NCBI RefSeq assembly: GCF_900129645.1 | Contig: NZ_FSQZ01000001.1 | Span: 1,946,001 to 2,010,000, forward strand | DNA: 64,000 bases | Source: Acetomicrobium flavidum | Lineage (GTDB): Bacteria; Synergistota; Synergistia; Synergistales; Acetomicrobiaceae | Direction: 5' to 3' | Part shown: piece after piece, positions 1 to 64,000 of the stretch | Layout: every line of letters begins with the position of its first letter | How positions within the stretch are numbered: the stretch's first letter is position 1 | The notes under the pieces: model-generated | Told to the model about the DNA's origin: nothing | What the model saw: the letters and a program-made list of their open reading frames with translations, nothing else | Database searches by the model: none | Made by a program: the position numbers and the translations under genes

Positions 1-1
1 C

Positions 2-658
2 AGCAATACCTTTGATTTCATCATGGACGCAAGCGAACGAAAGGGTTTAAGGAGCGCTTTTTACTTCATCGCCGACCATACGGCAGGAAGAATCGACGGA
101 ATTTACCGTCTTGAAGATCCCTGGATTAGAAAGCTCATGAAAAAGATCTGCGGGCGGGGACATGAAATAGGGCTGCACGCAAGCTATAATAGTTTTCGAA
201 GCGCGGATCAGGTGAAGAAAGAGTTTGAAAAGCTTATTTCGGTTGCGGAAAAAGAGGGGATTTGCCAGGACGTTTGGGGCGGAAGGCAGCATTACCTGCG
301 CTGGGAGGCTCCCACGACGTGGCGGGCGTGGGAGGAAGCAGGGCTAGATTACGACAGCACATTGACCTTTGCGGATCACGTCGGATTTCGCTGCGGAGTG
401 TGTTTTGAGTATCCCGTTTACGACGTCCTGCAGCGGAAACCTTTAGCCTTGCGCGAAAGGCCCTTGATAGTGATGGAAGGAAGCATGCTAGGATGCCAAT
501 ATATGGGACTTTCGCATGAAAAGTCCCTGTCATTGATCCAAAAGCTGGCAGAAACGTGTAAAATGTTTAATGGCGACTTTACGTTGTTATGGCATAACAG
601 CAGCTTGCTCTCAAAGAAGGACAGGGAGCTTTACGGTAAGGTGTTGATGGGGGGTTGA
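2..658 (+). CDS. Polysaccharide deacetylase family protein (5' end cut by window)
   Basis: This is a NodB-like polysaccharide deacetylase, an enzyme type that removes acetyl groups from surface or secreted sugars. The frame is open from base 2, and the codons before the first internal ATG at 23 read SNTFDF, so the true start lies upstream of the window. Visible family marks are the segment HEIGLHAS (the conserved histidine motif region) and a later RWEAPTTW block; a WHNSS stretch near the end resembles the C-terminal metal-ligand motif. It is first in a run of sugar-polymer genes on the same strand, which supports a role in exopolysaccharide modification. The catalytic aspartates expected near the N-terminus are outside or at the edge of the window, so activity cannot be judged. 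Confidence 0.72.
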   Translation, partial: SNTFDFIMDASERKGLRSAFYFIADHTAGRIDGIYRLEDPWIRKLMKKICGRGHEIGLHASYNSFRSADQVKKEFEKLISVAEKEGICQDVWGGRQHYLRWEAPTTWRAWEEAGLDYDSTLTFADHVGFRCGVCFEYPVYDVLQRKPLALRERPLIVMEGSMLGCQYMGLSHEKSLSLIQKLAETCKMFNGDFTLLWHNSSLLSKKDRELYGKVLMGG

Positions 659-767
659 ACTCAATGATGTTGTTGTGAAAATTTTTGATGGTTTAGTTGT
701 ACGTGAGTTTCTTTTAAACGTATGGACAGTATTGTTGTAATCAGGTGCAATGTCATTGGAGGTAAAA

Positions 768-1898
768 ATGAGCGAGGCCATGGTTTTTCATCACCCATTT
801 CCAATTGTTGATAACGGGAGATCCGGCAGCCAAGTACGTCCGTACCAAATGCTGCAAGCATTTAGAGCATTGGGATATGATGTAGAGTTAGTAGCTGGAT
901 ATGCAAAAGAGCGTAAACAACAGGCAAACATGGTTAGGGAACAACTTTCTAAAGGAAGAAAATTTTCCTTCGTTTATAGCGAATCAACTTCTATGCCTAC
1001 TCTCCTAACAGAACCGAATCATTTCCCGATTACGCCAAAAATTGACTTTGGGCTTTTTTCTACAATGAAAGCCGCAGGCATTCCAATCGGGTTGTATTAT
1101 AGAGATATACACTGGAAATTTGAAGTTTACAAGAAACAGGTGAGCTGGTACAAAAGAATAGTTGCTATTCAGTTTTATAAGTACGATTGGATGATGTACA
1201 AAAAAACAGTAGATGTACTATTTGTTCCATCTTACAGTATGGCTAAAGTGCTTCCTACGTCTTGGTCTGAAGAACGTCTTGGAGTCTTACCCCCGGGCTG
1301 CATAGTCCATAATAGTACGAATCATAAACTTAAAACATCTGATCTGCATCTTTTTTATGTGGGGGGAGTTATGCCACCAACTTACAACCTCAAGCCAATG
1401 ATAGATTTAGCCAAAAGCGAACCTAATATTCGCCTTACCATTTGTTGTAGACTTAAGGAGTGGGAAAAAGTTAAAGAATATTATTGCATAGGCGATAATG
1501 CAAGAGTTTCGATAGTTCATGCCAGCGGAGATGAGCTCGCCAAATTCTATGAGCAAGCAGATTTGTTTCTCTTATTATGGACTCCATATTCATATCTTGA
1601 CTTTGCCGTTCCTGTAAAATTACTCGAGTCCCTTGGATATGGACTGCCCGTGCTTACAACTGCCGGAACTGAAGCTGCAAGATTTGTTGCTGCAAATAAT
1701 ATTGGTTGGGTTGTTAATAATGTCGATGAAGCCAGGCATCTATTGCGTTGGCTACGGGACAATCCTGCTGAGCTGGTTAAGAAACGACGGCAGGTTATGC
1801 AGATCAGAGAGCAACACACATGGCTAGAGAGGCCTAAAACTGCTGCAAAAATACTAACAAGTAAGTTATCTGTATGCCAAGATGATAGAGATGTGTGA
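768..1898 (+). CDS. Glycosyltransferase, GT-B fold (family 4-like)
   Basis: A sugar transferase expected to act on the cytoplasmic face of the membrane during polysaccharide assembly. The protein has the two-half GT-B layout: an N-terminal acceptor half beginning with HHPFPIVDNGRSGSQVR, then a nucleotide-sugar half with the LFYVGGVMPP strand and a late segment VPVKLLESLGYGLPVLTT, the family-4 donor-binding region around the conserved glutamate. I chose the ATG at 768 over the one at 750 because GGAGG lies at 758-762, properly spaced for 768. Donor and acceptor cannot be told from sequence. Confidence 0.78.
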   Translation: MSEAMVFHHPFPIVDNGRSGSQVRPYQMLQAFRALGYDVELVAGYAKERKQQANMVREQLSKGRKFSFVYSESTSMPTLLTEPNHFPITPKIDFGLFSTMKAAGIPIGLYYRDIHWKFEVYKKQVSWYKRIVAIQFYKYDWMMYKKTVDVLFVPSYSMAKVLPTSWSEERLGVLPPGCIVHNSTNHKLKTSDLHLFYVGGVMPPTYNLKPMIDLAKSEPNIRLTICCRLKEWEKVKEYYCIGDNARVSIVHASGDELAKFYEQADLFLLLWTPYSYLDFAVPVKLLESLGYGLPVLTTAGTEAARFVAANNIGWVVNNVDEARHLLRWLRDNPAELVKKRRQVMQIREQHTWLERPKTAAKILTSKLSVCQDDRDV

Positions 1899-2283
1899 CG
1901 AGGGTGTTAAGAAAAACGCTCATTAATTATTTATAAATATTGATGTATACTGGAATCGAACTACGACAAAGGCTTTACAATGTGTGTGTCTTTAAAAAAG
2001 CGACGACATAATTGTAAAAATTATGTTAATGTTTATATCGACGTTTATTGGATTGAGATTGCCATAGTAGTATCATTGATGAACAGCGATAGCATTTTAA
2101 CAATATTGCTATATAGTTTAGCAAAGCTCTGGTTTATGGTTGTCATGTTAATGCAATGATATACATTAAACAATATATTTCAAAAATGCTTATGTATGTT
2201 GATATTAGTCTCTTGAATAGGGATGTATAAAGTATGATGTTCATTTTAATGAATCATTAAAAGTTAATGGAAGTGATTATTAT
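1899..2283. other. AT-rich intergenic stretch, no gene seen
   Basis: About 385 bases without a convincing frame on either strand. It is markedly AT-rich, like the polymerase gene that follows it, and has scattered TATAAT-like words but no clear -35/-10 pair that I would call. It probably arrived with the downstream AT-rich gene. Confidence 0.5.
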
Positions 2284-3669
2284 ATGTCATTTATATTAAT
2301 ATCAGCGGTTACTCTTATATTATCAATTATACTATTTAAAAAAGCTGCAGGAACGCTTTCCATTTTTAAGATAAATATGATATCGCTTATATTTTATTAT
2401 CAGCTAGTTTTACAGTGTTTCATTGGAGTGAATATAGCAATATTTAGATTAGATAATCATTACTTATTAAGTAAGATTACTGATTCTAATATTAGATTAA
2501 TTACGTATTTGTCTGTAATGTATGTAATGATAATGCTGCCTCTCTCTATGGTGTTATTTTCATTGATTACAAAATTTAAATCTCGAAGAGAATTTTTTTC
2601 GTATGTTCAAAGGCCTATTAAATCAATAATGAGCAAATATGATAGTGCGGTATATTATACTATGTGCTTTTTTTCTGCAATATCTTTTATATCAATATTA
2701 TATATATTCTTTGTTATTGGCAAAATACCTTTGTTGGATGTATTAAGTGGTAAAGATAGTTTATATCTAGCACAATTAAGAATAAGCGCGTCGCGAGGTT
2801 TTGGTGGCAATGTATATATAAGAAATATTCTAGCATTAGGATTAACGCCTTTTTTATCATATATAGCTTATAGTTATTATAAAATGTATTCAATAAGAAG
2901 GTGGAAATTACTATTTATATTTTTATTCATATGTTCTTTTTTTGCATATACATATAATCTTGCAAAAGCCCCTGTATTAATGTATATAATAAGCTTCTTA
3001 TTTCTTAATGTTTTAATAAAGGGTAATATATCAAAGAGAGTATTATTAATTGTTGTTATAGTTGTATTTATTTTAATTACGTTTATGTATATTGCATTAG
3101 GAGGCATAGCTAATTTAGCTGATTTATTTTCGATCAATTCGGGCCCAATTGGAAGAATTATACTAGGACAAATAACCCCCTTGTTTTATCATTTTGATAT
3201 TTTTCCAAGAATTGAACCATTTTTATACGGTCGAAGTTTTCCACAATCTATTCTATCTCTTTTTGATGTTGAAAGCATACGCTCTGCCAGGATTGTTATG
3301 AGCATTATTAATCCTCGGGGAATTGAAGCTGGTACTGCTGGAGTTATGAATACACTCTTCATTGGAGAAGCGTATGCGAATTTTGGATGGCTTGGAGTAA
3401 TGATTGGGACTCTTTATGTAGGTTTTTTTATCCAATTTGTTTATATTTTATTTTTAAGATTACCCAAAAATCCGCTTACTTTGGGTTTATTTACTTACTT
3501 TAGCGTAAAAATACCATCAATTGTTACAGGTGGTTTTGTAGATTTTATATACAACGCAGTATTTATAACAATAGTGATATTGGCAATGTCTTTTTTAATA
3601 TTAAGTATGATATTAAAAAGAGGTGCAATTAATCCCAATAAGATGGTCCTACAAAAAAATAAAAACTGA
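2284..3669 (+). CDS. Wzy-like oligosaccharide repeat-unit polymerase (multi-pass membrane protein)
   Basis: A 461-residue integral membrane protein with roughly ten to twelve hydrophobic segments spread over its length, and a longer polar loop around residues 270-360, the layout of O-antigen or capsule repeat-unit polymerases. Such proteins join lipid-linked repeat units at the outer face of the inner membrane. Identification rests on topology and neighbours (glycosyltransferases on both sides, sugar-nucleotide genes downstream), since Wzy proteins share little sequence. Base composition is strikingly AT-rich, with many ATA and TTA codons, unlike the GC-richer genes after 5100, which points to transfer from another source. 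Confidence 0.65.
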   Translation: MSFILISAVTLILSIILFKKAAGTLSIFKINMISLIFYYQLVLQCFIGVNIAIFRLDNHYLLSKITDSNIRLITYLSVMYVMIMLPLSMVLFSLITKFKSRREFFSYVQRPIKSIMSKYDSAVYYTMCFFSAISFISILYIFFVIGKIPLLDVLSGKDSLYLAQLRISASRGFGGNVYIRNILALGLTPFLSYIAYSYYKMYSIRRWKLLFIFLFICSFFAYTYNLAKAPVLMYIISFLFLNVLIKGNISKRVLLIVVIVVFILITFMYIALGGIANLADLFSINSGPIGRIILGQITPLFYHFDIFPRIEPFLYGRSFPQSILSLFDVESIRSARIVMSIINPRGIEAGTAGVMNTLFIGEAYANFGWLGVMIGTLYVGFFIQFVYILFLRLPKNPLTLGLFTYFSVKIPSIVTGGFVDFIYNAVFITIVILAMSFLILSMILKRGAINPNKMVLQKNKN

Positions 3670-3753
3670 TGTTCTTCTTCATTTGTTTGATTATATAAGT
3701 GTTTAATTGTATAAGCTACTTAAGATATTTATTACGAAAGGACAAGATATTCA

Positions 3754-4854
3754 ATGAAAATATGTTTTCTTGCAGGGGCATCATCTATTCATACTGTTCG
3801 ATGGGTAAACGCTATGTCTGAAAGGGGACATAAAGTTTATTTAATTACTATGCATCAGCTTGGTCCAGACGTAATTAATCCCAATGCAAAAATATATAAC
3901 CTTAAAATTCCTGCCCCTACTGGTTATTATTTTAATTATATAATAGTGAGGTCGCTAATTAATCAAATTAAACCGGATATCTTACATGCCCACTATGCCA
4001 GCGGTTACGGAACTTTGGGTCGATTAAGCGGTTTTCATCCTTATATCTTATCTGTGTGGGGCAGCGATGTTTATGACTTTCCACTTAAATCACCGGTACA
4101 CAGAAAAATTATAGTCCGCAATCTTAGGGCAGCAGATTGGTTATGCTCGACCAGTCACGTAATGAAGGATCAGACTCTGTCCCTTTTTCCCACGCCAAAC
4201 ATCAGTGTCATCCCCTTTGGGATAGATACGAGGAAATTTAATAAAATTAGCGACCAACGCCCAGATAAGGAAGAAATCGTCGTAGGAACCGTAAAAACAT
4301 TGGCTCCCAAGTATGGCATTGATATTTTAATCCGTGCCTTTGCGCTTGCAAGAGAATCTATGATAAAAGGTAACTATAAAGATGCAGCTAAATTGCGTCT
4401 TTTGATCGTAGGCGGAGGGCCCGATGAAACTAAGCTTAAAAATCTCGCACGAGAGCTTAATATAGCGGATATAACCACCTTTTGCGGCAAGGTTCCTCAT
4501 GAAGAGGTTCCAAAATACTTAAACTCGATGGATATCTACGTTGCAGTAAGCAGGTATGAAAGCGAAAGCTTCGGAGTAGCCATAATTGAAGCTTCGGCTT
4601 GTGGATTGCCTGTAATAGTGTCAGATGTCGGAGGTCTGCCGGAAGTGGTGGTGGCAAATAAGACTGGCTTAATTGTATGGCGAGAGGATGTTTCGGGCAC
4701 GGCCGAAGCGATAATAAAGCTTGTTCGGGATCGTGATTTAAGAGAGCAGATGGGCTTAAATGGGAGATTGCATGTTCAGGAAAACTACGAATGGTCTAAA
4801 AATGTATCTCAAATGGAAGAGGTTTATGCTAAGGTAATCCGTATGAAACGTTAG
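3754..4854 (+). CDS. Glycosyltransferase family 4
   Basis: A GT-B glycosyltransferase of the family-4 type. The start carries a glycine-rich loop (FLAGASSIHTVRW), the middle has VVGTVKTLAPKYGIDILI followed by LLIVGGGPDETKL, the hallmark of the donor half, and the end has SRYESESFGVAIIEASACGLP, the E-x7-E motif region that binds the nucleotide sugar. It is 366 residues, a normal family length. AAAGGA-type ribosome site is at 3737-3743. It sits 84 bases after the polymerase gene and probably adds one sugar of the same repeat unit. Confidence 0.85.
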   Translation: MKICFLAGASSIHTVRWVNAMSERGHKVYLITMHQLGPDVINPNAKIYNLKIPAPTGYYFNYIIVRSLINQIKPDILHAHYASGYGTLGRLSGFHPYILSVWGSDVYDFPLKSPVHRKIIVRNLRAADWLCSTSHVMKDQTLSLFPTPNISVIPFGIDTRKFNKISDQRPDKEEIVVGTVKTLAPKYGIDILIRAFALARESMIKGNYKDAAKLRLLIVGGGPDETKLKNLARELNIADITTFCGKVPHEEVPKYLNSMDIYVAVSRYESESFGVAIIEASACGLPVIVSDVGGLPEVVVANKTGLIVWREDVSGTAEAIIKLVRDRDLREQMGLNGRLHVQENYEWSKNVSQMEEVYAKVIRMKR

Positions 4855-4904
4855 ATCACGGAATTTAATGGTCGATGGTTGTTTTTCAAGATAAAGATAA
4901 TTAA

Positions 4905-5093
4905 CGGTATTTCAAAAAATTTGGCAGACTAGATAAAGTTAGAGCCGCTAATAATGAAGCTTTAGCAAGTGCCATCAAACGATTGTATAAAGATCTCGGG
5001 TTGCTAAGTGATGCAGGGATTAAAGATAGGAAAAAGGTTGAAAAAGAATTTGCGATAGATTTTGTTGTGAAAAAGCTGGTGGAAATGTTTTAA
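4905..5093 (+). pseudogene. Short open remnant, possibly the C-terminus of a lost glycosyltransferase
   Basis: The frame from 4905 to the TAA at 5091-5093 is open for 62 codons and has protein-like composition (for example ASAIKRLYKDLGLLSDAG), but it has no credible start codon or ribosome site and follows a stop at 4902. The alanine-rich helix followed by a basic tail resembles the end of a sugar transferase. It ends 16 bases before the epimerase gene. I read it as a remnant left by a deletion; a tiny expressed gene is the alternative. Confidence 0.3.
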
Positions 5094-5109
5094 CATTGGG
5101 GGAAATTAA

Positions 5110-6201
5110 ATGAAAATCATTACAATCGTCGGTGCCCGCCCGCAGTTCATCAAGGCTGCCGCAGTATCGCGGGTGCTGAAGTCAGCAGAAGGCGTCAATG
5201 AAATCTTGGTGCATACGGGTCAGCATTACGACGCAAATATGTCTGATGTGTTCTTTGAAGAGCTTGAAATCCCAAGGCCCGATTACAACCTGGGTATCGG
5301 TTCCGGCACGCATGGCGAGCAGACTGGGAAAATGCTACAGGCCATCGAAAAAGTTTTGCTAGAAGAAAAACCTGGCTGGGCCCTGGTTTACGGCGACACA
5401 AACTCCACGCTGGCCGGTGCGCTGGCGGCCGTCAAGCTTCATATTCCGGTGGCACACGTTGAGGCGGGCCTGCGCTCATTTAATCGCCGTATGCCTGAGG
5501 AGATCAACAGGGTCCTTACGGATCATGCCTCGGATTTGCTCTTTGCTCCCACGAAGACGGCCGTTATGAACTTGCGGCACGAGGGAATCCCCGAAGAAAG
5601 GATTAAATTAGTCGGAGACGTGATGTATGATGCTGCCCTTTATTATGGCAAAAAGGCCGAGCGGCAAAGTAAAATATTAAATAAATTGGGGTTAAAGCTT
5701 AAGGAATACATCCTTGCCACCGTGCACCGCGCCGAAAACACGGATGATCCCGTAAGGCTTCGGGTTATATTTGACGCTTTATGCGAAATAGCCTGTGAAA
5801 TAAAGGTGGTCTTACCTTTACATCCGCGAACCCGTGAGGCGTTGATAAAAAGCGGTATGTACGATAAGGTGGCTTCAAGCATTTGCCTGACTGAGCCGGT
5901 TGGCTATCTTGATATGGTGATGCTTGAAAAAAACGCCCAACTCATCGCTACAGATTCCGGCGGCGTGCAAAAGGAGGCATTTTTCTACCACGTGCCCTGC
6001 GTTACCTTGCGGGAGGAGACGGAATGGGTGGAATTGGTCGAGCTGGGGTGGAATTTAGTAGTTCCTCCCCTTTCTGTCGGCGAGATAGCTGATGCCGTAA
6101 TGTCAAGGCTGGGGTCATTTAGCGGCGCTGAAGAAAACCCTTACGGCGATGGACATAGCGCTGTGAAGATCGCAAGTTATCTTATAAATACAGGCAAATG
6201 A
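5110..6201 (+). CDS. wecB: UDP-N-acetylglucosamine 2-epimerase (non-hydrolysing)
   Basis: This cytoplasmic enzyme interconverts UDP-GlcNAc and UDP-ManNAc, supplying the latter for surface polysaccharide. The 363-residue length is typical. Family blocks in order are GARPQFIKAA at the start, the VHTGQHYD block, VYGDTNST, HVEAGLRSFNRRMPEE with the catalytic acid residues, TVHRAEN, and the late TDSGGVQKEA loop that binds the nucleotide. GGGGGAAA ahead of the ATG acts as ribosome site. Base composition is back to the GC-richer style of the following genes. Confidence 0.93.
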   Translation: MKIITIVGARPQFIKAAAVSRVLKSAEGVNEILVHTGQHYDANMSDVFFEELEIPRPDYNLGIGSGTHGEQTGKMLQAIEKVLLEEKPGWALVYGDTNSTLAGALAAVKLHIPVAHVEAGLRSFNRRMPEEINRVLTDHASDLLFAPTKTAVMNLRHEGIPEERIKLVGDVMYDAALYYGKKAERQSKILNKLGLKLKEYILATVHRAENTDDPVRLRVIFDALCEIACEIKVVLPLHPRTREALIKSGMYDKVASSICLTEPVGYLDMVMLEKNAQLIATDSGGVQKEAFFYHVPCVTLREETEWVELVELGWNLVVPPLSVGEIADAVMSRLGSFSGAEENPYGDGHSAVKIASYLINTGK

Positions 6202-6224
6202 TTTTGTTGTAAGGAGGCAGCTAA

Positions 6225-7460
6225 GTGGGAAAAACGCTTTGGATATTGAACCATTATGCCATTAGCCCAGATATGCCTGGGGGCACCAGGCATTTTGATT
6301 TGGCCAGTGAGCTTGTTAAAAAAGGACACGATGTAACGATTTTTGCCTCCGGTTTTGACCATCATACTCACCGGTATATGAAAATAGATCCCAAGGAGAA
6401 AATCAGGGTTGAGGAATATGACGGGGTGCGTTTTGTGTGGATCAATACCACGCCCTACAGCAAAAACGACTGGCGCAGAGTGGTGAACATGATTTCCTAC
6501 GGTTGGCGGGTATTGAGGTGCGACCGGGGCCTGCCTAAACCTGACGTGGTCATCGGGTCTTCCATGCATCCCTTTGCGGCTTTGGCCGGCTGGCGGCTGG
6601 CCCGCAAACATAAAGCCAGGTTTATTTTTGAAGTTAGAGACCTGTGGCCACAAGTTCTTGTTGATATGGGTGCCATGAGTGAAACTAATCTCGTTGTCAA
6701 ATTGCTGCGAAAACTTGAAAAGTTTTTGTACGTTAGATCAGACCGCGTTATCGTTCTTGGCACACAAATGAAAGAATATATCGCTCGGTATGGGATTAAT
6801 GAAAAGAAAATAGTGTGGATCCCCAATGGTGTTGTTATTTCCAGATATAATAACAACATGGTTAATAATAAGGATAGAAACGATTTTCGAGTTATATACC
6901 TAGGTGCGCATAGTATAACTAATGCATTAAACGTGTTGCTTGAAGCAGCTAAAATTGTCCAAGATCAAGGATATGCTAATATTAATTTTCACCTGGTGGG
7001 GGATGGTCCGGAGAAGGGTAAATTAATACAACAGGCTGAAGAGATGAAATTGAATAATGTGAAGTTTCGCCAACCTGTTCCTAAGGATAAAGTAGCTGAT
7101 GTGCTAGAAGAAGCGGATGTCTTGGTCTTAACAAAGGATTCTACATTTGGCAAGTACAGTGGAAGCATTCTTAAGCTGTTCGACTATATGGCTGCGTCCA
7201 AGCCGATTGTATGCTCTGCAGCAGTAGATTACGATCCTGTTAGTATTAGTAGTTGTGGCTTTACTGTTCCCCCTGAAGATCCCGAGGCTTTAGCCAAAGC
7301 CATAATTAAGCTTTATGTGATGCAGCCTGAAGAGCGGCAGGCTATGGGGAAGCGTGGGCGGGAATATGTGGAGAAATATCATTCTATAAGCGTTCTGGCA
7401 AATAAGCTCGAGCAAGTATTAGATGAAGTGTGCGATAAGGGGCCGCATCTTGAATCTTGA
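6225..7460 (+). CDS. Glycosyltransferase family 4 (WcaI/colanic-acid type)
   Basis: A 411-residue GT-B sugar transferase. It begins at a GTG codon with AGGAGG upstream at 6211-6216. The N-terminus has the WcaI-like pattern of a glycine loop (PGGTRHFDLA) after HYAISPD, then FEVRDLWPQ, a block common in colanic-acid and UDP-GlcNAc-type family-4 enzymes. The donor half shows FHLVGDGPEKGKL and later GKYSGSILKLFDYMAASKPIV. It follows the epimerase by 23 bases, so the two are likely co-transcribed. Confidence 0.87.
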   Translation: MGKTLWILNHYAISPDMPGGTRHFDLASELVKKGHDVTIFASGFDHHTHRYMKIDPKEKIRVEEYDGVRFVWINTTPYSKNDWRRVVNMISYGWRVLRCDRGLPKPDVVIGSSMHPFAALAGWRLARKHKARFIFEVRDLWPQVLVDMGAMSETNLVVKLLRKLEKFLYVRSDRVIVLGTQMKEYIARYGINEKKIVWIPNGVVISRYNNNMVNNKDRNDFRVIYLGAHSITNALNVLLEAAKIVQDQGYANINFHLVGDGPEKGKLIQQAEEMKLNNVKFRQPVPKDKVADVLEEADVLVLTKDSTFGKYSGSILKLFDYMAASKPIVCSAAVDYDPVSISSCGFTVPPEDPEALAKAIIKLYVMQPEERQAMGKRGREYVEKYHSISVLANKLEQVLDEVCDKGPHLES

Positions 7461-7609
7461 ATTTTAATTTAACAGGCTAACGAAGCCGGCAAAGATGTCT
7501 AATTTCCCTTTGTGGCTGCACTATGTCTTAAGCATTACAGCAATACCCATTTTGCAAACTTTGCGCCCCATAAAGGCCTAATTTAGATTTAACCAAAGGA
7601 GACCACCAA

Positions 7610-8641
7610 ATGACCGACATCTTACCTATACAGTCAAAAATCTTGATTACCGGCGCTGCCGGGTTTATCGGCTTTCACCTAGCCAAGTTCATGCTTGAGC
7701 GGGGACATTTCGTCGTTGGCTTAGACAACTTAAACAGCTACTATGACCCCAAGCTCAAGGAAGACCGCCTGGATGTACTGCGCACGTACAACAATTTCGT
7801 CTTTTACCGCGCTGATTTAAAGGAAAAGTCTGTCGTGGACGAAATTTTTGCCGCTTGCAGGCCCGAATACGTGGTAAACTTGGCTGCCCAGGCGGGGGTG
7901 CGCTATTCCCTTGAAAACCCTTACGCCTACGTGGATTCAAACCTGGTGGGGTTCGTAAACGTCCTTGAAGCCTGTCGAAGTTATCCTGTTAAACACCTGC
8001 TTTTTGCCTCGTCAAGCTCCGTTTACGGCGGCAATAAGACCGTCCCCTTTTCGACGGAACACAACACGGACCACCCCGTGAGCTTATATGCCGCCACGAA
8101 AAAGGCAAACGAATTGATGGCCCACACCTACGCTCACCTTTACGGCATCCCCTCGACGGGGGTGCGGCTTTTTACCGTCTACGGCCCCTGGGGAAGGCCA
8201 GATATGGCTTACTTTTCCTTCACCCGCGACATCTTGGCAGGAAAGCCTATTAAAGTCTTCAACCACGGCAGGATGAGCCGCGACTTTACCTACATAGACG
8301 ACGTGGTAAAAGCCCTTTACCGCCTTATTAGCCTTGTGCCAAAGCCAAACCCTGACTGGAACGAAAAGGCAGGCCCGATAAGCGAAAGCTTTGCCCCCTA
8401 CAAGGTTTATAACCTGGGAAACAACAGCCCTGTGATGCTTTCAAGGTTCATTGCCGCCCTCGAAAATTGTCTTGGCAAAGAGGCCCAAAAGATATACTTG
8501 GACATGCAGCCGGGCGACGTTATAATGACTTACGCCGACGTGGCTGACCTTGAAAAAGCCATCGGTTTCAAGCCCGAGACTCCAATAGAGGAAGGCTTGG
8601 CAAAGTTCGTGGAGTGGTACAGGAAATATTATAAAGTTTAA
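7610..8641 (+). CDS. NAD-dependent epimerase, UDP-glucuronate 4-epimerase type
   Basis: A short-chain dehydrogenase-type sugar-nucleotide epimerase, likely making UDP-galacturonate from UDP-glucuronate. The NAD loop is TGAAGFIGFHLAK, followed by GLDNLNSYYDPKLKEDRL, a block typical of the UDP-glucuronate 4-epimerase subfamily. The catalytic region has the SSSSVYGG serines and SLYAATKKAN with the Y-x3-K pair. GGAGACC stands before the ATG. Its neighbour 20 bases downstream makes UDP-glucuronate, the expected substrate, which strengthens the call. Confidence 0.88.
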   Translation: MTDILPIQSKILITGAAGFIGFHLAKFMLERGHFVVGLDNLNSYYDPKLKEDRLDVLRTYNNFVFYRADLKEKSVVDEIFAACRPEYVVNLAAQAGVRYSLENPYAYVDSNLVGFVNVLEACRSYPVKHLLFASSSSVYGGNKTVPFSTEHNTDHPVSLYAATKKANELMAHTYAHLYGIPSTGVRLFTVYGPWGRPDMAYFSFTRDILAGKPIKVFNHGRMSRDFTYIDDVVKALYRLISLVPKPNPDWNEKAGPISESFAPYKVYNLGNNSPVMLSRFIAALENCLGKEAQKIYLDMQPGDVIMTYADVADLEKAIGFKPETPIEEGLAKFVEWYRKYYKV

Positions 8642-8661
8642 AAGGCAAGGAGTGGACCTTT

Positions 8662-9984
8662 ATGAACAGGATAGCCGTCGTTGGGACGGGTTACGTTGGT
8701 CTTGTTTCGGGAAGCTGTTTGTCCGATTTCGGGCTAAATGTGATATGCGTGGACAAAGACGAAGAAAAGATCGAAAGCCTTAAGCGCGGCGTGATCCCCA
8801 TCTTTGAGCCGGGCTTAGAGCCGATAGTCGAAAGAAACGTCTACTACAAGAGGCTTGAGTTTACCACCGACTTAAGGCAGGCCGTCGAAAGCTGCGACGT
8901 GATATTTATCGCCGTGGGAACGCCTCCCGCAGACGACGGAAGCGCGGACCTCACGTACGTGGAGCAGGTCGCTCGCGACATCGCCCGCTACATGAACGGC
9001 TACAAGGTCATCGTGAACAAAAGCACTGTGCCCATTGGGACGGGCAAGAAGGTCAAAGAATGGATAAACGAAGAACTTGCAAAAAGAGGGGCAAGCTTTG
9101 AGTTTGACGTCGTCTCAAACCCCGAATTCCTGCGGGAAGGCTCGGCCGTGCACGACTTCACCCACCCCGACAGGGTGGTCATCGGCACGGACTCCGAGCG
9201 TGCCCTTGAGGTGATGAAGCAGGTCTACAGGGTATTGTACTTAAACGAGACGCCCTTCGTCGAGACGAACATAGAGACGGCCGAGATGATAAAGTACGCC
9301 TCAAACGCCTTTTTGGCGATGAAGGTGACCTTCATAAACGAGGTGGCAAACCTTTGCGAGCACGTGGGGGCAAACGTGCAGGACGTCGCGAGGGCCATGG
9401 GCATGGACGGCCGCATCGGGCCCAAGTTTCTGCACCCAGGGCCGGGCTACGGCGGAAGCTGCTTTCCTAAGGACACCAGGGCCTTTGCCGAGATGGCGCG
9501 TAAATTCGGCGTGACTTTAAGCTTGGTTGAACAGACCGTCGAGGCAAACGAACGCCAAAAGCTTTTGGCCGCACAAAAGATAGAGCGCGTCTTGGGAGAC
9601 TTATCCGGAAAGCAATTGGCAGTGCTTGGGCTTGCCTTTAAGCCGAACACCGACGACATGCGCGAGGCGCCCTCCATAACCATACTAAACGAGCTCGCCC
9701 AAAAAGGTGCCACCTTTAAGGTCTACGACCCGACAGCCCATAGGGAAGCCAAATGGAGGCTCAAAAACATTGAAGACAGGATCATTTATTGTCAAAACGA
9801 ATACGAGACCATGGAAGGAAGCGACGCCTTGGTCATCATCACGGAATGGAACCAGTTTAGAAGCCTGGATTTAAACAGGGTAAAGGAACTGCTGCGCCAG
9901 CCCTACTTTTTCGACCTGCGCAATATATATAAGAAAAAGGACATGGAATCCCGCGGCTTCAAGTACTTCGGCATGGGCCAGTAA
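8662..9984 (+). CDS. ugd: UDP-glucose 6-dehydrogenase
   Basis: Oxidises UDP-glucose twice with NAD to give UDP-glucuronate. The protein is 440 residues, the usual length. It starts with the NAD loop VVGTGYVGLVSG, has FIAVGTPPADDGSADL, then NPEFLREGSAVHDF, and the catalytic cysteine in PGPGYGGSCFPKDTRAF, with LGLAFKPNTDDMREAPS in the C-terminal domain. AAGGAGTGG precedes the ATG. It closes the polysaccharide operon; a cluster of repeat ends starts four bases after its stop codon. Confidence 0.96.
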   Translation: MNRIAVVGTGYVGLVSGSCLSDFGLNVICVDKDEEKIESLKRGVIPIFEPGLEPIVERNVYYKRLEFTTDLRQAVESCDVIFIAVGTPPADDGSADLTYVEQVARDIARYMNGYKVIVNKSTVPIGTGKKVKEWINEELAKRGASFEFDVVSNPEFLREGSAVHDFTHPDRVVIGTDSERALEVMKQVYRVLYLNETPFVETNIETAEMIKYASNAFLAMKVTFINEVANLCEHVGANVQDVARAMGMDGRIGPKFLHPGPGYGGSCFPKDTRAFAEMARKFGVTLSLVEQTVEANERQKLLAAQKIERVLGDLSGKQLAVLGLAFKPNTDDMREAPSITILNELAQKGATFKVYDPTAHREAKWRLKNIEDRIIYCQNEYETMEGSDALVIITEWNQFRSLDLNRVKELLRQPYFFDLRNIYKKKDMESRGFKYFGMGQ

Positions 9985-9988
9985 CCCC

Positions 9989-10208
9989 GGGGTCAAGTCT
10001 TTAATTTTGAATTTTTGGCGTAGGGATGGGGGTCGTAATAATGGGGGTCGGATCTTTAATCTTGAATTTTTGGTGTAGGAATGGGGGTCGTAATAATGAG
10101 GGTCGGATCTTTAATCTTGAATTTTCCTTGAATTTCCCGGCTGAACACCTTTAAAGGTTAACGGAGGTGTCCGATAATGCCAAAATTCAAAACTAAAGAT
10201 GTGACCCC
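9989..10208 (+). repeat. GGGGTC repeat family, composite copy (left ends plus one full unit)
   Basis: Three left-end fragments in tandem (GGGGTC then TCTTTAATYTTGAATTT, each followed by a similar GTAGG-ATGGGGGTCG filler) run into a complete unit ending in GATGTGACCCC. The core reads ACCTTTAAAGGTTAACGGAG and then an ATG at 10177. The frame from that ATG (starting MPKFKTKDVTP) is 20 codons and stops at 10237-10239, seven bases from the antitoxin start at 10246, so the unit sits directly on the translation start of the next gene. No transposase gene of the family lies in the window. Confidence 0.8.
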
Positions 10209-10245
10209 AATTATAATCTATACTCCTAAAAGGGGGTGAGTCTTG

Positions 10246-10470
10246 ATGTTGCTCAAGGTAAATGTTCATGAAGCCAAAACCAACCTTTCCAAGCTCTTAG
10301 TCCAAGTGGAAGAAGGCAAAGAAGTCATCATTGCAAGGGCAGGCAAACCTGTCGCCCGACTGGTGCCGATAGAAAGACAGACAGCACAGCGCATTCCGGG
10401 AAGCGCAAAGGGGAAGCTGGTTGTCGCTAACGACTTTGATGCGCCACTTCCCGAAGATATCCCTTCCTGA
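10246..10470 (+). CDS. Phd/YefM-family antitoxin
   Basis: A 74-residue antitoxin of the Phd/YefM fold that would bind DNA and neutralise a PIN toxin. The N-terminal block VNVHEAKTNLSKLL and the following GKEVIIARAGKPVARLVP are the family signature. The ATG at 10246 is preferred to the TTG at 10243; AGGGGGTGAG at 10231-10240 is the ribosome site. The partner toxin gene right behind it is reduced to its last 40 codons, so this antitoxin is an orphan. Confidence 0.85.
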   Translation: MLLKVNVHEAKTNLSKLLVQVEEGKEVIIARAGKPVARLVPIERQTAQRIPGSAKGKLVVANDFDAPLPEDIPS

Positions 10471-10585
10471 CTATCATCGGGATCCTTTTGACCGCTTGCT
10501 AATTTCTCAAGCTCAATTAGAAGAGTTGCCCATTCTAATGGTTGACTCTCAAATCTCTCAATATCCGGTGGAAGTCGTTTGGTGA
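10463..10585 (+). pseudogene. VapC (PIN toxin) remnant, C-terminal 40 codons only
   Basis: The frame overlapping the end of the antitoxin reads HRDPFDRLLISQAQLE and then ILMVDSQISQYPVEVVW before the TGA at 10583-10585. This matches the C-terminal third of VapC toxins, including the HRDPFDRLL helix and the aspartate of the D-S/P-x-I/F-x-Y-P-V end. The first 90 or so residues, with the catalytic acids, are missing, so the toxin must be dead. A deletion joined the antitoxin end to the toxin end. Confidence 0.7.
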
Positions 10586-10803
10586 GCAAAAAACGCGGAA
10601 TTTAGGTTCATTTCTGCAGTTTGTTCAGCACTTATTCGCATTAGTTGACCAGCATCCTTATGCCCGACAGATACATAGAATGCTTGTCCTATAGCCTTAA
10701 AGCCTGCCGGGTATTTTAAAGGCCTGCCAACAGTTTCAAGGTTATGTTATTTCATGTACAATAAACTACGTCATTTACTTTCAACGCAAAGGAGGCTTCC
10801 CTT
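10586..10803. other. Gap with a possible - strand gene fragment
   Basis: On the - strand, a frame from about 10750 down to a stop near 10556 reads protein-like (GRPLKYPAGFKAIGQAFYVS and on), but has no start and matches nothing I can name. It may be a remnant of another lost gene. The last 60 bases hold the ribosome site AAAGGAGG of the following gene at 10789-10796. Confidence 0.3.
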
Positions 10804-11757
10804 GTGCCAAAAGACGACCTTACGCCCAAAGACCCCCACGACAGGCTTTTTAAAAGGGTAATGTCAGACGAAGCAAACGTAAGAAAATTTATAAAGGAAT
10901 TTCTCCCAAAAGACATTTCAAGCCAGATAGACCTAAAGGAAATCAAGCTCATTCCAACAGAAAAGGTCAAAGGCTACAACAAGTACTACATGGATATAGC
11001 CGTAGAATGCCATATATCAAATACTAAAGGACAGCTTTATTTTGTATTCGAGCACAAGTCATACCCTGACCCCGGAGTCTTACTTCAAATACTAAGCTAT
11101 ATGACCGTAACGTGGGACGAGCAGAAAAAGAAAAATGTACCACTGATACCTGTAATTCCCGTGGTCATCTATCACGGCTCTTCGAGCTGGAACGTAACGA
11201 CTCATTTTCAAGGGCAGTTTCAAAATATAGGGGAATCCATAAAACCTTACATCCCTGAGTTTAACTACGTATTAGTAGACTTGACTCAAATTCCCAACGA
11301 CGAGATAGAACAAAAGGCAGAAGACACGCCTTTTTTGATGGCAAGCTTACTCTTAATGAAGTTGGTAGCCTTACATGACATAGAAGGAATCATGAGGATA
11401 ACTGTTATAATAAGCTTGTCTGAAGAGGAAAGGATAATACTGATCCTTTATTTATTCTACACTCTCGACGTAGACCAAGACACCATGCAACGGATAGCAA
11501 AAGAACTTGGAGGTGAAGAGCTCATGCCGTCTCTGGCAGAGAAGCTGATAAAACAAGGCAAAAAAGAGGGAAAAGTAGAAGGTAAAATAGAGGGCAAACA
11601 AGAGCTGCTTATAAAGTTCCTTCGCCGTAAATTTAACATAACGCCCAAAGAAGAAAAGATGATCCGCTCCGTTACCGACGAATCCAAGCTTGACGCCGCA
11701 GCTGAAGCCGTGCTCGATGCCAAATCCAAGGACGAAGTTTTAAAGATATTACAGTAA
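10804..11757 (+). CDS. Rpn-family recombination-promoting nuclease / PD-(D/E)XK transposase-like
   Basis: An Rpn (YhgA-like) family protein, known as a mobile-element-linked DNA endonuclease of the PD-(D/E)XK superfamily. The N-terminal DPHDRLFKRVMSD block and the nuclease core YMDIAVECHISN...LYFVFEHKSYPD (acid residue, then E-x-K-like EHK) are visible, then a helical region and a lysine/glutamate/glycine-rich linker (KQGKKEGKVEGKIEGK) before a C-terminal helical tail ending at residue 317. Start is a GTG at 10804 after AAAGGAGG. It is the only complete one of three related copies in the window. Confidence 0.85.
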   Translation: MPKDDLTPKDPHDRLFKRVMSDEANVRKFIKEFLPKDISSQIDLKEIKLIPTEKVKGYNKYYMDIAVECHISNTKGQLYFVFEHKSYPDPGVLLQILSYMTVTWDEQKKKNVPLIPVIPVVIYHGSSSWNVTTHFQGQFQNIGESIKPYIPEFNYVLVDLTQIPNDEIEQKAEDTPFLMASLLLMKLVALHDIEGIMRITVIISLSEEERIILILYLFYTLDVDQDTMQRIAKELGGEELMPSLAEKLIKQGKKEGKVEGKIEGKQELLIKFLRRKFNITPKEEKMIRSVTDESKLDAAAEAVLDAKSKDEVLKILQ

Positions 11758-11862
11758 TGGAATTAAACTAGCTGGGAGATTGCCGAAAACCTTGAAATGC
11801 AACCGTCTATAAAAGTGCTTTATTTTGTCTCAATATAGTGCCGCTCTCCGAAAAGCGGAGTG

Positions 11863-11988
11863 GTTCTTGCCGATGCCGTTAGAAACATAGATTGGCGGGC
11901 ACGAACATGAAATGGAAGATTCATTGAACGGGCCGATGATAATTTCGTTAACGAAGTCATATCGAAACTTTTAGCCTTGCTAAGTTAA
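11863..11988 (+). pseudogene. MazF/PemK-type toxin remnant, C-terminal
   Basis: The frame VLADAVRNIDWRAR, then a TGA, then RFIERADDNFVNEVISKL and a final LLALLS* matches the C-terminal third of MazF-type RNA-cleaving toxins. The in-frame TGA at 11908-11910 and the absence of any upstream part show it is dead. An 8-base hairpin-like word pair (CCGCTCTCCG...GCGGAG) precedes it. Confidence 0.5.
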
Positions 11989-12136
11989 AAATATTGAGAT
12001 AAGGCCTACCCCTGGGCAGCCGAGATTTTACGACTTGAACGCTACACGTCTCTAAGGTCTTTTGTTTGCCCACGTGCCAGTGCATCAAATTTGGGGTCGC
12101 ATCTTTGATCTTGAATTTTAATCTTGCAGGTTGATC
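11989..12136. repeat. HicB fragment and half unit of the GGGGTC repeat
   Basis: The word TAAGGTCTTTTGTTTGCCCA at 12054-12073 nearly repeats a segment inside the hicB gene at 12466-12491, so a small piece of a hicB gene is duplicated here. At 12093-12120 lies a left half of the repeat family (GGGGTCGCATCTTTGATC then TTGAATTTTA). Nothing else is seen. Confidence 0.5.
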
Positions 12137-12349
12137 TTATCTTGCATTATCCCACTCATCTTCAGAAATGCCCGCCTGTCTTAAAATTTCTTTAAGCAGT
12201 GGAATACTGATATCCCCCACGTGAGGGTTTGATACCCTTAACTTCAAAGGACCGCGCTTCATAAACGAATGACGTCCACCGGAATATGGACCGCTAAAAC
12301 CTAATGCTTTCAAACGTTTGATCAGTTCACGCCTATTTATCGAGTTCAT
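12137..12349 (-). CDS. hicA: HicA-family mRNA interferase toxin
   Basis: A 70-residue HicA toxin with the double-stranded-RNA-binding-like fold. Visible signature: the N-terminal RRELIKRLKALGF, the catalytic histidine in SGGRHSFMKRG, and the C-terminal block SIPLLKEILRQAGIS. It overlaps the end of the upstream antitoxin gene by four bases (ATGA type), so the two are translated together. Confidence 0.9.
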   Translation of the reverse strand: MNSINRRELIKRLKALGFSGPYSGGRHSFMKRGPLKLRVSNPHVGDISIPLLKEILRQAGISEDEWDNAR

Positions 12350-12594
12350 GCTTCACTTGTTATTACGTTAAGGTCGATTCCGCCGATTGTGGGGATAAAA
12401 TCCCCGTCTCGAAGTTTTAAAATTAACCATTCTTCAAGGACCTCCCTCAGTACGTCGCGGCATAATTCCAAGGTCTTTTCGTTTGCCCACACGCCGGGGC
12501 AGAAAGGAATTTCCCCAAAAAACGTGCCATCCTCGAGCATTTTGTACCTTGCCTCATGCATGGCTGTTTCCACGAAGGCAGTCAATATGGACAT
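12346..12594 (-). CDS. hicB: HicB-like antitoxin
   Basis: An 82-residue partner of the HicA toxin. It has the partial RNase-H-like HicB fold: ARYKMLEDGTFFGEIPFCPG followed by VWANEKTLELCRDVLREVLEE. No separate DNA-binding domain is present. The antitoxin-first order on the - strand with a 4-base overlap is the reverse of the classical hicAB order but common for this short type. AGGTGAAGA lies ahead of the start. Confidence 0.85.
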   Translation of the reverse strand: MSILTAFVETAMHEARYKMLEDGTFFGEIPFCPGVWANEKTLELCRDVLREVLEEWLILKLRDGDFIPTIGGIDLNVITSEA

Positions 12595-12648
12595 TTATCT
12601 TCACCTCATTGATAATTATAGAATAAAATTGCATTCTCGGTAATGAAT

Positions 12649-12748
12649 GGGGCTCGCGTCTTTGATCTTGAATTTCCCGGCTGAACACCTTTAAAGGTTA
12701 ACGGAGTTTTCCGAAAATGCCAAAATTCAAAACTAAAGATGTGACCCC
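12649..12748 (+). repeat. GGGGTC repeat family, full unit (about 100 bp)
   Basis: Left end GGGGCTCGCGTCTTTGATC (one base longer than usual), core CCGGCTGAACACCTTTAAAG then GTTAACGGAG, right end AAAACTAAAGATGTGACCCC. The inner ATG at 12717 opens a 39-codon frame beginning MPKFKTKDVTP that ends at 12834-12836, 13 bases before the start of the next gene. The inner ribosome site is weaker here (GGAGTTTT instead of GGAGGTGT). Confidence 0.85.
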
Positions 12749-12849
12749 AGTTATAGTCTATGTTTTTGGACCGCATAGCCGAAGGGGATGTTTTCCCTTT
12801 GATCCTAAAACGCCTGACGCCAAAGTTATAAAATGAGAGGAGCATTGCA

Positions 12850-14733
12850 ATGAGTACATTAAAGTCATCATCAATTGATCTGAAAAATATTTCTCCCATG
12901 GTTAAAAAAACTGTAAAAGAATGGGTAAAGGAAGTTCTGGCCGCAAATAGGTCCGAATTTCGTCGTGATTCGGTAAAAAGCTTATATAAACGCTTGAACG
13001 AAGCCTTAGCAAAGGAATATAGCGACAAAGGACTTGAGTATGTGAAGGAAAAGTTTGACGAATTAAAACCACAAGTCCACTTTTTGGCCTCTCTCTTTTA
13101 TTGCATAAACGATGACCTGCGAAACAGACAGAGGGAAATGCAATTAGAAGTTGACTGGCTTACCGAACGACTAAAAAGGCTTTTGATGGCCCTGCAGGCT
13201 TCAAGCCTTGCCCAGGCTGTCGATACGACCTTTGCTCGTGAAGCTTATCCGCTTTCGGAAGAAATGGCAGACTTACTTTTGAGTTTAAACGAAAGGACTG
13301 TTAGGACATGGGATGAGATGCTTGAATCAGAACTGCCCGCCATGGTAAGGGAATATTTTTTGTTGCAGGGAAACAGGGCGATCCCTTGGGGTTGGGATTT
13401 AATGCGTCAAATTCTCGTAAATTCAGGAGAGGAAAGTAAGATCGCGGCGATATGCTCAAAGTTTGAATCGCCCGAAGACGGAGACGATTTCTTGCATGGC
13501 AGAGACTTCAATTACGGCCTGCTTGATGTTCGAGACGAGGAGTTTGAAACTGCTTTAGAATCCTTGCTGGAGGAAGTGCGCTCCCTCGTAAACAGCGGCG
13601 CCGTCGAAGCAGGATGGGCGCTTTGTCCGAAAGATCCGCCCAATCTTTTCATGTCATCCATACCTTTGATCGAGGGGAATTGGATAGACAAAAAGGCCCT
13701 TGCTGTGCTTGAGTGGTATCAAACCATCTTGAAGATGGGTTACGAGATCATTCGGCCCGAGGAAGAAAATCCTGTTGCCTGGCCAATCGTGTTGGATAAA
13801 AGGACGCAAGACGAAGAGGCTGTGCAAGGCGTCATTGTCAAAGTTGAAGATTTTGGAATTTTAAATAAAGATGAGCAGTATGCGATCTTTATTGAAGCAG
13901 AAGAGCGCATAAATTCGCTCGGGCTGCAGGAGCGCATCATCGATGGCCGAGTATATGTATGCTTAGCAGATTACTTCGACAGCACAGGGCATTTGCTTTG
14001 CAATGAAGATTTCGAGATGAAAGATGGAATAATGATCAACTCATGGAACAGGTGGATCAAAGAGCGTGAGTCGGGAGAGTGCGAATCAGGAGATAGGGTA
14101 TACATCGGAAAATTTCCTGCTTCCGAGATGAGCTGCGCTATCAACATCTGCGACATACAGGGCATCCCTTCGCTTGAAGAAGCCTTTGAGCTTCAAGAAA
14201 TGCGCGAAAAGTGCATCGTTTTATCTTCTAAGTTAAAGATTTCTTCATCATCGGTCCCCTTTGACTTAAGGGAAAAAGGCATTGAAGATGGCATTTACAT
14301 ATACCCTTGCTTTGGCGATGATGAGCCGATCAGGGCATCATTGGCCCGATGGCGCGACGATGCCTTCAACGGGCTTGTGCGTTATTTTGCCCTATATATG
14401 GCAACCCTAACGCTGTCCGTCAATCTTTTCGAAGCGGGCGATATCCTTTTCAAAGACCTAGAAAACAAGGTCTCGCTAACTATTTCAAAGATACTTACCT
14501 TATCGTCCTATTACGACGATACATTTGCTGACCTCCTTGATAAATTCAAAACGGTCAAGAAGTTGACCTGGTCGGATGCTTCGCCCTACGGATGGGCCGC
14601 TCTTTTCCCGAAAGGCTTTTCGGTTGACCTTGGTGCTTTGCAGAAAGCAGCAGAAGCAAGTTACATGACCTATTATGATATATACATCAATATGGCTCAT
14701 GACTCTTTGTGGGCCACAGGGTCGGATCTTTAA
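12850..14733 (+). CDS. Hypothetical protein, 627 residues, C-terminus built from repeat DNA
   Basis: I do not recognise this family. The protein is soluble and acidic, with no signal peptide or membrane segment; the first 180 residues look helical (a long stretch around LRNRQREMQLEVDWLTERL could form a coiled coil), the middle is mixed, and the end again helical. GAGAGGAGC at 12835-12843 is the ribosome site. Its stop codon TAA and the preceding GSDL codons come from the left end of a GGGGTC repeat, so the original C-terminus was probably a few residues different. No partner genes are obvious; neighbours are toxin-antitoxin genes and an oxidoreductase. Confidence 0.7.
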   Translation: MSTLKSSSIDLKNISPMVKKTVKEWVKEVLAANRSEFRRDSVKSLYKRLNEALAKEYSDKGLEYVKEKFDELKPQVHFLASLFYCINDDLRNRQREMQLEVDWLTERLKRLLMALQASSLAQAVDTTFAREAYPLSEEMADLLLSLNERTVRTWDEMLESELPAMVREYFLLQGNRAIPWGWDLMRQILVNSGEESKIAAICSKFESPEDGDDFLHGRDFNYGLLDVRDEEFETALESLLEEVRSLVNSGAVEAGWALCPKDPPNLFMSSIPLIEGNWIDKKALAVLEWYQTILKMGYEIIRPEEENPVAWPIVLDKRTQDEEAVQGVIVKVEDFGILNKDEQYAIFIEAEERINSLGLQERIIDGRVYVCLADYFDSTGHLLCNEDFEMKDGIMINSWNRWIKERESGECESGDRVYIGKFPASEMSCAINICDIQGIPSLEEAFELQEMREKCIVLSSKLKISSSSVPFDLREKGIEDGIYIYPCFGDDEPIRASLARWRDDAFNGLVRYFALYMATLTLSVNLFEAGDILFKDLENKVSLTISKILTLSSYYDDTFADLLDKFKTVKKLTWSDASPYGWAALFPKGFSVDLGALQKAAEASYMTYYDIYINMAHDSLWATGSDL

Positions 14734-14839
14734 GAGCCACAGGGTTACGTCTTTAATCTTGAATTTCCCGGCTGAACACCTTTAAAGGTTAACGGAGGTT
14801 TCCGAAAATGCCAAAATTCAAAACTAAAGATGTGACCCC
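14719..14839 (+). repeat. GGGGTC repeat family, partial left end plus full unit
   Basis: A left-end fragment (GGGTCGGATCTTTAA) forms the stop of the preceding gene, then a complete unit follows from about 14741 to GATGTGACCCC at 14839. The inner ATG at 14808 runs into the 3' end of the convergent oxidoreductase gene, so here the inner frame leads to no gene. Confidence 0.8.
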
Positions 14840-14847
14840 AATGATCT

Positions 14848-16266
14848 TTAATCGAAGAGCTTGCCGGGGTTTAAGATGCCGTTGGGATCGAAGGCCTTTT
14901 TTATCCCTCGCATTACCTCCAGCTTGCTTTTCGCCTCGTACTTCATGAAGGTATGTTTCTTTAAGAAACCGACGCCATGCTCGCCGCTTCCGACTCCTCC
15001 CAAGCTTATGGCCACGCCTATGAGCTCATCGACTATGTTCTCCACGAAGTCGGGCCATTCCTCAAGGGGGATGCGGTCGGGCTTAAAAAACAGGGGGTGG
15101 ATGTTGCCGTCAGCGATGTGGCCTCCCAGGGCGATTGTAATGTCGTATTTCCTTGCCGTCTCTCCCACGGCCTTCACCATCTCAGATATCTTTGACATAG
15201 GCACGACCATGTCTCCGCTGAGGGAGGCGTTGGGATCCACAGCGCGTACGGCCTCGGCGAAGCTCTCCCTGACCTTCCAGATGTTTCGCGACTCCGTGCT
15301 GCTTTCGGCGGTGAAGACCTCCATGGCGCCGTGTTCCATGCAGGTCTCGCCCACCTTTTCTATGTACATGTCCAGCTGTTCGGGCGTCTGTCCCTCCACC
15401 TGGATTATGAGGAATGCCTTCGCCTCATCCTGCATGGGAAACGTGGTGTTGTGGTACTTGGTGGCGCACTTCGTGGAAAGCTGATCCATGAACTCGCAGG
15501 CCATTAATACAACCCCAGCCCTTAAGATCGCAGCGACCGCCTCGACGGCCTCCTCGATGGATGGGAAGGGCGCCAGGAAGGTGACGGTGTCTCCGGGTGC
15601 CGGCTCAAGGTTTAATATGGCCTTGGTCACCACTCCGAGCGTGCCCTCGGAGCCTATGATGATCTGAAGCAGGTCGTAGCCCCAGGTCTGCTTTCTTATC
15701 CTGCCGCCCAGCTCCAGGACGTCTCCCGTGGGAAGCACGACCTCTATCCCGAGGACGTGTCGCCTCGTGCTTCCGTATCTGATGACCTTGGCCCCGCCGG
15801 CATTGGTGGCGATGTTGCCGCCGATGAAGCTCGTCTCCGTGCTCATGGGGTATCCGGCATACATGAGGCCTTCCTTGAGGACCATCTGGCACAAGTCGTT
15901 TGTTACCACGCCCGGCTCGACGACGGCGACACGGTTTATCCTGTCTATCTCAAGCACCCTGTTCATCCTCTCCAGGGAAAGAAGTATTCCGCCTTTTATG
16001 GGAATGGCGCCCCCGGCGATTCCGCTTCCCGCACCCCTTGCCGTCACGGGTATCATTTCCCTGTTGGCCAGCTTCATCACGTTCGATACCTGCTGTGTAC
16101 TCTCAGGCTTTACGACTACGTCGGGCATCCTGGCGTAAACCTTGCCCGATTCATCGCAGGAATAGGCCTCGATGGCCGACTCATCCGTGGCCATGTTATC
16201 CGGTCCAACGATGCTTTTAAGCTCTTCAAGTATTTCCGGCGTGATCTTGTTATACTTTTCGCTCAA
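14848..16266 (-). CDS. FAD-binding oxidoreductase, GlcD/lactate dehydrogenase type
   Basis: A 472-residue flavoprotein of the GlcD/D-lactate dehydrogenase family, which oxidises 2-hydroxy acids such as lactate or glycolate. The FAD-binding PCMH domain occupies about residues 30-220, with PVTARGAGSGIAGGAIPIKG and SFIGGNIATNAGGAK; the C-terminal FAD-oxidase domain ends with SGEHGVGFLKK and the GILNPGKLFD tail. It is divergent from etfB and etfA across 245 bases; in several anaerobes such a dehydrogenase forms a complex with EtfAB that couples lactate oxidation to NAD with ferredoxin help (electron confurcation). Whether that applies here is inference. Confidence 0.9.
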   Translation of the reverse strand: MSEKYNKITPEILEELKSIVGPDNMATDESAIEAYSCDESGKVYARMPDVVVKPESTQQVSNVMKLANREMIPVTARGAGSGIAGGAIPIKGGILLSLERMNRVLEIDRINRVAVVEPGVVTNDLCQMVLKEGLMYAGYPMSTETSFIGGNIATNAGGAKVIRYGSTRRHVLGIEVVLPTGDVLELGGRIRKQTWGYDLLQIIIGSEGTLGVVTKAILNLEPAPGDTVTFLAPFPSIEEAVEAVAAILRAGVVLMACEFMDQLSTKCATKYHNTTFPMQDEAKAFLIIQVEGQTPEQLDMYIEKVGETCMEHGAMEVFTAESSTESRNIWKVRESFAEAVRAVDPNASLSGDMVVPMSKISEMVKAVGETARKYDITIALGGHIADGNIHPLFFKPDRIPLEEWPDFVENIVDELIGVAISLGGVGSGEHGVGFLKKHTFMKYEAKSKLEVMRGIKKAFDPNGILNPGKLFD

Positions 16267-16511
16267 ATGACATCAATTCCCTTCTTTATCATAAAGTGAT
16301 TAGCAACAATCATAATACACAAACGTCATTTTTTCCAGCAGAGCAGTTATACTTTGCGCCTCCCCACAAAGCAGCTGCCCTCATCGGCCTGGAAGTGCAT
16401 CGGCCATGGCAGCGCCTGAAGCTTTGGCGGGGGAAAATGGACTTGGCTTTACATTGTGCTATACTATGTAATTATTTACAATAATCGTTAAAAAGTTGGA
16501 GGTAACAAGCA
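16267..16511. promoter_or_regulatory. Divergent intergenic region between glcD-like gene and etfBA
   Basis: The 245 bases must hold promoters for both sides. A TATACT word at 16460-16465 with TTTACA-like and TGGACT-like words upstream is a possible but poor promoter for etfB, and GTTGGAGG at 16495-16502 is its ribosome site. No clear operator palindrome was found. Confidence 0.4.
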
Positions 16512-17294
16512 ATGAATATAATCGTGCTGACGAAGGTCGTGCCGGACATAGAAAGGGTGAAGTTCGATGCAGCCAGGGGAGTGGTGGACAGGAGTTCGGC
16601 ACCGCAGGAGATCAACCCATTTGACCTCAACGCAATAGAGGAGGCCGTGAGGCTTAAAGAGCGCCATGGTGGAAGGGTGACCGCCATATCCATGGGCCCG
16701 AGCGACGCGGAGCAGGCCCTCAAGGACACCATAGCCAGGGGCGTCGACGAGGCCATTTTGCTCACCGACAAGAAGTTTGCGGGTTCTGACACCTTGGCGA
16801 CCTCTTACGCCCTCTCGCAGGCGATAAAAGCCATGGGCGATTTCGACATAGTGATCTGCGGCGAAAAGACGGTAGACGGCGACACGGGACAGGTGGGAGG
16901 CGAGGTATCGGAGCGACTTGGGATTCCCTACCTGCCCTATACGTCAAGGTTAGATTACGAAGATGGAAAATTTAAGGCAAGGGTAGAGCTTGAAAACATG
17001 ATATACGAGGTGGAGGCAAGCCCTCCATTGCTTGTCTCTGTCACCAAGGACATAAACTCCCCACGCCTCCCGGGGTTCAGGGAAAAGCTCAATGCCCGAA
17101 AGGCCCAGGTGAAAAAGATGGATGCCAAGGAGATCGAGGCCGACGAAGGCCTTTTGGGCTTCAACGGGTCCCCGACATGGGTATACAAGATAGAAGTGCC
17201 CGAAGAGGGGCAAAGAAATGGTCGAATATACAAGGACCCCGAGAGGGGATTAAAGGAGATCATGGCCGTTCTTGAATCGAGGGGATTGATATGA
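16512..17294 (+). CDS. etfB: Electron transfer flavoprotein subunit beta
   Basis: The beta subunit of the cytoplasmic ETF heterodimer, 260 residues, binding AMP or a second FAD. It starts MNIIVLTKVVPD, has the INPFDLNAIEEAVRLKE block and the CGEKTVDGDTGQVG loop, and the late PRLPGFREKLNARK region, all typical. The presence of the D-G-D-T-G-Q-V-G loop is the nucleotide-binding signature. It overlaps etfA by four bases, so the subunits are made together. Confidence 0.95.
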   Translation: MNIIVLTKVVPDIERVKFDAARGVVDRSSAPQEINPFDLNAIEEAVRLKERHGGRVTAISMGPSDAEQALKDTIARGVDEAILLTDKKFAGSDTLATSYALSQAIKAMGDFDIVICGEKTVDGDTGQVGGEVSERLGIPYLPYTSRLDYEDGKFKARVELENMIYEVEASPPLLVSVTKDINSPRLPGFREKLNARKAQVKKMDAKEIEADEGLLGFNGSPTWVYKIEVPEEGQRNGRIYKDPERGLKEIMAVLESRGLI

Positions 17295-18301
17295 CCGTTA
17301 GCGATAAAAGGGAAATGCTTATCTTTGCCGAGCAGCGCAGGGGCAGGGTTCATCCCGTCGCCTTTGAGCTTTTGGGCAAGGCCATTGAGTTAAGCGGTAA
17401 CCGCGACCTTACGGTCTCGGCGGTGCTTTTGGGCAGGGATGTAAGGGGCGAAGCGCAGGAGTTAATCTATTACGGCGCAAAGAAGGTCTACCTGTTTGAT
17501 GACCCGTCCTTTTACAATTACGACCCGTTTTTATATAAGGCAAACCTGGTTGCCCTGGCGAGGAAAATAAACCCTTACGCCATCCTCTTTGGATCGACTC
17601 ACATAGGAAGGTCCCTTGCCCCTAGAGTTGCCGCAGATTTGCAGACAGGACTGACGGCCGATTGCACGGACCTTTCCATAGACGAAGACGGTACCTTTAT
17701 CCAGACAAGGCCGGCCTTCACGGGAAATATTTTGGCTCACATAAAGACCAAGACCACTCCCAGCATGTCGACGGTGCGATACAAGGTCATGCAGCGTGCT
17801 AGTAGGGACGAAAATAGGGAGGGCGTAGTCGTCAACATGACGCCCCTTTCAAGCGTCCCTTCCTGGAGGGTGATATGCGAACATATCATCGAAGGCATAG
17901 GCCTTGCCGACGCCGAGGTCATCGTATCGGGCGGAAGGGGACTTAAAAGGCCGGAGGACTTCAAAATGCTTGAAGAGCTGGCAAAGCTTTTGGGAGGAGT
18001 CGTCGGATCAAGCAGGCCCCTGGTGGACGAAGGATGGATAGGAAAGGAACATCAGGTTGGCTTTAGCGGAAATACGGTCAAGCCAAAACTTTATATCGCC
18101 TGCGGTATCTCGGGAAGCCCGCAGCATCTGGCGGGAATGAGGGACTCCGAGGTAATCATCGCCATAAACCTCGACCCGTCGGCTCCCATTTTCAGGTACG
18201 CCGACATCGGGATCATCGGCGATATTTACGAGGTAGTGCCTAGGTTCATAGAAATATTGCGGTCAGTTTTGGGGTCGTCAGTTTTGGGGTCGGATCTTTA
18301 A
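17291..18301 (+). CDS. etfA: Electron transfer flavoprotein subunit alpha
   Basis: The alpha subunit of ETF, 336 residues. The C-terminal FAD domain is clear: IVSGGRGLKRPEDF, then SRPLVDEGWIGKEHQVG, GNTVKPKLYIACGISGSPQH and AINLDPSAPIFRYADIGI. There is no N-terminal ferredoxin-like iron-sulfur domain, unlike some confurcating ETF alpha chains. The last residues (LGSSVLGSDL) and the TAA come from two left ends of the GGGGTC repeat, so the natural end has been replaced without harm to the FAD domain. Confidence 0.95.
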   Translation: MTVSDKREMLIFAEQRRGRVHPVAFELLGKAIELSGNRDLTVSAVLLGRDVRGEAQELIYYGAKKVYLFDDPSFYNYDPFLYKANLVALARKINPYAILFGSTHIGRSLAPRVAADLQTGLTADCTDLSIDEDGTFIQTRPAFTGNILAHIKTKTTPSMSTVRYKVMQRASRDENREGVVVNMTPLSSVPSWRVICEHIIEGIGLADAEVIVSGGRGLKRPEDFKMLEELAKLLGGVVGSSRPLVDEGWIGKEHQVGFSGNTVKPKLYIACGISGSPQHLAGMRDSEVIIAINLDPSAPIFRYADIGIIGDIYEVVPRFIEILRSVLGSSVLGSDL

Positions 18302-18480
18302 TCTGAACAGTTTTGGGGTCGGATCTTTAATCTTGAATTTCCCGGCTGGATGCCTTCAAAAGCGGCATTGGGGTCACGGCATTGGGGTTAGGTCTTTATT
18401 CTTGAATTTCCGGCAGAATACCTTAAAGGTTAACAGAGGTGTCCGAAAATGCCAAAATTCAAAACTAAAGATGTGACCCC
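18271..18480 (+). repeat. GGGGTC repeat family, composite of several left ends and one full unit
   Basis: Four GGGGTC-type left ends follow each other from 18271, two of them inside the etfA reading frame, and then a diverged full unit runs to GATGTGACCCC at 18480. The inner ATG at 18449 opens a 29-codon frame ending at 18536-18538; the next gene starts 90 bases later. The stacking of left ends suggests repeated insertion or slippage at the same spot. Confidence 0.75.
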
Positions 18481-18628
18481 ACAACCCCGCAATCGTTACA
18501 ACAATGACGTTAAGACGCCTAATGTGGGAAAAGTATAAGATCGGACTATTGATATTTCCCTCCAGTTTGAGTATACTGCAAATGTAAGGAAAGTAAGGAT
18601 TTCATTAATCAGAAGGGAGGGATAAGAT

Positions 18629-18886
18629 ATGGAGATCGCAAAGATCACCTCAAAGGGGCAGGTTACCATTCCTATCGATATACGCCGCAAATTGGGGGTC
18701 AAGGAGGGCGACAAGATCTTATTTGTCGAGGAAGAAGGAAAGATATACATTCTTAATGCATCGATGGAGGCCTTAAGGAAGGCACAGGCCGCTTTTGCCG
18801 GCGAGGCACAACGCGTTGGATTAAAAGACACAAACGACGTAGTCGCCATGATAAAAGAACTTCGCCGCGAAAGAAAGGAAAAATAG
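18629..18886 (+). CDS. AbrB/MazE-type antitoxin (SpoVT-AbrB domain)
   Basis: An 85-residue swapped-hairpin DNA-binding protein. The N-terminus MEIAKITSKGQVTIP and RRKLGVKEGDKILFVEEEG is the AbrB fold in full; the C-terminal half, rich in basic residues, is the toxin-binding tail. GAAGGGAGGGAT is its ribosome site. The PIN toxin follows after one base, so this is the antitoxin of the pair and likely represses both. Confidence 0.9.
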   Translation: MEIAKITSKGQVTIPIDIRRKLGVKEGDKILFVEEEGKIYILNASMEALRKAQAAFAGEAQRVGLKDTNDVVAMIKELRRERKEK

Positions 18887-18887
18887 T

Positions 18888-19289
18888 ATGAGAATTATGT
18901 TGGATACAAACGTGCTTGTATCGCTGCTTTTATTTCCTAATCCGCAAATGAATGAAATGATGGAGAATATATTCGCAGAGCACCAATTAGTGTTATCGTC
19001 TTTTATAGTAGATGAATTAAAGGAAGTTATCAAACGTAAATTCCCGTCAAAGATAAAAGTAGTTGAAGAGCTTTTAATGAAAATGAGCTATGAATACGTA
19101 TATACTCCAGATGAAATTGATGAAACGTTATTTGAGATACGTGATGCAAATGATTATCCTGTACTTTATACTGCGATAGTCGAAGATGTGGACATTTTCA
19201 TTACTGGTGATAAAGACTTTACATGTATTAAGGTTGATAAACCTGAGATATTAACTCCTGCTGACTTCAGGTCTAAATATCTTCAATAG
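18888..19289 (+). CDS. PIN-domain toxin (COG1569-like)
   Basis: A 133-residue PIN nuclease, the toxin of the pair with the AbrB-type antitoxin. The acid residues expected for the metal site are visible: D6 in MLDTNVLVS, E43 in the SSFIVDELKEVI helix, D88 or D91 in RDANDYP, and D110/D112 in TGDKDF. Length and order fit an intact toxin. TA pair of unknown cellular target, RNA in known relatives. Confidence 0.9.
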   Translation: MRIMLDTNVLVSLLLFPNPQMNEMMENIFAEHQLVLSSFIVDELKEVIKRKFPSKIKVVEELLMKMSYEYVYTPDEIDETLFEIRDANDYPVLYTAIVEDVDIFITGDKDFTCIKVDKPEILTPADFRSKYLQ

Positions 19290-19642
19290 CATTTAAAGAA
19301 AGATTAAATTATTTTTGGTTACGTTAGTATTAAAGCATGGCATATTGTTTGTCGTTAAAATATTTGGGGTCGAATATTTAATCTTGAAATATAGTTCAGC
19401 AATTTAACACACGATATGTCAGGATGCGATGATCTCAAGGGTAAATTTTTGGTTAGCTGACACCGATGGGTTTATATAAAAAGACGGAGGCGGCATTTTG
19501 AGGTCGGATCAATTCCCGTTACAGAACAACCGACCATGAGCCACTCCTCCGTCCATTATTATTTTAACCTAATTATCCGGAACTGTCACCCTATCATTAA
19601 ATGTTAATATTTTATTTAACCAAATGACTTTTGTTGCCAAAA
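19290..19642. other. Non-coding gap with half repeat and nested inverted repeats
   Basis: At 19366-19389 lies a left half of the GGGGTC repeat. At 19483-19553 two nested inverted pairs occur: GACGGAGG with CCTCCGTC, and inside them GGTCGG (19502-19507) with CCGACC (19530-19535). This could be a structured RNA or a remnant of a mobile element end. No frame is convincing here. Confidence 0.45.
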
Positions 19643-19812
19643 TCAGCGCTTATTATGGGCATCTTCAGTGGAGGCGCTTAGAAATTTAAAGGCAACGGTC
19701 CCACTACACATCAGTAGATCTCTAATGTTGTCCGTTAGGAAGCTTTTGCACAATCCATTTTTGTCTTGAGCTAAAAGAATTTCCAAAATATATTTGTATC
19801 TATTAAAAACAT
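19643..19812 (-). pseudogene. VapC toxin remnant with frameshift
   Basis: From the ATG at 19812 the - strand reads MFLIDTNIFWKFF and stops; a one-base shift restores LEILLAQDKNGLCKSFLTD and DNIRDLLMCSGTVAFKFLS up to a stop at 19643-19645. That is the PIN-toxin start (LIDTN, catalytic aspartate) and the following helix, then a truncation. It lies six bases after the DUF2281 antitoxin gene, in the normal toxin position. It must be inactive. Confidence 0.65.
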
Positions 19813-19817
19813 CGATC

Positions 19818-20039
19818 TTATCTCCAATTTAAAGCTTTATGCTGAAGGTCAACAGAACTTATTTTTATGTTTGGGTCAGATAATCCGCCTTCGCAGTCAA
19901 CTTTGAAACTATTTGCTTTTTTGATATCCTTACTTTTATATTGATTGAGTAAAAATTCCACATAATCAAGGACTTCTTTTTTTAAATCATTTGGAAGTTC
20001 TTGTATTCTTTCTTCAATATTATTTTCATTCGTGAACAT
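19818..20039 (-). CDS. DUF2281-family antitoxin (VapB-like), orphan
   Basis: A 73-residue protein with the DUF2281 pattern: the N-terminal helix IEERIQELPNDLKKEVLDYV followed by FLLNQY, and a C-terminal toxin-binding end SSVDLQHKALNWR. Members pair with VapC toxins. The toxin gene behind it is frameshifted and cut short, so this is an antitoxin without its toxin. GGAAGAG lies upstream of the start. Confidence 0.8.
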   Translation of the reverse strand: MFTNENNIEERIQELPNDLKKEVLDYVEFLLNQYKSKDIKKANSFKVDCEGGLSDPNIKISSVDLQHKALNWR

Positions 20040-20222
20040 GATATCTCTTCCTTTTACGAAATGGGGTTTGGATCTTGAATTTTATGATAACAAGTTGAAC
20101 TTATCTAATGTTACTCCATCTACCATAAACTATTACCATCGGATATTCCCGTCGTGCGGTTAATGTGGGCCTCATATCCACCTTATTAATAATTATACAT
20201 GAAGTGAAATGGCATTTCCTCG
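20040..20222. other. Gap with half repeat
   Basis: A left half of the repeat family (GGGGTTTGGATCTTGAATTTT) is at 20063-20083. The remainder shows no frame or promoter I would defend; it borders the break point of the truncated Rpn copy at about 20220. Confidence 0.4.
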
Positions 20223-20645
20223 TTGATGGCAAGCTTAATTATCATGAAGCTTGTAGCCTTACATGACATAGAAGGAATCACGAAGATAACTGTTATAATT
20301 AACTTGCCTGAAGAGGAAAGGATAATACTGATCCTTTATTTATTCTACACTCTCGACGTAGACCAAGACACCATGCAACGGATAGTAAAAGAACTTGGAG
20401 GTGAAGAGCTCATGCCATCTTTGGCAGAGAAGCTGATAAAACAAGGGGAAAAAAGAGGCGAAGAAAAGGGCAAAATAGAAGGCAAACAGGAGCTGCTTAT
20501 AAAGTTCCTTCGCCGTAAATTTAACATAACGCCCAAAGAAGAAAAGATGATCCGCTCCGTTACCGACGAATCCAAACTTGACGCAGCAGCAGAAGCTGTG
20601 CTTGACGCCAAATCCAAAGACGAAGTTTTGAAGATATTACAGTAA
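20223..20645 (+). pseudogene. 5'-truncated Rpn nuclease copy (second copy)
   Basis: The 140 codons match the C-terminal part of the complete Rpn gene at 10804-11757 almost codon for codon, starting at the ASLLLMKLVALHDIEG region. The identity extends past the stop codon (TAATGGAATTAAACTAG in both), so this is a recent DNA duplication, not separate evolution. The nuclease core is missing. The linker differs by insertion of GEKRGEEKG. Confidence 0.8.
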
Positions 20646-20682
20646 TGGAATTAAACTAGAAATTGTATTGGGATCATGTATT

Positions 20683-20781
20683 GGGGTCGCGTCTTTAATC
20701 TTGAATTTCCCGGCTGAATACCTTTAAAGGTTAACGGAGGTGTCCGAAAATGCCAAGATTCAAAACTAAAGATGTGACCCC
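20683..20781 (+). repeat. GGGGTC repeat family, full unit (99 bp), reference copy
   Basis: Left end GGGGTCGCGTCTTTAATC then TTGAATTT; right end AAAACTAAAGATGTGACCCC. About 22 of the 26 terminal bases pair as inverted repeats. The centre has the palindrome ACCTTTAAAGGT and then AACGGAGGTG, a Shine-Dalgarno word 9-10 bases before an ATG at 20750. The frame from it, MPRFKTKDVTPVIP, ends at 20792-20794. A second short frame begins at 20795 and ends at 20834-20836, five bases before the hicB start. Confidence 0.85.
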
Positions 20782-20840
20782 AGTTATCCCATAAATGGGG
20801 GGTAAGCTTGTGACTGTGATTGAAGAGAGGTATTGAGACG

Positions 20841-21086
20841 ATGGGTAAAACTCGAGCTTATAAAGTTATCTTCGAGCCTGCGGAAGAGGGCGGTTATACT
20901 GTGTATGTCCCTTCGCTTCCTGGGTGCATTAGCGAAGGCGATACCTACGAAGAAGCGCTTGCGAATGTGAAGGAAGCCATCAAGGGGTGGATAGAAGTTT
21001 CTGAGCAATTTGGCGATGAAATCCCGCAAAGCGATGTTATTGTCGATGTTGTAGAGATATCCCTTTCTGATGAGCAAACTGCCTAA
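20841..21086 (+). CDS. hicB: HicB-family antitoxin
   Basis: An 81-residue HicB antitoxin with the partial RNase-H fold: YKVIFEPAEEGGYTVYVPSL, PGCISEGDTYEEALANVKEAI. I place the start at the ATG at 20841, with GAGAGG at 20825-20830 as ribosome site, rather than the TTG at 20820. The toxin gene overlaps its 3' end by 17 bases. This is the second HicAB pair in the window and in antitoxin-first order. Confidence 0.9.
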   Translation: MGKTRAYKVIFEPAEEGGYTVYVPSLPGCISEGDTYEEALANVKEAIKGWIEVSEQFGDEIPQSDVIVDVVEISLSDEQTA

Positions 21087-21291
21087 CCTCTCGGGAAAAG
21101 ATGTAGCGAAAAAGCTGGAGAAGATTGATTTTGTCTTCGTTAGGCAATCGGGAAGTCATATGATATTACGCAGAGAGAAGCCCTCTAAAATGACCATAAC
21201 TATACCGGATCATAAAGAGTTGAAGCGAGGAACTTTGAAGAACATCTTGCGCCAGGTCGGCATTTCTGTCGATGAATTCTTAAAACTTTAA
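21070..21291 (+). CDS. hicA: HicA-family mRNA interferase toxin
   Basis: A 73-residue HicA toxin. It has SGKDVAKKLEKIDFVFVRQS, the catalytic histidine in GSHMILRR, and the C-terminal RGTLKNILRQVGISVDEF. It starts inside the end of the antitoxin gene, which couples their translation. The pair looks intact. Confidence 0.92.
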   Translation: MSKLPNLSGKDVAKKLEKIDFVFVRQSGSHMILRREKPSKMTITIPDHKELKRGTLKNILRQVGISVDEFLKL

Positions 21292-21410
21292 GGTTATTAT
21301 TTTATTGTCATTTCATATCGCAGGATTTAGGAATCGGATCTTGAATTTTAATACAATAGGTTAGTTCTATTTGTTTCGCTACGACTGAATGAGGATAAAA
21401 GATCTTATTC

Positions 21411-21683
21411 CTATCGATCAAAAAGTTCTGAATGTGAACCGGTTGAAACTAAAAGCAGCTCTTTTTCTGTTTTTCTGTATATAAGAAGCCAATCGTTATC
21501 AATATGAATTTCTCGATACTTATTCCACTGCCCACGTAAAGAGTGATCTAAATAATGTGCTAGCAAAGCTTCTCCTTTGGCAAGGAGCAAAATCGCCTCT
21601 CGTAATTTTTCCAAATCTTTGCCCTGCCTTTTTAGACGACGAATATCCTTTTTGAACTGCGAAGAGTATCGAATATCTAACAT
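21411..21683 (-). CDS. YafQ/RelE-family toxin
   Basis: A 90-residue ribosome-dependent RNase of the RelE superfamily, YafQ branch. Visible marks: RYSSQFKKDIRRLKRQGKDL at the start, HSLRGQWNKYREIHID in the middle, and the end DWLLIYRKTEKELLLVSTGSHSELF, with the late histidine expected in YafQ-type active sites. The antitoxin is immediately upstream on the same strand. Confidence 0.92.
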   Translation of the reverse strand: MLDIRYSSQFKKDIRRLKRQGKDLEKLREAILLLAKGEALLAHYLDHSLRGQWNKYREIHIDNDWLLIYRKTEKELLLVSTGSHSELFDR

Positions 21684-21956
21684 TTAGAGTCCTAAATCTG
21701 CAAACGCATCTTTGATGGAAGTTTTAGATATTCCGCCTCCTTCTTCAAGCTCGACCATTGCCTTTCTCGTTCTGGCGTTTGGTACCTCTAGATCGAAGGG
21801 AAATCGACCATCTTCGGCTATTCGAACCAATAGCAAACGCACAGCATCAGAGATCGAAAGGCCCATCCTGTCCAGCGCTTTTGATGCTCGCTCTTTTGTG
21901 TCGCTGTCTATTCTTACCCTAATTGACGAATCGCAAACGCGCCTCAATCCAAACAC
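21684..21956 (-). CDS. RelB/DinJ-family antitoxin
   Basis: A 90-residue ribbon-helix-helix antitoxin. The N-terminal DNA-binding part shows VRIDSDTKERASKALDRMGL and SISDAVRLLLVRIAEDGRFPF, the DinJ signature, and the C-terminal helix contacts the toxin. It directly abuts the toxin gene (stop and start adjoin). The repressor-toxin order is standard for dinJ-yafQ. Confidence 0.92.
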   Translation of the reverse strand: MFGLRRVCDSSIRVRIDSDTKERASKALDRMGLSISDAVRLLLVRIAEDGRFPFDLEVPNARTRKAMVELEEGGGISKTSIKDAFADLGL

Positions 21957-22088
21957 CCCCTGTTCGTGATAACATTGTAGCCATATTACTTTTGATCGTC
22001 AAGGGGAAACAGCATATGTTGCAAAAACTTAGCGATTCCATTAAAAGAAGGATCCCGCTTTCATCTGCGGACTTCTAATAATTGGAAC

Positions 22089-22619
22089 GTGACGACCCAT
22101 TTTCAAGGGCAGTTCGACAGCTTAAACGAATCCATAAAACCTTACATCCCTGAGTTCAACTACGTATTAGTGGATCTAACCAAACTATCTAACGAGGAAA
22201 TTGAAGAAAAGGCAAAAACCACTCCTTTTTTATATAAAAGTCTGCAATTAATGAAGCTTGTCGCCATGAGAGATATAGAAAACATTAAAGGTGTAGCTGT
22301 TATAGCAGAACTGTCCAAAGAGGAAAAGATAATACTTCTTCTTTATTTGTATTATACTCTTGATGTAGACCAAGACACCATGCAACGGATAGTAAAAGAA
22401 CTTGGAGGTGAAGAGCTTATGCCATCTCTGGCAGAGAAGCTGATAAAACAGGGCAAACAAGATCTGCTTATAAAACAACTGCGCCGCAAATTCGGCCTGT
22501 CATCTTCTGATGAAAAGATGATACGCTCCGTCACAGACGAATCCAAGCTTGATGCCGCGGCCGAAGCTGTACTTGACGCCAAATCCAAGGATGAAGTTTT
22601 AAAGCTACTTGGACAGTAA
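22089..22619 (+). pseudogene. 5'-truncated Rpn nuclease copy (third copy)
   Basis: The frame enters at WNVTTHFQGQFDSLNESIKP, about residue 125 of the full gene at 10804, and continues to a normal end. It is more diverged than the second copy and lacks part of the glycine-lysine linker. The nuclease acid residues upstream are gone; the preceding 60 bases do not continue the frame. A short 5' frame from an internal ATG could be expressed, but I treat it as a decayed copy. Confidence 0.75.
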
Positions 22620-22626
22620 ATTGTAT

Positions 22627-22727
22627 TGGGATCACGTCTTTAACCTTGAATTTCCCGGCTGAATACCTTTAAAGGTCTAACGGAGGTGTCCGAAAATGCC
22701 AAAATTCAAAACTAAAGATGTGACCCC
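22627..22727 (+). repeat. GGGGTC repeat family, full unit
   Basis: Left end GGGATCACGTCTTTAACC then TTGAATTT, core CCGGCTGAATACCTTTAAAG, right end to GATGTGACCCC. The inner ATG at 22696 opens a 15-codon frame (MPKFKTKDVTPVTNF) whose TAA at 22741-22743 directly precedes the CAGGAGG ribosome site of the next gene at 22744-22750. Confidence 0.85.
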
Positions 22728-22755
22728 AGTTACGAACTTCTAACAGGAGGAAATC

Positions 22756-23463
22756 ATGAAGATCACGATCGCACCGGAGATATTGGAAAATTATCCCGGC
22801 ACCCATATTGGTTGGCTTTATGCTTGCGTGGTAGTAGAAGAGAAAAATGACTATGTGGAAGCGTTAAAGAAAAATCTGCCGCGAATCGTGCAAGAGCATG
22901 GCTTATTTAAAACAGAGGAGCTGTCAAAACATCCGAGGATCGCAAACTGGCGGAAGATCTACAGCGACATGGGCGTTAAACCCAGCAGCTACCGTTGCTC
23001 TTTGGAGGCGCTTTTGAGGCGTGTCATCAAGGGTGAAAACATATGGAACATTTCAAGCGTGGTCGATTGCTACAACTGCGTCTCCGTCATGACGCTGCTT
23101 CCCATGGGAGCTTATGATGTCCATAAACTTAAAGGCGACCTCACGCTGAGATATGGCAAAGAAGGTGAGATATTTCTTCCCCTCGGTTCAGGTGAGGAAA
23201 TTACCGTAAAAGGCACCCACATCGTGTACGCCGACGAAGAAAAGATTTGCTGTTGGCTGTGGAATCACCGCGACAGCAGGTTATGCGCCGTTACGACCTA
23301 TACAAAAGAGGCGCTCTTTTTCGTCGATGCAGCCCAGGAATCCGACGCGCCTGACGTAGAAAAAGCTTTGGACCTGCTTTCATGCCATCTTGAGGCAATT
23401 GGATGCAAGGTCAGGGCGAAAGGAATCATAAACAAAGCTACGCCACAGGCATTAGACGTATAA
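22756..23463 (+). CDS. B3/B4 domain protein (solo Phe-tRNA-synthetase-beta editing-like domain)
   Basis: A 235-residue stand-alone B3/B4 domain, the fold that in phenylalanyl-tRNA synthetase edits mischarged tRNA. Solo versions are of uncertain role, perhaps removing wrong amino acids from tRNA. The typical run is HPRIANWRKIYSDMGVKPS then SYRCSLEALLRRV, then the strand NISSVVDCYNCVSVM and LPMGAYDVHKLKGDLTLR, a canonical end being the late Y-T-K-E segment. It is complete; CAGGAGGAAAT precedes the ATG. A cut-down copy lies at 27873. Confidence 0.85.
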   Translation: MKITIAPEILENYPGTHIGWLYACVVVEEKNDYVEALKKNLPRIVQEHGLFKTEELSKHPRIANWRKIYSDMGVKPSSYRCSLEALLRRVIKGENIWNISSVVDCYNCVSVMTLLPMGAYDVHKLKGDLTLRYGKEGEIFLPLGSGEEITVKGTHIVYADEEKICCWLWNHRDSRLCAVTTYTKEALFFVDAAQESDAPDVEKALDLLSCHLEAIGCKVRAKGIINKATPQALDV

Positions 23464-23468
23464 GCACC

Positions 23469-23560
23469 GGGGTCATATCAGACCCCAGGAACGCCCCCCT
23501 GAAAAAATTCAAGATTAAAGATCCGACCCCGGGAACTCGCGACCCCGGGAACTCGACCCC
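23469..23560 (-). repeat. GGGGTC repeat family, inverted fragments
   Basis: The palindrome GGGGTCATATCAGACCCC is followed by a left half in reverse orientation (AAATTCAAGATTAAAGATCC then GACCCC) and two further GACCCC ends spaced by GGGAACTCG. The cluster lies between the tails of two convergent genes. Confidence 0.7.
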
Positions 23561-23573
23561 AAGAACTGGGAAT

Positions 23574-23939
23574 TTAGTCTTTCTTCTCGCGGATGTGTTC
23601 GAGGCCCTTCTCGAATATTTGTTTGACGTGGTCATCGGCGAGGGAGTAGAACACGTTTTTCCCCTCGCGCCTGTTTTTTACGAGGTTTGCCTCCCGAAGC
23701 GAGCGCAGCTGATGGGAGACGGCGGACTTCGTCATGCCCAAGAGCACGGCCAGGTCGCAGACGCACATCTCGCTTTCGTCGAGGGCCCACATGATCTTTG
23801 CCCTCGTGCTGTCGCCCAGGACCTTGAAGAAATCCGACAAATCGTAAAGCTCCCTTTCGTCGGGCAGTTTTTTCCTGACTGCGTCGACCACTTCCTCGTG
23901 GATCACGTCGCAGTCGCAGACCATTTCGTCCTTTTTCAT
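23574..23939 (-). CDS. ArsR/SmtB-family metal-sensing repressor (CadC-like)
   Basis: A 121-residue winged-helix repressor that would release DNA when it binds a soft metal ion such as cadmium, lead or zinc. The N-terminus has the cysteine pair C8/C10 (CDCD) and the recognition-helix region carries C59/C61 in MCVCDL, the CadC-type metal site, followed by GMTKSAVSHQLRSLREANLV. I start it at the ATG at 23939, with GGAGG placed six bases before, not at the longer frame to 24005. It is divergent from the metal ATPase genes, which it probably controls through the operator at 24124. Confidence 0.9.
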   Translation of the reverse strand: MKKDEMVCDCDVIHEEVVDAVRKKLPDERELYDLSDFFKVLGDSTRAKIMWALDESEMCVCDLAVLLGMTKSAVSHQLRSLREANLVKNRREGKNVFYSLADDHVKQIFEKGLEHIREKKD

Positions 23940-24123
23940 GCCATGCCTCCGTTTGACTAAATTGTAGCTCGGTAACCCTACCAGAAGGATGTAATGCCCC
24001 TGCAAGTATCAGTCGATTGTATTCTATCATTAACCCGAACGTTGAAAAAGCGGAAATATTTGCCATGCTTCGTCGTTTCTCGCACGTTTCCGCCGACATT
24101 TTCTTAAAAAAGACCTTACGACC

Positions 24124-24187
24124 TTGACAGTTGAACATTCACTCAACTATAATTGCCTTGACAGTTGAAGATACATTCAATTGTAAA
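24124..24187 (+). promoter_or_regulatory. Tandem promoter/operator for the metal efflux genes
   Basis: TTGACA at 24124-24129 and TATAAT at 24148-24153 are spaced 18 bases apart, a near-perfect promoter. Between them lies the inverted pair TTGAACATTCACTCAA (24131-24146). A second TTGACAG follows 34 bases on, with TTGAAGATACATTCAA (24165-24180) and a TGTAAA -10-like word. The two 23-base blocks are close copies of each other. TTGAA/TTCAA palindromes overlapping a promoter are what CadC/SmtB-type repressors bind, so this is the likely operator pair. Confidence 0.75.
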
Positions 24188-24225
24188 GCTAAAAAGCGTT
24201 ATGTCCAATAAAAGGAGGCGTTGGC

Positions 24226-24447
24226 ATGAAAAAGGCATTTAAGCTCGAGGGGTTAAACTGCGCAAACTGCGCGGAAAAGATAGAAAGGGAGATCAAGGCC
24301 TTGGAGGGGGTCAACTTCGCATCCGTTAATTTCATGACCTCCAAGATGGTCATCGAAGGCGACGATGCCAGATTTGACGACATCGTCAAGGCAGCACAAA
24401 GGATCGTTACAAGATACGAGCCGGACGTGGTGGTAAAGAAGGCTTAG
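24226..24447 (+). CDS. Heavy-metal-associated domain protein (metallochaperone)
   Basis: A 73-residue HMA-domain protein with the metal site G-L-N-C12-A-N-C15-A-E, and the ferredoxin-like fold that follows (EREIKALEGVNFASVNFMTS). It would carry a soft metal ion to the adjoining ATPase, which itself has no such domain at its N-terminus. The gene ends three bases before the ATPase start. AAAAGGAGG is the ribosome site. Confidence 0.9.
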   Translation: MKKAFKLEGLNCANCAEKIEREIKALEGVNFASVNFMTSKMVIEGDDARFDDIVKAAQRIVTRYEPDVVVKKA

Positions 24448-24449
24448 CG

Positions 24450-26333
24450 ATGCCTATTGAGCCGCACCAAAAAAGGATTGCCGAGATAGCAATAGGTTTG
24501 GGGCTTTTTCTTTTTGCCATATTACTGGAGGCAGAAAACGCAGCTCGGCCATTGCTTTATTTGGCTGCCTACGCGGTAACCGGTGGCGACGTGATTTTGA
24601 GGGCGATAAGAAACGTCTCGCGCAGGCAGATATTCGACGAAAACTTCCTGATGAGCGTTGCAACCGTAGGGGCATTTTGCATCGGGCAATACAGCGAGGC
24701 CGTCGCCGTGATGCTTTTTTATAAGATCGGCATGCTATTTCAGGACAGGGCAGTGGAGAAGTCCAGAAGGTCCATCGCCGAGCTGATGAACATACGCCCC
24801 GATTATGCAAACCTTAAACGAGGCGACGTTATAGATCGCGTCGATCCCGACGAAGTAAACATTGGCGACGTCATCGTCATAAAACCGGGCGAGAAGGTGC
24901 CCTTAGACTGCGTGGTCATGGAGGGCAGCTCAACCATCGATAGTTCGCCGTTGACGGGCGAATCGATGCCCAAAGCTGTCCGCGAAGGAGACGAACTGCT
25001 AAGCGGGGCCATCAATTTAAACGGCCTGCTCGTCGCTCGGGTCACCAAAAATGCCAGCGAATCGACGGCATCCAAAATCCTGGACTTAGTAGAAAACGCC
25101 GCCGCCAAAAAGTCGAGGTCCGAGAACTTCATCACCAAGTTTGCCCGCTTTTATACGCCTGCCGTCGTGGGCGGAGCGGCGTTCATAGCCGTCGTCCCGC
25201 CTCTTGCGCTTGAGGGCGCAGCCCTTGGCGATTGGGTCTACAGGGCACTGGTCTTCCTCGTAATTTCATGTCCCTGCGCGCTGGTGATCTCCATACCCCT
25301 GAGCTTCTTTGGCGGGCTTGGCGCCGCTGCAAGGAAGGGTATCCTCGTGAAGGGCAGCAACTACCTGGAGGCTCTGGCCGACGCGGAAGTAGCCGTCTTT
25401 GACAAGACCGGCACGCTCACAAAGGGCACTTTCGAGGTACAAGAAGTCGTCTCAAAAGGCATATATAATAATGAAGAAATTTTAAAATTCGCTGCCTGTG
25501 CCGAAAGCTTTTCAAATCATCCCGTCTCCCTTTCGATCAGGCGGGCCTATGGCAAGGAAATCGACGCCGCACTCATTTCAAACGTCAAAGAAATACCTGG
25601 GCAGGGCGTCACCGCCACCGTCGACGGCCGCTTCGTCGCAGCGGGAAACGCCAGGCTCATGCAGATGCTTGGCATAACTGTCGAAGGCCCTGGTGAAGCT
25701 GCAACGGTCGTTCACGTCGCGGTCGACGGCGAATACAAAGGCTATATCGTAATAGCAGACGTTATCAAGGAAGACGCAGCCAAAGCTGTCAGTGAGCTTA
25801 AGGCCCAAAGGGTAAAAAGGATTGTAATGCTTACGGGCGACGCAGAGTCCGTAGCAGAAAGCGTGGCTATGAGCCTTGGCATCGACGAGGCCTACGGCGG
25901 GCTGCTTCCCGCGGATAAGGTGCAAAAGGTGGAGGACCTCATGGCGGGCAAATCCGCGAAGGGAAAGCTCATCTTCGTCGGAGACGGCATAAACGACGCC
26001 CCTGTGCTTGCACGGTCAGACGTGGGCATCGCCATGGGAGGGCTTGGGTCGGACGCCGCCATCGAGGCAGCCGACGTGGTCGTAATGACGGACGAGCCCT
26101 CGAAAGTCCCGGCAGCCATTAAAATTGCCAAGCGAACGCTTAGCATAGCCAGACAAAACATCGCCATCGCATTGGGCGTCAAAGGCGCTGTCTTAGGCTT
26201 AGGTGCCCTGGGGATGGCCACCATGTGGGCCGCAGTCTTTGCCGACGTGGGCGTCACGCTAATCGCCGTCCTTAATGCAATACGGGTCTTGGGGTCGGGG
26301 TCTTGGGGTCGGATCTTTAATCTTGAATTTTAG
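24450..26333 (+). CDS. cadA: P1B-type heavy-metal-translocating ATPase (Zn/Cd/Pb type)
   Basis: A membrane pump expelling divalent soft metals, 627 residues. In order: membrane segments in the first 100 residues, the actuator TGE motif (SPLTGES, 167-172), the metal-translocation C-P-C at 274-276 (SCPCAL), the phosphorylated aspartate D318 in DKTGTLTKG, and the GDGINDAPVL hinge. The C-P-C type with a CadC-like regulator suggests Cd/Zn/Pb. It has no fused HMA domain; the separate HMA gene upstream replaces it. The last 13 residues (GSGSWGRIFNLEF) and stop come from repeat DNA; a typical CadA ends near LNAIRVL, right at that junction. Confidence 0.93.
   Translation: MPIEPHQKRIAEIAIGLGLFLFAILLEAENAARPLLYLAAYAVTGGDVILRAIRNVSRRQIFDENFLMSVATVGAFCIGQYSEAVAVMLFYKIGMLFQDRAVEKSRRSIAELMNIRPDYANLKRGDVIDRVDPDEVNIGDVIVIKPGEKVPLDCVVMEGSSTIDSSPLTGESMPKAVREGDELLSGAINLNGLLVARVTKNASESTASKILDLVENAAAKKSRSENFITKFARFYTPAVVGGAAFIAVVPPLALEGAALGDWVYRALVFLVISCPCALVISIPLSFFGGLGAAARKGILVKGSNYLEALADAEVAVFDKTGTLTKGTFEVQEVVSKGIYNNEEILKFAACAESFSNHPVSLSIRRAYGKEIDAALISNVKEIPGQGVTATVDGRFVAAGNARLMQMLGITVEGPGEAATVVHVAVDGEYKGYIVIADVIKEDAAKAVSELKAQRVKRIVMLTGDAESVAESVAMSLGIDEAYGGLLPADKVQKVEDLMAGKSAKGKLIFVGDGINDAPVLARSDVGIAMGGLGSDAAIEAADVVVMTDEPSKVPAAIKIAKRTLSIARQNIAIALGVKGAVLGLGALGMATMWAAVFADVGVTLIAVLNAIRVLGSGSWGRIFNLEF
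26292..26332 (+). repeat. GGGGTC repeat family, left ends inside the ATPase 3' end
   Basis: Two GGGGTC words and a full left end (GGGGTCGGATCTTTAATC then TTGAATTTTAG) overlap the last codons and the TAG of the ATPase gene. Confidence 0.7.
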
Positions 26334-26449
26334 TTTAGCTGGTTAATCTTGTTTCAAAGGGCGAAGTCTTGAGGGTGCTTAGGCAGTAAGTTTTAAACAA
26401 AAATCCTGTTTTGGCTTGCAAGCTTAAGGCCCTGTCTTCAGAGTTTCGC

Positions 26450-26720
26450 TTAATACATCATCCCAAGCAGCCACATGGGAATCACGCCGGGCAGAGGCAC
26501 GTCAAGGCCGTCTCTTACGACGAAATCTGCGGCTTTGCCCGATTTGCTCTTGCCGCCGACTTCCAGGGTTGCGCCGCCGACGACAAAGTCGCAAATACTT
26601 TCATCATCTGCTACAAAGACGCTCCTACCTGCTTTTTTGCGGGCGTAATGCACCTTGTCTATGATAACACCGTCGTAGCCGGCTCCGAAGGCCGCCTCGC
26701 TTACGTCCCACAGCTTGAAA
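26450..26720 (-). pseudogene. Remnant of an AAA+ ATPase of the DUF4143 type (C-terminus)
   Basis: The - strand frame reads GYDGVIIDKVHYARKKAGRS, VFVADDESICDFVVGG and ends VPLPGVIPMWLLGMMY, matching the C-terminal end of DUF4143-type ATP-binding proteins (E/Q-V-G-G-K, then I-P-L-W-L-L-G). The rest of the gene is missing; the 5' side of the remnant is broken by a right half of the GGGGTC repeat at 26717-26742. Confidence 0.6.
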
Positions 26721-26742
26721 TTCAAAACTAAAGACCTGACCC
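26717..26742 (+). repeat. GGGGTC repeat family, right half
   Basis: Sequence GAAATTCAAAACTAAAGACC then TGACCC, the right end of the family without its left part. It breaks the DUF4143 remnant. Confidence 0.6.
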
Positions 26743-26799
26743 TCGGGTATTTGTACTTAAGAAACCGTTTCACCATTGGAGCCGAATTTAAAATCTATA

Positions 26800-26837
26800 C
26801 TCGGGGAGGGCGGGCTTTTGCCTTCCCCGAGCTTTTT
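26800..26837 (+). terminator. Rho-independent terminator
   Basis: CTCGGGGAGGGC pairs with GCCTTCCCCGAG (one G-T pair) around an 8-base loop, followed by CTTTTT. This is a strong intrinsic terminator on the + strand, downstream of the metal-efflux genes and of the ATPase remnant. Confidence 0.8.
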
Positions 26838-27038
26838 CTGGTCTAACCTAGTAAAAGCTGTTTTCGTACAGCAACAGTTACCTGACCTCGTAGTGCTGCG
26901 CTTTAAACCTTTAACGGTAGCTCCCATGGCGTTTATGAGGTTTTAAAGCTGCTTGAGCTGTTATAATGTTATTGCAAAAATCAGCAAGACGTTAACTTAC
27001 AATGTCCTTTTCGAGCCAAAAAAAGGAAGGCGGTTATT

Positions 27039-27443
27039 ATGAATAAAGAAAACGAAAAAGAAATTGAAGCGAAACTGCGCGACTTTTTTGCCATGCAAGA
27101 CATAAAACTGGCCTTTCTGATTGGCTCTTACGCCAAAGGGACAGCTAGGCCAGATAGCGACGTGGACGTGGCCGTACTTTTCGGAAGGTCCTTTGACGTC
27201 AAGCAAGTATTAGACTTGAAAGAGCAACTCACTGAGTTAGTTGGAGTAGACGTAGACCTTGTAGTCCTTGATAGCGTCGGTCCGGTGATGAAAATGCAGG
27301 TGTTAAAAACGGGCATCTTATTGCATGCTGAAAAAGGGGCTTACGAGCAGTTTTTTGTCTCTACGGTAAATGAGTATGACGACTTAAAATATTGCCGCAG
27401 GGAAATTGAAGAAAACATCCTAAGGAGGCGGCTTTATGCCTGA
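27039..27443 (+). CDS. mntA: MntA-type nucleotidyltransferase antitoxin
   Basis: A 134-residue minimal nucleotidyltransferase with the signature GSYAKGTARPDSDVDVAVLF (G-S-x10-D-x-D) and a later DVDLVVLD. In MntA/HepT pairs it blocks the HEPN toxin by adding AMP groups to it. The toxin gene overlaps its 3' end by eight bases. A TATAAT at 26962-26967 is a possible promoter -10 but its -35 is unclear. Confidence 0.9.
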   Translation: MNKENEKEIEAKLRDFFAMQDIKLAFLIGSYAKGTARPDSDVDVAVLFGRSFDVKQVLDLKEQLTELVGVDVDLVVLDSVGPVMKMQVLKTGILLHAEKGAYEQFFVSTVNEYDDLKYCRREIEENILRRRLYA

Positions 27444-27855
27444 CAAGGACATAGTTTTGGCGAAGGTTGCGACTATACAAAGGTGTCTTGACAGGATCCG
27501 TGACGTTACGGGCCTTGATCCCAAAAGCCTTGAAGATATAGACAAGCAGGATATCTTTGTACTTAACCTGCAGCGTGCAATTCAAGCCTGTATAGACCTT
27601 GCCGCCCACGCTGTGGCATCAGAGCATTTAGGCCTTCCCGAAAGCGTCAGAGATAACTTCGTCATCTTAAAGGAAAAGGGAGTAATAGACCCAGAGCTTG
27701 CCTCAAGAATGCTCAAAATGACAGGGTTTCGAAATATAGCGGTTCATAATTACCAAGCGCTTGACTTAAATATATTAAAATCCATACTCGTAAACAACTT
27801 AAAAGACATCGAGGATTTTTATTCGGCACTTTTACGCTATTGGGGGTTTGCCTGA
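27436..27855 (+). CDS. hepT: HepT-type HEPN toxin
   Basis: A 139-residue HEPN ribonuclease, the toxin partner of MntA. The R-x4-6-H motif is visible as GFRNIAVHNYQ, with the following tyrosine that MntA modifies in known systems. The rest is helical, as expected. AGGAGGCGG just ahead of the ATG is its ribosome site, inside the antitoxin gene. The pair appears intact. Confidence 0.92.
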   Translation: MPDKDIVLAKVATIQRCLDRIRDVTGLDPKSLEDIDKQDIFVLNLQRAIQACIDLAAHAVASEHLGLPESVRDNFVILKEKGVIDPELASRMLKMTGFRNIAVHNYQALDLNILKSILVNNLKDIEDFYSALLRYWGFA

Positions 27856-27872
27856 TAAAACAAGCGAATGTC

Positions 27873-28049
27873 GTGAAAATCACGATTGCACCAGAGATCT
27901 CAAAGCATATCCTGGGATCCACGCTGTCAAGGCATCCCGGGATAGCCAGCTGGAGTAAGATTTACAGCGACATGGGCGTAAAGCCTAGCAGTTATCGCTG
28001 TTCTTTGGAATTGCTTTTGAGGCGAGCCATCAACGGCGAAAGCCTCTGA
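27873..28049 (+). pseudogene. Truncated B3/B4 domain gene copy
   Basis: From the GTG at 27873 the frame reads VKITIAPEIS, then jumps to STLSRHPGIASWSKIYSDMG, and continues VKPSSYRCSLELLLRRAING until a stop at 28047-28049. Compared with the complete copy at 22756 it lacks an internal block of about 45 residues and the whole C-terminal half. A broken duplicate. Confidence 0.75.
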
Positions 28050-28146
28050 AACGTCTCAATTGTTGTTGATTGCTATAGAAGTTTATAATGCAAATTATTA
28101 ATAAAAACTGGGACTCAGCTTAACATGAATGTTGCGCTAAATGAAG

Positions 28147-28755
28147 TCATATCTGTATATCCGGTTCCTGTACCCCTTTGAGCGGTCTAAGACCTTCGCT
28201 TTCTTTTAAGGCTTCCTTTAAAATGTCTTCTACGTCGCGTTCCTTAGCTGCCTTTTTTAAATAGTCGAAATCTATGTCTTCTGTATGCAGCGCTATGATT
28301 TTGACGGCCCATTCAAAGTCGCTTGGACTTTGCCAAAACTTGGCTGCAGACAGGCGGTCAATTATTAGGTCTTCTATGCCTATGATGTAGACATTTTTGC
28401 CGTCAATCTCTAGAACGGTCAATTTTTCCGGCGAACCGGCCAAGACCTCATCAGGGATCTCGATAGCGACATCAAGTTCTGTGGAATACCAATGCCTTTC
28501 GCCCATCCTATGCATAAATCCCAAGTTTTCAAGCACCGTCTTTACCTTTTCTCTGTCGCTTACCACCAAGTCGATATCCTTTGTAGCATAACCGCCTAAG
28601 GTGTAAAATTCCAGGGCGACTCCGCCGACCAAAATTGGCCTTATGCCTTCGGGCTCAAGAGCTTCCGTCAGCACGGCAATCACTCCCAGAGCTTTGCGAA
28701 GTGGATCATTTTCTTTCTTTAAAGCATTAAGAATATCCTTTATTCCTTCGTCCAT
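28147..28755 (-). CDS. Nucleotidyltransferase-fold protein (DUF6036-like)
   Basis: A protein of about 202 residues with the fold of MNT/AbiEii-type nucleotidyltransferases: PILVGGVALEFYTLGGYATK (G-G-x-A) followed by DIDLVVSDREK, then a helical C-terminal part. I start it at the ATG at 28755 (MDEGIKDILN), which overlaps the end of the small upstream gene and has GGAGG nearby, rather than at 28818. It forms a two-gene unit with that small gene and may be a toxin-antitoxin module; that is inference. Confidence 0.75.
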   Translation of the reverse strand: MDEGIKDILNALKKENDPLRKALGVIAVLTEALEPEGIRPILVGGVALEFYTLGGYATKDIDLVVSDREKVKTVLENLGFMHRMGERHWYSTELDVAIEIPDEVLAGSPEKLTVLEIDGKNVYIIGIEDLIIDRLSAAKFWQSPSDFEWAVKIIALHTEDIDFDYLKKAAKERDVEDILKEALKESEGLRPLKGVQEPDIQI

Positions 28756-28997
28756 TTCATGCGATACCTCCGCGGGCCAAGCTTTTCGATCTCCCCGCTG
28801 GCCAAAGCCTTCTGCCAACGGTTATAGTCCAGCAAAAATAAAACGACGTTTTCTTCCGGATCACGTGCCTTGCCTAAGCGTAGCGGCTTGCCTCTGTGGG
28901 CATCGATTGCTACATACAACTGCAGGGACTGCTTTCGCATTTTTTCTATATACTCATCATAGTTTAATTTCCTCGTTATTTTTAACGCCCTCCCCAA
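28740..28997 (-). CDS. Small protein of unknown family, paired with the nucleotidyltransferase
   Basis: An 85-residue basic protein. I do not know the family. It shares a striking C-terminal block with the gene at 30136: LLDYNRWQKALASGEIEKLG here and LLDYYRWRKALASGEIEKLD there, followed in both by PRRY-x-MKW. Its stop overlaps the start of the nucleotidyltransferase gene, so they are coupled. It could be the antitoxin or DNA-binding half of a module. Confidence 0.7.
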   Translation of the reverse strand: MGRALKITRKLNYDEYIEKMRKQSLQLYVAIDAHRGKPLRLGKARDPEENVVLFLLDYNRWQKALASGEIEKLGPRRYRMKWTKE

Positions 28998-29397
28998 AAG
29001 TTAATGCTTCCTTATTTGCTTTTGACGGATGTCCAGCCTTAATTTTTCTACGAAGTATAATCCCTCTGTTTGTTTTAGTTGCACGTGTCAAATCCCATAT
29101 GAAATTTAAGCTGGTTGCTTCTTTTATTTTATTATAACTCGAAACCAAGGAAACACATTCTTCATATTAATATAGCAGAAAAGTATGTTATTGTATTGCA
29201 TCATAGTATATCGTTAAAATGACATGCCGTAAACATAAGATTCAAAACTAAAGACCCGACCCCAAAGTTTTTTACGAACCTAATGTTTTTCACTAATCAT
29301 TTTTCAAATTCTCATAATATTCTAAGCAAAGAAAAAATCGCCGCCCCCAGCTTTTATTACTGATAACATTGCTGTGCAGCTTGCATATCAGACATGA
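28998..29397. other. Gap of 400 bases with a right half of the GGGGTC repeat
   Basis: At 29239-29263 lies ATTCAAAACTAAAGACCCGA then CCCC, a right half of the repeat family. Otherwise AT-rich with no defended frame or promoter. Confidence 0.5.
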
Positions 29398-29877
29398 TTA
29401 TATTAATGGAGCAGTCTTATTATAGGCGTAAAATCCAAAGGGAATGCCATTCCACCAGGTTACCCCAGCGATGGCATCCTTTGTCTGTGTCATCATGTAC
29501 CCATCAAATCGCTGGTCATCCTTTAGGTTCTTGGGAGTGTTATTGAAGTCAACCCAAAATACTATCCTGTGCCCAAGGGAGCTTGGTTTTTGATTGCCGG
29601 GGCCTTGCATGCCTTCGATGGAATCCTGTGGGTTAAGGGCTATCTTATAACGGACGGCAAAGTACTTAGGTCCGCCGCTTGGCAACGATTGAGATAGCTC
29701 CCCTGTCTTTCCGTCAGGCCCTAACGTCAGATATCCCTTCCATCCATCCCAAACTATATTATAGGTGCAACCGTATGAGGAACAACCGATAAAATCGTTC
29801 TTAGTCAATGCGGCAAAAGCGATGAAAGGAATGCCCGTTATGCATAATGCGAAAAGTATTAACAGTATTTTTTTCAT
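29398..29877 (-). CDS. Secreted hypothetical protein
   Basis: A 159-residue protein with a clear signal peptide: MKK, a hydrophobic core from residues 4 to about 20, and an AFAA cleavage region near residue 22. The mature part is rich in glycine and aromatic residues and has a cysteine pair (GCSSYGCTYN). It matches no family I know. GGGGGTAAATT lies upstream, and the protein is probably exported to the periplasm. Confidence 0.7.
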   Translation of the reverse strand: MKKILLILFALCITGIPFIAFAALTKNDFIGCSSYGCTYNIVWDGWKGYLTLGPDGKTGELSQSLPSGGPKYFAVRYKIALNPQDSIEGMQGPGNQKPSSLGHRIVFWVDFNNTPKNLKDDQRFDGYMMTQTKDAIAGVTWWNGIPFGFYAYNKTAPLI

Positions 29878-30135
29878 TTTAATTTACCCCCTCTTTAGTA
29901 TTTGGGGGCGGCGACTTCTGAAAATGTTATGTGTGTCACAAATTATAATGTTGTGAAATCATATTGTCAATACAGAGAGTCATTTATATGATAGTTCATA
30001 ATAATGAATAACAGATAAGCTGTAGTCAAGCTTTGGGGTCTACCATTCATTTATTGGTTTTGTAGTGGTAGACCCTGAGGTTTCCTCCATGTCCCTTAGG
30101 TTTCCACCAAAACTATGTCCTTTGTGGAATATCCG
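29878..30135. other. Gap with a perfect 10-bp inverted repeat
   Basis: GGGTCTACCA at 30036-30045 pairs with TGGTAGACCC at 30066-30075. Behind it two similar words, CCTGAGGTTTCC (30074-30085) and CCTTAGGTTTCC, occur 18 bases apart. Such terminal direct repeats next to an inverted pair are seen at insertion-sequence ends, so this may be a scar of an insertion sequence. Confidence 0.4.
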
Positions 30136-30384
30136 CTATCCTTGAACCCATTTCATGTGATATCTCCGCGGATCCAATTTTTCTATTTCCCCGCTGGCCA
30201 GCGCCTTCCTCCAGCGGTAATAATCCAATAAAAACAGAGCTCTCTCCTCTTGCGGGTCATGCATTTTGTTTGAACGCAACGGCATGTCGAGGCGAGATTT
30301 GCCTGTCATGCGCTGACGCATGGATTTTTCTTTAATTTTCTCGACAATTCTCTCGACATGTTCGTCGTAATTTATTGTTCTCAC
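30136..30384 (-). CDS. Small protein, paralog of the 28740 gene, without a partner
   Basis: An 82-residue basic protein sharing the C-terminal RWRKALASGEIEKLD...PRRYHMKW block with the gene at 28740. Here there is no nucleotidyltransferase gene behind it; the break next to 30136 leads into the inverted repeat region, so the partner may have been lost. GGAAGGTGC precedes the start region. Confidence 0.65.
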   Translation of the reverse strand: MRTINYDEHVERIVEKIKEKSMRQRMTGKSRLDMPLRSNKMHDPQEERALFLLDYYRWRKALASGEIEKLDPRRYHMKWVQG

Positions 30385-30478
30385 AATCTAGCACCTTCCT
30401 GCAGTTGAAGCCCCCAATTTATGCAAAATATAGATGCTTAACGTCAATACACTGCATGCCAGATATCCGCTTTGATCG

Positions 30479-30505
30479 TAAAATTCAAAACTAAAGACCC
30501 GACCC
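30479..30505 (+). repeat. GGGGTC repeat family, right half
   Basis: TAAAATTCAAAACTAAAGAC then CCGACCC, a right end without its left part, just past the 3' end of the flavoprotein gene. Confidence 0.6.
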
Positions 30506-30535
30506 TAAAGTCGGCTCTGGATAGACCTCTAAAAA

Positions 30536-31177
30536 TTACTTTACAAGCCTCGCGCCCAGCTCGTAAGCACGCTTGCAGTCTTCGGGGAATGCCTCTTCGT
30601 GGCGCTTCCTTTTGGCAACGGGGTCAAAGCGCCTGGCAGCGTACTTGGAGTAGTCGTCGAACTGCAGCGTGTCGTAACACATAAGCGACTCACAAGACCC
30701 AAAAAACCTCTCAAGAAGCCCTGCGTTGTCACGAAACATTCGGTCGTAGCCCATCTGTCTTGCGAGTTCCTCCGTCACGTTCATCGTGTAGACCCATGCA
30801 GTGCGGACCTTTTTGGGCTGCCGGACCGCGGCGTCGGGCTCGTAGATGGGAAATTGGAAAAAGAGCCTTTCCATGAAGGACCTCATCTCTCCCGTGACGT
30901 CTCCAAAGTAAATGGGAGATCCCAAGATCAGGGCATCAACGGTTCGTATCTCCTCTAAAAGGGGAGCTAAATCGTCATTTACGGCACACTTCCCAAAGCT
31001 TTTTCCGCCTTTAAGCTTGCAGGCAAAGCAGCTTATGCAGCCCTTGTAATCTAGGTCGTAAAGGTGCACCAGCTTTGTCTCGGCTCCTGCCGATTCTGCA
31101 CCTTTTAGGGCGTGTTCGAGCAAAGTTGCGGTGTTCCACTTTTTTCTTGGGCTTCCGTTTATGGCGATGACTTTCAT
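30536..31177 (-). CDS. NADPH-dependent FMN reductase / multimeric flavodoxin family
   Basis: A 213-residue flavodoxin-fold protein. The FMN loop is visible in INGSPRKKWNTATLLE, followed by a cysteine-rich insert CISCFACKLKGGKSFGKC typical of the iron-sulfur flavoprotein-like branch, and LILGSPIYFGDVTGEM. It would shuttle electrons or reduce quinones or aromatic compounds in the cytoplasm. GGGAGGTAC is its ribosome site. It is divergent from mobA. Confidence 0.85.
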   Translation of the reverse strand: MKVIAINGSPRKKWNTATLLEHALKGAESAGAETKLVHLYDLDYKGCISCFACKLKGGKSFGKCAVNDDLAPLLEEIRTVDALILGSPIYFGDVTGEMRSFMERLFFQFPIYEPDAAVRQPKKVRTAWVYTMNVTEELARQMGYDRMFRDNAGLLERFFGSCESLMCYDTLQFDDYSKYAARRFDPVAKRKRHEEAFPEDCKRAYELGARLVK

Positions 31178-31310
31178 TTTATGTACCTCCCATTCATGAT
31201 TGAACGTGACAAAAGTATTATAGCACCGCCTAAACCGGGCCCTTTTTACCGATGCCCTGTGTCGTCATAAAGTTTATAATAATTACAAAATTAAGACCGG
31301 AGCGTCAAAC

Positions 31311-31976
31311 ATGAATGACGTAACAAGCGGCGTTACCGCCGTAGTCCTTGCCGGGGGCAGGGGAAAAAGGATCGGCCAAAACAAGGCATTGCTAAAGATA
31401 GGCGACGTCTATCTGCTTGAGATAGTCCTAAAAAACATCAGGGCAATCTTTGACGACGTACTGCTTGTCGTCTCTTCGATTGACTACGATTACCTCATGT
31501 CCCGGCACTTTTCTTTCTTGTCCTGTTACTGTACGGACGTCATCGTCGACCCCATCTCCAACCAGGGCCCTCTTCTTGGCCTCATCCAGGGCTTGATGAG
31601 GTCCGACAACGAATGGACCTTTCTTTTAGGCTGCGACATGCCATTTGTAAACGGATCCCTGGTGAGACTGATTTACCAAAAAAGGACAAATACCTCCCAG
31701 GCGATCGTCCCTCGACTGCATGGCTTTCTTGAGCCGCTTCATGCCTTTTATCACCGCTCTTGCCTGCCTGCCGCAGAAAGCGCCTTCAGGCAGGGAAAAA
31801 GAAAGATCAAGGACTTTTATCCGCTCATCGATCTATGTGCCATCGAGGAAATCGAGATGAGCTTATTAAGGAATTATAAATTGTCGTTTTTTAACATAAA
31901 TACAGCAGAAGATCTACAAAAGGCAGAAAGTTTACAAATTATGGCCAAAAGACTGCAGCAGCAAGCCTCACGTTGA
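31311..31976 (+). CDS. mobA: Molybdenum cofactor guanylyltransferase
   Basis: MobA joins GMP to molybdopterin, giving the dinucleotide cofactor used by many Mo/W enzymes. The 221-residue protein has AVVLAGGRGKRIGQNKALLK (the nucleotide loop L-A-G-G-x-G-x-R and the K-A-L lysine), DPISNQGPLLGLIQGL and LLGCDMPFVNGSLV with the metal-binding aspartate. It stands 338 bases ahead of the C1 cluster and fits the need of FwdB/FwdD for a molybdopterin guanine dinucleotide. Confidence 0.88.
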   Translation: MNDVTSGVTAVVLAGGRGKRIGQNKALLKIGDVYLLEIVLKNIRAIFDDVLLVVSSIDYDYLMSRHFSFLSCYCTDVIVDPISNQGPLLGLIQGLMRSDNEWTFLLGCDMPFVNGSLVRLIYQKRTNTSQAIVPRLHGFLEPLHAFYHRSCLPAAESAFRQGKRKIKDFYPLIDLCAIEEIEMSLLRNYKLSFFNINTAEDLQKAESLQIMAKRLQQQASR

Positions 31977-32172
31977 GGCGTCCGCGCAAAAAAGCCTTAA
32001 ATCAGCGCGCGGCATGTTGTCGTCTTGCAATATCCCCTTGGATTTTGCCTAAAACCTGAGGGGCGTTGGCAGACGTACATCCTTGCGCCTGCCATAAAAG
32101 GCATTGGGTACTGGCAGGTATACACCTCATAAATCCGACAAAAGCTTGATGCGGTCTTGGATTAAATCTTGC

Positions 32173-32200
32173 TTGACAGAACATGGCGATAATATAATAT
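32173..32200 (+). promoter_or_regulatory. Likely promoter of the C1 cluster
   Basis: TTGACA at 32173-32178 is followed 16 bases on by TAATAT (32195-32200); an overlapping TATAAT at 32193-32198 gives a 14-base spacing. The block lies about 115 bases before the DUF2193-like gene and is the best promoter in the 337-base gap after mobA. The rest of the gap holds a 7-bp inverted pair (CCTGCCA...TGGCAGG, about 32087-32117) of unknown role. Confidence 0.55.
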
Positions 32201-32313
32201 ATAAGGTAGGTAAATGTGAGCGCAAAACAATGAGGGGGTGAAAGGGGCAACTGAATTAAGTTGCTTTGGATGTTTAGTTGATAAAATCATAAACGAGGAG
32301 GGTGAAGGGTTCC

Positions 32314-33849
32314 ATGGCTAATATGATTGAAAAGATGGTTAATGAGGCAATTGAGGCTACAAAGTCTGTGTTTCTTGTAATAAAGGAAAAACGCGGTGGT
32401 CAGTTCAAGCTGGAGGATTGCAAACCCTACGTTGACGCCGTCAACAAGATGACTGTTGGAGAGGGCCAGTGCAAGACCGTCATCGACCTTCACGTTCAGT
32501 CGGTCAACGCCCATTACGAGATTTTAAAGGGCATGACGGACTACATCCGGCCGGAGGACGATCCCTTCGTAGAGCATTTCCAGACCCCGCCCATTCTCGA
32601 AATACTGTATGAGGAAGATCCCGATTTCAAGAAATCGATGGAGAAGTTCATCGACGCCATCGCCAAAAACAGGGCCCTGATCGGCCGTGAGGCGGCCCGC
32701 AGATACGGCGGGATGTACGGCCCGACCTGCGTTGTCGACTTTGCCATGTCCGTAGGCTCGGTCCCGAACGTCGTCAACAAGATCTTAGTCGACCTCGACA
32801 TTCCCGAGAAGCACAAAAAGACGATACTCGCCTGCAAGTCCTGGGGCATGAACACCTCCTACGGCTTTGGCGCCGCCTTTAGGGCTGCCATAGAGTCCGG
32901 CAAGTCTGCCGCCGAGGCCGAAGAGGCCGAGGTAAAGCAGTTCCAGTTCATATATAAAGAGCCCGTAGAGGCGCAGGCAAGGCTCATGGAGACCCACAAC
33001 CTCGGCGGACACGGTCCCTACAGCTCCTTTGACGTCAGAAAATACATGGCCCAATACAAGGAATGGATGCGTCCTTATGTGGTGGCTGCGCTAAAGGCCG
33101 GCGTGCATCCGGCGAACATCACCGCCGTTCCCGCCTACTGCGTGGGCGACATCGGACACCACATCTCGCAGTCTGCCTACAATATGTTCAAGAGCGATAT
33201 GGTCTTCGGCATTTACGACGCAGTGATGCAGGTGTTCGAGAACACCATGAGAAAGGCCCTGAAGGAAGGCGCCTTCAAGAGCGAGTGGGATGTCCTGACC
33301 GTCGCGACGGGCGCTCCCGCCTGCGCCGTGGCTTATATCCTCTGGCTTGACAGCTTCACCGTCCCCATGGTCATAGACCTGCTCACCAAGCGCTTCTACA
33401 ACTACTGCGCCATGAACCCCAAGAGGGGAGAGGCCGACGAGCTTCACAACGTAGACTTCATGGACGTCATAGCCCGCGGAGAGGAGATCTTGGACATCAG
33501 CCCTCTGGGAGCCGGCGGAAAGATCAAGGGGATAGAGATAGACCTTTCGCCCATCGACAAGCACGAGATAGTGAGCAACCCGCAGCGCTACACCTATCCC
33601 GCGTGCGCCATCACCCAGAGGTTTGCCGCCCTCATGGCGCTTGCAGATTTTCCGTGCTACCTGACGCCGGAGTGCACCACCGCCACCTTGATGACCAACA
33701 TCATCGCAAAGAACCCCGGCATGCCCGGAGCTCCCGTCAGGGCCTGCAAGGGTTGCGCCGTGACGAAGCTCATCAAACGTAACGTTCCCTACGTCAAGGG
33801 AGAGGGCGCGGGTCCCTGCGGATATTGCGAATGGTATAGAGCTGTATAA
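32314..33849 (+). CDS. DUF2193-like protein of unknown function, first gene of the C1 cluster
   Basis: A 511-residue cytoplasmic protein resembling the DUF2193 family, which I know only from methanogenic archaea. Its function is not established. The sequence is rich in glycine and conserved-looking blocks (KSWGMNTSYGFGAAFRA, NLGGHGPYSSFDVRKYM, GAPACAVAYILWLDSF) and ends with many cysteines: TYPACAIT, YLTPECTT, RACKGCAVTK and GPCGYCEWYRAV, a possible metal or iron-sulfur site. I start it at the ATG at 32314, with GGAGGGTG at 32297-32304, not the GTG at 32302. It has its own promoter region and a strong hairpin right behind it, as if made in larger amounts than the rest. An enzyme that feeds or drains the C1 pool is my inference. 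Confidence 0.7.
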   Translation: MANMIEKMVNEAIEATKSVFLVIKEKRGGQFKLEDCKPYVDAVNKMTVGEGQCKTVIDLHVQSVNAHYEILKGMTDYIRPEDDPFVEHFQTPPILEILYEEDPDFKKSMEKFIDAIAKNRALIGREAARRYGGMYGPTCVVDFAMSVGSVPNVVNKILVDLDIPEKHKKTILACKSWGMNTSYGFGAAFRAAIESGKSAAEAEEAEVKQFQFIYKEPVEAQARLMETHNLGGHGPYSSFDVRKYMAQYKEWMRPYVVAALKAGVHPANITAVPAYCVGDIGHHISQSAYNMFKSDMVFGIYDAVMQVFENTMRKALKEGAFKSEWDVLTVATGAPACAVAYILWLDSFTVPMVIDLLTKRFYNYCAMNPKRGEADELHNVDFMDVIARGEEILDISPLGAGGKIKGIEIDLSPIDKHEIVSNPQRYTYPACAITQRFAALMALADFPCYLTPECTTATLMTNIIAKNPGMPGAPVRACKGCAVTKLIKRNVPYVKGEGAGPCGYCEWYRAV

Positions 33850-33869
33850 TTAAACTTTAATCGCAAAAG

Positions 33870-33899
33870 AGGGGGGTTGGAGCATATCCGATCCCCCTT
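33870..33899 (+). terminator. Hairpin between the DUF2193-like gene and mtdB (attenuator or processing site)
   Basis: AGGGGGG and TTGGA pair with TCCGA and CCCCCTT around a GCATA loop, a stem of about 11 pairs. The T-run after it is weak (TTCATTGTAT), so it may act as a partial terminator or protect the upstream message end. It sits 21 bases after the stop of the first gene. Confidence 0.6.
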
Positions 33900-33923
33900 C
33901 ATTGTATAAAGGGGGTAAGTGAC

Positions 33924-34781
33924 TTGAAAAAGATCCTGCTTCAACTTGACTGCGATCCCTTGGCAAGCGTATTTGATGCCGTTACCGCCTATGACGCCGG
34001 AGCGGACGTCGTACTGCAGTACGGCAACGTGACGACAGAAAATGTCGTAGACCTGGTGTACGGCGTGATGTTCACCCGAGGCGGTGATAAATTAAAATAC
34101 AGCGCCATCTTCATAGGCGGCTCAAACGTCAGCAGGGCATCGGAGATCCTTGACGTCGTAAAAAAGACGTTTTTTGGAAACGTGAGAAATTCGGTCATGT
34201 TCGACCCAAGCGGCTGTAACACCACTGCAGCAGCTGCGGTGGCCAAGATGACGAAGGCCTGCGACGTGAAGGGCCAAAAGGTGGTCGTCCTGGCGGGCAC
34301 GGGTCCCGTCGGGCAGCGCGCGGCTGCCATGTTTGCCATGGAAGGGGCAAAGGTGGTGGTCACCTCAAGGAAACTCGAGAAGGCCCAAGCGGCAGCCGAG
34401 GAGATAAAGGCCACGTTCGGCCTGGAAGTTCAGCCCTTCGCTGCCTTTGATGACGAAAGCACGACCGAGGCCCTAAAAGGAGCGGTGGCCGCCCTTTGTA
34501 CCGGAGCGCCCGGGGTAACGCTCATTCGCGAGCCCCTCTGGAAGGCCAATCCTTCCCTTAAAGTGCTCGGGGACGTGAACGCCGTGCCGCCCATGGGCGT
34601 GGAGGGCATGAAGTCGTCTTACAACGGCGAGGTCATAGAGGGAAAGGTCATGTTCGGCTCCATGGGCATCGGCGGCCTAAAGATGAGGGTGCACAGAACC
34701 TGCATCGAGCGGCTCTTTGAAAGAAACGACGCCCTATTTGACGCTCAAAGCATACTTGAGATAGCCAAGGAGCTATCCTGA
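33924..34781 (+). CDS. mtdB: NAD(P)-dependent methylene-H4MPT dehydrogenase
   Basis: MtdB oxidises methylene-tetrahydromethanopterin to the methenyl form, with NAD or NADP. The 285-residue protein has the family N-terminal half (FDAVTAYDAGADVV, TRGGDKLKYSAIFIGGSNV, and NSVMFDPSGCNTTAAAAVAK) and an NAD-binding fold with VVLAGTGPVGQRAAAMFAMEG. The TSRKLEKAQAA segment after the second strand, with arginine and lysine, hints that NADP is accepted. GGGGGTAAG precedes its TTG/ATG start region. It is followed after two bases by an ATP-grasp gene. Confidence 0.9.
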   Translation: MKKILLQLDCDPLASVFDAVTAYDAGADVVLQYGNVTTENVVDLVYGVMFTRGGDKLKYSAIFIGGSNVSRASEILDVVKKTFFGNVRNSVMFDPSGCNTTAAAAVAKMTKACDVKGQKVVVLAGTGPVGQRAAAMFAMEGAKVVVTSRKLEKAQAAAEEIKATFGLEVQPFAAFDDESTTEALKGAVAALCTGAPGVTLIREPLWKANPSLKVLGDVNAVPPMGVEGMKSSYNGEVIEGKVMFGSMGIGGLKMRVHRTCIERLFERNDALFDAQSILEIAKELS

Positions 34782-34783
34782 TT

Positions 34784-35923
34784 TTGAGGATACTTCTCGT
34801 AGGCGTAAGCACCAGGGCCTTGGCCGAGTCCGCCTTAAGGGCAAGCTTTGATGCGGTCGCTGTCGACTACTTCGGTGATCTTGACCAAAGTCGCCTGATA
34901 CCTTCGTTGGCCGTAGGGCGGGACTTCGGCCTTCCCTTCGACGAAGCTTCCATATGCAAGGTTTGCTCGCTTCTTGACTACGACGGGGTCATCTACACGG
35001 GAGGGGCCGATATAAAGCCTGCACTAATCGATCTAATCTCAAAGGACAAGGTGCTTTTCGGCAACGACTCAAAGGTCTTGCGTGACGTGAGAGACCCCAT
35101 ATTGTTGCGCGAGGCCTGCAGGCTGGGTGAAATTGAATTTCCCGTGACGCTTGTTTCAAGTGAGGCTAAAGCTTTAGACAAAGAAAGCAAGTGGCTCGTA
35201 AAGCCCATTTACGGCGGAAGCGGGTTTGGAATAGGCTTTTACGAAGGCGGCGAAGTGGGCGAGGATTTTTACGTGCAGCAGTTCGTCAGCGGCCTTCCCG
35301 CATCGGCGTCCTTTTTGTCGGATGGCAGGACATGTCAGCTGCTTGGCATGACAAGACAGATCATAGGAGACGAATCCCTTGGAGGAAGCGGCTTTAAGTG
35401 GTGCGGCAACGTCTATCCCCTTTTTTCGACTAATGCCAATTTTGTTGATATAATGAACAAAATATCGGGCTGGGGAACTGCTTTGACCGGCCATTTTGGC
35501 CTTAAGGGCCTTTTTGGCATAGATTTTGTGATAGACGAAGGAGGCAGCCCCTTTCTGGTGGAGATAAACCCGCGCTACAGCGCCTCCATGGAGCTGATCG
35601 AGCACGACTTAAACGTGTCTTTCACGTCCCTTCACGTGTCGGCCTGTCTGGGCAAAATGGCAAAGTTTGCCGTCCAAAGCACGCAGGGCTTCACGGCCAA
35701 GGGCATAGTTTACGCCAAAGATGACGTAGTCACGCCCGATACGTCGAAGTGGCTGGGGCTGCACAGCGATGTTCCCTTTCCGAACGAGCACGTAGCCAAG
35801 GGCTTTCCAATTTGCACCGTATTTGGAAGGGGCCAAACGCAGGATGACTGCATTGCCGACCTTTATAGGAAGGCAAACGAGGTATATCGAGAGTTAAAGG
35901 AAGAGGCATACCATGAGCGATGA
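34784..35923 (+). CDS. ATP-grasp protein of the H4MPT cluster
   Basis: A 379-residue ATP-grasp ligase-type enzyme. ATP-binding marks include KWLVKPIYGGSGFGIGFYEG and the metal site near the end, FGIDFVIDEGGSPFLVEINPRY (E-x-N-P-R). Such a gene is common in H4MPT gene sets of methylotrophs, where it is thought to act in making the cofactor; the exact reaction is not known to me. It uses a TTG start (AAGGAG 12 bases ahead) and overlaps fwdD by 11 bases. Confidence 0.8.
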   Translation: MRILLVGVSTRALAESALRASFDAVAVDYFGDLDQSRLIPSLAVGRDFGLPFDEASICKVCSLLDYDGVIYTGGADIKPALIDLISKDKVLFGNDSKVLRDVRDPILLREACRLGEIEFPVTLVSSEAKALDKESKWLVKPIYGGSGFGIGFYEGGEVGEDFYVQQFVSGLPASASFLSDGRTCQLLGMTRQIIGDESLGGSGFKWCGNVYPLFSTNANFVDIMNKISGWGTALTGHFGLKGLFGIDFVIDEGGSPFLVEINPRYSASMELIEHDLNVSFTSLHVSACLGKMAKFAVQSTQGFTAKGIVYAKDDVVTPDTSKWLGLHSDVPFPNEHVAKGFPICTVFGRGQTQDDCIADLYRKANEVYRELKEEAYHER

Positions 35924-36263
35924 ATCTTTTAGCGCGGTTTGTACGCTGGTAACGGGGCGCACCCTTGAGCAGGCCAAGGGGATGCACATCGGCAAGACGG
36001 AGGAGGAATACAGGAAAGCAGTTGACAAGGCCTTTCTGTCGCCTGAGGTTTTAAGCAAGCTGTCCTTAAATGAAGGCGACGAAGTAATGCTTAAGACGCG
36101 CTGCGGCAAGGTGCGAGTCAGGGTATATGCAGATGCGGGGTTGCCCGAGGATGTGGTCTTCGTTCCCATGGGGCCGACGGCGAATACGCTCGTAGGCTCT
36201 GACACCGAAGGAAGCGGGATGCCCTCATTCAAGGGCCTGCAGGTGGAGGTCGTTAGATCATGA
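35913..36263 (+). CDS. fwdD: Formylmethanofuran dehydrogenase subunit D (molybdopterin dinucleotide-binding)
   Basis: A 116-residue protein of the molydop-binding beta-barrel fold, subunit D of formylmethanofuran dehydrogenase, which covers the Mo/W dinucleotide cofactor held by subunit B. The typical run is LVTGRTLEQAKGMHIGKTEE, LNEGDEVMLKTRCGKVRVRV, and the end FVPMGPTANTLVGSDTEGSG. Aerobic methylotroph Fhc complexes lack this subunit. It overlaps the ATP-grasp gene upstream and fwdB downstream by four bases. Confidence 0.9.
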   Translation: MSDESFSAVCTLVTGRTLEQAKGMHIGKTEEEYRKAVDKAFLSPEVLSKLSLNEGDEVMLKTRCGKVRVRVYADAGLPEDVVFVPMGPTANTLVGSDTEGSGMPSFKGLQVEVVRS

Positions 36264-37531
36264 CGGTCGAAAGAAACGTCGTATGCACCTTCTGCGGGTG
36301 TTTGTGCGACGATATAAATTTAACCATAGAGGACGATCGCATCGTCAAGGTGGAAAAAGCCTGCGGCAACGGCAGGGGCTTGTTTGAAGGCTACAACCCC
36401 GATCCTATAATGCCAAAGGTTATGGGAAGGGATACGTCGTTTCAGGAGGCGGTGAAGGAAGCTTCAAGGATCTTAAGGTCCGCCAGATATCCCTTGATCT
36501 ACGGCCTGTCTTCCACGTCGTCCGAGGCACAGCGCATGACCGTGCAGCTGGCCGAACTGATCGGGGCATCCATCGATTCGACATCGTCGGTCTGTCACGG
36601 CCCCACGGGCCTTGCCATGCAGGCGGTAGGGGAACCTACCTGTACCTTGGGCGAGATAAAAAACAGGGCCGACCTCCTGGTCTTTTGGGGATGCAACCCC
36701 CTTGTGACCCACAGCCGTCATTTCGCCCGGTATTCGGCCATGCCAAAGGGGCGTTTCATCCCCGAGGGCAGGCGCGACCGCAAGGTCGTCGTCGTGGACG
36801 TGCGCCGCAGCGAGACGGCCAAGTCGGCCGATATGTACTTGCAGATCAAGCAGGGATGCGACTTTGAGGTGCTCCTTGCCCTAAAGGCCTTAATAATGGG
36901 GCGCACCCTGGATGCCGTCGAGGTGGGCGGGATACCCGCAGAGGTGCTGCAGCAGCTTGCAGTTGAAATGAAGTCCTGCCGATACGGAATGATATTTTTC
37001 GGCATGGGACTTACCATGACAAATGGCAGGGACTTAAACGTACGTGGCGTTTTGTCGCTGGTAAGGGAGTTAAACGATCACACCAGGTTTTCTGCCCTGC
37101 CCATGAGGGGCCACGGAAACGTGACGGGAGCAGACCAGGTCATGTCCTGGCTTTGCGGGTATCCATTTGCCGTCAACTACTCGAGGGGCTACCCCAGATA
37201 CGGCCCGGGCGAGTATACGGCCGTCGACTTGCTCTGCAGCGGCGAGGCCGACTGCATGCTCGTGATAGCCTCAGACCCTGCGGCTCACTTTCCCGCCCCG
37301 GCGGTAAAGCACATGAAAACTATCCCCGTCATAGCCATCGATCCCGCAGAAAGCCTGACGGCAGCCGGGGCGTCCGTTTATTTTCCCACGGCCATGTACG
37401 GCATCGACTGCGAGGGCACGGCCTACAGGATGGACGGCGTAGCCCTGCGCCTGAAGGCCCCCTTAAAGAGAAAGAGGCCGAGCGACGAGGAAGTCTTGCA
37501 AGCCTTGATTGAAGGTGTGAAGTCATGTTGA
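36260..37531 (+). CDS. fwdB: Formylmethanofuran dehydrogenase subunit B (catalytic, Mo/W)
   Basis: The molybdopterin-type subunit that interconverts CO2 and formate inside the complex. 423 residues. Iron-sulfur cysteines C9, C12 and C16 (VCTFCGCLCDD) and C35 (KACGNG) are present, and C112 in SSVCHGPTG stands where the metal-ligand cysteine (or selenocysteine) of archaeal FwdB is found. Further blocks, FWGCNPLVTHSRHFARYS and KSADMYLQIKQGCDFE, are family-typical. In methylotroph FhcB the redox site is lost; here it looks intact. The gene overlaps fwdD by four bases and fwdA by seven. Confidence 0.93.
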   Translation: MTVERNVVCTFCGCLCDDINLTIEDDRIVKVEKACGNGRGLFEGYNPDPIMPKVMGRDTSFQEAVKEASRILRSARYPLIYGLSSTSSEAQRMTVQLAELIGASIDSTSSVCHGPTGLAMQAVGEPTCTLGEIKNRADLLVFWGCNPLVTHSRHFARYSAMPKGRFIPEGRRDRKVVVVDVRRSETAKSADMYLQIKQGCDFEVLLALKALIMGRTLDAVEVGGIPAEVLQQLAVEMKSCRYGMIFFGMGLTMTNGRDLNVRGVLSLVRELNDHTRFSALPMRGHGNVTGADQVMSWLCGYPFAVNYSRGYPRYGPGEYTAVDLLCSGEADCMLVIASDPAAHFPAPAVKHMKTIPVIAIDPAESLTAAGASVYFPTAMYGIDCEGTAYRMDGVALRLKAPLKRKRPSDEEVLQALIEGVKSC

Positions 37532-39186
37532 TCATAAAAGGCGGCCAAGTTTACGACCCGACCAACGGCGTAAACGGCGAAGTAAAGGACATTTACATAG
37601 AAGGCGGTAAAGTGGTAAACCCTCCCGAGCGCATCCCCGATGACGCAACCGTCATAGATGCCCGGGGTATGATCGTCATGCCCGGCGGCGTAGACATGCA
37701 CGCCCACATCGCCGGTTCCAAGGTAAATACGGGCCGCAAGCTCTGCCCTGAGGATCACTACGAACACTTTAGGATCGCCGAGAAGGGATTGCGGTCGGGC
37801 GCAGGCTCTAGAGTTCCCACCACCTTTTTGACGGCCTACAGGTACGTGGAGATGGGCTATACCACGGTCGTAGAGGCAGCGTCAGCTCCTCTCGTGACGC
37901 GACATACCCACGAAGAGCTTATGGACATGCCCCTGCTTGACAAGGCCATACTGATCACCATGGGCAACAACGAAATCCTCATGGACATGATCTCTCAAGA
38001 CAAGTTTGACGAGGCAAAAGACGTCATGGCATGGCTCCTTAACTCCACAGGAGGCTACGGCGTCAAGGTCGTAAACCCAGGCGGAGTGGAAAACTGGAAG
38101 TGGGGCGGAAACGTCCAAAGCTGGGACGACGAGGTCAAGTATTTCGGCTTAACCTCAAGAAAGCTGCTTAACGCCTTGGTCCAGTCGGCAGACAGCTTAA
38201 AGCTTCCTCACTCCGTTCACCTTCACGGATTAAACCTTGGGGTGCCGGGAAACGTCGAGACGACGGTAGAGGTTATAAATGACGTCCAAGGCAGGCTTCA
38301 TCTGTGCCACCTGCAGTTTTTAAGCTACGGCAAGGACAAAAGGGGGCGCATGCACAGCGGTGCAAGCGCCGTCATGGAGGCCTTCAACGAACATTCAAAC
38401 GTCACCATGGATGTAGGCCAGATCGTATTCGGCAACGCCGTCACGATGACCTCGGACGGCCCGCTTGAGTACAGGATTCAGAAGATGACGGGACATAAGT
38501 GGTGCAACGACGACGTGGAATGCGAGATGGGCGGAGGCATTGTCCCCATGGAGTATAAGATTAAGTCCGTCGCCTCGGCAGTGCAGTGGATAACGGGGAT
38601 GGAGCTTTTTTTGCTCGCCAAGGATCCCTGGAGGGTTGCGCTGACGACCGACCATCCCAACGCAGGGCCATTTTTTTGCTACCCGCAGGTCATAAGGCTT
38701 TTGATGGACAAGGACTACAGGAATCATTTCATCGGCCTGCTTCCTCCAAAGGCCCTCAAGAGCTCGGTGATAAAGGACTTAGACAGGGAATACAGCTTAT
38801 ATGAGATCGCCATAATTACGAGGGCTGCTCCTGCCAAAATATTGGGCTTGAAGGAAAAGGGACATTTGGGAGTTGGCGCCGACGGAGACGTGGCCATATA
38901 CGATCCTCGAAACTACGGCCACAGGGGATGCATCTGCAACTTCAGGGAGTGCCGCCGCGCCCTCGACTTTCCGGCCTGGGTCATAAAGGGCGGAGATGTC
39001 GTCGTAAAGGACGGCACGCTTTTGAAGGAGTTTCCGGGCCAGGTATACAGGGTCGTCCCCGATTTTGACAGCTCCATAGAGGAAAAGATAAGGGAAGATT
39101 TCGAAAAATATTACACCCTTTCTTTCGAAAACTATCCCGTCCAGGAAGAGTACCTGAAAGGCTCAAAGGAGGTGGCCTGCTCATGA
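37525..39186 (+). CDS. fwdA: Formylmethanofuran dehydrogenase subunit A (amidohydrolase)
   Basis: The metal-dependent amidohydrolase subunit that makes or splits the formyl-methanofuran bond, 553 residues. The dinuclear site residues of archaeal FwdA are visible at near-identical positions: H59 and H61 (DMHAHIAG), K181 as the likely carboxylated lysine (GGYGVKVVNPGG), H232/H234 (SVHLHGLN), H262 (LCHLQF) and D376 (LTTDHPNAG). It works with FwdB through a formate tunnel in known complexes. It overlaps the next gene by four bases. Confidence 0.95.
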   Translation: MLIIKGGQVYDPTNGVNGEVKDIYIEGGKVVNPPERIPDDATVIDARGMIVMPGGVDMHAHIAGSKVNTGRKLCPEDHYEHFRIAEKGLRSGAGSRVPTTFLTAYRYVEMGYTTVVEAASAPLVTRHTHEELMDMPLLDKAILITMGNNEILMDMISQDKFDEAKDVMAWLLNSTGGYGVKVVNPGGVENWKWGGNVQSWDDEVKYFGLTSRKLLNALVQSADSLKLPHSVHLHGLNLGVPGNVETTVEVINDVQGRLHLCHLQFLSYGKDKRGRMHSGASAVMEAFNEHSNVTMDVGQIVFGNAVTMTSDGPLEYRIQKMTGHKWCNDDVECEMGGGIVPMEYKIKSVASAVQWITGMELFLLAKDPWRVALTTDHPNAGPFFCYPQVIRLLMDKDYRNHFIGLLPPKALKSSVIKDLDREYSLYEIAIITRAAPAKILGLKEKGHLGVGADGDVAIYDPRNYGHRGCICNFRECRRALDFPAWVIKGGDVVVKDGTLLKEFPGQVYRVVPDFDSSIEEKIREDFEKYYTLSFENYPVQEEYLKGSKEVACS

Positions 39187-40643
39187 GTAATGAAGATCAC
39201 ATCGCCTACATATTGCTTGGCGCTAACCTGGGAGACAGGCAGAGTAACATCCTGCAGGCGCTGCAGTACATCCAGGCCAGGGCAAATATCGAAAAGGTCT
39301 CTTCGTTTTATGAAACGAAGCCCTTGGACGACTCAGACCAGCCCGAGTATCTCAACATGGCCTGCCGGATACGGACGACCGACGGCCCAAGGGAGCTGCT
39401 TGAGTTCCTGAAATGGGTCGAAAGGCGAATGGGCCGCACCTCCCTAGAAAAAAACGCCCCGAGGCCCATTGACATAGATTTGCTAATGTACGACGACATG
39501 ATCGCGGATGAAAGCGATTTGCGCCTTCCCCATCCCGGGATGCTTGAGAGGGCCTTTACGCTCATTCCGCTGGCCGAGATAGCTCCAGACTACATACATC
39601 CGACCGCAAAAAAGGCCCTTGGCGAGCTGGCGGGACAGCTTGATTCCTCCTCGGTAAAAAAGGTCGAAAGGAGCCTGAAATTTAAGCTTGAAAGCGACAT
39701 CCAGGGAGGGCGTCCATCCATAAACGTGAGCCTGTCTCGGGTAGGCATCACCGACTTAAAGCGCGTGATAAGGCTAGGGGTCAAGGGAAAGGCTGCGCTT
39801 TTTTACGCTACGCTTGATTTCTTTGCCTACCTTGATCCCTTCAAGGCGGGCGTTCACATGTCAAGGTTCACTGACGTGCTCGAGGGCATGATAGAAGAAA
39901 TCTCGCTCGAGCCTTCCCCCGACATAGAAAGCCTTGCCGAAAGGCTGGCCCTGCAGGTCGTGCGATCCCAGAGGGCAAAGAAGGCCGAGGTGTGGATAAA
40001 GGCGCGCTACCCCATGGAAAGGGTCACCCCCATATCGGCGAAAAAGACAGAGGAGCTCTATACCTTCGTGGGAATCGCCTCAACCGACGGACAAAGGTCT
40101 CGACGCATCATCGGGGTGGAAGCGGAGGGCATGACGGCCTGTCCCTGCGCACAGGACATGATGAGCTCTCATGCAAGGATGCTCCTTCAGGAGGCAGGCT
40201 ACGACCCGGACGAGGCTGCCAAGATCGTGAGCTTGATTCCCATGCCCACCCACAACCAGCGGGCAAGGGGCACGCTTTTGGTGGGATCCGATATGTCGGT
40301 TAGGGCGGAACACCTGGTGCATATAATAGAGGCCTCCATGAGCTCGGAGACCTACGAGCTGCTGAAGAGGCCCGACGAGTTCTTCGTGGTCAACAAGGCG
40401 CATCAAAACGCGAGGTTCGCCGAGGACGTGGTAAGGCAGATGCTCTTTAACTTGGTCGAGGTTTATCCGGACCTTCCGAATGAGTCCTTCGTGCTTGCCA
40501 GGGAAGAAAGCCTTGAAAGCATACACCGTCACAACGCCTTCGCCGAAAGAAGCGGACTGCTTGGCGACATCAGGGCGGAAATTCGCGGGCAGGCCGAAAG
40601 CCATCGGCCAAACATCACCATGGAAGAATGGCTGAGCCTGTAA
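39183..40643 (+). CDS. Fused HPPK - GTP cyclohydrolase (MptA/FolE2 type), pterin synthesis
   Basis: Two pterin-making enzymes in one chain of 486 residues. Residues 5-145 are a hydroxymethyl-dihydropterin pyrophosphokinase (LLGANLGDRQSN, then RPIDIDLLMYDD at 94-105 with the two catalytic aspartates). Residues 170-480 are a GTP cyclohydrolase of the FolE2/MptA type (KAGVHMSRF at 221-229, the metal-ligand C-P-C-A-Q at 320-324). The first and a later step of H4MPT pterin synthesis are thus joined, while the phosphodiesterase and aldolase steps between them are not in the window. The gene is inside the C1 operon, so the fusion serves H4MPT rather than folate, as inference. Confidence 0.88.
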   Translation: MSNEDHIAYILLGANLGDRQSNILQALQYIQARANIEKVSSFYETKPLDDSDQPEYLNMACRIRTTDGPRELLEFLKWVERRMGRTSLEKNAPRPIDIDLLMYDDMIADESDLRLPHPGMLERAFTLIPLAEIAPDYIHPTAKKALGELAGQLDSSSVKKVERSLKFKLESDIQGGRPSINVSLSRVGITDLKRVIRLGVKGKAALFYATLDFFAYLDPFKAGVHMSRFTDVLEGMIEEISLEPSPDIESLAERLALQVVRSQRAKKAEVWIKARYPMERVTPISAKKTEELYTFVGIASTDGQRSRRIIGVEAEGMTACPCAQDMMSSHARMLLQEAGYDPDEAAKIVSLIPMPTHNQRARGTLLVGSDMSVRAEHLVHIIEASMSSETYELLKRPDEFFVVNKAHQNARFAEDVVRQMLFNLVEVYPDLPNESFVLAREESLESIHRHNAFAERSGLLGDIRAEIRGQAESHRPNITMEEWLSL

Positions 40644-41972
40644 ATGTCTAAGACCTTGTTTGTGACGGGCAAGCTCGCCCGCGAGGCCTTGCAAAATATT
40701 TTAAAGAAGATGGAGCTTTCCTTTTCCTATGAGGTTGCAGTCCTGCCCATCTCCGTGGCGGCGCTCATGAACGTAACGTGGGTGGCATCGAAGCTGAAGG
40801 ACGCAAGGGGAGCAGACACGGTGATCCTGCCCGGCTTATGCCAGGGAGACGAAGAGCTTCTATCCAAGGCTTTAGGCGTCAAGGTAATAAAGGGGCCCAA
40901 GGACCTAAAGGACCTGCCGGGATTTTTCGGCCTTGCAGCACACCAGACCAGGGTCGGCCCAAACGTTCAGATACTGGCGGAGATCGTAGACGCACACAGG
41001 TTGAGCTTGGAGGAGATCGCAGAGAAGGCTGCAGGCTACAAGGCAAAGGGGGCCTCGATCATCGACCTGGGTGGCCCCGTCAGGGGCGCGATCCCAAATG
41101 TCAGCGAGATCGTGACGATGCTAAAGGGCCTTGGATACAGGGTGAGCCTCGATACCTTTGACGAGGAAACGGCCTTGAAGGCCGACAAAGCGGGCATCGA
41201 CCTTTACTTGAGCGTCAACGGCTCAAACATGGACCTTGCGGACAAGATGTCATGTCCCGTCGTCGTAATACCCGACTTTGAGGACAAAAGCATCGATTCG
41301 CTGGTAAGAAACGCGACAAGGCTAAAGGAGATGGGGAAGCGCTACATCGCAGATCCTGTCCTTGACCCGCTGCCCTTTGGCCTTTCAAGGTCCATATACC
41401 GCTTCGTTGAGTACAGGAGTCGTTTTCCGGAAGACGAGATGCTAATGGGCACAGGAAACTTGACCGAGCTCACCGAGGCCGACTCAACGGGCATAAACGC
41501 CCTGCTTTTGGGGATATGCAGCGAGCTAAACGTCAATTACGTGCTCACGACGGAAGTGGTAAGCTGGGCGCGGGGGGCGGTTCGCGAAGCTTACATAGCA
41601 AGCGCGCTGAACGAAAGCGCCAAGCAGTCGGGAATGTTACCCAAGGGCTTCGGGTTTGGCTTGGTTACGGTAAGGGACATGCCCTTTGAAAGCTACAGCG
41701 AAGAGGAGATAGCAAACATACACAGACATGTGACGGACAAAAACTTTAGGATCTTCGTGATAGGCGACTGCATATACATATTTAACAATTCGGTATTTTT
41801 AAGGGGCAAAGATGCAGGCGAGCTTTTCGGTGAGCTGAACGTCACGGATCCCGGGCATGCCTTCTACCTGGGCCGCGAGCTCGAAAGGGCTTCGCTGGCC
41901 GCCAAGCTGGGGAAAAAATACGTGCAGGAGCGCCCCTTGAACTGGGGCTATCTGTCGAGCGATGATATATGA
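40644..41972 (+). CDS. Dihydropteroate-synthase-like protein (H4MPT synthesis)
   Basis: A 442-residue protein with a distinct N-terminal region of about 130 residues followed by a TIM-barrel of the dihydropteroate synthase superfamily (GASIIDLGGPVRGAI, then GYRVSLDTFDEETAL, and RYIADPVLDPLPFG). This archaeal/methylotroph family probably couples the pterin with ribofuranosylaminobenzene phosphate in place of the para-aminobenzoate step of folate. It starts directly after the stop of the fused HPPK gene and overlaps the DUF447 gene by 11 bases. Confidence 0.85.
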   Translation: MSKTLFVTGKLAREALQNILKKMELSFSYEVAVLPISVAALMNVTWVASKLKDARGADTVILPGLCQGDEELLSKALGVKVIKGPKDLKDLPGFFGLAAHQTRVGPNVQILAEIVDAHRLSLEEIAEKAAGYKAKGASIIDLGGPVRGAIPNVSEIVTMLKGLGYRVSLDTFDEETALKADKAGIDLYLSVNGSNMDLADKMSCPVVVIPDFEDKSIDSLVRNATRLKEMGKRYIADPVLDPLPFGLSRSIYRFVEYRSRFPEDEMLMGTGNLTELTEADSTGINALLLGICSELNVNYVLTTEVVSWARGAVREAYIASALNESAKQSGMLPKGFGFGLVTVRDMPFESYSEEEIANIHRHVTDKNFRIFVIGDCIYIFNNSVFLRGKDAGELFGELNVTDPGHAFYLGRELERASLAAKLGKKYVQERPLNWGYLSSDDI

Positions 41973-42528
41973 GGTCATAGTTTCAACATTAAACTCCGAG
42001 GGCTTGCCAAACTGGGCTCCCATGGGCTTGATCGAGCAGCAGGGCAGCTACTTTTTGCACGTCTTTAAGGGCAGCCATACCTACGAGAACCTAATGTCAC
42101 GGGGAGAGTTTGTGGCAAACGCAACGGACGACATCTTGGCCTTTTGCCTAAGTGCATTGGGCGAACCCACACTCGATTGCGTGCCTGCCAAAAGAGTGGC
42201 CGGCTACGTATATGCAGAGGCCTGCTCGTGGATGGAGTTTGAGGCCGTCGCAACTGAAGAAGACGATCTTGCCGGGCGATTTAGCTGCCGCCTCCTTTAC
42301 AGCGACGTAAGGCGTTCGTATAGGGGCTATAATAGGGCTAAAGGGTCGATCATGGAGCTTTTGATAGCGGCGACGCGATATCGGCTTTACGACCGCCAAT
42401 TTTTTAACGGGCTTATATTGAACGCCAAGGCTTTAGTCGAAAGGACGGGCGGAGAGAGGGAAGCGCAAGCCCTCGCATTTGTGGAAGGCTATCTTGAGGA
42501 GGTATTCGATGAAGGTCGTTCACGTTGA
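41962..42528 (+). CDS. DUF447-family protein
   Basis: A 188-residue protein of the DUF447 family, with a flavin-reductase-like split barrel (STLNSEGLPNWAPMGLIE, FKGSHTYENLMSRGEFVANA, then a helical tail). The family is a regular member of H4MPT gene sets; its reaction is not known to me. Neighbour overlaps on both sides tie it to cofactor synthesis. It ends inside the first codons of the beta-RFAP synthase gene. Confidence 0.82.
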   Translation: MIYEVIVSTLNSEGLPNWAPMGLIEQQGSYFLHVFKGSHTYENLMSRGEFVANATDDILAFCLSALGEPTLDCVPAKRVAGYVYAEACSWMEFEAVATEEDDLAGRFSCRLLYSDVRRSYRGYNRAKGSIMELLIAATRYRLYDRQFFNGLILNAKALVERTGGEREAQALAFVEGYLEEVFDEGRSR

Positions 42529-43462
42529 GGTCGGCGCCAGGCTGCACTTCGGCTTTCTTGACTTAAACGGAAGCCTTGGAAGGATGTTTGGCGGGATCGG
42601 TATGGGTATAGACGAACCCAAGGTTTCCCTTGACGTCTGCAGGAGCGACACCCTGCAGGCTAAAGGGCCAGACTTTGAGAGGGCGCTTGAGTATGCTCAA
42701 AGGTTTTTGGACCACTTCGACATCAAGGATAGAGCTTTCATAAATATCGCCTCTGCCGTGCCTTCACACGTGGGGCTCGGCTCGGGCACCCGCATGGCAT
42801 TGGCCGTGGGCAAGGCCTTGGCCGTCCTTTTTGGCATTGACCTGTCGATAAAGGAGCTTGCCGTTGTCATGGGCAGAAGCAGGCGGTCAAGCGTCGGTGC
42901 GGTGACCTTTGAAAGAGGCGGCTTCGTCCTGGACGGGGGTCACAAAAAGGGACCGAAAGGCAACTTTCCGCCCTTGCTCTTTCACGCCCTGCTTCCGACG
43001 GAGTGGACCTTCGTTGTTGCCGTACCGATGTCGCTTAAAGGGGCAAGCGGACCGGAGGAAGAGCAAAAGTTTAAGGCCCTAAGCATACACGAGGAGCTTT
43101 CGTCAAAGGTGTGCAGGTTGACCTTGATGAAGTTGCTGCCCTCCATCGTCGAGCGGGATGTAGCAGCCTTTGGAGAGGCCATAACGGAGATTCAGGATTT
43201 GGTGGGAAGCTGTTTTTCTTCCCTTCAGGGAGGCAAGTTTCACTCGGCCCTGTCTCAAAGGATCGCCTGCCTGATGAAGGGCGAAGGCGCCTTAGGCATA
43301 GGACAAAGCTCGTGGGGGCCTGCCGTCTACGGCATCACGGCCGACCCGGAGAAAGCGCAAGCCGTCTGCGGCAGGTTAAAGGACGGATTTGGCGAAGAAA
43401 CGCTGATCTTTACGGCATCCTGTGCCCAGGACGGGGCAAACGTCTGCGTTAGAGAGGACTGA
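42509..43462 (+). CDS. Beta-ribofuranosylaminobenzene 5'-phosphate synthase
   Basis: The first committed enzyme of H4MPT synthesis, joining 4-hydroxybenzoate or para-aminobenzoate with phosphoribosyl pyrophosphate, a GHMP-kinase-fold protein. About 317 residues. It begins VHVEVGARLHFGFLDLNG, with the ATP-loop-like SHVGLGSGTRMALAVGKAL and GRSRRSSVGAVTFERGGFVL. I choose the ATG at 42509 with GAGGAGG at 42496-42502, not the longer frame from 42479. Its presence shows this operon makes an H4MPT-type carrier, not just folate. Confidence 0.93.
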   Translation: MKVVHVEVGARLHFGFLDLNGSLGRMFGGIGMGIDEPKVSLDVCRSDTLQAKGPDFERALEYAQRFLDHFDIKDRAFINIASAVPSHVGLGSGTRMALAVGKALAVLFGIDLSIKELAVVMGRSRRSSVGAVTFERGGFVLDGGHKKGPKGNFPPLLFHALLPTEWTFVVAVPMSLKGASGPEEEQKFKALSIHEELSSKVCRLTLMKLLPSIVERDVAAFGEAITEIQDLVGSCFSSLQGGKFHSALSQRIACLMKGEGALGIGQSSWGPAVYGITADPEKAQAVCGRLKDGFGEETLIFTASCAQDGANVCVRED

Positions 43463-43468
43463 TTTTAT

Positions 43469-44359
43469 TTGATCTATAACGGCGTTGAAATAGAAGACAC
43501 TTACGCTGAGGCCTTTTCCATGTGGGGAAGCCGAATCGTCGTCACGGCGGATACACGGGAGTGGGTCATGACTGCAGCCGCCTCCGCCACGGGGTTTGCC
43601 ACTTCCGTGATAGGCTGCGGATGCGAGGCCGGCGTAGAATCCGAGCTCGACGAGTCTCAAACCCCCGACGGCAGGCCAGGGGCAAGCATCCTCATCTTCG
43701 GCGTTTCAAGGTCCGGCCTGGAATCTCAGCTCATCTCAAGGGTTGGGCAATCCATAATGACGTGTCCTACCACGGCCTGCTATAACGGCTTAGATGACGG
43801 AGAGCAGGTAGACGTGGGCGGAAAGCTTAAGTTCTTCGGGGATTCATATCAGACAAGCAAGATGCTCGGCAATAGGCGATTTTGGAGGATACCCGTCATG
43901 GACGGGGAATTTCTGGTGGAGCAGAAGTTTTGCATAAAAAAGGGCGTCGGCGGGGGAAACTTGCTGATCATTTCAAAGGACGTCAAAAGCGGCCTCGAGG
44001 CTGCCCAAAGGGCGGTAGGCGCAATGAAAAAGGTCCCTGGCGCCATAATGCCATTTCCCGGCGGGGTCGTTCGAAGCGGAAGCAAGGTCGGCTCAACCTA
44101 CCGCTTTCTCAGCGCCTCTACCAACACCCCCTATTGTCCCACGCTGAAAAGGCTAGTTAAGACGTCGCTACCCGAGGAGGCCAACGCAGTGTACGAGATA
44201 GTCATAGACGGCTTAGACGAGCGCTCCGTCAGGGACGCCATGGGACGCGGGCTTTTGGCTGCTTGTTCCTGCGATATTTTGTCGGTGACGGCGGGAAACT
44301 ACGGCGGAAACCTGGGACAGTACAAGTTTCACCTGCTTGAAATTTTAAAGAACATGTGA
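43469..44359 (+). CDS. ftr: Formylmethanofuran:tetrahydromethanopterin formyltransferase
   Basis: Ftr moves the formyl group between H4MPT and methanofuran. 296 residues, as usual. Recognisable blocks: [20 protein letters not shown] at the start, [33 protein letters not shown], and the final [17 protein letters not shown]. It starts at a TTG six bases after the preceding stop. In methylotrophs this is FhcD and belongs to the Fhc complex. Confidence 0.95.
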
Positions 44360-44372
44360 TGGGTGGTCGATC

Positions 44373-45668
44373 ATGAAAAGCTTAAGGTTTTTGAGGAAAG
44401 TATCTATAAGGGTCCGCATGTGCCTGTTTTTGGCGACAATGCTGGCCCTTGAGTGCGCGGTCGGGTTCATGCACTATAATGCAGTAAAGTCATTTGACGT
44501 CCCGATGATGCTTTTGGCCCTGTGCGTTCTCGTCACGCTTATCGGGGGGCTTGCCGTGACGGCATCCATCACCGCTCCCATAAACGAATTTCGGGCTTTC
44601 ATGAAAAAGCTAAAGGAGACGTTGGACTTTACGCTTGAATACGATGTATGGTCCGACGACGAGATGGCCGAGGTCGGAAAGGTCACCTACCAATTTTTGG
44701 ATCACGTACAGGAGCTGATCGGCTTCATATCAAAATCATCGGCCGAGGTGGAAGGCCTCTCAAAGACCGTGCTTTCCATGGCCAACAAGGACGACAGCGT
44801 GGCCGGCCGGTTGCTTGACGAAATCACCGAGCTGTCGAAGATGATGGAAAGGTTTGCCTCCGACATGAGCTCCCTTAACGCGGGCGTTCAGGAGGTGGCT
44901 TCGGGAAATCAGATCGCAGCGGCAAGGACCATGGACATCGCCAAGGAGATAGCGGATGCGTCCAAGTCCGCCGAAGAGGGCTTAGCGGTCATAGGCCAGA
45001 TGAGCGAGAGGATAAACAAGGCAGCTGAGGAATCCCTTCAAAGCATCGCTACCGTAAACGAGCTGGCGCAAAAGATCGAGGACATCAATCAGCTTTTGGA
45101 GAACATCTCGAGAATAGCCACGAGGACGAACATGCTGGCCTTGAACGCCGGCATCGAGGCAGCCAGGGCCGGAGCCGGCGGCAAGGGATTTGCCGTGGTG
45201 GCCGAGGAGATAAGGAAATTGGCTTATGAATCAAGCGACGTCGCAAGCAACGTATCCCGCCAAATGGGAGATATGTCTCTGAAGCTTCAAAGCGTGATAA
45301 ATTCGGTAAGGGCCGGCTCAAGCACCTCCGCCGACGCAAACCAAAGGGCTAAGGCGACGATGGAGACGATAAGCGCCATCCTTGAAAATCTCAAAAAGGT
45401 GTCATCGGCCGCAAACGACCTGTCGGCAGTTTCCGAGGAACAGGCTGCGTCATCGGAGGAGATATCGGCCACCCTGCAAAGCATTTCGACCGAGGTGGAG
45501 AGGATAAAGGGCTTCGTAATCGAGGCAGAAAAGGCCATGTCGCAGCTTGCCGACTCGGCGTCGGATTTAAGCGACAGGGCAAGAAATATGGAGGAACTGG
45601 CATTGTCCCTTAAGAACTTAGTAGGCAGGTTCAAGCTGTGGCAGGGGGATAAATTGCAAAACGTATAG
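44373..45668 (+). CDS. Methyl-accepting chemotaxis-type protein without outer sensor domain
   Basis: A 431-residue chemotaxis signalling protein. Two membrane segments, about residues 16-34 and 43-65, are separated by only eight or so residues, so there is no periplasmic sensor. A HAMP-like part follows, then a long coiled coil with the hairpin tip [20 protein letters not shown] and [19 protein letters not shown]. The sensing could be internal or by membrane state. It lies 14 bases after ftr and 24 before fwdC on the same strand, an odd place for such a gene. Confidence 0.9.
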
Positions 45669-45691
45669 CACAAAACATCGGGGTGAAGCTC

Positions 45692-46555
45692 ATGCAAAGT
45701 TGTGCCTTATGTACCTTGGCAAGGACCGTTTCAGTTAGCAATGGCGTTACCTTGAGTTTAAAGACGGCCGGCACGATCCCGATAGAAGTCGACGGGATAT
45801 TGCCCGAGACGGTGCTAGGCCTAAGCGTCAATGAAATTTGCGCTTTAAAGATACACGCGGGAAAAGACGTCGTGGAGCTTGGCGAGGTCTTTGACGTCAC
45901 CGTGAACGGCAACGAGGCACTCATCTTTGAAGGCGACCTAAGGCACGTAAAACACATAGGCGAAAACATGACCTGGGGGCTTGTGGTAGTCAACGGAGAC
46001 GCGGGCATGCATCTGGCCCAGCACATGAAGGGCGGCACGCTGGTCGTAAACGGCAACCTTGAGCCGCGCTGCTGCTGTGAGATGTCGGGCGGCACAGTGA
46101 TCGTAAACGGCAACGCCAAGGCGATGCTCGGCTCTCCTCTTCCCGGAAACAACAAGGGAATGAGGGGAGGGCTTATCGCCGTGTTCGGCTCTGTGGGAAG
46201 CAGGGCGGGGGAGGGCATGAGAAGGGGCCTTATAGCCGTTTCCGGCGACGTAGGAGACTTTGCAGGGGCAAACATGATAGCGGGGACCATGGTCGTGTTC
46301 GGCAAGATGGGGCTTAACGCCGGCGGAGGCATGAAGAGGGGAAGCATCGTATCCTTGGGCGGCACCGAAAGGGTCCTTCCAACGTTTCTTTATAGCTGCC
46401 TTTACACGCCCGTTTATTTAAAGCTTTATCTTAAATTTTTGAGCGATCTGGGCTTTGCCGTCACAAAGGAAATGTTAAACGGGCCTTACAGGAGGTATGC
46501 AGGCGACATGTCTGCACTTGGGAAAGGGGAGATATTGATCCTTGATAAACCTTAA
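45692..46555 (+). CDS. fwdC: Formylmethanofuran dehydrogenase subunit C
   Basis: A 287-residue right-handed beta-helix subunit with the glycine repeats (G-x3-G-x2-M-x2-G) of FwdC/GltB-type domains: GENMTWGLVVVNGDAGMHLA, GEGMRRGLIAVSGDVGDFAG, ANMIAGTMVVFGKMGLNAGG. It holds FwdA and FwdB together. The ATG at 45692 is chosen for its GGGGTGA at 45680-45686; a GTG at 45683 is the alternative. It is split off from fwdDBA by seven other genes. Its 3' end overlaps mch by 14 bases. Confidence 0.9.
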   Translation: MQSCALCTLARTVSVSNGVTLSLKTAGTIPIEVDGILPETVLGLSVNEICALKIHAGKDVVELGEVFDVTVNGNEALIFEGDLRHVKHIGENMTWGLVVVNGDAGMHLAQHMKGGTLVVNGNLEPRCCCEMSGGTVIVNGNAKAMLGSPLPGNNKGMRGGLIAVFGSVGSRAGEGMRRGLIAVSGDVGDFAGANMIAGTMVVFGKMGLNAGGGMKRGSIVSLGGTERVLPTFLYSCLYTPVYLKLYLKFLSDLGFAVTKEMLNGPYRRYAGDMSALGKGEILILDKP

Positions 46556-47480
46556 CGAATCGGCCTTTAAGCGCGTCAAAGAAATGATCGACAGGTCTGA
46601 CGAAGTGGGCGTATCCGCATTTAAGGCAGGCTGCGGGGCTACCATCGTGGACGCAGGCATAAATTCAAACGGTTCCTATGAGGCGGGCAGGCTTTTTGCT
46701 GAGGCCTGCCTGGGGGGATTGGGAAGCGTGAGCTTTGCCGTTGACCTTGAGCTTTCCGCCCCATCCGTCGTCGTAAAGGTCGCCAATCCTTCCGTTGCCT
46801 GCCTGGCTTCGCAGTACGCCGGTTGGGCGCTCAAGGGCGAGGGCTTTTATGCCTTGGGCTCCGGCCCTGCAAGGTCGCTTTACGGCAATGAACCCCTTTA
46901 TGCAACGCTTGGTTACAGGGAAAGGTCGTCCGTGGCGGTTCTTGCCATTGAATCTTCCAAATTTCCCCCAGACAGCCTGCTTGAGACGGTAGCAGCCTGC
47001 TGCAAGGTGGATATTAGCAACCTTTACGTGCTGATAGCGCCCACCAACTCTCTGGCAGGCAGCATACAGATAGTATCAAGGGTCGTTGAAACCGCACTGC
47101 ACAAGCTCTTTGAGCTGGGCTACGACGTCTCTAAGGTCTTGCACGGGTTTGGCACATGCCCCATTCCTCCCTTGCCGGAGGATTTCATGACGGCCATGGG
47201 CTGGACCAACGACGCGGTCTTATACGGGGGAAAGGTATGGATCACCCTGCGTGACGAGGTTGCCGTCGACTCGCTTGTCGAAAAGCTTCCCTCCTCGTCG
47301 TCGAGCGATTACGGCCTGCCCTTTTTGGACCTCTTTAAAAGATACAACTACGACTTCTATCAGGTAGACCCGATGCTTTTTAGCCCCGCCGTCGTGACGA
47401 TTAACAACCTGGCGACCGGCCACCTTTCTTCTGTGGGAAGGGAAAACGTGGAGCTTCTTAGGCGAGAATGGTTTAGATGA
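46542..47480 (+). CDS. mch: Methenyltetrahydromethanopterin cyclohydrolase
   Basis: Mch hydrolyses methenyl-H4MPT to 5-formyl-H4MPT. 312 residues. Signature blocks: FKAGCGATIVDAGINSNGSY, LACLASQYAGWALKGEGFYALG-type centre (split here as VACLASQYAGWALKGEG), GSGPARSLYGNE, and KVLHGFGTCPIPPLPED. It starts at a TTG inside the end of fwdC and overlaps the RimK-like gene by four bases. Fully typical and intact. Confidence 0.95.
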   Translation: MINLNESAFKRVKEMIDRSDEVGVSAFKAGCGATIVDAGINSNGSYEAGRLFAEACLGGLGSVSFAVDLELSAPSVVVKVANPSVACLASQYAGWALKGEGFYALGSGPARSLYGNEPLYATLGYRERSSVAVLAIESSKFPPDSLLETVAACCKVDISNLYVLIAPTNSLAGSIQIVSRVVETALHKLFELGYDVSKVLHGFGTCPIPPLPEDFMTAMGWTNDAVLYGGKVWITLRDEVAVDSLVEKLPSSSSSDYGLPFLDLFKRYNYDFYQVDPMLFSPAVVTINNLATGHLSSVGRENVELLRREWFR

Positions 47481-48343
47481 AAGCGACCATCCTTGGAGCC
47501 GCAAACGCCTGGCACGTCGAGGTCTTAATCAAAGCCTTCGCGGAACGAAACGTCAGCGTAAACGTGCTGCGCACGAGGGACCTCAAGGCTTTAATAAACG
47601 ACGATCTCATTTCCGTCAACGAAGCAGACCTTGGAGACGTTATTTTAGTCCGCTCCCTACCCGGCGGGTCGCTTGAGCAGGTGATTTTTCGCGTCGACCT
47701 GCTTCACGTGCTTGAGGAGGTCAAGGGAGCCAAGGTGATCAACTCGCCTGACGCCTTGGAAAAGACGGTGGATAAGATGTACGCCACCGCCTTGCTTTCA
47801 AAGGCCGGCTTAAAGGTCCCTGAAACATGCGTCACCGAAAGGTACGACGACGCCATGGCAGCCTTCGCGGAGCTTGGCGGAGACGTCGTGGTAAAGCCGG
47901 TGTTTGGCTCGGAAGGACGCGGCATGACCAGGGTTAGCGACCCCGAAACGGCACACAGGGTGTTCGTGGCGCTGAATCAATATAGATACGTATATTACCT
48001 TCAGAGGTTCATACCTCACGGAAACAGGGACATAAGGACCTTTGTGGTAAACGGCAGCGTCATAGCCGCCATGGAAAGGCTATCCTACGACTGGAGGTGC
48101 AACGTGGCCTTAGGTGCTCAAGCTAGCTTGCTAGTCCCTGACGAAAATCTGATCGACTTGAGCTTGAAGGCTGCCGACGCCGTTGGGGCCTTTTACGCGG
48201 GAGTCGACATACTGCCGTCAGAGGAAGGAGAGCTTTACCTGCTTGAGGTAAACGGCATCCCCGGCTGGAGGGGATTGCAGCAGGTGGCAAAGCCGGATAT
48301 CGCTTCGACGATCGTAGAGGCACTGCTTGGGTTAAATCCATGA
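47477..48343 (+). CDS. RimK-like ATP-grasp ligase (probable H4MPT glutamate ligase)
   Basis: A 288-residue ATP-grasp enzyme of the RimK/MptN type, which in H4MPT sets is thought to add glutamate to the cofactor. Visible: VINSPDALEKTVDKMYATAL, GGDVVVKPVFGSEGRGMTRV (ATP loop), RFIPHGNRDIRTFVVNG, and the metal-binding end LYLLEVNGIPGWRGLQ. Four-base overlaps on both sides bind it to mch and the next gene. Confidence 0.88.
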   Translation: MKATILGAANAWHVEVLIKAFAERNVSVNVLRTRDLKALINDDLISVNEADLGDVILVRSLPGGSLEQVIFRVDLLHVLEEVKGAKVINSPDALEKTVDKMYATALLSKAGLKVPETCVTERYDDAMAAFAELGGDVVVKPVFGSEGRGMTRVSDPETAHRVFVALNQYRYVYYLQRFIPHGNRDIRTFVVNGSVIAAMERLSYDWRCNVALGAQASLLVPDENLIDLSLKAADAVGAFYAGVDILPSEEGELYLLEVNGIPGWRGLQQVAKPDIASTIVEALLGLNP

Positions 48344-49236
48344 TGTACGATACCAAAGAGATCACCTGGGCAGCTCAACTTGCTTGCATATTTGAGGTGT
48401 GCGCCAAAAAGCCCGGCAACGTCCACGTAGAAGGGGCTTTTAGCGACTCAAACCCCTTTGATTTTTTTGCCGGGGCGGTAGCCATGGGCACTTCGTTTCA
48501 GCGACTAGACGAGCTTTCCGTGGGCGAGCTCGTCCTTTGTTGTATTAAAGACAAGTCGAAGCTTACCTCAACGAACGTAAACTTGGGCATTTTGCTTCTT
48601 TTGGCGCCGCTTTGCAAGGCTGCCCGAAGCTGTGAGGCTGACGGAAGTTTCGATGCCATTAGAAGCTCGCTTGAAGACGTCTTAGACAACTTGACGGAAG
48701 GGGACGCTGACTGCGTGTACGAGGCCATCAGGCTGTCAGGCGCAGGAGGCATGGGCAAGGTAGAGCGGTACGACGTCTCGCAGGCTCACGCCGGCATCCC
48801 CTTAAAGCAAGCCATGGCAGAAGCAGCACATCGCGATTCGATCGCCAGGGAGTACGTGACGAACTTTTCCGTAACCTTTGAGATATCCCTACCTGCCATA
48901 TGGGAAGCGCTAAATAAAGGATTATCCATGCGCGACGCCATAGTCCAGGCCTTTTTGACGATACTGTCTGAGGTGGCCGACACCTTGATCGCAAGGAAGC
49001 TTGGCATCACGGAGGCGGCAAAGGTCTCAAAAAGGGCAGCTGAAGTCCTAAAAACGGGTGGACTTTACAGCGCAACCGGCAAGGCAGCTGTGCGCAAATT
49101 TGACCTTTACCTCAGACGCGTCGGCAACAAGAGAAACCCGGGCACGACGGCAGACCTCACCGTTTCGGGGCTTTTTTTGTACCTGCTCGACTGCATCCAT
49201 AAAGGCGCCTTGCCTTCGCTGATCAAGAGATGGTGA
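48340..49236 (+). CDS. CitG/MdcB-like triphosphoribosyl-transferase family protein
   Basis: A 298-residue protein of the CitG family (triphosphoribosyl-dephospho-CoA synthase). The KPGNVHVEGAF motif near residue 25 and SGAGGMGKVERYDVS are typical. Members of this family sit in the H4MPT clusters of methylotrophs and planctomycetes, where they are thought to serve H4MPT synthesis rather than citrate lyase; no citrate lyase genes are near. It has a four-base overlap upstream. Confidence 0.88.
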   Translation: MMYDTKEITWAAQLACIFEVCAKKPGNVHVEGAFSDSNPFDFFAGAVAMGTSFQRLDELSVGELVLCCIKDKSKLTSTNVNLGILLLLAPLCKAARSCEADGSFDAIRSSLEDVLDNLTEGDADCVYEAIRLSGAGGMGKVERYDVSQAHAGIPLKQAMAEAAHRDSIAREYVTNFSVTFEISLPAIWEALNKGLSMRDAIVQAFLTILSEVADTLIARKLGITEAAKVSKRAAEVLKTGGLYSATGKAAVRKFDLYLRRVGNKRNPGTTADLTVSGLFLYLLDCIHKGALPSLIKRW

Positions 49237-49261
49237 CGTCGGTCTCATGGGAGGTTTCGTC

Positions 49262-50002
49262 ATGTCGGTTGGTTTCAGTGAAAAAAACATCTTTAAGTAT
49301 TACGCAAAAGACAGATCATGGTCATTTGATGCGGACATCGTAGCCCACGAAAAGGATGTCTTTATAAACGTAGGTGGCCGTCCTTTTGCCACGTTAAGGG
49401 CCTCAGAAGGCGACATGAAAGAGCTTGCCGTTGGGCATATCTTTTCCTGTGGCCTTATAGCGCGTTATGGCGACGTGGCAAGCATGGACGTTTACGGCAA
49501 CGCGGTAAACGTGATTTTAAAGGCCGCGCCCGGGCCTGATACCCTTAAAGCTTCATATATGGCGCCGAGTTGGAAGACGAGCGCAGATACGATATTTGAA
49601 GGCGTTAAACATCTCCAGGAAGCTTTTCTTTATCGAAAGACGGGCGCCTTTCATGCCGGCTTGCTCTTGCGCCGCGACGGCCTAAAGTATTTTTTGGTTG
49701 AAGACATCGGTAGGCACAACGTCGTCGAAAAGGTCATCGGCAGGGCGTTGATGCAGGACGTCGACATGGGCGAATGTATGCTTTTGATCTCCGGAAGGCT
49801 CATGTGCGAGCTTGTAAGCAAGGTGACGCTGGCAGGCATTCCCATTTTGGGCAGCGTATCGGCGACGACGTGTGAAGCTGCAGCCTTAGCCGAAGGTTGC
49901 GGTATGACCTTAATTGGCTTCATCCGCGAGGGGAGGATGAACGTCTACACCCACCCCGCCCGAATTGCTGAGTTTGACGAAACGCGAATAAACAACAACT
50001 AA
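49262..50002 (+). CDS. fdhD: FdhD-like formate dehydrogenase accessory protein lacking the cysteine motif
   Basis: FdhD transfers sulfur to the molybdenum cofactor of formate dehydrogenases. The C-terminal half is typical (FHAGLLLRRDG, VEDIGRHNVVEKVIG, SGRLMCELVSKVTLAG, GFIREGRMNVYTHP). The C-G-x-C-G type motif that carries the sulfur, expected near residues 95-110 here, is absent; that region reads SYMAPSWKTSADT. I start at the ATG at 49262 (GGGAGG at 49248-49253). It is last in the operon, so its client is likely FwdB. Whether it still carries sulfur is open. Confidence 0.82.
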   Translation: MSVGFSEKNIFKYYAKDRSWSFDADIVAHEKDVFINVGGRPFATLRASEGDMKELAVGHIFSCGLIARYGDVASMDVYGNAVNVILKAAPGPDTLKASYMAPSWKTSADTIFEGVKHLQEAFLYRKTGAFHAGLLLRRDGLKYFLVEDIGRHNVVEKVIGRALMQDVDMGECMLLISGRLMCELVSKVTLAGIPILGSVSATTCEAAALAEGCGMTLIGFIREGRMNVYTHPARIAEFDETRINNN

Positions 50003-50004
50003 AT

Positions 50005-50050
50005 TTGTGTCAACCCCCGGTAGTGCATAAACCCCTGGGGATCGACACAA
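50005..50050. other. Hairpin at the start of CRISPR leader 1
   Basis: TTGTGTC at 50005-50011 pairs with GACACAA at 50044-50050, with an inner CCCC/GGGG stem. It follows the fdhD stop by two bases and could also end the operon transcript. The same element, with a longer perfect stem, stands before array 2. Confidence 0.6.
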
Positions 50051-50161
50051 GCTAAAAGTAGCCATAAATTCGTCAACCATCGAATGTCTTTATCATATAA
50101 AAGTGATTTGACTATTACATCGGCATGTTTTATACTTACGTCAGCAATCATATATCAAAGG
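50051..50161 (+). promoter_or_regulatory. CRISPR leader 1
   Basis: The 111 bases before the first repeat are almost identical to those before array 2 (for example ATAAATTCGTCAACCATCGA and CATCGGCATGTTTTATACTT in both). TTGACT-like and TTTATACTT words suggest a leader promoter reading into the array. Confidence 0.75.
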
Positions 50162-52274
50162 GTTTTTAGTCTTCCTATGAGGGATGGAAACAAACCTAAT
50201 CAATGTTACCCAAGAACCTTGTGGTATGTTTTTAGTCTTCCTATGAGGGATGGAAACCTGGATGCCAAAGAATGATTTTACGGAAACCCTAGAATGGTTT
50301 TTAGTCTTCCTATGAGGGATGGAAACTAGGGTACTACTGCAAGGATTGCATATTCTTTGCAGAGTTTTTAGTCTTCCTATGAGGGATGGAAACGCGCCCA
50401 TGGCCAACCCTAACCCCCCTGCCGCAACGAACGGGTTTTTAGTCTTCCTATGAGGGATGGAAACTCAACCCTCCAGTTCGCTATTATACACATACCTGTG
50501 GGTTTTTAGTCTTCCTATGAGGGATGGAAACCTGCATATGGCAAATATGGCCTTCCTCTGGTTTTCCGGTTTTTAGTCTTCCTATGAGGGATGGAAACGA
50601 AGACCACGGCAGTCAGACCTCGACTGCGTAAACGAGGGTTTTTAGTCTTCCTATGAGGGATGGAAACTTCTTTTCGTTTTTGTTATACTGCCAAAAGTTA
50701 TTTGTTTTTAGTCTTCCTATGAGGGATGGAAACACGTAGATATAGGCGGTGGCATCTTCCCTGGTGAAAGTTTTTAGTCTTCCTATGAGGGATGGAAACT
50801 CCCAGAAGCCAGTATCTTCAAGCTTGTGCTCGAGTGTTTTTAGTCTTCCTATGAGGGATGGAAACATGAATTGCAGATCAAGCGCCGAAGGCAGAAGCTT
50901 GGGTTTTTAGTCTTCCTATGAGGGATGGAAACGTACGTACAGGCAATATTCTTCACTCAAGGCCGTAAACGTTTTTAGTCTTCCTATGAGGGATGGAAAC
51001 GGGGGTAAGGTGGGTGTAAAATTTTTAAGAATTTGCGTTTTTAGTCTTCCTATGAGGGATGGAAACCTTCGAATAATATAACTTATCTCGCTCTGGCCGG
51101 CTCTTGTTTTTAGTCTTCCTATGAGGGATGGAAACATATAACTAGGGTAGGAACTATCCGAAGTTACGCCTGGTTTTTAGTCTTCCTATGAGGGATGGAA
51201 ACTATGCTGTTTTCTTGTAAGTTTAGCCATGAAATATCACGTTTTTAGTCTTCCTATGAGGGATGGAAACGGCAGGTGATGACGATGAAATCACAGAATG
51301 CACAAACGTTTTTAGTCTTCCTATGAGGGATGGAAACTCTTATCTTTACCTATGTTCCCCTTAGACTGGGAGATGTTTTTAGTCTTCCTATGAGGGATGG
51401 AAACTGGATGATCTTGTAAAATTCACCGTACCAGGACGAGTTTTTAGTCTTCCTATGAGGGATGGAAACTCCGTTCGGCCCCGCGCCTTTCCATGTGCAT
51501 TCCGCCGAGTTTTTAGTCTTCCTATGAGGGATGGAAACACGGCACGGCCATGCTTTTTTCCCTCGACATGGCGCCCGTTTTTAGTCTTCCTATGAGGGAT
51601 GGAAACAAACTGCGATGTAAATTCCATCCCAGTTCATGACCCTGTTTTTAGTCTTCCTATGAGGGATGGAAACACGCCAAGTCATACGTCCTGAGCGTTC
51701 CACTGACCAGTTTTTAGTCTTCCTATGAGGGATGGAAACGCGTAAACAACCGCAAGCCTGTCGACTATGCAGTTTTTGTTTTTAGTCTTCCTATGAGGGA
51801 TGGAAACTTTGTCATCGAGCAGATGATCGAATCGGAGACAAAAAGGTTTTTAGTCTTCCTATGAGGGATGGAAACACGAACTCGCCCGTGAGTTTATATG
51901 GGCGGTGCGTCGTTTTTAGTCTTCCTATGAGGGATGGAAACACCCTACCTTTAATAAGATTCAATTCCTCTAAAGATGGTTTTTAGTCTTCCTATGAGGG
52001 ATGGAAACGTTTCAAAAAATTCGTAATCGTTAGCTTCAAACATTTGTTTTTAGTCTTCCTATGAGGGATGGAAACCTAAAGATGTTAAAGCTTCCTTTAA
52101 TAAGGAAAGGTGTTTTTAGTCTTCCTATGAGGGATGGAAACCATCCAATCTCCTTTTCAACATAAAAACCAGCCTCCTCGTTTTTAGTCTTCCTATGAGG
52201 GATGGAAACTTGTTCATTCTCGTGTGTCTACAGTATTCCGCCCAGTTTTTAGTCTTCCTATGAGGGATAAAAGC
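50162..52274 (+). CRISPR. CRISPR array 1, 32 repeats, 31 spacers
   Basis: Repeats of 30 bases beginning GTTTTTAG and ending GATGGAAAC, with G at position 18, start at 50162 and recur every 65-70 bases; spacers are about 35-41 bases. The last repeat, at 52245-52274, is degenerate in its final bases (GGGATAAAAGC), marking the leader-distal end. The ending GATGGAAAC resembles the 8-base GAAAC-type handle of type III systems. Orientation, leader on the left, agrees with the degenerate right end. Confidence 0.97.
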
Positions 52275-52330
52275 CAAAGGTGCTTCTACGCTATTCGGTT
52301 ATGTTGGCCAGGTTTCGGATTTCTAAAAAA

Positions 52331-52374
52331 AATAAGCTGCCGAAGAAATGTGACTTTCTCCGGCAGCTTATTTT
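52331..52374. terminator. Two-way terminator between array 1 and the cmr operon
   Basis: AATAAGCTGCCG and CGGCAGCTTATT form a 12-pair stem with an AAGAAAT...TTTCTC inner part; a T-run follows on the + strand and an A-run precedes (T-run on the - strand). It would end both the array transcript and the cmr message. Confidence 0.85.
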
Positions 52375-52389
52375 GTTGTTATTGTGGCT

Positions 52390-53211
52390 TTAATTTCTAT
52401 TTGTTATTTCCTCAAACCTTCCGTATCCGTAATTTGTCTTTGCTCCTATGCCTGCTTTGCAAAGCATCTGCTTTAGTTGTTTTTCTAATTCTCCAAAAAC
52501 TGTGTCAGGTAACTCGCTTTTCGTACGGTCTTTCAAGATCGTAAATCTGAAAGTTCCGGCACAGACCGTAACGTATGTTACGGGAACGGGATTGTACCAG
52601 TCGTTTGGCGGATGGTCAGAGTTCATGTAATACGGCTGAAAATGGCTGTTTATTATATCTACGCCAAATTTCAAGTCGCTTATGGGTATGGCGTCCAAAA
52701 ATATCAGGCAACCCTTTATATTTTCTGATTCCCCATTTTCGCCCCCCTTTATGTCCTCACCAAAAAGCTCTTTGAAATATTCAACTAAATGGTTATTGCT
52801 TTTAAGATAATGCGCCAGACAGCCCTTTATTGCACTATTGGGTATTACTGGTATGCCATAGTTTCTTGAAAAGGTCATGCCGACTTCAAGGGCCGATGGG
52901 TTGCCCGAACCGACGAGCAGCTTGCCTTTGAGTCTAAAATTTAAATCACAGACCTTGCTCATTTTGGATCCTAGATTATTAATTAAATAATCTAATTTAT
53001 TGCACAATATACTAAATGGATTTCGATCGCCCTCTTTTGTCATTCTTTGCAGTTTACTGTTTAAGTGTTTGGCTAATTCTAGAGCAAGGTTTCTTTCATC
53101 CCTGTTGTGATTTTCAAAAACCCTCCTGTTGTTTGGCTCCAAAAAGAAATACTTATCCCAGTAAAGGCCAAGATTGAGGCTGTCGGGCAGGTGATCAAAG
53201 GGGTAGGTCAT
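52390..53211 (-). CDS. cmr6: CRISPR type III-B RAMP protein Cmr6
   Basis: A 273-residue RAMP-fold protein, the last backbone subunit of the Cmr complex. Marks are the GKLLVGSGNPSALEVGMTF loop, IPVIPNSAIKGCLAHYL and the glycine-rich end GIGAKTNYGYGRF. It overlaps cmr5 by four bases and is the last gene of the operon; the terminator at 52331 follows. Confidence 0.9.
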   Translation of the reverse strand: MTYPFDHLPDSLNLGLYWDKYFFLEPNNRRVFENHNRDERNLALELAKHLNSKLQRMTKEGDRNPFSILCNKLDYLINNLGSKMSKVCDLNFRLKGKLLVGSGNPSALEVGMTFSRNYGIPVIPNSAIKGCLAHYLKSNNHLVEYFKELFGEDIKGGENGESENIKGCLIFLDAIPISDLKFGVDIINSHFQPYYMNSDHPPNDWYNPVPVTYVTVCAGTFRFTILKDRTKSELPDTVFGELEKQLKQMLCKAGIGAKTNYGYGRFEEITNRN

Positions 53212-53573
53212 TTTTTATCACCGCCAAAGTATATCTCGGCGTAGCGTTTAAGCCAGCTTGCGCCGTCGATGGCAGCTAGCTGGGCGTTTAGGTATTCGGC
53301 GGCGGTCAGAGATTTGTTTGTCATTGATTCGCTAAATATCCGGGCGCTGAAATCTTTCATATCGGCCTTTAAACCTATAAGCTCATCTAAATGCTTTATA
53401 GCCTCGTCGAAACCTTTTTTCTTCAAAAAAAGCAGCGTTGCCGCGATGCCGTTTCCAATGATCATGCTGCCAAGCCCTCTTACGGTCCTTAGGTAATCTT
53501 CCCTGCGCTTTTCTTCAACGCTTTTGACCATGGCCATTGCCTTATAAGCCATCTCGAGGTTTTTATGTATCAC
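53208..53573 (-). CDS. cmr5: CRISPR type III-B small subunit Cmr5
   Basis: A 121-residue, all-helical small subunit of the Cmr complex, with the helix YLRTVRGLGSMIIGNGIAAT and LFLLKKK-like continuation typical of Cmr5, and the end LNAQLAAIDGASWLKRYAE. Position between cmr4 and cmr6 with four-base overlaps on both sides confirms it. Confidence 0.9.
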   Translation of the reverse strand: MIHKNLEMAYKAMAMVKSVEEKRREDYLRTVRGLGSMIIGNGIAATLLFLKKKGFDEAIKHLDELIGLKADMKDFSARIFSESMTNKSLTAAEYLNAQLAAIDGASWLKRYAEIYFGGDKK

Positions 53574-54496
53574 TGTTTGTCACCTTCCCGGCCAAAAAGG
53601 GTTACCCAAACCATGCCCTTGCCTACCGTCTCTTTACCTCCTATGTTTATCAGTTGCCCATCAATCGCATCGTTTAATTTACCAAGTATGCCTTCATTGG
53701 CATATACAGTCGGCCTTGCAACGAAATACATGGCTGTGTCCTGCGGAAGATACTCTTCATACCAAAGCGCTCTTTCTTCGGTTGTGCCGCTTTCGCTCAG
53801 CCTTATCCTTGGGACGACTTCCGTCATGGTCGCTACTATCTGCGAAAACAGGTTATCGCTTACGATGACCACGTCTTCTGTAAGCTTATTTTGAAGATAC
53901 TCGATGGGGGCACACTTCGATATGGATTTAAATATGTCGGCCATAATTTCTTTTTCGTTTTGATTTTTCAGGGAGTCAAGGGCAATTTCTTCCAGCCATA
54001 CCTTTTCATTTCTTGAAACATTGCCCAGGCAGAAGGCCTTTTCGTCGCTCAGTTGGGGGAGCAATTTGTTGAGCCGGTTTAATTTTTCTTTATAATAGCA
54101 GCTGCCCGAATCAGGTGTGTCGCTGCTGCTTGTGTTTTTTGAATCCAAAGCGTCTAAAAACCTTGACATGACCAGAGGACAGGTAACCCATACGAACAGC
54201 TTATCAGGATTTCTTACGGGAAAAAGCAATATCTTCGCCTCGGAAAAGGCGACATTGCCGGGTTTGCTGTTGGCGCTGCCTTCAATCTCGCTCCCAAAAA
54301 TCTCTTCTACCTGGTCTGAATGACTTATCCTGCAATACGACCGCAATGCTCCCTTAATGCCCTGAATGACCGGAAAGCGCGTCTTTCGTTCCCTTTGTAT
54401 GGGAAGGTCGATACTGCCTATCTCCGGCCCGCTGCCAGCGTGTAGCTGTGTTTCTGCATATAGCAAATATACCGCTTTATCTTGCATAACCTTCAT
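53570..54496 (-). CDS. cmr4: CRISPR type III-B RAMP protein Cmr4 (target RNA cleavage)
   Basis: The 308-residue backbone subunit that cuts the bound target RNA. The active-site aspartate region GSIDLPIQRERKTRFPVIQG is present (D30), followed by GIKGALRSYCR, and the late glycine-rich GGKETVGKGMVWV. Four-base overlaps join it to cmr3 and cmr5. Confidence 0.93.
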   Translation of the reverse strand: MKVMQDKAVYLLYAETQLHAGSGPEIGSIDLPIQRERKTRFPVIQGIKGALRSYCRISHSDQVEEIFGSEIEGSANSKPGNVAFSEAKILLFPVRNPDKLFVWVTCPLVMSRFLDALDSKNTSSSDTPDSGSCYYKEKLNRLNKLLPQLSDEKAFCLGNVSRNEKVWLEEIALDSLKNQNEKEIMADIFKSISKCAPIEYLQNKLTEDVVIVSDNLFSQIVATMTEVVPRIRLSESGTTEERALWYEEYLPQDTAMYFVARPTVYANEGILGKLNDAIDGQLINIGGKETVGKGMVWVTLFGREGDKQ

Positions 54497-55587
54497 TCCT
54501 CCCCCCTAAAGCTTTCCCATTTCATGGAAATGAATCTTCCAAATCCGAAGTCCTTTAACTTACTGTTAAGCGATGATTCGTTACTCGGTATTCCTTTTAA
54601 ATAGTAAACAGTCCCTGGGCCAGCTGCATGGTATATTGGCTTCGGTTTGCTATTAACCATATCCCAGCCGCTTACGGCCACTTTTTTGCTGCCGGCTATA
54701 GCGACTATTTCGGTCTGTCCTACTTTTCCGGATGCAGGTGCAATGCCCCCGTCAAGCAGGGCAGGGGTTATGAGCGATATTGCTGTATTTTCACCGGATG
54801 TCGAAAGGTCTAAGGCGGCAGTTTCAAGCTCTTTCATATAAACTTTTGCCCAACGCTGTTTAGATCCTAAAAATACGCCCTCTATGCGAACCTTGCAGAT
54901 GAGATCAACAGTTTCTTCGTCCTCGGTGAGCATGAAGAACCCACCGCGGTTAAACCTATAAAAGGTCAGCGTATAAAGCAAATGCCTAGCTGCACGCTTT
55001 ATCCCTTTTTCGATGCCTATTCCAAAACGGGATTCCACGGATATCTTGGGTTTAGATAGCTTGAAAGTCATGCCACAATGCAGGTTCTCAAGGTCTTTAA
55101 GCTCTATGTAGCTTTCATCCGCTTCCTCGGCACCTTCGAATTCCGGTATCCAGGGCAGACAGTTAAGATTTAGGTCGTCATCACATAAAAACTTTTTGTC
55201 CTGATTGTCCACTTTTATCAGAGGCATGGTCTTATATGTCAGTTCATTTCCAATTTTGACGCGATATATATTCTTGGGCGCTGGGAAATAATGCCTAAAT
55301 GTGTTGCCATCTGGACTGTCGTATTCAAATATGAAGGGGCCAAAAAGTCTGAGCTTTCCGGCATTTTGCGCGTCTCCGATGATTTCTTGCTCTTCGGTGG
55401 TAAGTTGTGCCATCTTTCCATAAGGAAGTTTTATGCCCCAATTTTTCATGAGTGCAGTCCTGAGCGCCCCGTAAAAGGGGAAAGGCGACGGGAATCGGCT
55501 TTCTACGCGGTCGGAGGCGCTAAACCTGCGGTTTTCCTTGAAGGCCACCCAATCTTCCGGTTCGAAATAGATAGCCCACAGCTTCAT
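54493..55587 (-). CDS. cmr3: CRISPR type III-B RAMP protein Cmr3
   Basis: A 364-residue RAMP protein that binds the 5' handle of the crRNA next to Cas10. It shows the FPSPFPFYGALRTALMKNWG block near residue 35 and GIGIEKGIKRAARHLLYTLT and ends with KDFGFGRFISMKW. Overlaps cmr2 and cmr4 by four bases each. Confidence 0.9.
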   Translation of the reverse strand: MKLWAIYFEPEDWVAFKENRRFSASDRVESRFPSPFPFYGALRTALMKNWGIKLPYGKMAQLTTEEQEIIGDAQNAGKLRLFGPFIFEYDSPDGNTFRHYFPAPKNIYRVKIGNELTYKTMPLIKVDNQDKKFLCDDDLNLNCLPWIPEFEGAEEADESYIELKDLENLHCGMTFKLSKPKISVESRFGIGIEKGIKRAARHLLYTLTFYRFNRGGFFMLTEDEETVDLICKVRIEGVFLGSKQRWAKVYMKELETAALDLSTSGENTAISLITPALLDGGIAPASGKVGQTEIVAIAGSKKVAVSGWDMVNSKPKPIYHAAGPGTVYYLKGIPSNESSLNSKLKDFGFGRFISMKWESFRGEE

Positions 55588-58055
55588 CGCTCATCACCAC
55601 GCTTCATAAGCCTTAATGTCAAAAGAAGATCTATTGGGGCCTTTAAAGCCGTCTCTATGTCAGGCATTTCCTTTATATCCTCGCTTGATATCTTCTTATG
55701 CTGCCTAAAGACAGCTCCAATAAAACGCTTTAAGTTTTCTTTGAGCTTTCCCAACTCTTCAGCTTTATCTTTTTCCTTGGCTTGTATGGATCTTGATATG
55801 ACGTAATCTGTCAGTTTGTCGATATCCTCTTCGAAGAGGGGCAGATCCGGACACAGTAGTTTGTAAATGCTTCTGTGGGATATGTTTAGGTCAGTCATAC
55901 CTTTGATGATATCAACCGCAACTTGCGCCGTATCGTTCACGTCATCGTAGCCCCATTTGGATCCGACCGTCACCATCTGGCCTGATCGCCTCATCAGCTT
56001 AATGGCAAAGGCGTTGCGCCCCAGCACTTCCTTTGCATGTTTTTCCGCTTCTTTGGCAAGTTTTACGGCAAACTGCAGGGGGGATTTGTAGTGTGCTACA
56101 GCTATCCCCGCGCTCATCGTGGCGCTTGAACCCATTAGGGGAGCGATGGGTTTGCCTTTTGTCCAGAGGGCTTCCTGGTCCGTGTGGTACGTTTTATTGC
56201 CGTATTTGATCTCAATCTTTTCATTTCCTGAGTAAAGCTTTCTTATTTTGTTGGCACACTCCAAAGCGTTTACGGCAGGCAGCAAGGCCATAACATCGTC
56301 TCCGCCACAGTAAACCAGCATGCCGTCGTATTCCGATATGACAGCTTCAACGAGGGAGGAAAAGACCGACAGAGTACGTGAAAGGCCCCTGTGGTACGAT
56401 GGCTGAACGGGCTTTAATTTCGAAATGACGTCCCAAATCTTATTTAAGTCTCTGCTGGCCTTGAAAGCATCCCTTACCTTTGAATGGGTAAAGACGTCAA
56501 GGTTTGGCGCCTTGTCACCGCTGACCCATTCACCCATCCTATCTCCGTCCATAAGCAGTATGGCAATGTAGTCGTTTTTGTCTGATCCGTTTTTATGGGC
56601 CACGTCTAGAGTCGATTCGTAGCGTATTTCCTTTGACAATACCGTGGCAAGCACTCTTTTTACCGAATTTAACGCGCCGAGCATATCCCTTTTTTCGTCG
56701 CCTTGTTCGTCTTTTTCCATGAAAATCGTGCATGCCTTTACGTTGCCCCCAAAATCGTCAGCCTGACTGATTCCGGAAAGGCTGGAGTCATCGCAGAAGG
56801 GTTTAAAACGCCTAATTTTTTTTACGGCGGCGAGCTTGGACGTAAGTATCCGGTAACTGTAACGGTAATAGGTGCCTTTATTAGGCTTGTAACCGCCTAG
56901 TTTGCCAATATCGTCTAAGACCTTTTGATATTCTTCTGCTCCCGAGCCGGTGAAGAATTTTTTGACTTCATCTACTGCATTCTTTGGGTCAAGCAGCGGA
57001 TAGCTTACGGCCGATATGTTGGGAAAGATCTCCGCTTGGTGGGGAAAGGAATCTTTATTAAAATCAGCGACATATTGCACTCTGCCTGACCCTTGGCCTG
57101 CCCGATCCTTTTGTCGGATGATTTCACTGCAGGCGTCATTGCAGATTTCCATCCAGGAAGACGTCACGGCTTCTTTGCATTCACTTAAAATTACATCCAC
57201 ATTCCCTGTAGGAACGACGGCGACGAATATGTTTGGCAGTGAAGCCACTTTGTCGCTCATAGGCGGCAAGGTGCAAAAATTTCCCATTTTGACGCCCAAG
57301 CATTTTTCCAATGTGTCCTTCACGAAAGGTATGCCTCTAAGATAGGGGTAAATTATGGCATCAAAGCCGTAGTTAAGCCCGACTTTTTCGATTGCCTTGT
57401 AAATTAGATAAGAAAGCAGATAGCTTCCGGCCCAAAGGTCCCTCGTTTTTCTGGCCTGCGCTATCAACTCCTGAACGGGGCCTATGGCCACTGCTATTAG
57501 CGACGCTTCAACATAGTTGCCCTTTACGCATGGCGTTAAGGCTGCAGTGGTGTCAAGATGATCTATGATAGAGTGGTTAGGAATGCGGCTGTCTGCCGGG
57601 ATGAACTGCGCCATGTCTGTCAAATAGGGTAAGTTCCACCATACGGCGTGATATGTTTTCTCGTAGTCGATCCCGTCAGTGCCTTTGTTTTGGTCGATCA
57701 GATCTGAAACAAGATCGACGTAATCAGCATTTGCGTTGTTTAATTTGCTTTTTATGTCGTCTGAAAGCTTTTTGCTGGAAAAAGGATGTATTATCTCGAT
57801 TTCATCAGGAGCTATTCTTATTTGTTCTCCTGCTTTTTTGTAGGGGTTTTCGAAGGGCAGAGGGAGCCTGTCCATGCTGCTTGCTATGGGGTCTTCCGGA
57901 CCACGGCTGTATTCTATGTTCAGCTTGGCAGCAATCTTTTGAGCCTTGTCTTCGTGATTCTTTACATCCAAGACCTTTCCAAGAGGATCATGGAAGAGGG
58001 CCGACAGTTTGGCCTTCCAAAATTCCCGTTTATCGTCCGTCTGATTGTCGGTCAT
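55584..58055 (-). CDS. cmr2: Cas10 (Cmr2), HD and GGDD domains
   Basis: The large subunit, 823 residues. The N-terminal HD nuclease is hinted by H22-D23 (SALFHDPLGK) with NHED at 33-36; the Palm polymerase that makes cyclic oligoadenylate has the G-G-D-D at 584-587 (VYCGGDDVMALLP) and an upstream D-G-D at 503-505 (LLMDGDRMGEW). All key residues are intact, so the complex should produce the second messenger sensed by the CARF protein upstream in the operon. Confidence 0.95.
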   Translation of the reverse strand: MTDNQTDDKREFWKAKLSALFHDPLGKVLDVKNHEDKAQKIAAKLNIEYSRGPEDPIASSMDRLPLPFENPYKKAGEQIRIAPDEIEIIHPFSSKKLSDDIKSKLNNANADYVDLVSDLIDQNKGTDGIDYEKTYHAVWWNLPYLTDMAQFIPADSRIPNHSIIDHLDTTAALTPCVKGNYVEASLIAVAIGPVQELIAQARKTRDLWAGSYLLSYLIYKAIEKVGLNYGFDAIIYPYLRGIPFVKDTLEKCLGVKMGNFCTLPPMSDKVASLPNIFVAVVPTGNVDVILSECKEAVTSSWMEICNDACSEIIRQKDRAGQGSGRVQYVADFNKDSFPHQAEIFPNISAVSYPLLDPKNAVDEVKKFFTGSGAEEYQKVLDDIGKLGGYKPNKGTYYRYSYRILTSKLAAVKKIRRFKPFCDDSSLSGISQADDFGGNVKACTIFMEKDEQGDEKRDMLGALNSVKRVLATVLSKEIRYESTLDVAHKNGSDKNDYIAILLMDGDRMGEWVSGDKAPNLDVFTHSKVRDAFKASRDLNKIWDVISKLKPVQPSYHRGLSRTLSVFSSLVEAVISEYDGMLVYCGGDDVMALLPAVNALECANKIRKLYSGNEKIEIKYGNKTYHTDQEALWTKGKPIAPLMGSSATMSAGIAVAHYKSPLQFAVKLAKEAEKHAKEVLGRNAFAIKLMRRSGQMVTVGSKWGYDDVNDTAQVAVDIIKGMTDLNISHRSIYKLLCPDLPLFEEDIDKLTDYVISRSIQAKEKDKAEELGKLKENLKRFIGAVFRQHKKISSEDIKEMPDIETALKAPIDLLLTLRLMKRGDER

Positions 58056-58061
58056 CGAGGA

Positions 58062-59582
58062 TCACCTCCCCCCTTGGGAAATTTTTTCTAAAATTTCTTT
58101 GAGCTTTTTAAAATCTTCGTAGGCAGTAATGGTAAAATCTTCGTTAATTGAACATTGCGTGCTTTTGTTTTCGGATTGATTTGAGTTATTTGGACCTGAA
58201 TGATTGTCAAAACTTACTTCCCTTTCAAGAATAATCCCGTCATCCAATCTTTTATTGGTCATTTGGCTTGGCAGGATAAGAAAGACGGGAAACCATTTGT
58301 CATTTCGCCTGTGAATGGATACAAATAGGGGAGAGGCTTTTCTTCCCGTTTCATCGTCGGCAAGGCCGGCCAGAGAAGAGTAGATAGTAATCTTAAGTTT
58401 GTTAAAATCTTTAATTTTGGTTTTCTTAGGTTTCAAGTTGTAGTATTGCAGGGGCAAGCCAAGGATAGTTGGGGGAATTTTTACCTTTTCTTTTTCTTTT
58501 TGTCCTTCCAGTGCGGATATCAGATCATTGATACAATCACGTGACTCGCATTTGCGCAGCTCTTGTTTTGCCTGAGGATATAACCCTTTGTGGTCTTTAG
58601 TGGTTTTATACAGTCTTTCAAAAAGAAATTTTGTACTTTGACAACTTAAATTGTGGGGAACGTAGATAATATTATCCGTAAAGTTGGGAAACTCAGGTAC
58701 ATCGTTAAATTTAGTTTGTTCTAAAATAAAACTGCTATCTTTGTGTCTTTCATTATATGTTTCAGCAAATTTACTTATTGAATTTGCAACTTCGTTGATA
58801 AATTTTTTAACGCAAGCCTCATCGCTATTTTTGGCACAGAAAAACGAATCCCTGGAAAATGTTGCTTCTTGCGAGCCATCGTCGCCTGTTATTTTTATTA
58901 TCTCGAACTCGCCAAATCCCTTTCTGGTCTTTGCGCCAAAGCCCGAAAAGACTGAGACGAGCTTTAGCAACCCCTGTAAAATAGGCCAAACACTTTCATC
59001 TTTTATGAAAAATGTGATATTAAGCGTAGAATTAGCCGGTAAAAAGCTGTACATGTGCTCATTTTCAGAGCTTGAGTCGTATAATCCGTAAAGGGCATAA
59101 TTTACATTTTCAAATCTGAATTTTTTGGGTCGTGAATTTGTGGATTCAGCATTTTTATCAAAAGTACCAAAAATGTTCGAGAAAAACTTACATTTCTTAT
59201 CTTCTTTGTTAAAAAACCCAATCGGCTTACCGCGATCATTCCATTCCACCGTTAGCCCGAAAGGTGCCTTAACATCCTGGGAGCCGAAAATCAGCGATTC
59301 AATAAGTTTTAAGCCGTCGTAATTTTTGTCATTGCCTTTTTGATTGTAGCGCTTTGAATCCATTTTTTCGTCTTTGTCGTCCTTGGTTGTTTTAAGCTTA
59401 TGTACATCGATTACAAGAGGAGCAACAGCCCTAAACCAAAACCTCAATACGCCCTTGACGCTTTGCGGTCGCAATTCAAAGGGGTATACAGATGCGTTGG
59501 CATTTTTATCATAAATCGGCTCTTCTGCTCCGCGGGAAAACATCGGTGTTACCACTTTACACGTCACGATCTTTTGAGACAA
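58062..59582 (-). CDS. cmr1: CRISPR type III-B RAMP protein Cmr1
   Basis: A 506-residue RAMP protein capping the backbone at the 3' end of the crRNA. It begins with VTPMFSRGAEEPI then PFELRPQSVKGVLRFWFRAV, the Cmr1 signature, and has FSGFGAKTRKGFGEFEI glycine-rich loop. It ends six bases before cmr2. Slightly long for the family. Confidence 0.92.
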   Translation of the reverse strand: MSQKIVTCKVVTPMFSRGAEEPIYDKNANASVYPFELRPQSVKGVLRFWFRAVAPLVIDVHKLKTTKDDKDEKMDSKRYNQKGNDKNYDGLKLIESLIFGSQDVKAPFGLTVEWNDRGKPIGFFNKEDKKCKFFSNIFGTFDKNAESTNSRPKKFRFENVNYALYGLYDSSSENEHMYSFLPANSTLNITFFIKDESVWPILQGLLKLVSVFSGFGAKTRKGFGEFEIIKITGDDGSQEATFSRDSFFCAKNSDEACVKKFINEVANSISKFAETYNERHKDSSFILEQTKFNDVPEFPNFTDNIIYVPHNLSCQSTKFLFERLYKTTKDHKGLYPQAKQELRKCESRDCINDLISALEGQKEKEKVKIPPTILGLPLQYYNLKPKKTKIKDFNKLKITIYSSLAGLADDETGRKASPLFVSIHRRNDKWFPVFLILPSQMTNKRLDDGIILEREVSFDNHSGPNNSNQSENKSTQCSINEDFTITAYEDFKKLKEILEKISQGGR

Positions 59583-59643
59583 ACGCGATCACCACCTAAA
59601 TTTGCATTTACATGCGAACATACTTTTACCACTCTTAATGGCA

Positions 59644-61308
59644 TCAAACTTTAGGAAGCTTCAATACCTCGCCAATAACATAGGGATTTTCATCCTGTTC
59701 TTTGCGGGAACGTCTGTCTACTGCTATGACATGTTTTGTTGGAATTCCAAGATGTCTGAGTTCTTCTCCGATCCTTTCGGCGATATAGCCTAGTAAAGAT
59801 GTACCACCCGTCAGGTTGATGGTAACTTCGTCGACCTCCTGCTCTTTTAAAAATGCGCTTATCTCGTCCAGCACTCGTTTGACTTCGCCGATTCCCTCAA
59901 AGGGGTCTTTTACCGTTACCACGCTGACATTTCCGCTAAAATCGGCCTTTTGGGTGATTTCTTTAACGTTATCTTTTAATTCCTCAGAGGTAAGCACGAC
60001 AAGCGCGTCAGGTTTTCCGTGATTTAGTATCGTATAAAGAGCACCCTTTGCGTTGCCCATTGGGGAGATTACGGCTTTTTTCCGGGTGTCAAAGCAAAGT
60101 TGTTTTTTAAACTCCTCGATTGCCCGGTCTACATCTTGATCTGCTATTTCTTTAAGGCGCTTTTCTAGTTTGTCCATTCCCGGCGGATTGCTGTCGCTAA
60201 AACCAAAATGGGCCACATGGTTTCTTGCATCACGCAGTATATTATCTTCATTTGGCAATCTTATGGATTCGCGGTCTTTTCTGTCCAGCGGGTTTAATTT
60301 TACTCCTGCACATATATAAGAAAATAATTTTAAATTGATGCGATATTCCCTAGCCAGTCTGACGGCCATTCCGTAGTCTTGCGTTGCAATGTAAAACTTT
60401 ATAAGCTGCCGTTCCGCCTCAAGTTCGTTTTTGTCGATTATCACTTCACTATTTTTTGTGTCCAGCTTTTCGTATTTTTCTATGATCTTTTTTATTAATG
60501 GTTCAAGCTCGGGGATGCATCTTTTGATCTCGTCGTGAACTTTGCTTGTTTTGTATGCCACATGGGCCATGAATCTATTTAAAGATTTCCGAATCATGCG
60601 TATGGATCCCAATCTAAGAGCTCGCGACAGTTCGCTTAATTCGCTATTAAGCTTAGAAAGTTCCAACGGAAGGTTCTTTTTGTCTGTAACGCCGCATGTA
60701 TGACAATCTTTGTTTCTTTTTTCTACCAAATCGCCCAGCAATCCGCTAAATCCGTATTCCCTAAACTCCCTTGCGGCGAAAAGCCATTCGGCCATCCCTA
60801 TGATGGACGTTAAATTAAGGCACTCCGTAGAAGATGTAGTATTGTTGTATTGTCCGTATACGACGGTTACGTCCGCGTTTTTAGCCTCTTTGGCATAAAG
60901 AGATATAACTACGGCCATGATCGGGATGGACCTAAACGAATGGGTAGTGTCTATAAAGACCTTTTCGCCGTATTCTATAACATCGAGCATTTTGGCAACT
61001 AGGTCCGGGGGATTTGCTTCGGGGTTGGCTGATATGGATACATGATCATATTGTATTTGATGTTCATCTAAATATGATTGTGCTGTTTTCCAGTTAGGGC
61101 TATTTTCCGATTCTTCGGTAAGAAAAAATATAATTTTTAGGTTTTCCTGCGATTTTATCCTGCGAAAGCATTCGGCAAGAGCAATGGGGAAAATGGGATA
61201 CCCCATTTCAAAACTTCCCTTAGCACCTTTTTCGAAAACGTTATACTTAATGCTGATTTTGCTTGTGTTGTAACTACCGGTTCCAAGAAATGTCAGAATT
61301 TTAGCCAA
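59644..61308 (-). CDS. Type III CRISPR effector: TIGR02221-like CARF - HEPN with a second CARF-like region
   Basis: A 554-residue accessory ribonuclease predicted to be switched on by cyclic oligoadenylate. Residues 1-200 form a TIGR02221/Csx-type CARF domain (TFLGTGSYNTS at 6-16; DTTHSFRSIPIM at 120-131). A helical HEPN domain follows, with the R-x4-H pair in RNHVAHFGF (R362, H367). After about 405 comes a third part, with KAVISPMGNAKGALYTI and EVTINLTGGTSLLGYIA (498-503 NLTGGT), which looks like another CARF-type fold. It starts at a TTG with AAGGAGG ten bases ahead and heads the cmr operon. Confidence 0.82.
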   Translation of the reverse strand: MAKILTFLGTGSYNTSKISIKYNVFEKGAKGSFEMGYPIFPIALAECFRRIKSQENLKIIFFLTEESENSPNWKTAQSYLDEHQIQYDHVSISANPEANPPDLVAKMLDVIEYGEKVFIDTTHSFRSIPIMAVVISLYAKEAKNADVTVVYGQYNNTTSSTECLNLTSIIGMAEWLFAAREFREYGFSGLLGDLVEKRNKDCHTCGVTDKKNLPLELSKLNSELSELSRALRLGSIRMIRKSLNRFMAHVAYKTSKVHDEIKRCIPELEPLIKKIIEKYEKLDTKNSEVIIDKNELEAERQLIKFYIATQDYGMAVRLAREYRINLKLFSYICAGVKLNPLDRKDRESIRLPNEDNILRDARNHVAHFGFSDSNPPGMDKLEKRLKEIADQDVDRAIEEFKKQLCFDTRKKAVISPMGNAKGALYTILNHGKPDALVVLTSEELKDNVKEITQKADFSGNVSVVTVKDPFEGIGEVKRVLDEISAFLKEQEVDEVTINLTGGTSLLGYIAERIGEELRHLGIPTKHVIAVDRRSRKEQDENPYVIGEVLKLPKV

Positions 61309-61529
61309 TCAACACATCGCCTCCTTATTACATTTCATGCTAATGTAAATAGATATATTTGAGCTGATATTTAAAGTATACTAAGATTACTTCGTTAGAC
61401 ATAGTATATTATACAAGCCAACGGAGGGTCAATATGCAAGTTATCGAAGTTGCATAATAAAATTTTCAAAGTAGATCTGGTTGCGCAATGTACCAAAAGC
61501 ATAATTATGGCCAAGTCCCAATGACAAAC
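61309..61529. promoter_or_regulatory. Upstream region of the cmr operon
   Basis: This AT-rich stretch of about 220 bases must hold the operon promoter on the - strand; a TATACT-like word (AGTATACTT) is seen at about 61375-61382 but I cannot fix the -35. No gene is seen. Confidence 0.4.
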
Positions 61530-61573
61530 TGTGTCGATCCCCGGTAGTGCATAAATCCCTGGGGATCGACACA
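61530..61573. other. Perfect 13-bp hairpin at the start of CRISPR leader 2
   Basis: TGTGTCGATCCCC at 61530-61542 pairs with GGGGATCGACACA at 61561-61573 around an 18-base loop (GGTAGTGCATAAATCCCT). It is the counterpart of the element at 50005, better conserved, and is not next to any gene end here, so it is not merely a terminator. Confidence 0.7.
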
Positions 61574-61686
61574 AGCTAAAACCAGCCATAAATTCGTCAA
61601 CCATCGAATGTCTTTATAGTACAAAAGTGATTTGACTATTACATCGGCATGTTTTATACTTGCATCAGCAATCACATATCAAACGA
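61574..61686 (+). promoter_or_regulatory. CRISPR leader 2
   Basis: 113 bases nearly identical to leader 1, differing by a few substitutions and two extra bases. The segment ATTTGACTATTACATCGGCA and TTTTATACTT is conserved in both. Confidence 0.75.
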
Positions 61687-64000
61687 GTTTTTAGTCTTCC
61701 TATAAGGGATGGAAACACCATCCGTCCTTGTGCCTGCCATCGGCGTCGAATCCAGGTTTTTAGTCTTCCTATAAGGGATGGAAACAATGAACTGATAGAG
61801 GGGGGCAGTTTAGATGAGCGAAAGTTTTTAGTCTTCCTATAAGGGATGGAAACCTGCATTCGTTTTCATGCAACGGTTGATGCTCTTTTGGTTTTTAGTC
61901 TTCCTATAAGGGATGGAAACACATAAGGATTATCAACGTTCTTGACCCGTCAATAGTGTTTTTAGTCTTCCTATAAGGGATGGAAACTGCCGCCCGTACC
62001 TCCAAGCTCCGCCTTCGATTTCAAGTTTTTAGTCTTCCTATAAGGGATGGAAACTCTCCCTTGCGGCCCTAAGTGAAGGTAAGTCGTCTGGGTTTTTAGT
62101 CTTCCTATAAGGGATGGAAACTTGCATTTCTGAAAAACTCGGCAGTTTTTCTCTGAGTTTTTAGTCTTCCTATAAGGGATGGAAACACTCCGCAATTTAT
62201 AGCGCTCATATTGGTATCCCTCGTTTTTAGTCTTCCTATAAGGGATGGAAACACGAATGGCGAAAACGAAGAGCCGAGGGAGGTGAGCAGTTTTTAGTCT
62301 TCCTATAAGGGATGGAAACATCTTAATGTCTCTTCAACAGGATACACCACTTCTAGTTTTTAGTCTTCCTATAAGGGATGGAAACCTGATGGCCCCTATT
62401 TTTTCCAGTTCCGCAAGCCATGTTTTTAGTCTTCCTATAAGGGATGGAAACCCCTTTCAAGCTCCGACAGGTCGGCACCGAATGAATGTTTTTAGTCTTC
62501 CTATAAGGGATGGAAACTCGGCATCACGAAGATAGCCTATGATCTCGACCATGTTTTTAGTCTTCCTATAAGGGATGGAAACTGATCTCGACCATCCTGT
62601 GATGCCGAATACAGTCCCCGGTTTTTAGTCTTCCTATAAGGGATGGAAACAAGAAAAAACAGGTAGGAACGGAAAGTGTAACTGCGTTTTTAGTCTTCCT
62701 ATAAGGGATGGAAACAAAGTTGAGCCTCTCTCGATGCGTTAATAATGTCATGTTTTTAGTCTTCCTATAAGGGATGGAAACCGGCATAAACCCGAGGGGC
62801 GGGATATTTCTCACGAAGAGTTTTTAGTCTTCCTATAAGGGATGGAAACCCATGTAATATTTGGGATATGTTTTGCCTCCTGCAAGTTTTTAGTCTTCCT
62901 ATAAGGGATGGAAACCAGCGGGCGTGTAAAGAAAGCAGGGCAGGCCCCAGGGTTTTTAGTCTTCCTATAAGGGATGGAAACCTGTCGCCATCTTTATGCC
63001 CTCCCTTTATGCTTTTAGTTTTTAGTCTTCCTATAAGGGATGAAAACGTATTTCAGCAATAACGGAAAAGCAAGAACTATTTAGTTTTTAGTCTTCCTAT
63101 AAGGGATGGAAACTCGTCGGCATATACAATACCATTCATCCCGTCTTCAGTTTTTAGTCTTCCTATAAGGGATGGAAACTAGCTGGAGAGTTAGTTGACG
63201 TCGTAATTTTCCTTGGTTTTTAGTCTTCCTATAAGGGATGGAAACCTGTCGCCATCTTTATGCCCTCCCTTTATGCTTTTAGTTTTTAGTCTTCCTATAA
63301 GGGATGGAAACGTATTTCAGCAATAACGGAAAAGCAAGAACTATTTAGTTTTTAGTCTTCCTATAAGGGATGGAAACTCGTCGGCATATACAATACCATT
63401 CATCCCGTCTTCAGTTTTTAGTCTTCCTATAAGGGATGGAAACTAGCTGGAGAGTTAGTTGACGTCGTAATTTTCCTTGGTTTTTAGTCTTCCTATAAGG
63501 GATGGAAACCCGTCGCCATGCGCTCGGCGTGAAGCGGCACAGCGCGTTTTTAGTCTTCCTATAAGGGATGGAAACCATCGGGCCTGCGTAGGCAGTGCCG
63601 GCCACCGCATCAGTTTTTAGTCTTCCTATAAGGGATGGAAACCGATATCGGACCTTTTCGTAGCATTCCGACACGTCAGTTTTTAGTCTTCCTATAAGGG
63701 ATGGAAACAGTTCTGCGCCTTCTTTCACAATGTCTTTTCTTTCTCGTTTTTAGTCTTCCTATAAGGGATGGAAACCATATTCAATAAACTCAAGCTCGTC
63801 TTCTCTTTTAACCCGTTTTTAGTCTTCCTATAAGGGATGGAAACGCAGTACAGGCTTGACAAGGCAGCCGTCCGTGATGCGCGTTTTTAGTCTTCCTATA
63901 AGGGATGGAAACGACAGGGAGATGATTATCCTGCGCCTGCCCGTCTCTGTTTTTAGTCTTCCTATAAGGGATGGAAACTGGGCAGCGAAGCCGTCAGGAC
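61687..64000 (+). CRISPR. CRISPR array 2, at least 35 repeats, continues beyond the window
   Basis: The 30-base repeat is the same as in array 1 except for A at position 18. Repeats begin at 61687 and the last in view at 63949-63978. The repeat at 63018-63047 has a G-to-A change at position 26. Four consecutive spacers beginning at 62982 recur unchanged beginning at 63246, a tandem duplication of 264 bases. Two neighbouring spacers at 62518-62552 and 62583-62620 share 13 bases. Confidence 0.97.

Follow-up and report, generated by a model that had tools for sequence, protein, structure and literature searches.

What an H4MPT/methanofuran C1 operon does in a fermentative anaerobe, and in which direction it would run, is the question raised by a locus of Acetomicrobium flavidum. 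The window, the whole stretch of DNA analyzed, comprises 64,000 nucleotides of contig NZ_FSQZ01000001.1. At positions 31311-50002, family HMMs delineate 18 genes, all on the plus strand, encoding MtdB, Mch, Ftr, and FwdABCD together with enzymes for the H4MPT and methanofuran cofactors. Every gene named in a first-pass annotation of the sequence lies where it was placed and matches its family HMM, but two had been passed over, the DUF2193 gene (32302-33849) and a chemoreceptor gene (44373-45668). The genes are listed below.

31311..31976, plus strand: mobA-like Mo/W cofactor nucleotidyltransferase (NTP_transf_3 3.5e-30; MobA models E 1e-24 to 1e-41, below curated cut-offs)
32302..33849, plus strand: DUF2193 protein, 515 aa (PF09959 E 4.1e-238, 492/498 HMM positions)
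33924..34781, plus strand: mtdB, NAD(P)-dependent methylene-H4MPT dehydrogenase (Mpt_N PF09176 3.8e-31)
34784..35923, plus strand: ATP-grasp ligase, MfnD/MyfA-like (ATP-grasp_3 3e-20; MfnD model 9e-9)
35913..36263, plus strand: fwdD (NF042908 2.8e-24, under its cut-off)
36260..37531, plus strand: fwdB, W/Mo-bis-MGD subunit (TIGR03129 1.6e-158, over curated cut-off)
37525..39186, plus strand: fwdA, metal-dependent amidohydrolase subunit (TIGR03121 1.4e-211, over curated cut-off)
39183..40643, plus strand: fused folK (HPPK)-mptA (GTP cyclohydrolase) (TIGR00294 5e-83; TIGR01498 7e-38)
40644..41972, plus strand: dihydropteroate-synthase-like, MptH-type (TIGR00284 5.9e-59, 199.9 bits, under the 256.65 cut-off; DUF6513, PterinBD-DUF4346)
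41962..42528, plus strand: DUF447 protein (PF04289 2.4e-24; PF20766 1.9e-9)
42479..43462, plus strand: beta-RFAP synthase, MptG (TIGR00144 8e-52, over cut-off)
43469..44359, plus strand: ftr, formyl-MFR:H4MPT formyltransferase (TIGR03119 4.4e-124)
44373..45668, plus strand: methyl-accepting chemotaxis protein (MCPsignal 2e-32)
45683..46555, plus strand: fwdC (TIGR03122 3.7e-73, over curated cut-off)
46542..47480, plus strand: mch, methenyl-H4MPT cyclohydrolase (TIGR03120 7.7e-112)
47477..48343, plus strand: RimK-like MptN/MyfB glutamate ligase (NF040720 4.7e-70, under cut-off; TIGR00768 over cut-off)
48340..49236, plus strand: CitG-like triphosphoribosyl transferase (PF01874 1.5e-67)
49247..50002, plus strand: fdhD, sulfurtransferase for Mo/W enzymes (PF02634 1e-49; TIGR00129 6e-43, over cut-off)

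The genes are less tightly packed than the overlaps of 4-17 bases nearly throughout that had been described. Seven junctions clearly overlap, by 4-14 bp, but the others abut or are spaced by 2-14 bp, and two gaps are larger (325 bp between mobA and DUF2193, 74 bp between DUF2193 and mtdB). Overlap of the beta-RFAP synthase gene with its upstream neighbor is 20-50 bp depending on the start codon, for which an internal ATG near 42509 is likelier than 42479. The chemotaxis gene is an insert between ftr and fwdC, present in two congener loci and absent in three. For the ATP-grasp ligase, which occupies the same slot in methylotroph clusters, we infer a role in methanofuran glutamylation; the role of MyfA/OrfY has been described (PMC8141765). 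Because the operon sits on a 2.0 Mb contig of an assembly that is 99.87% complete and 0% contaminated, and because its gene order recurs in congeneric assemblies and other Synergistota families, mis-assembly, a concern of the first-pass annotation, is very unlikely and we reject it. CRISPR/Cmr and EtfAB genes adjoin the operon, in agreement with the CRISPR III-B and EtfAB-type neighbors reported earlier.

A methanofuran-biosynthesis island lies on contig 1 of the same genome at 1882-1887 kb, about 60 kb upstream of the window. It contains MfnB, MfnE- and MfnF-type genes, a HisAF-related Orf17 homologue, and an ATP-grasp gene. MfnB (4-HFC-P synthase; PF04476, 1e-77) is at position 1883775, with HisAF-related, AA-kinase, hydantoinase-type, and ATP-grasp genes as neighbors. 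Together with the HMM matches in the operon, these genes bear out the claim that this anaerobic bacterium has the full H4MPT/methanofuran C1 set. In congener operons, an AfpA-type flavoprotein gene stands between folK-mptA and the dihydropteroate-synthase-like gene. No such AfpA-type gene is present in the window, leaving the last step of H4MPT biosynthesis, that of the terminal dihydromethanopterin reductase (AfpA or DmrA type), unaccounted for in the operon.

All four subunits FwdA, B, C, and D are found in the operon, while no FwdF/FwdG polyferredoxin relay was seen there. Alignment of FwdB to 5T5I and 8RJA and a motif check show that the 4Fe-4S ligands C9, C12, C16, and C35 and the catalytic C112 are intact. 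These five cysteines match archaeal Fwd and are kept in 44/44 homologues readable at those positions. The HxH and Lys/Asp motifs of FwdA likewise align with 5T5I. Four further FwdB homologues have a UGA at the Cys112 position in an otherwise open frame; several more UGA candidates at other loci were rejected as off-frame noise. In methylotrophs, Fhc is a formyltransferase/hydrolase whose FhcB has lost the redox active site, a loss not seen here since the FwdB residues are retained. With the catalytic Cys and 4Fe-4S motif kept and the methanofuran island present, the pathway looks functional, judging by its sequence.

Could the operon be a recent acquisition from methanogens, possibly non-functional baggage? 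The patchy spread of Mch, present in 20 of the 151 Synergistota genomes sampled, would fit such a transfer. However, a tree of Mch, part of a phylogenetic check suggested at the outset, places the archaeal Mch sequences together in a single supported clade (95/90), with every bacterial Mch, that of Acetomicrobium included, outside it. Methylotroph clusters have the gene order mtdB, ATP-grasp ... mch, RimK, citG in common with the operon, and active sites are intact across it. Recent transfer is therefore unsupported by the Mch tree, and we regard it as highly improbable.

The first-pass annotation had left both oxidation of methylene groups and reduction of CO2 open. The genome encodes Fhs and GcvT. 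It has no PF08714 match for Fae, and for CODH/ACS it has only a 22-bit, sub-cut-off PF03599 match inside an 820-aa frame. Because CODH/ACS and Fae are missing while Fhs and GcvT are present, oxidation of amino-acid-derived C1 units is favored, and we infer that the pathway more probably oxidizes methylene-H4MPT to CO2 than serves acetogenesis or formaldehyde methylotrophy. The operon is thus probably an oxidative, Fwd-type (CO2-forming, W/Mo-dependent) H4MPT/methanofuran C1 branch in fermentative Acetomicrobium, with DUF2193 as the putative supplier of C1 entry. In such a branch, MtdB would convert methylene-H4MPT to methenyl-H4MPT with formation of NAD(P)H, Mch would carry this to formyl-H4MPT, Ftr would move the formyl group from H4MPT to methanofuran, and FwdABCD would turn it into formate inside the complex and then into CO2. 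Low-potential electrons from Fwd would be passed on, plausibly to H2. MobA and FdhD would provide the Mo/W cofactor, the other genes would make both carriers, and the branch would run parallel to folate-based C1 metabolism. The DUF2193 protein, whose gene heads the operon immediately ahead of mtdB, would provide or prepare the C1 unit that enters H4MPT.

Fwd can work in either direction, and methanogens use the same modules to reduce CO2. It is conceivable that Fwd here attaches CO2 to methanofuran and that the C1 unit is then brought on H4MPT to the methylene level for serine, purines, and thymidylate, an anaplerotic use. CODH/ACS is also encoded by Bacillota that have DUF2193 operons, which would suit this direction. 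The Acetomicrobium genome lacks CODH/ACS, however, Fhs and GcvT are ordinary C1 sources, and a fermenter must shed electrons as H2, as the physiology of the genus indicates (PMC6025917). We consider reduction distinctly unlikely.

DUF2193 is tied to this pathway by its distribution. Mch co-occurs with it in 47 of 50 DUF2193 genomes, and in Synergistota (151 genomes) 16 of 17 DUF2193 carriers have Mch (Fisher p ~5e-17, not corrected for kinship). By manual count, DUF2193 lies in or adjoins H4MPT genes at 48 of 55 bacterial loci. That most DUF2193-carrying bacteria have the gene within an H4MPT operon is new here, and DUF2193 partners such operons in at least seven bacterial and two archaeal phyla. 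It is not obligatory, since it is missing from 4/20 Mch-positive Synergistota and 2/3 Mch-positive Desulfobacterota genomes sampled. Fae is absent in 34 of 38 bacterial DUF2193 genomes and present in 10 of 12 archaeal carriers. Directly after DUF2193, 44 of 80 loci in both domains carry a gene for an AqpM-type aquaporin. The channel beside DUF2193 in Archaeoglobus matches 3NE2 at 1e-139 and that of Moorella at 9e-93, and the filter residues F/I/R are conserved in these linked channels.

The protein itself has no recognizable relative. A confident, all-helical model (AF2 pLDDT 90.7, pTM 0.92) found nothing convincing in a fold search of the PDB and viral models (best E 0.095, TM <=0.18), a sequence search of the PDB gave no match, and a Pfam scan of 66 members at E<1 returned, besides PF09959, only isolated chance-level matches. 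By analogy with Fae in methylotrophs, we tentatively hypothesize that DUF2193 supplies H4MPT with its C1 unit or prepares that unit for entry. A more specific form, that in anaerobes it is an unrecognized enzyme with a new all-helical fold, charging H4MPT with a small neutral C1 compound, and that the AqpM-type channel admits this compound in many lineages, is speculative and on balance unlikely; if true, it would give AqpM a physiological role. Alternatively, DUF2193 could help to make cofactors for the H4MPT/methanofuran enzymes or to maintain their Fe-S clusters or metals, which we find rather doubtful. It does sit among cofactor genes, four cysteines are conserved (C435, C452, C482, and C485), and the Methanococcus voltae protein, mentioned in passing, is raised on FeS2, with labile Fe-S binding proposed (PMC9431491). 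However, M. jannaschii, a control genome, makes H4MPT and methanofuran yet has no DUF2193 match, so an essential role in cofactor synthesis is rejected as the sole explanation. Another control genome, that of Methanosarcina acetivorans, does have a DUF2193 match. Methylotroph plasmids gave no match either, and the recurrent AqpM pairing in both domains hints at a small neutral solute.

That such pathways are known in methanogens, aerobic methylotrophs, and planctomycetes, as first annotated, understates their range. Synergistetes, Firmicutes, Deltaproteobacteria, Actinomycetes, and Chloroflexi with such sets were listed in 2016 (PMC5020050), and FwdABCDE, Mch, and Ftr were reported in 2018 from the congener A. 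hydrogeniformans (PMC6025917). The same Fwd/Mch/Ftr genes are thus already known in the phylum and genus, although neither publication mentions DUF2193, its AqpM pairing, or the methanofuran island. Formimonas metaproteomics mentions no methanopterin, methanofuran, or aquaporin. The role of H4MPT/methanofuran outside methanogens and methylotrophs was termed enigmatic in 2016. DUF2193, a conserved partner gene often paired with AqpM, whose natural solute is undecided, makes that role experimentally addressable in culturable anaerobes and methanogens. Channels beside DUF2193 in Archaeoglobus and Moorella match AqpM aquaporins (PDB 2F2B, 3NE2), whereas Synergistota operons, including the one in the window, have no adjacent channel. 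With archaeal W/Mo formylmethanofuran dehydrogenase (Fwd/Fmd; PDB 5T5I, 8RJA) the operon shares FwdABCD, the 4Fe-4S motif, and the catalytic Cys, but it lacks fwdF/fwdG and its partner is an NAD(P)-type MtdB. Hakuba Actinobacteria also have a bacterial fwdDBA-ftr-fwdC operon; these are Wood-Ljungdahl organisms in which no methanopterin biosynthesis genes (dihydromethanopterin reductase, glutamate ligase) were found (PMC7325909), whereas Acetomicrobium has H4MPT genes and no CODH/ACS. The Fae/MtdB/Mch/Fhc cluster of Proteobacterial methylotrophs has the RFAP, mtdB, ATP-grasp, mch, RimK, citG order in common with it. Those clusters end in fae, whereas Acetomicrobium has none, places DUF2193 at the head, and keeps the FwdB redox active site.

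Measured spacing and family HMMs define a compact operon of 18 successive genes at 31311-50002, all on the + strand. The first-pass annotation had read this region as an unusual H4MPT/methanofuran operon in a bacterial anaerobe. As an observation, the operon is borne out by the HMMs, and its 16 listed genes stand, but two had been overlooked, a DUF2193 gene (PF09959; 32302-33849, 515 aa, between mobA and mtdB) and a chemoreceptor gene (44373-45668). An assembly artefact was rejected: the contig spans 2.0 Mb, the assembly is 99.87% complete, and the gene order is repeated across further Acetomicrobium assemblies. A CRISPR artefact was likewise rejected as the source of the operon. A Cmr (type III-B) operon (52390-61308) has a CRISPR array on either side (50162-52209 and 61687-63978); the first of these starts ~160 bp past fdhD. 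The chemoreceptor, a methyl-accepting chemotaxis protein, is nested between ftr and fwdC; within the genus, a chemotaxis gene occupies this place in L023 and L026 and is absent from L022, L025, and L027. Divergent from mobA, a - strand gene (30536-31177) encodes an FMN-reductase-type flavoprotein, and related flavoproteins (~30-39% identity) are neighbours of DUF2193 at some loci of Actinomycetota, Desulfobacterota, and Archaeoglobi.

Scanning a DUF2193 alignment against 84,980 species genomes, we kept 80 loci, 55 of them bacterial by our own count. H4MPT/MFR genes lie nearby in 48 of these 55 (again our count), the exceptions being mostly short contigs, and Mch is present in 47 of 50 DUF2193 genomes checked. 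The figure is 16 of 17 in Synergistota; among 297 Desulfobacterota, the one DUF2193 genome belongs to the three with Mch. Fisher p values for the association (~5e-17 in Synergistota, ~7e-25 pooled) overstate the evidence because genomes share ancestry. No Fae match was obtained in 34 of 38 bacterial DUF2193 genomes, and three of the other four have weak matches inside long fused frames. Three Chloroflexota genomes (G152-G154; loci L063, L065, and L066) carry weak Fae-like domains in ~500-aa frames, two per genome. Most Bacillota loci (L096-L115) have a large sigma-54-type regulator gene upstream of DUF2193, which suggests an inducible operon there.

In the Mch tree, archaea form a single supported clade with every bacterial Mch outside. 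DUF2193 of Bacillota and Halanaerobium, however, clusters with archaea (96/87), while Mch of the same groups does not. From these trees, DUF2193 appears to have been transferred separately from Mch, yet ended in H4MPT operons. Separate movement to a shared endpoint suggests that DUF2193 is functionally coupled to the H4MPT operon.

At 44 of the 80 loci, from bacteria as well as archaea, DUF2193 is followed by a co-directional MIP channel gene whose start lies no more than 700 bp away, and this linkage switches seven times across the DUF2193 tree. The pair is often accompanied by a small Cys-rich gene (23 loci), presumably DUF2180. AqpM is the best structure match of the Archaeoglobus and Moorella channels; in the AqpM filter, F and R are invariant and I/V nearly so. 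Synergistota, including the window, lack an adjacent channel beside DUF2193. The predicted DUF2193 model is confident (pLDDT 90.7, pTM 0.92) and all-helical, and had no fold match in PDB or viral libraries. Certain His, Asp, Glu, and Cys positions are invariant across the family; we treat its function as a hypothesis.

The pathway appears functional. FwdA aligns end to end with the archaeal structure 5T5I, and FwdB, aligned to the archaeal enzyme, retains C112 and four 4Fe-4S cysteines. The catalytic position is Cys in 44 of 48 homologues from related operons, and the remaining four, all Bacillota, have an in-frame UGA there. A possible stem-loop downstream of each UGA is consistent with selenocysteine, its likely reading from sequence. 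These sites (TGA at 17099 in L102, 18909 in L104, 19146 in L105, and 19103 in L109) occur in Peptococcaceae, Formimonas, Moorella, and Desulfosporosinus.

The window's genome has a further locus ~60 kb upstream of the window, with MfnB and four partner genes:

MfnB
amino-acid-kinase-type (MfnE-like) gene
hydantoinase-type (MfnF-like) gene
HisA/HisF-related Orf17 homologue
ATP-grasp ligase

We take the kinase and hydantoinase genes to be probable MfnE and MfnF by family type. MfnB was not found in the complete genomes G022 and G033 or in other Mch-positive Synergistota, despite their ftr and fwd genes. Methylofuran in methylotrophs requires Orf17 and the MyfA/MyfB ligases (PMC8141765). The window's operon lacks the AfpA-type flavoprotein gene that congeners carry between folK-mptA and the DHPS-like gene; at that slot, the junction (40643/40644) is 0 bp.

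The window's genome has Fhs and GcvT, and neither CODH/ACS nor a Fae match was found in it. Most plausibly, methylene-H4MPT is oxidised to CO2 and the electrons are disposed of, perhaps by release as H2; we infer this direction because the organism is a fermenter that has folate C1 metabolism, lacks an acetyl-CoA pathway, and ends the route in a Fwd-type step.

The window belongs to an Acetomicrobium, phylum Synergistota. Fwd, Mch, and Ftr genes were previously described from this genus (PMC6025917), and a 2016 listing of H4MPT/MF-bearing bacteria includes Synergistetes (PMC5020050). With genus and phylum already on record, the main claim of the first-pass annotation is a confirmed observation, not a new one. 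In the literature searched, we found no earlier report of the DUF2193-AqpM pairing. The operon is thus of a known kind, in a known host genus; its Fae-less, DUF2193-headed form and the DUF2193-AqpM pairing make it a newly described variant.
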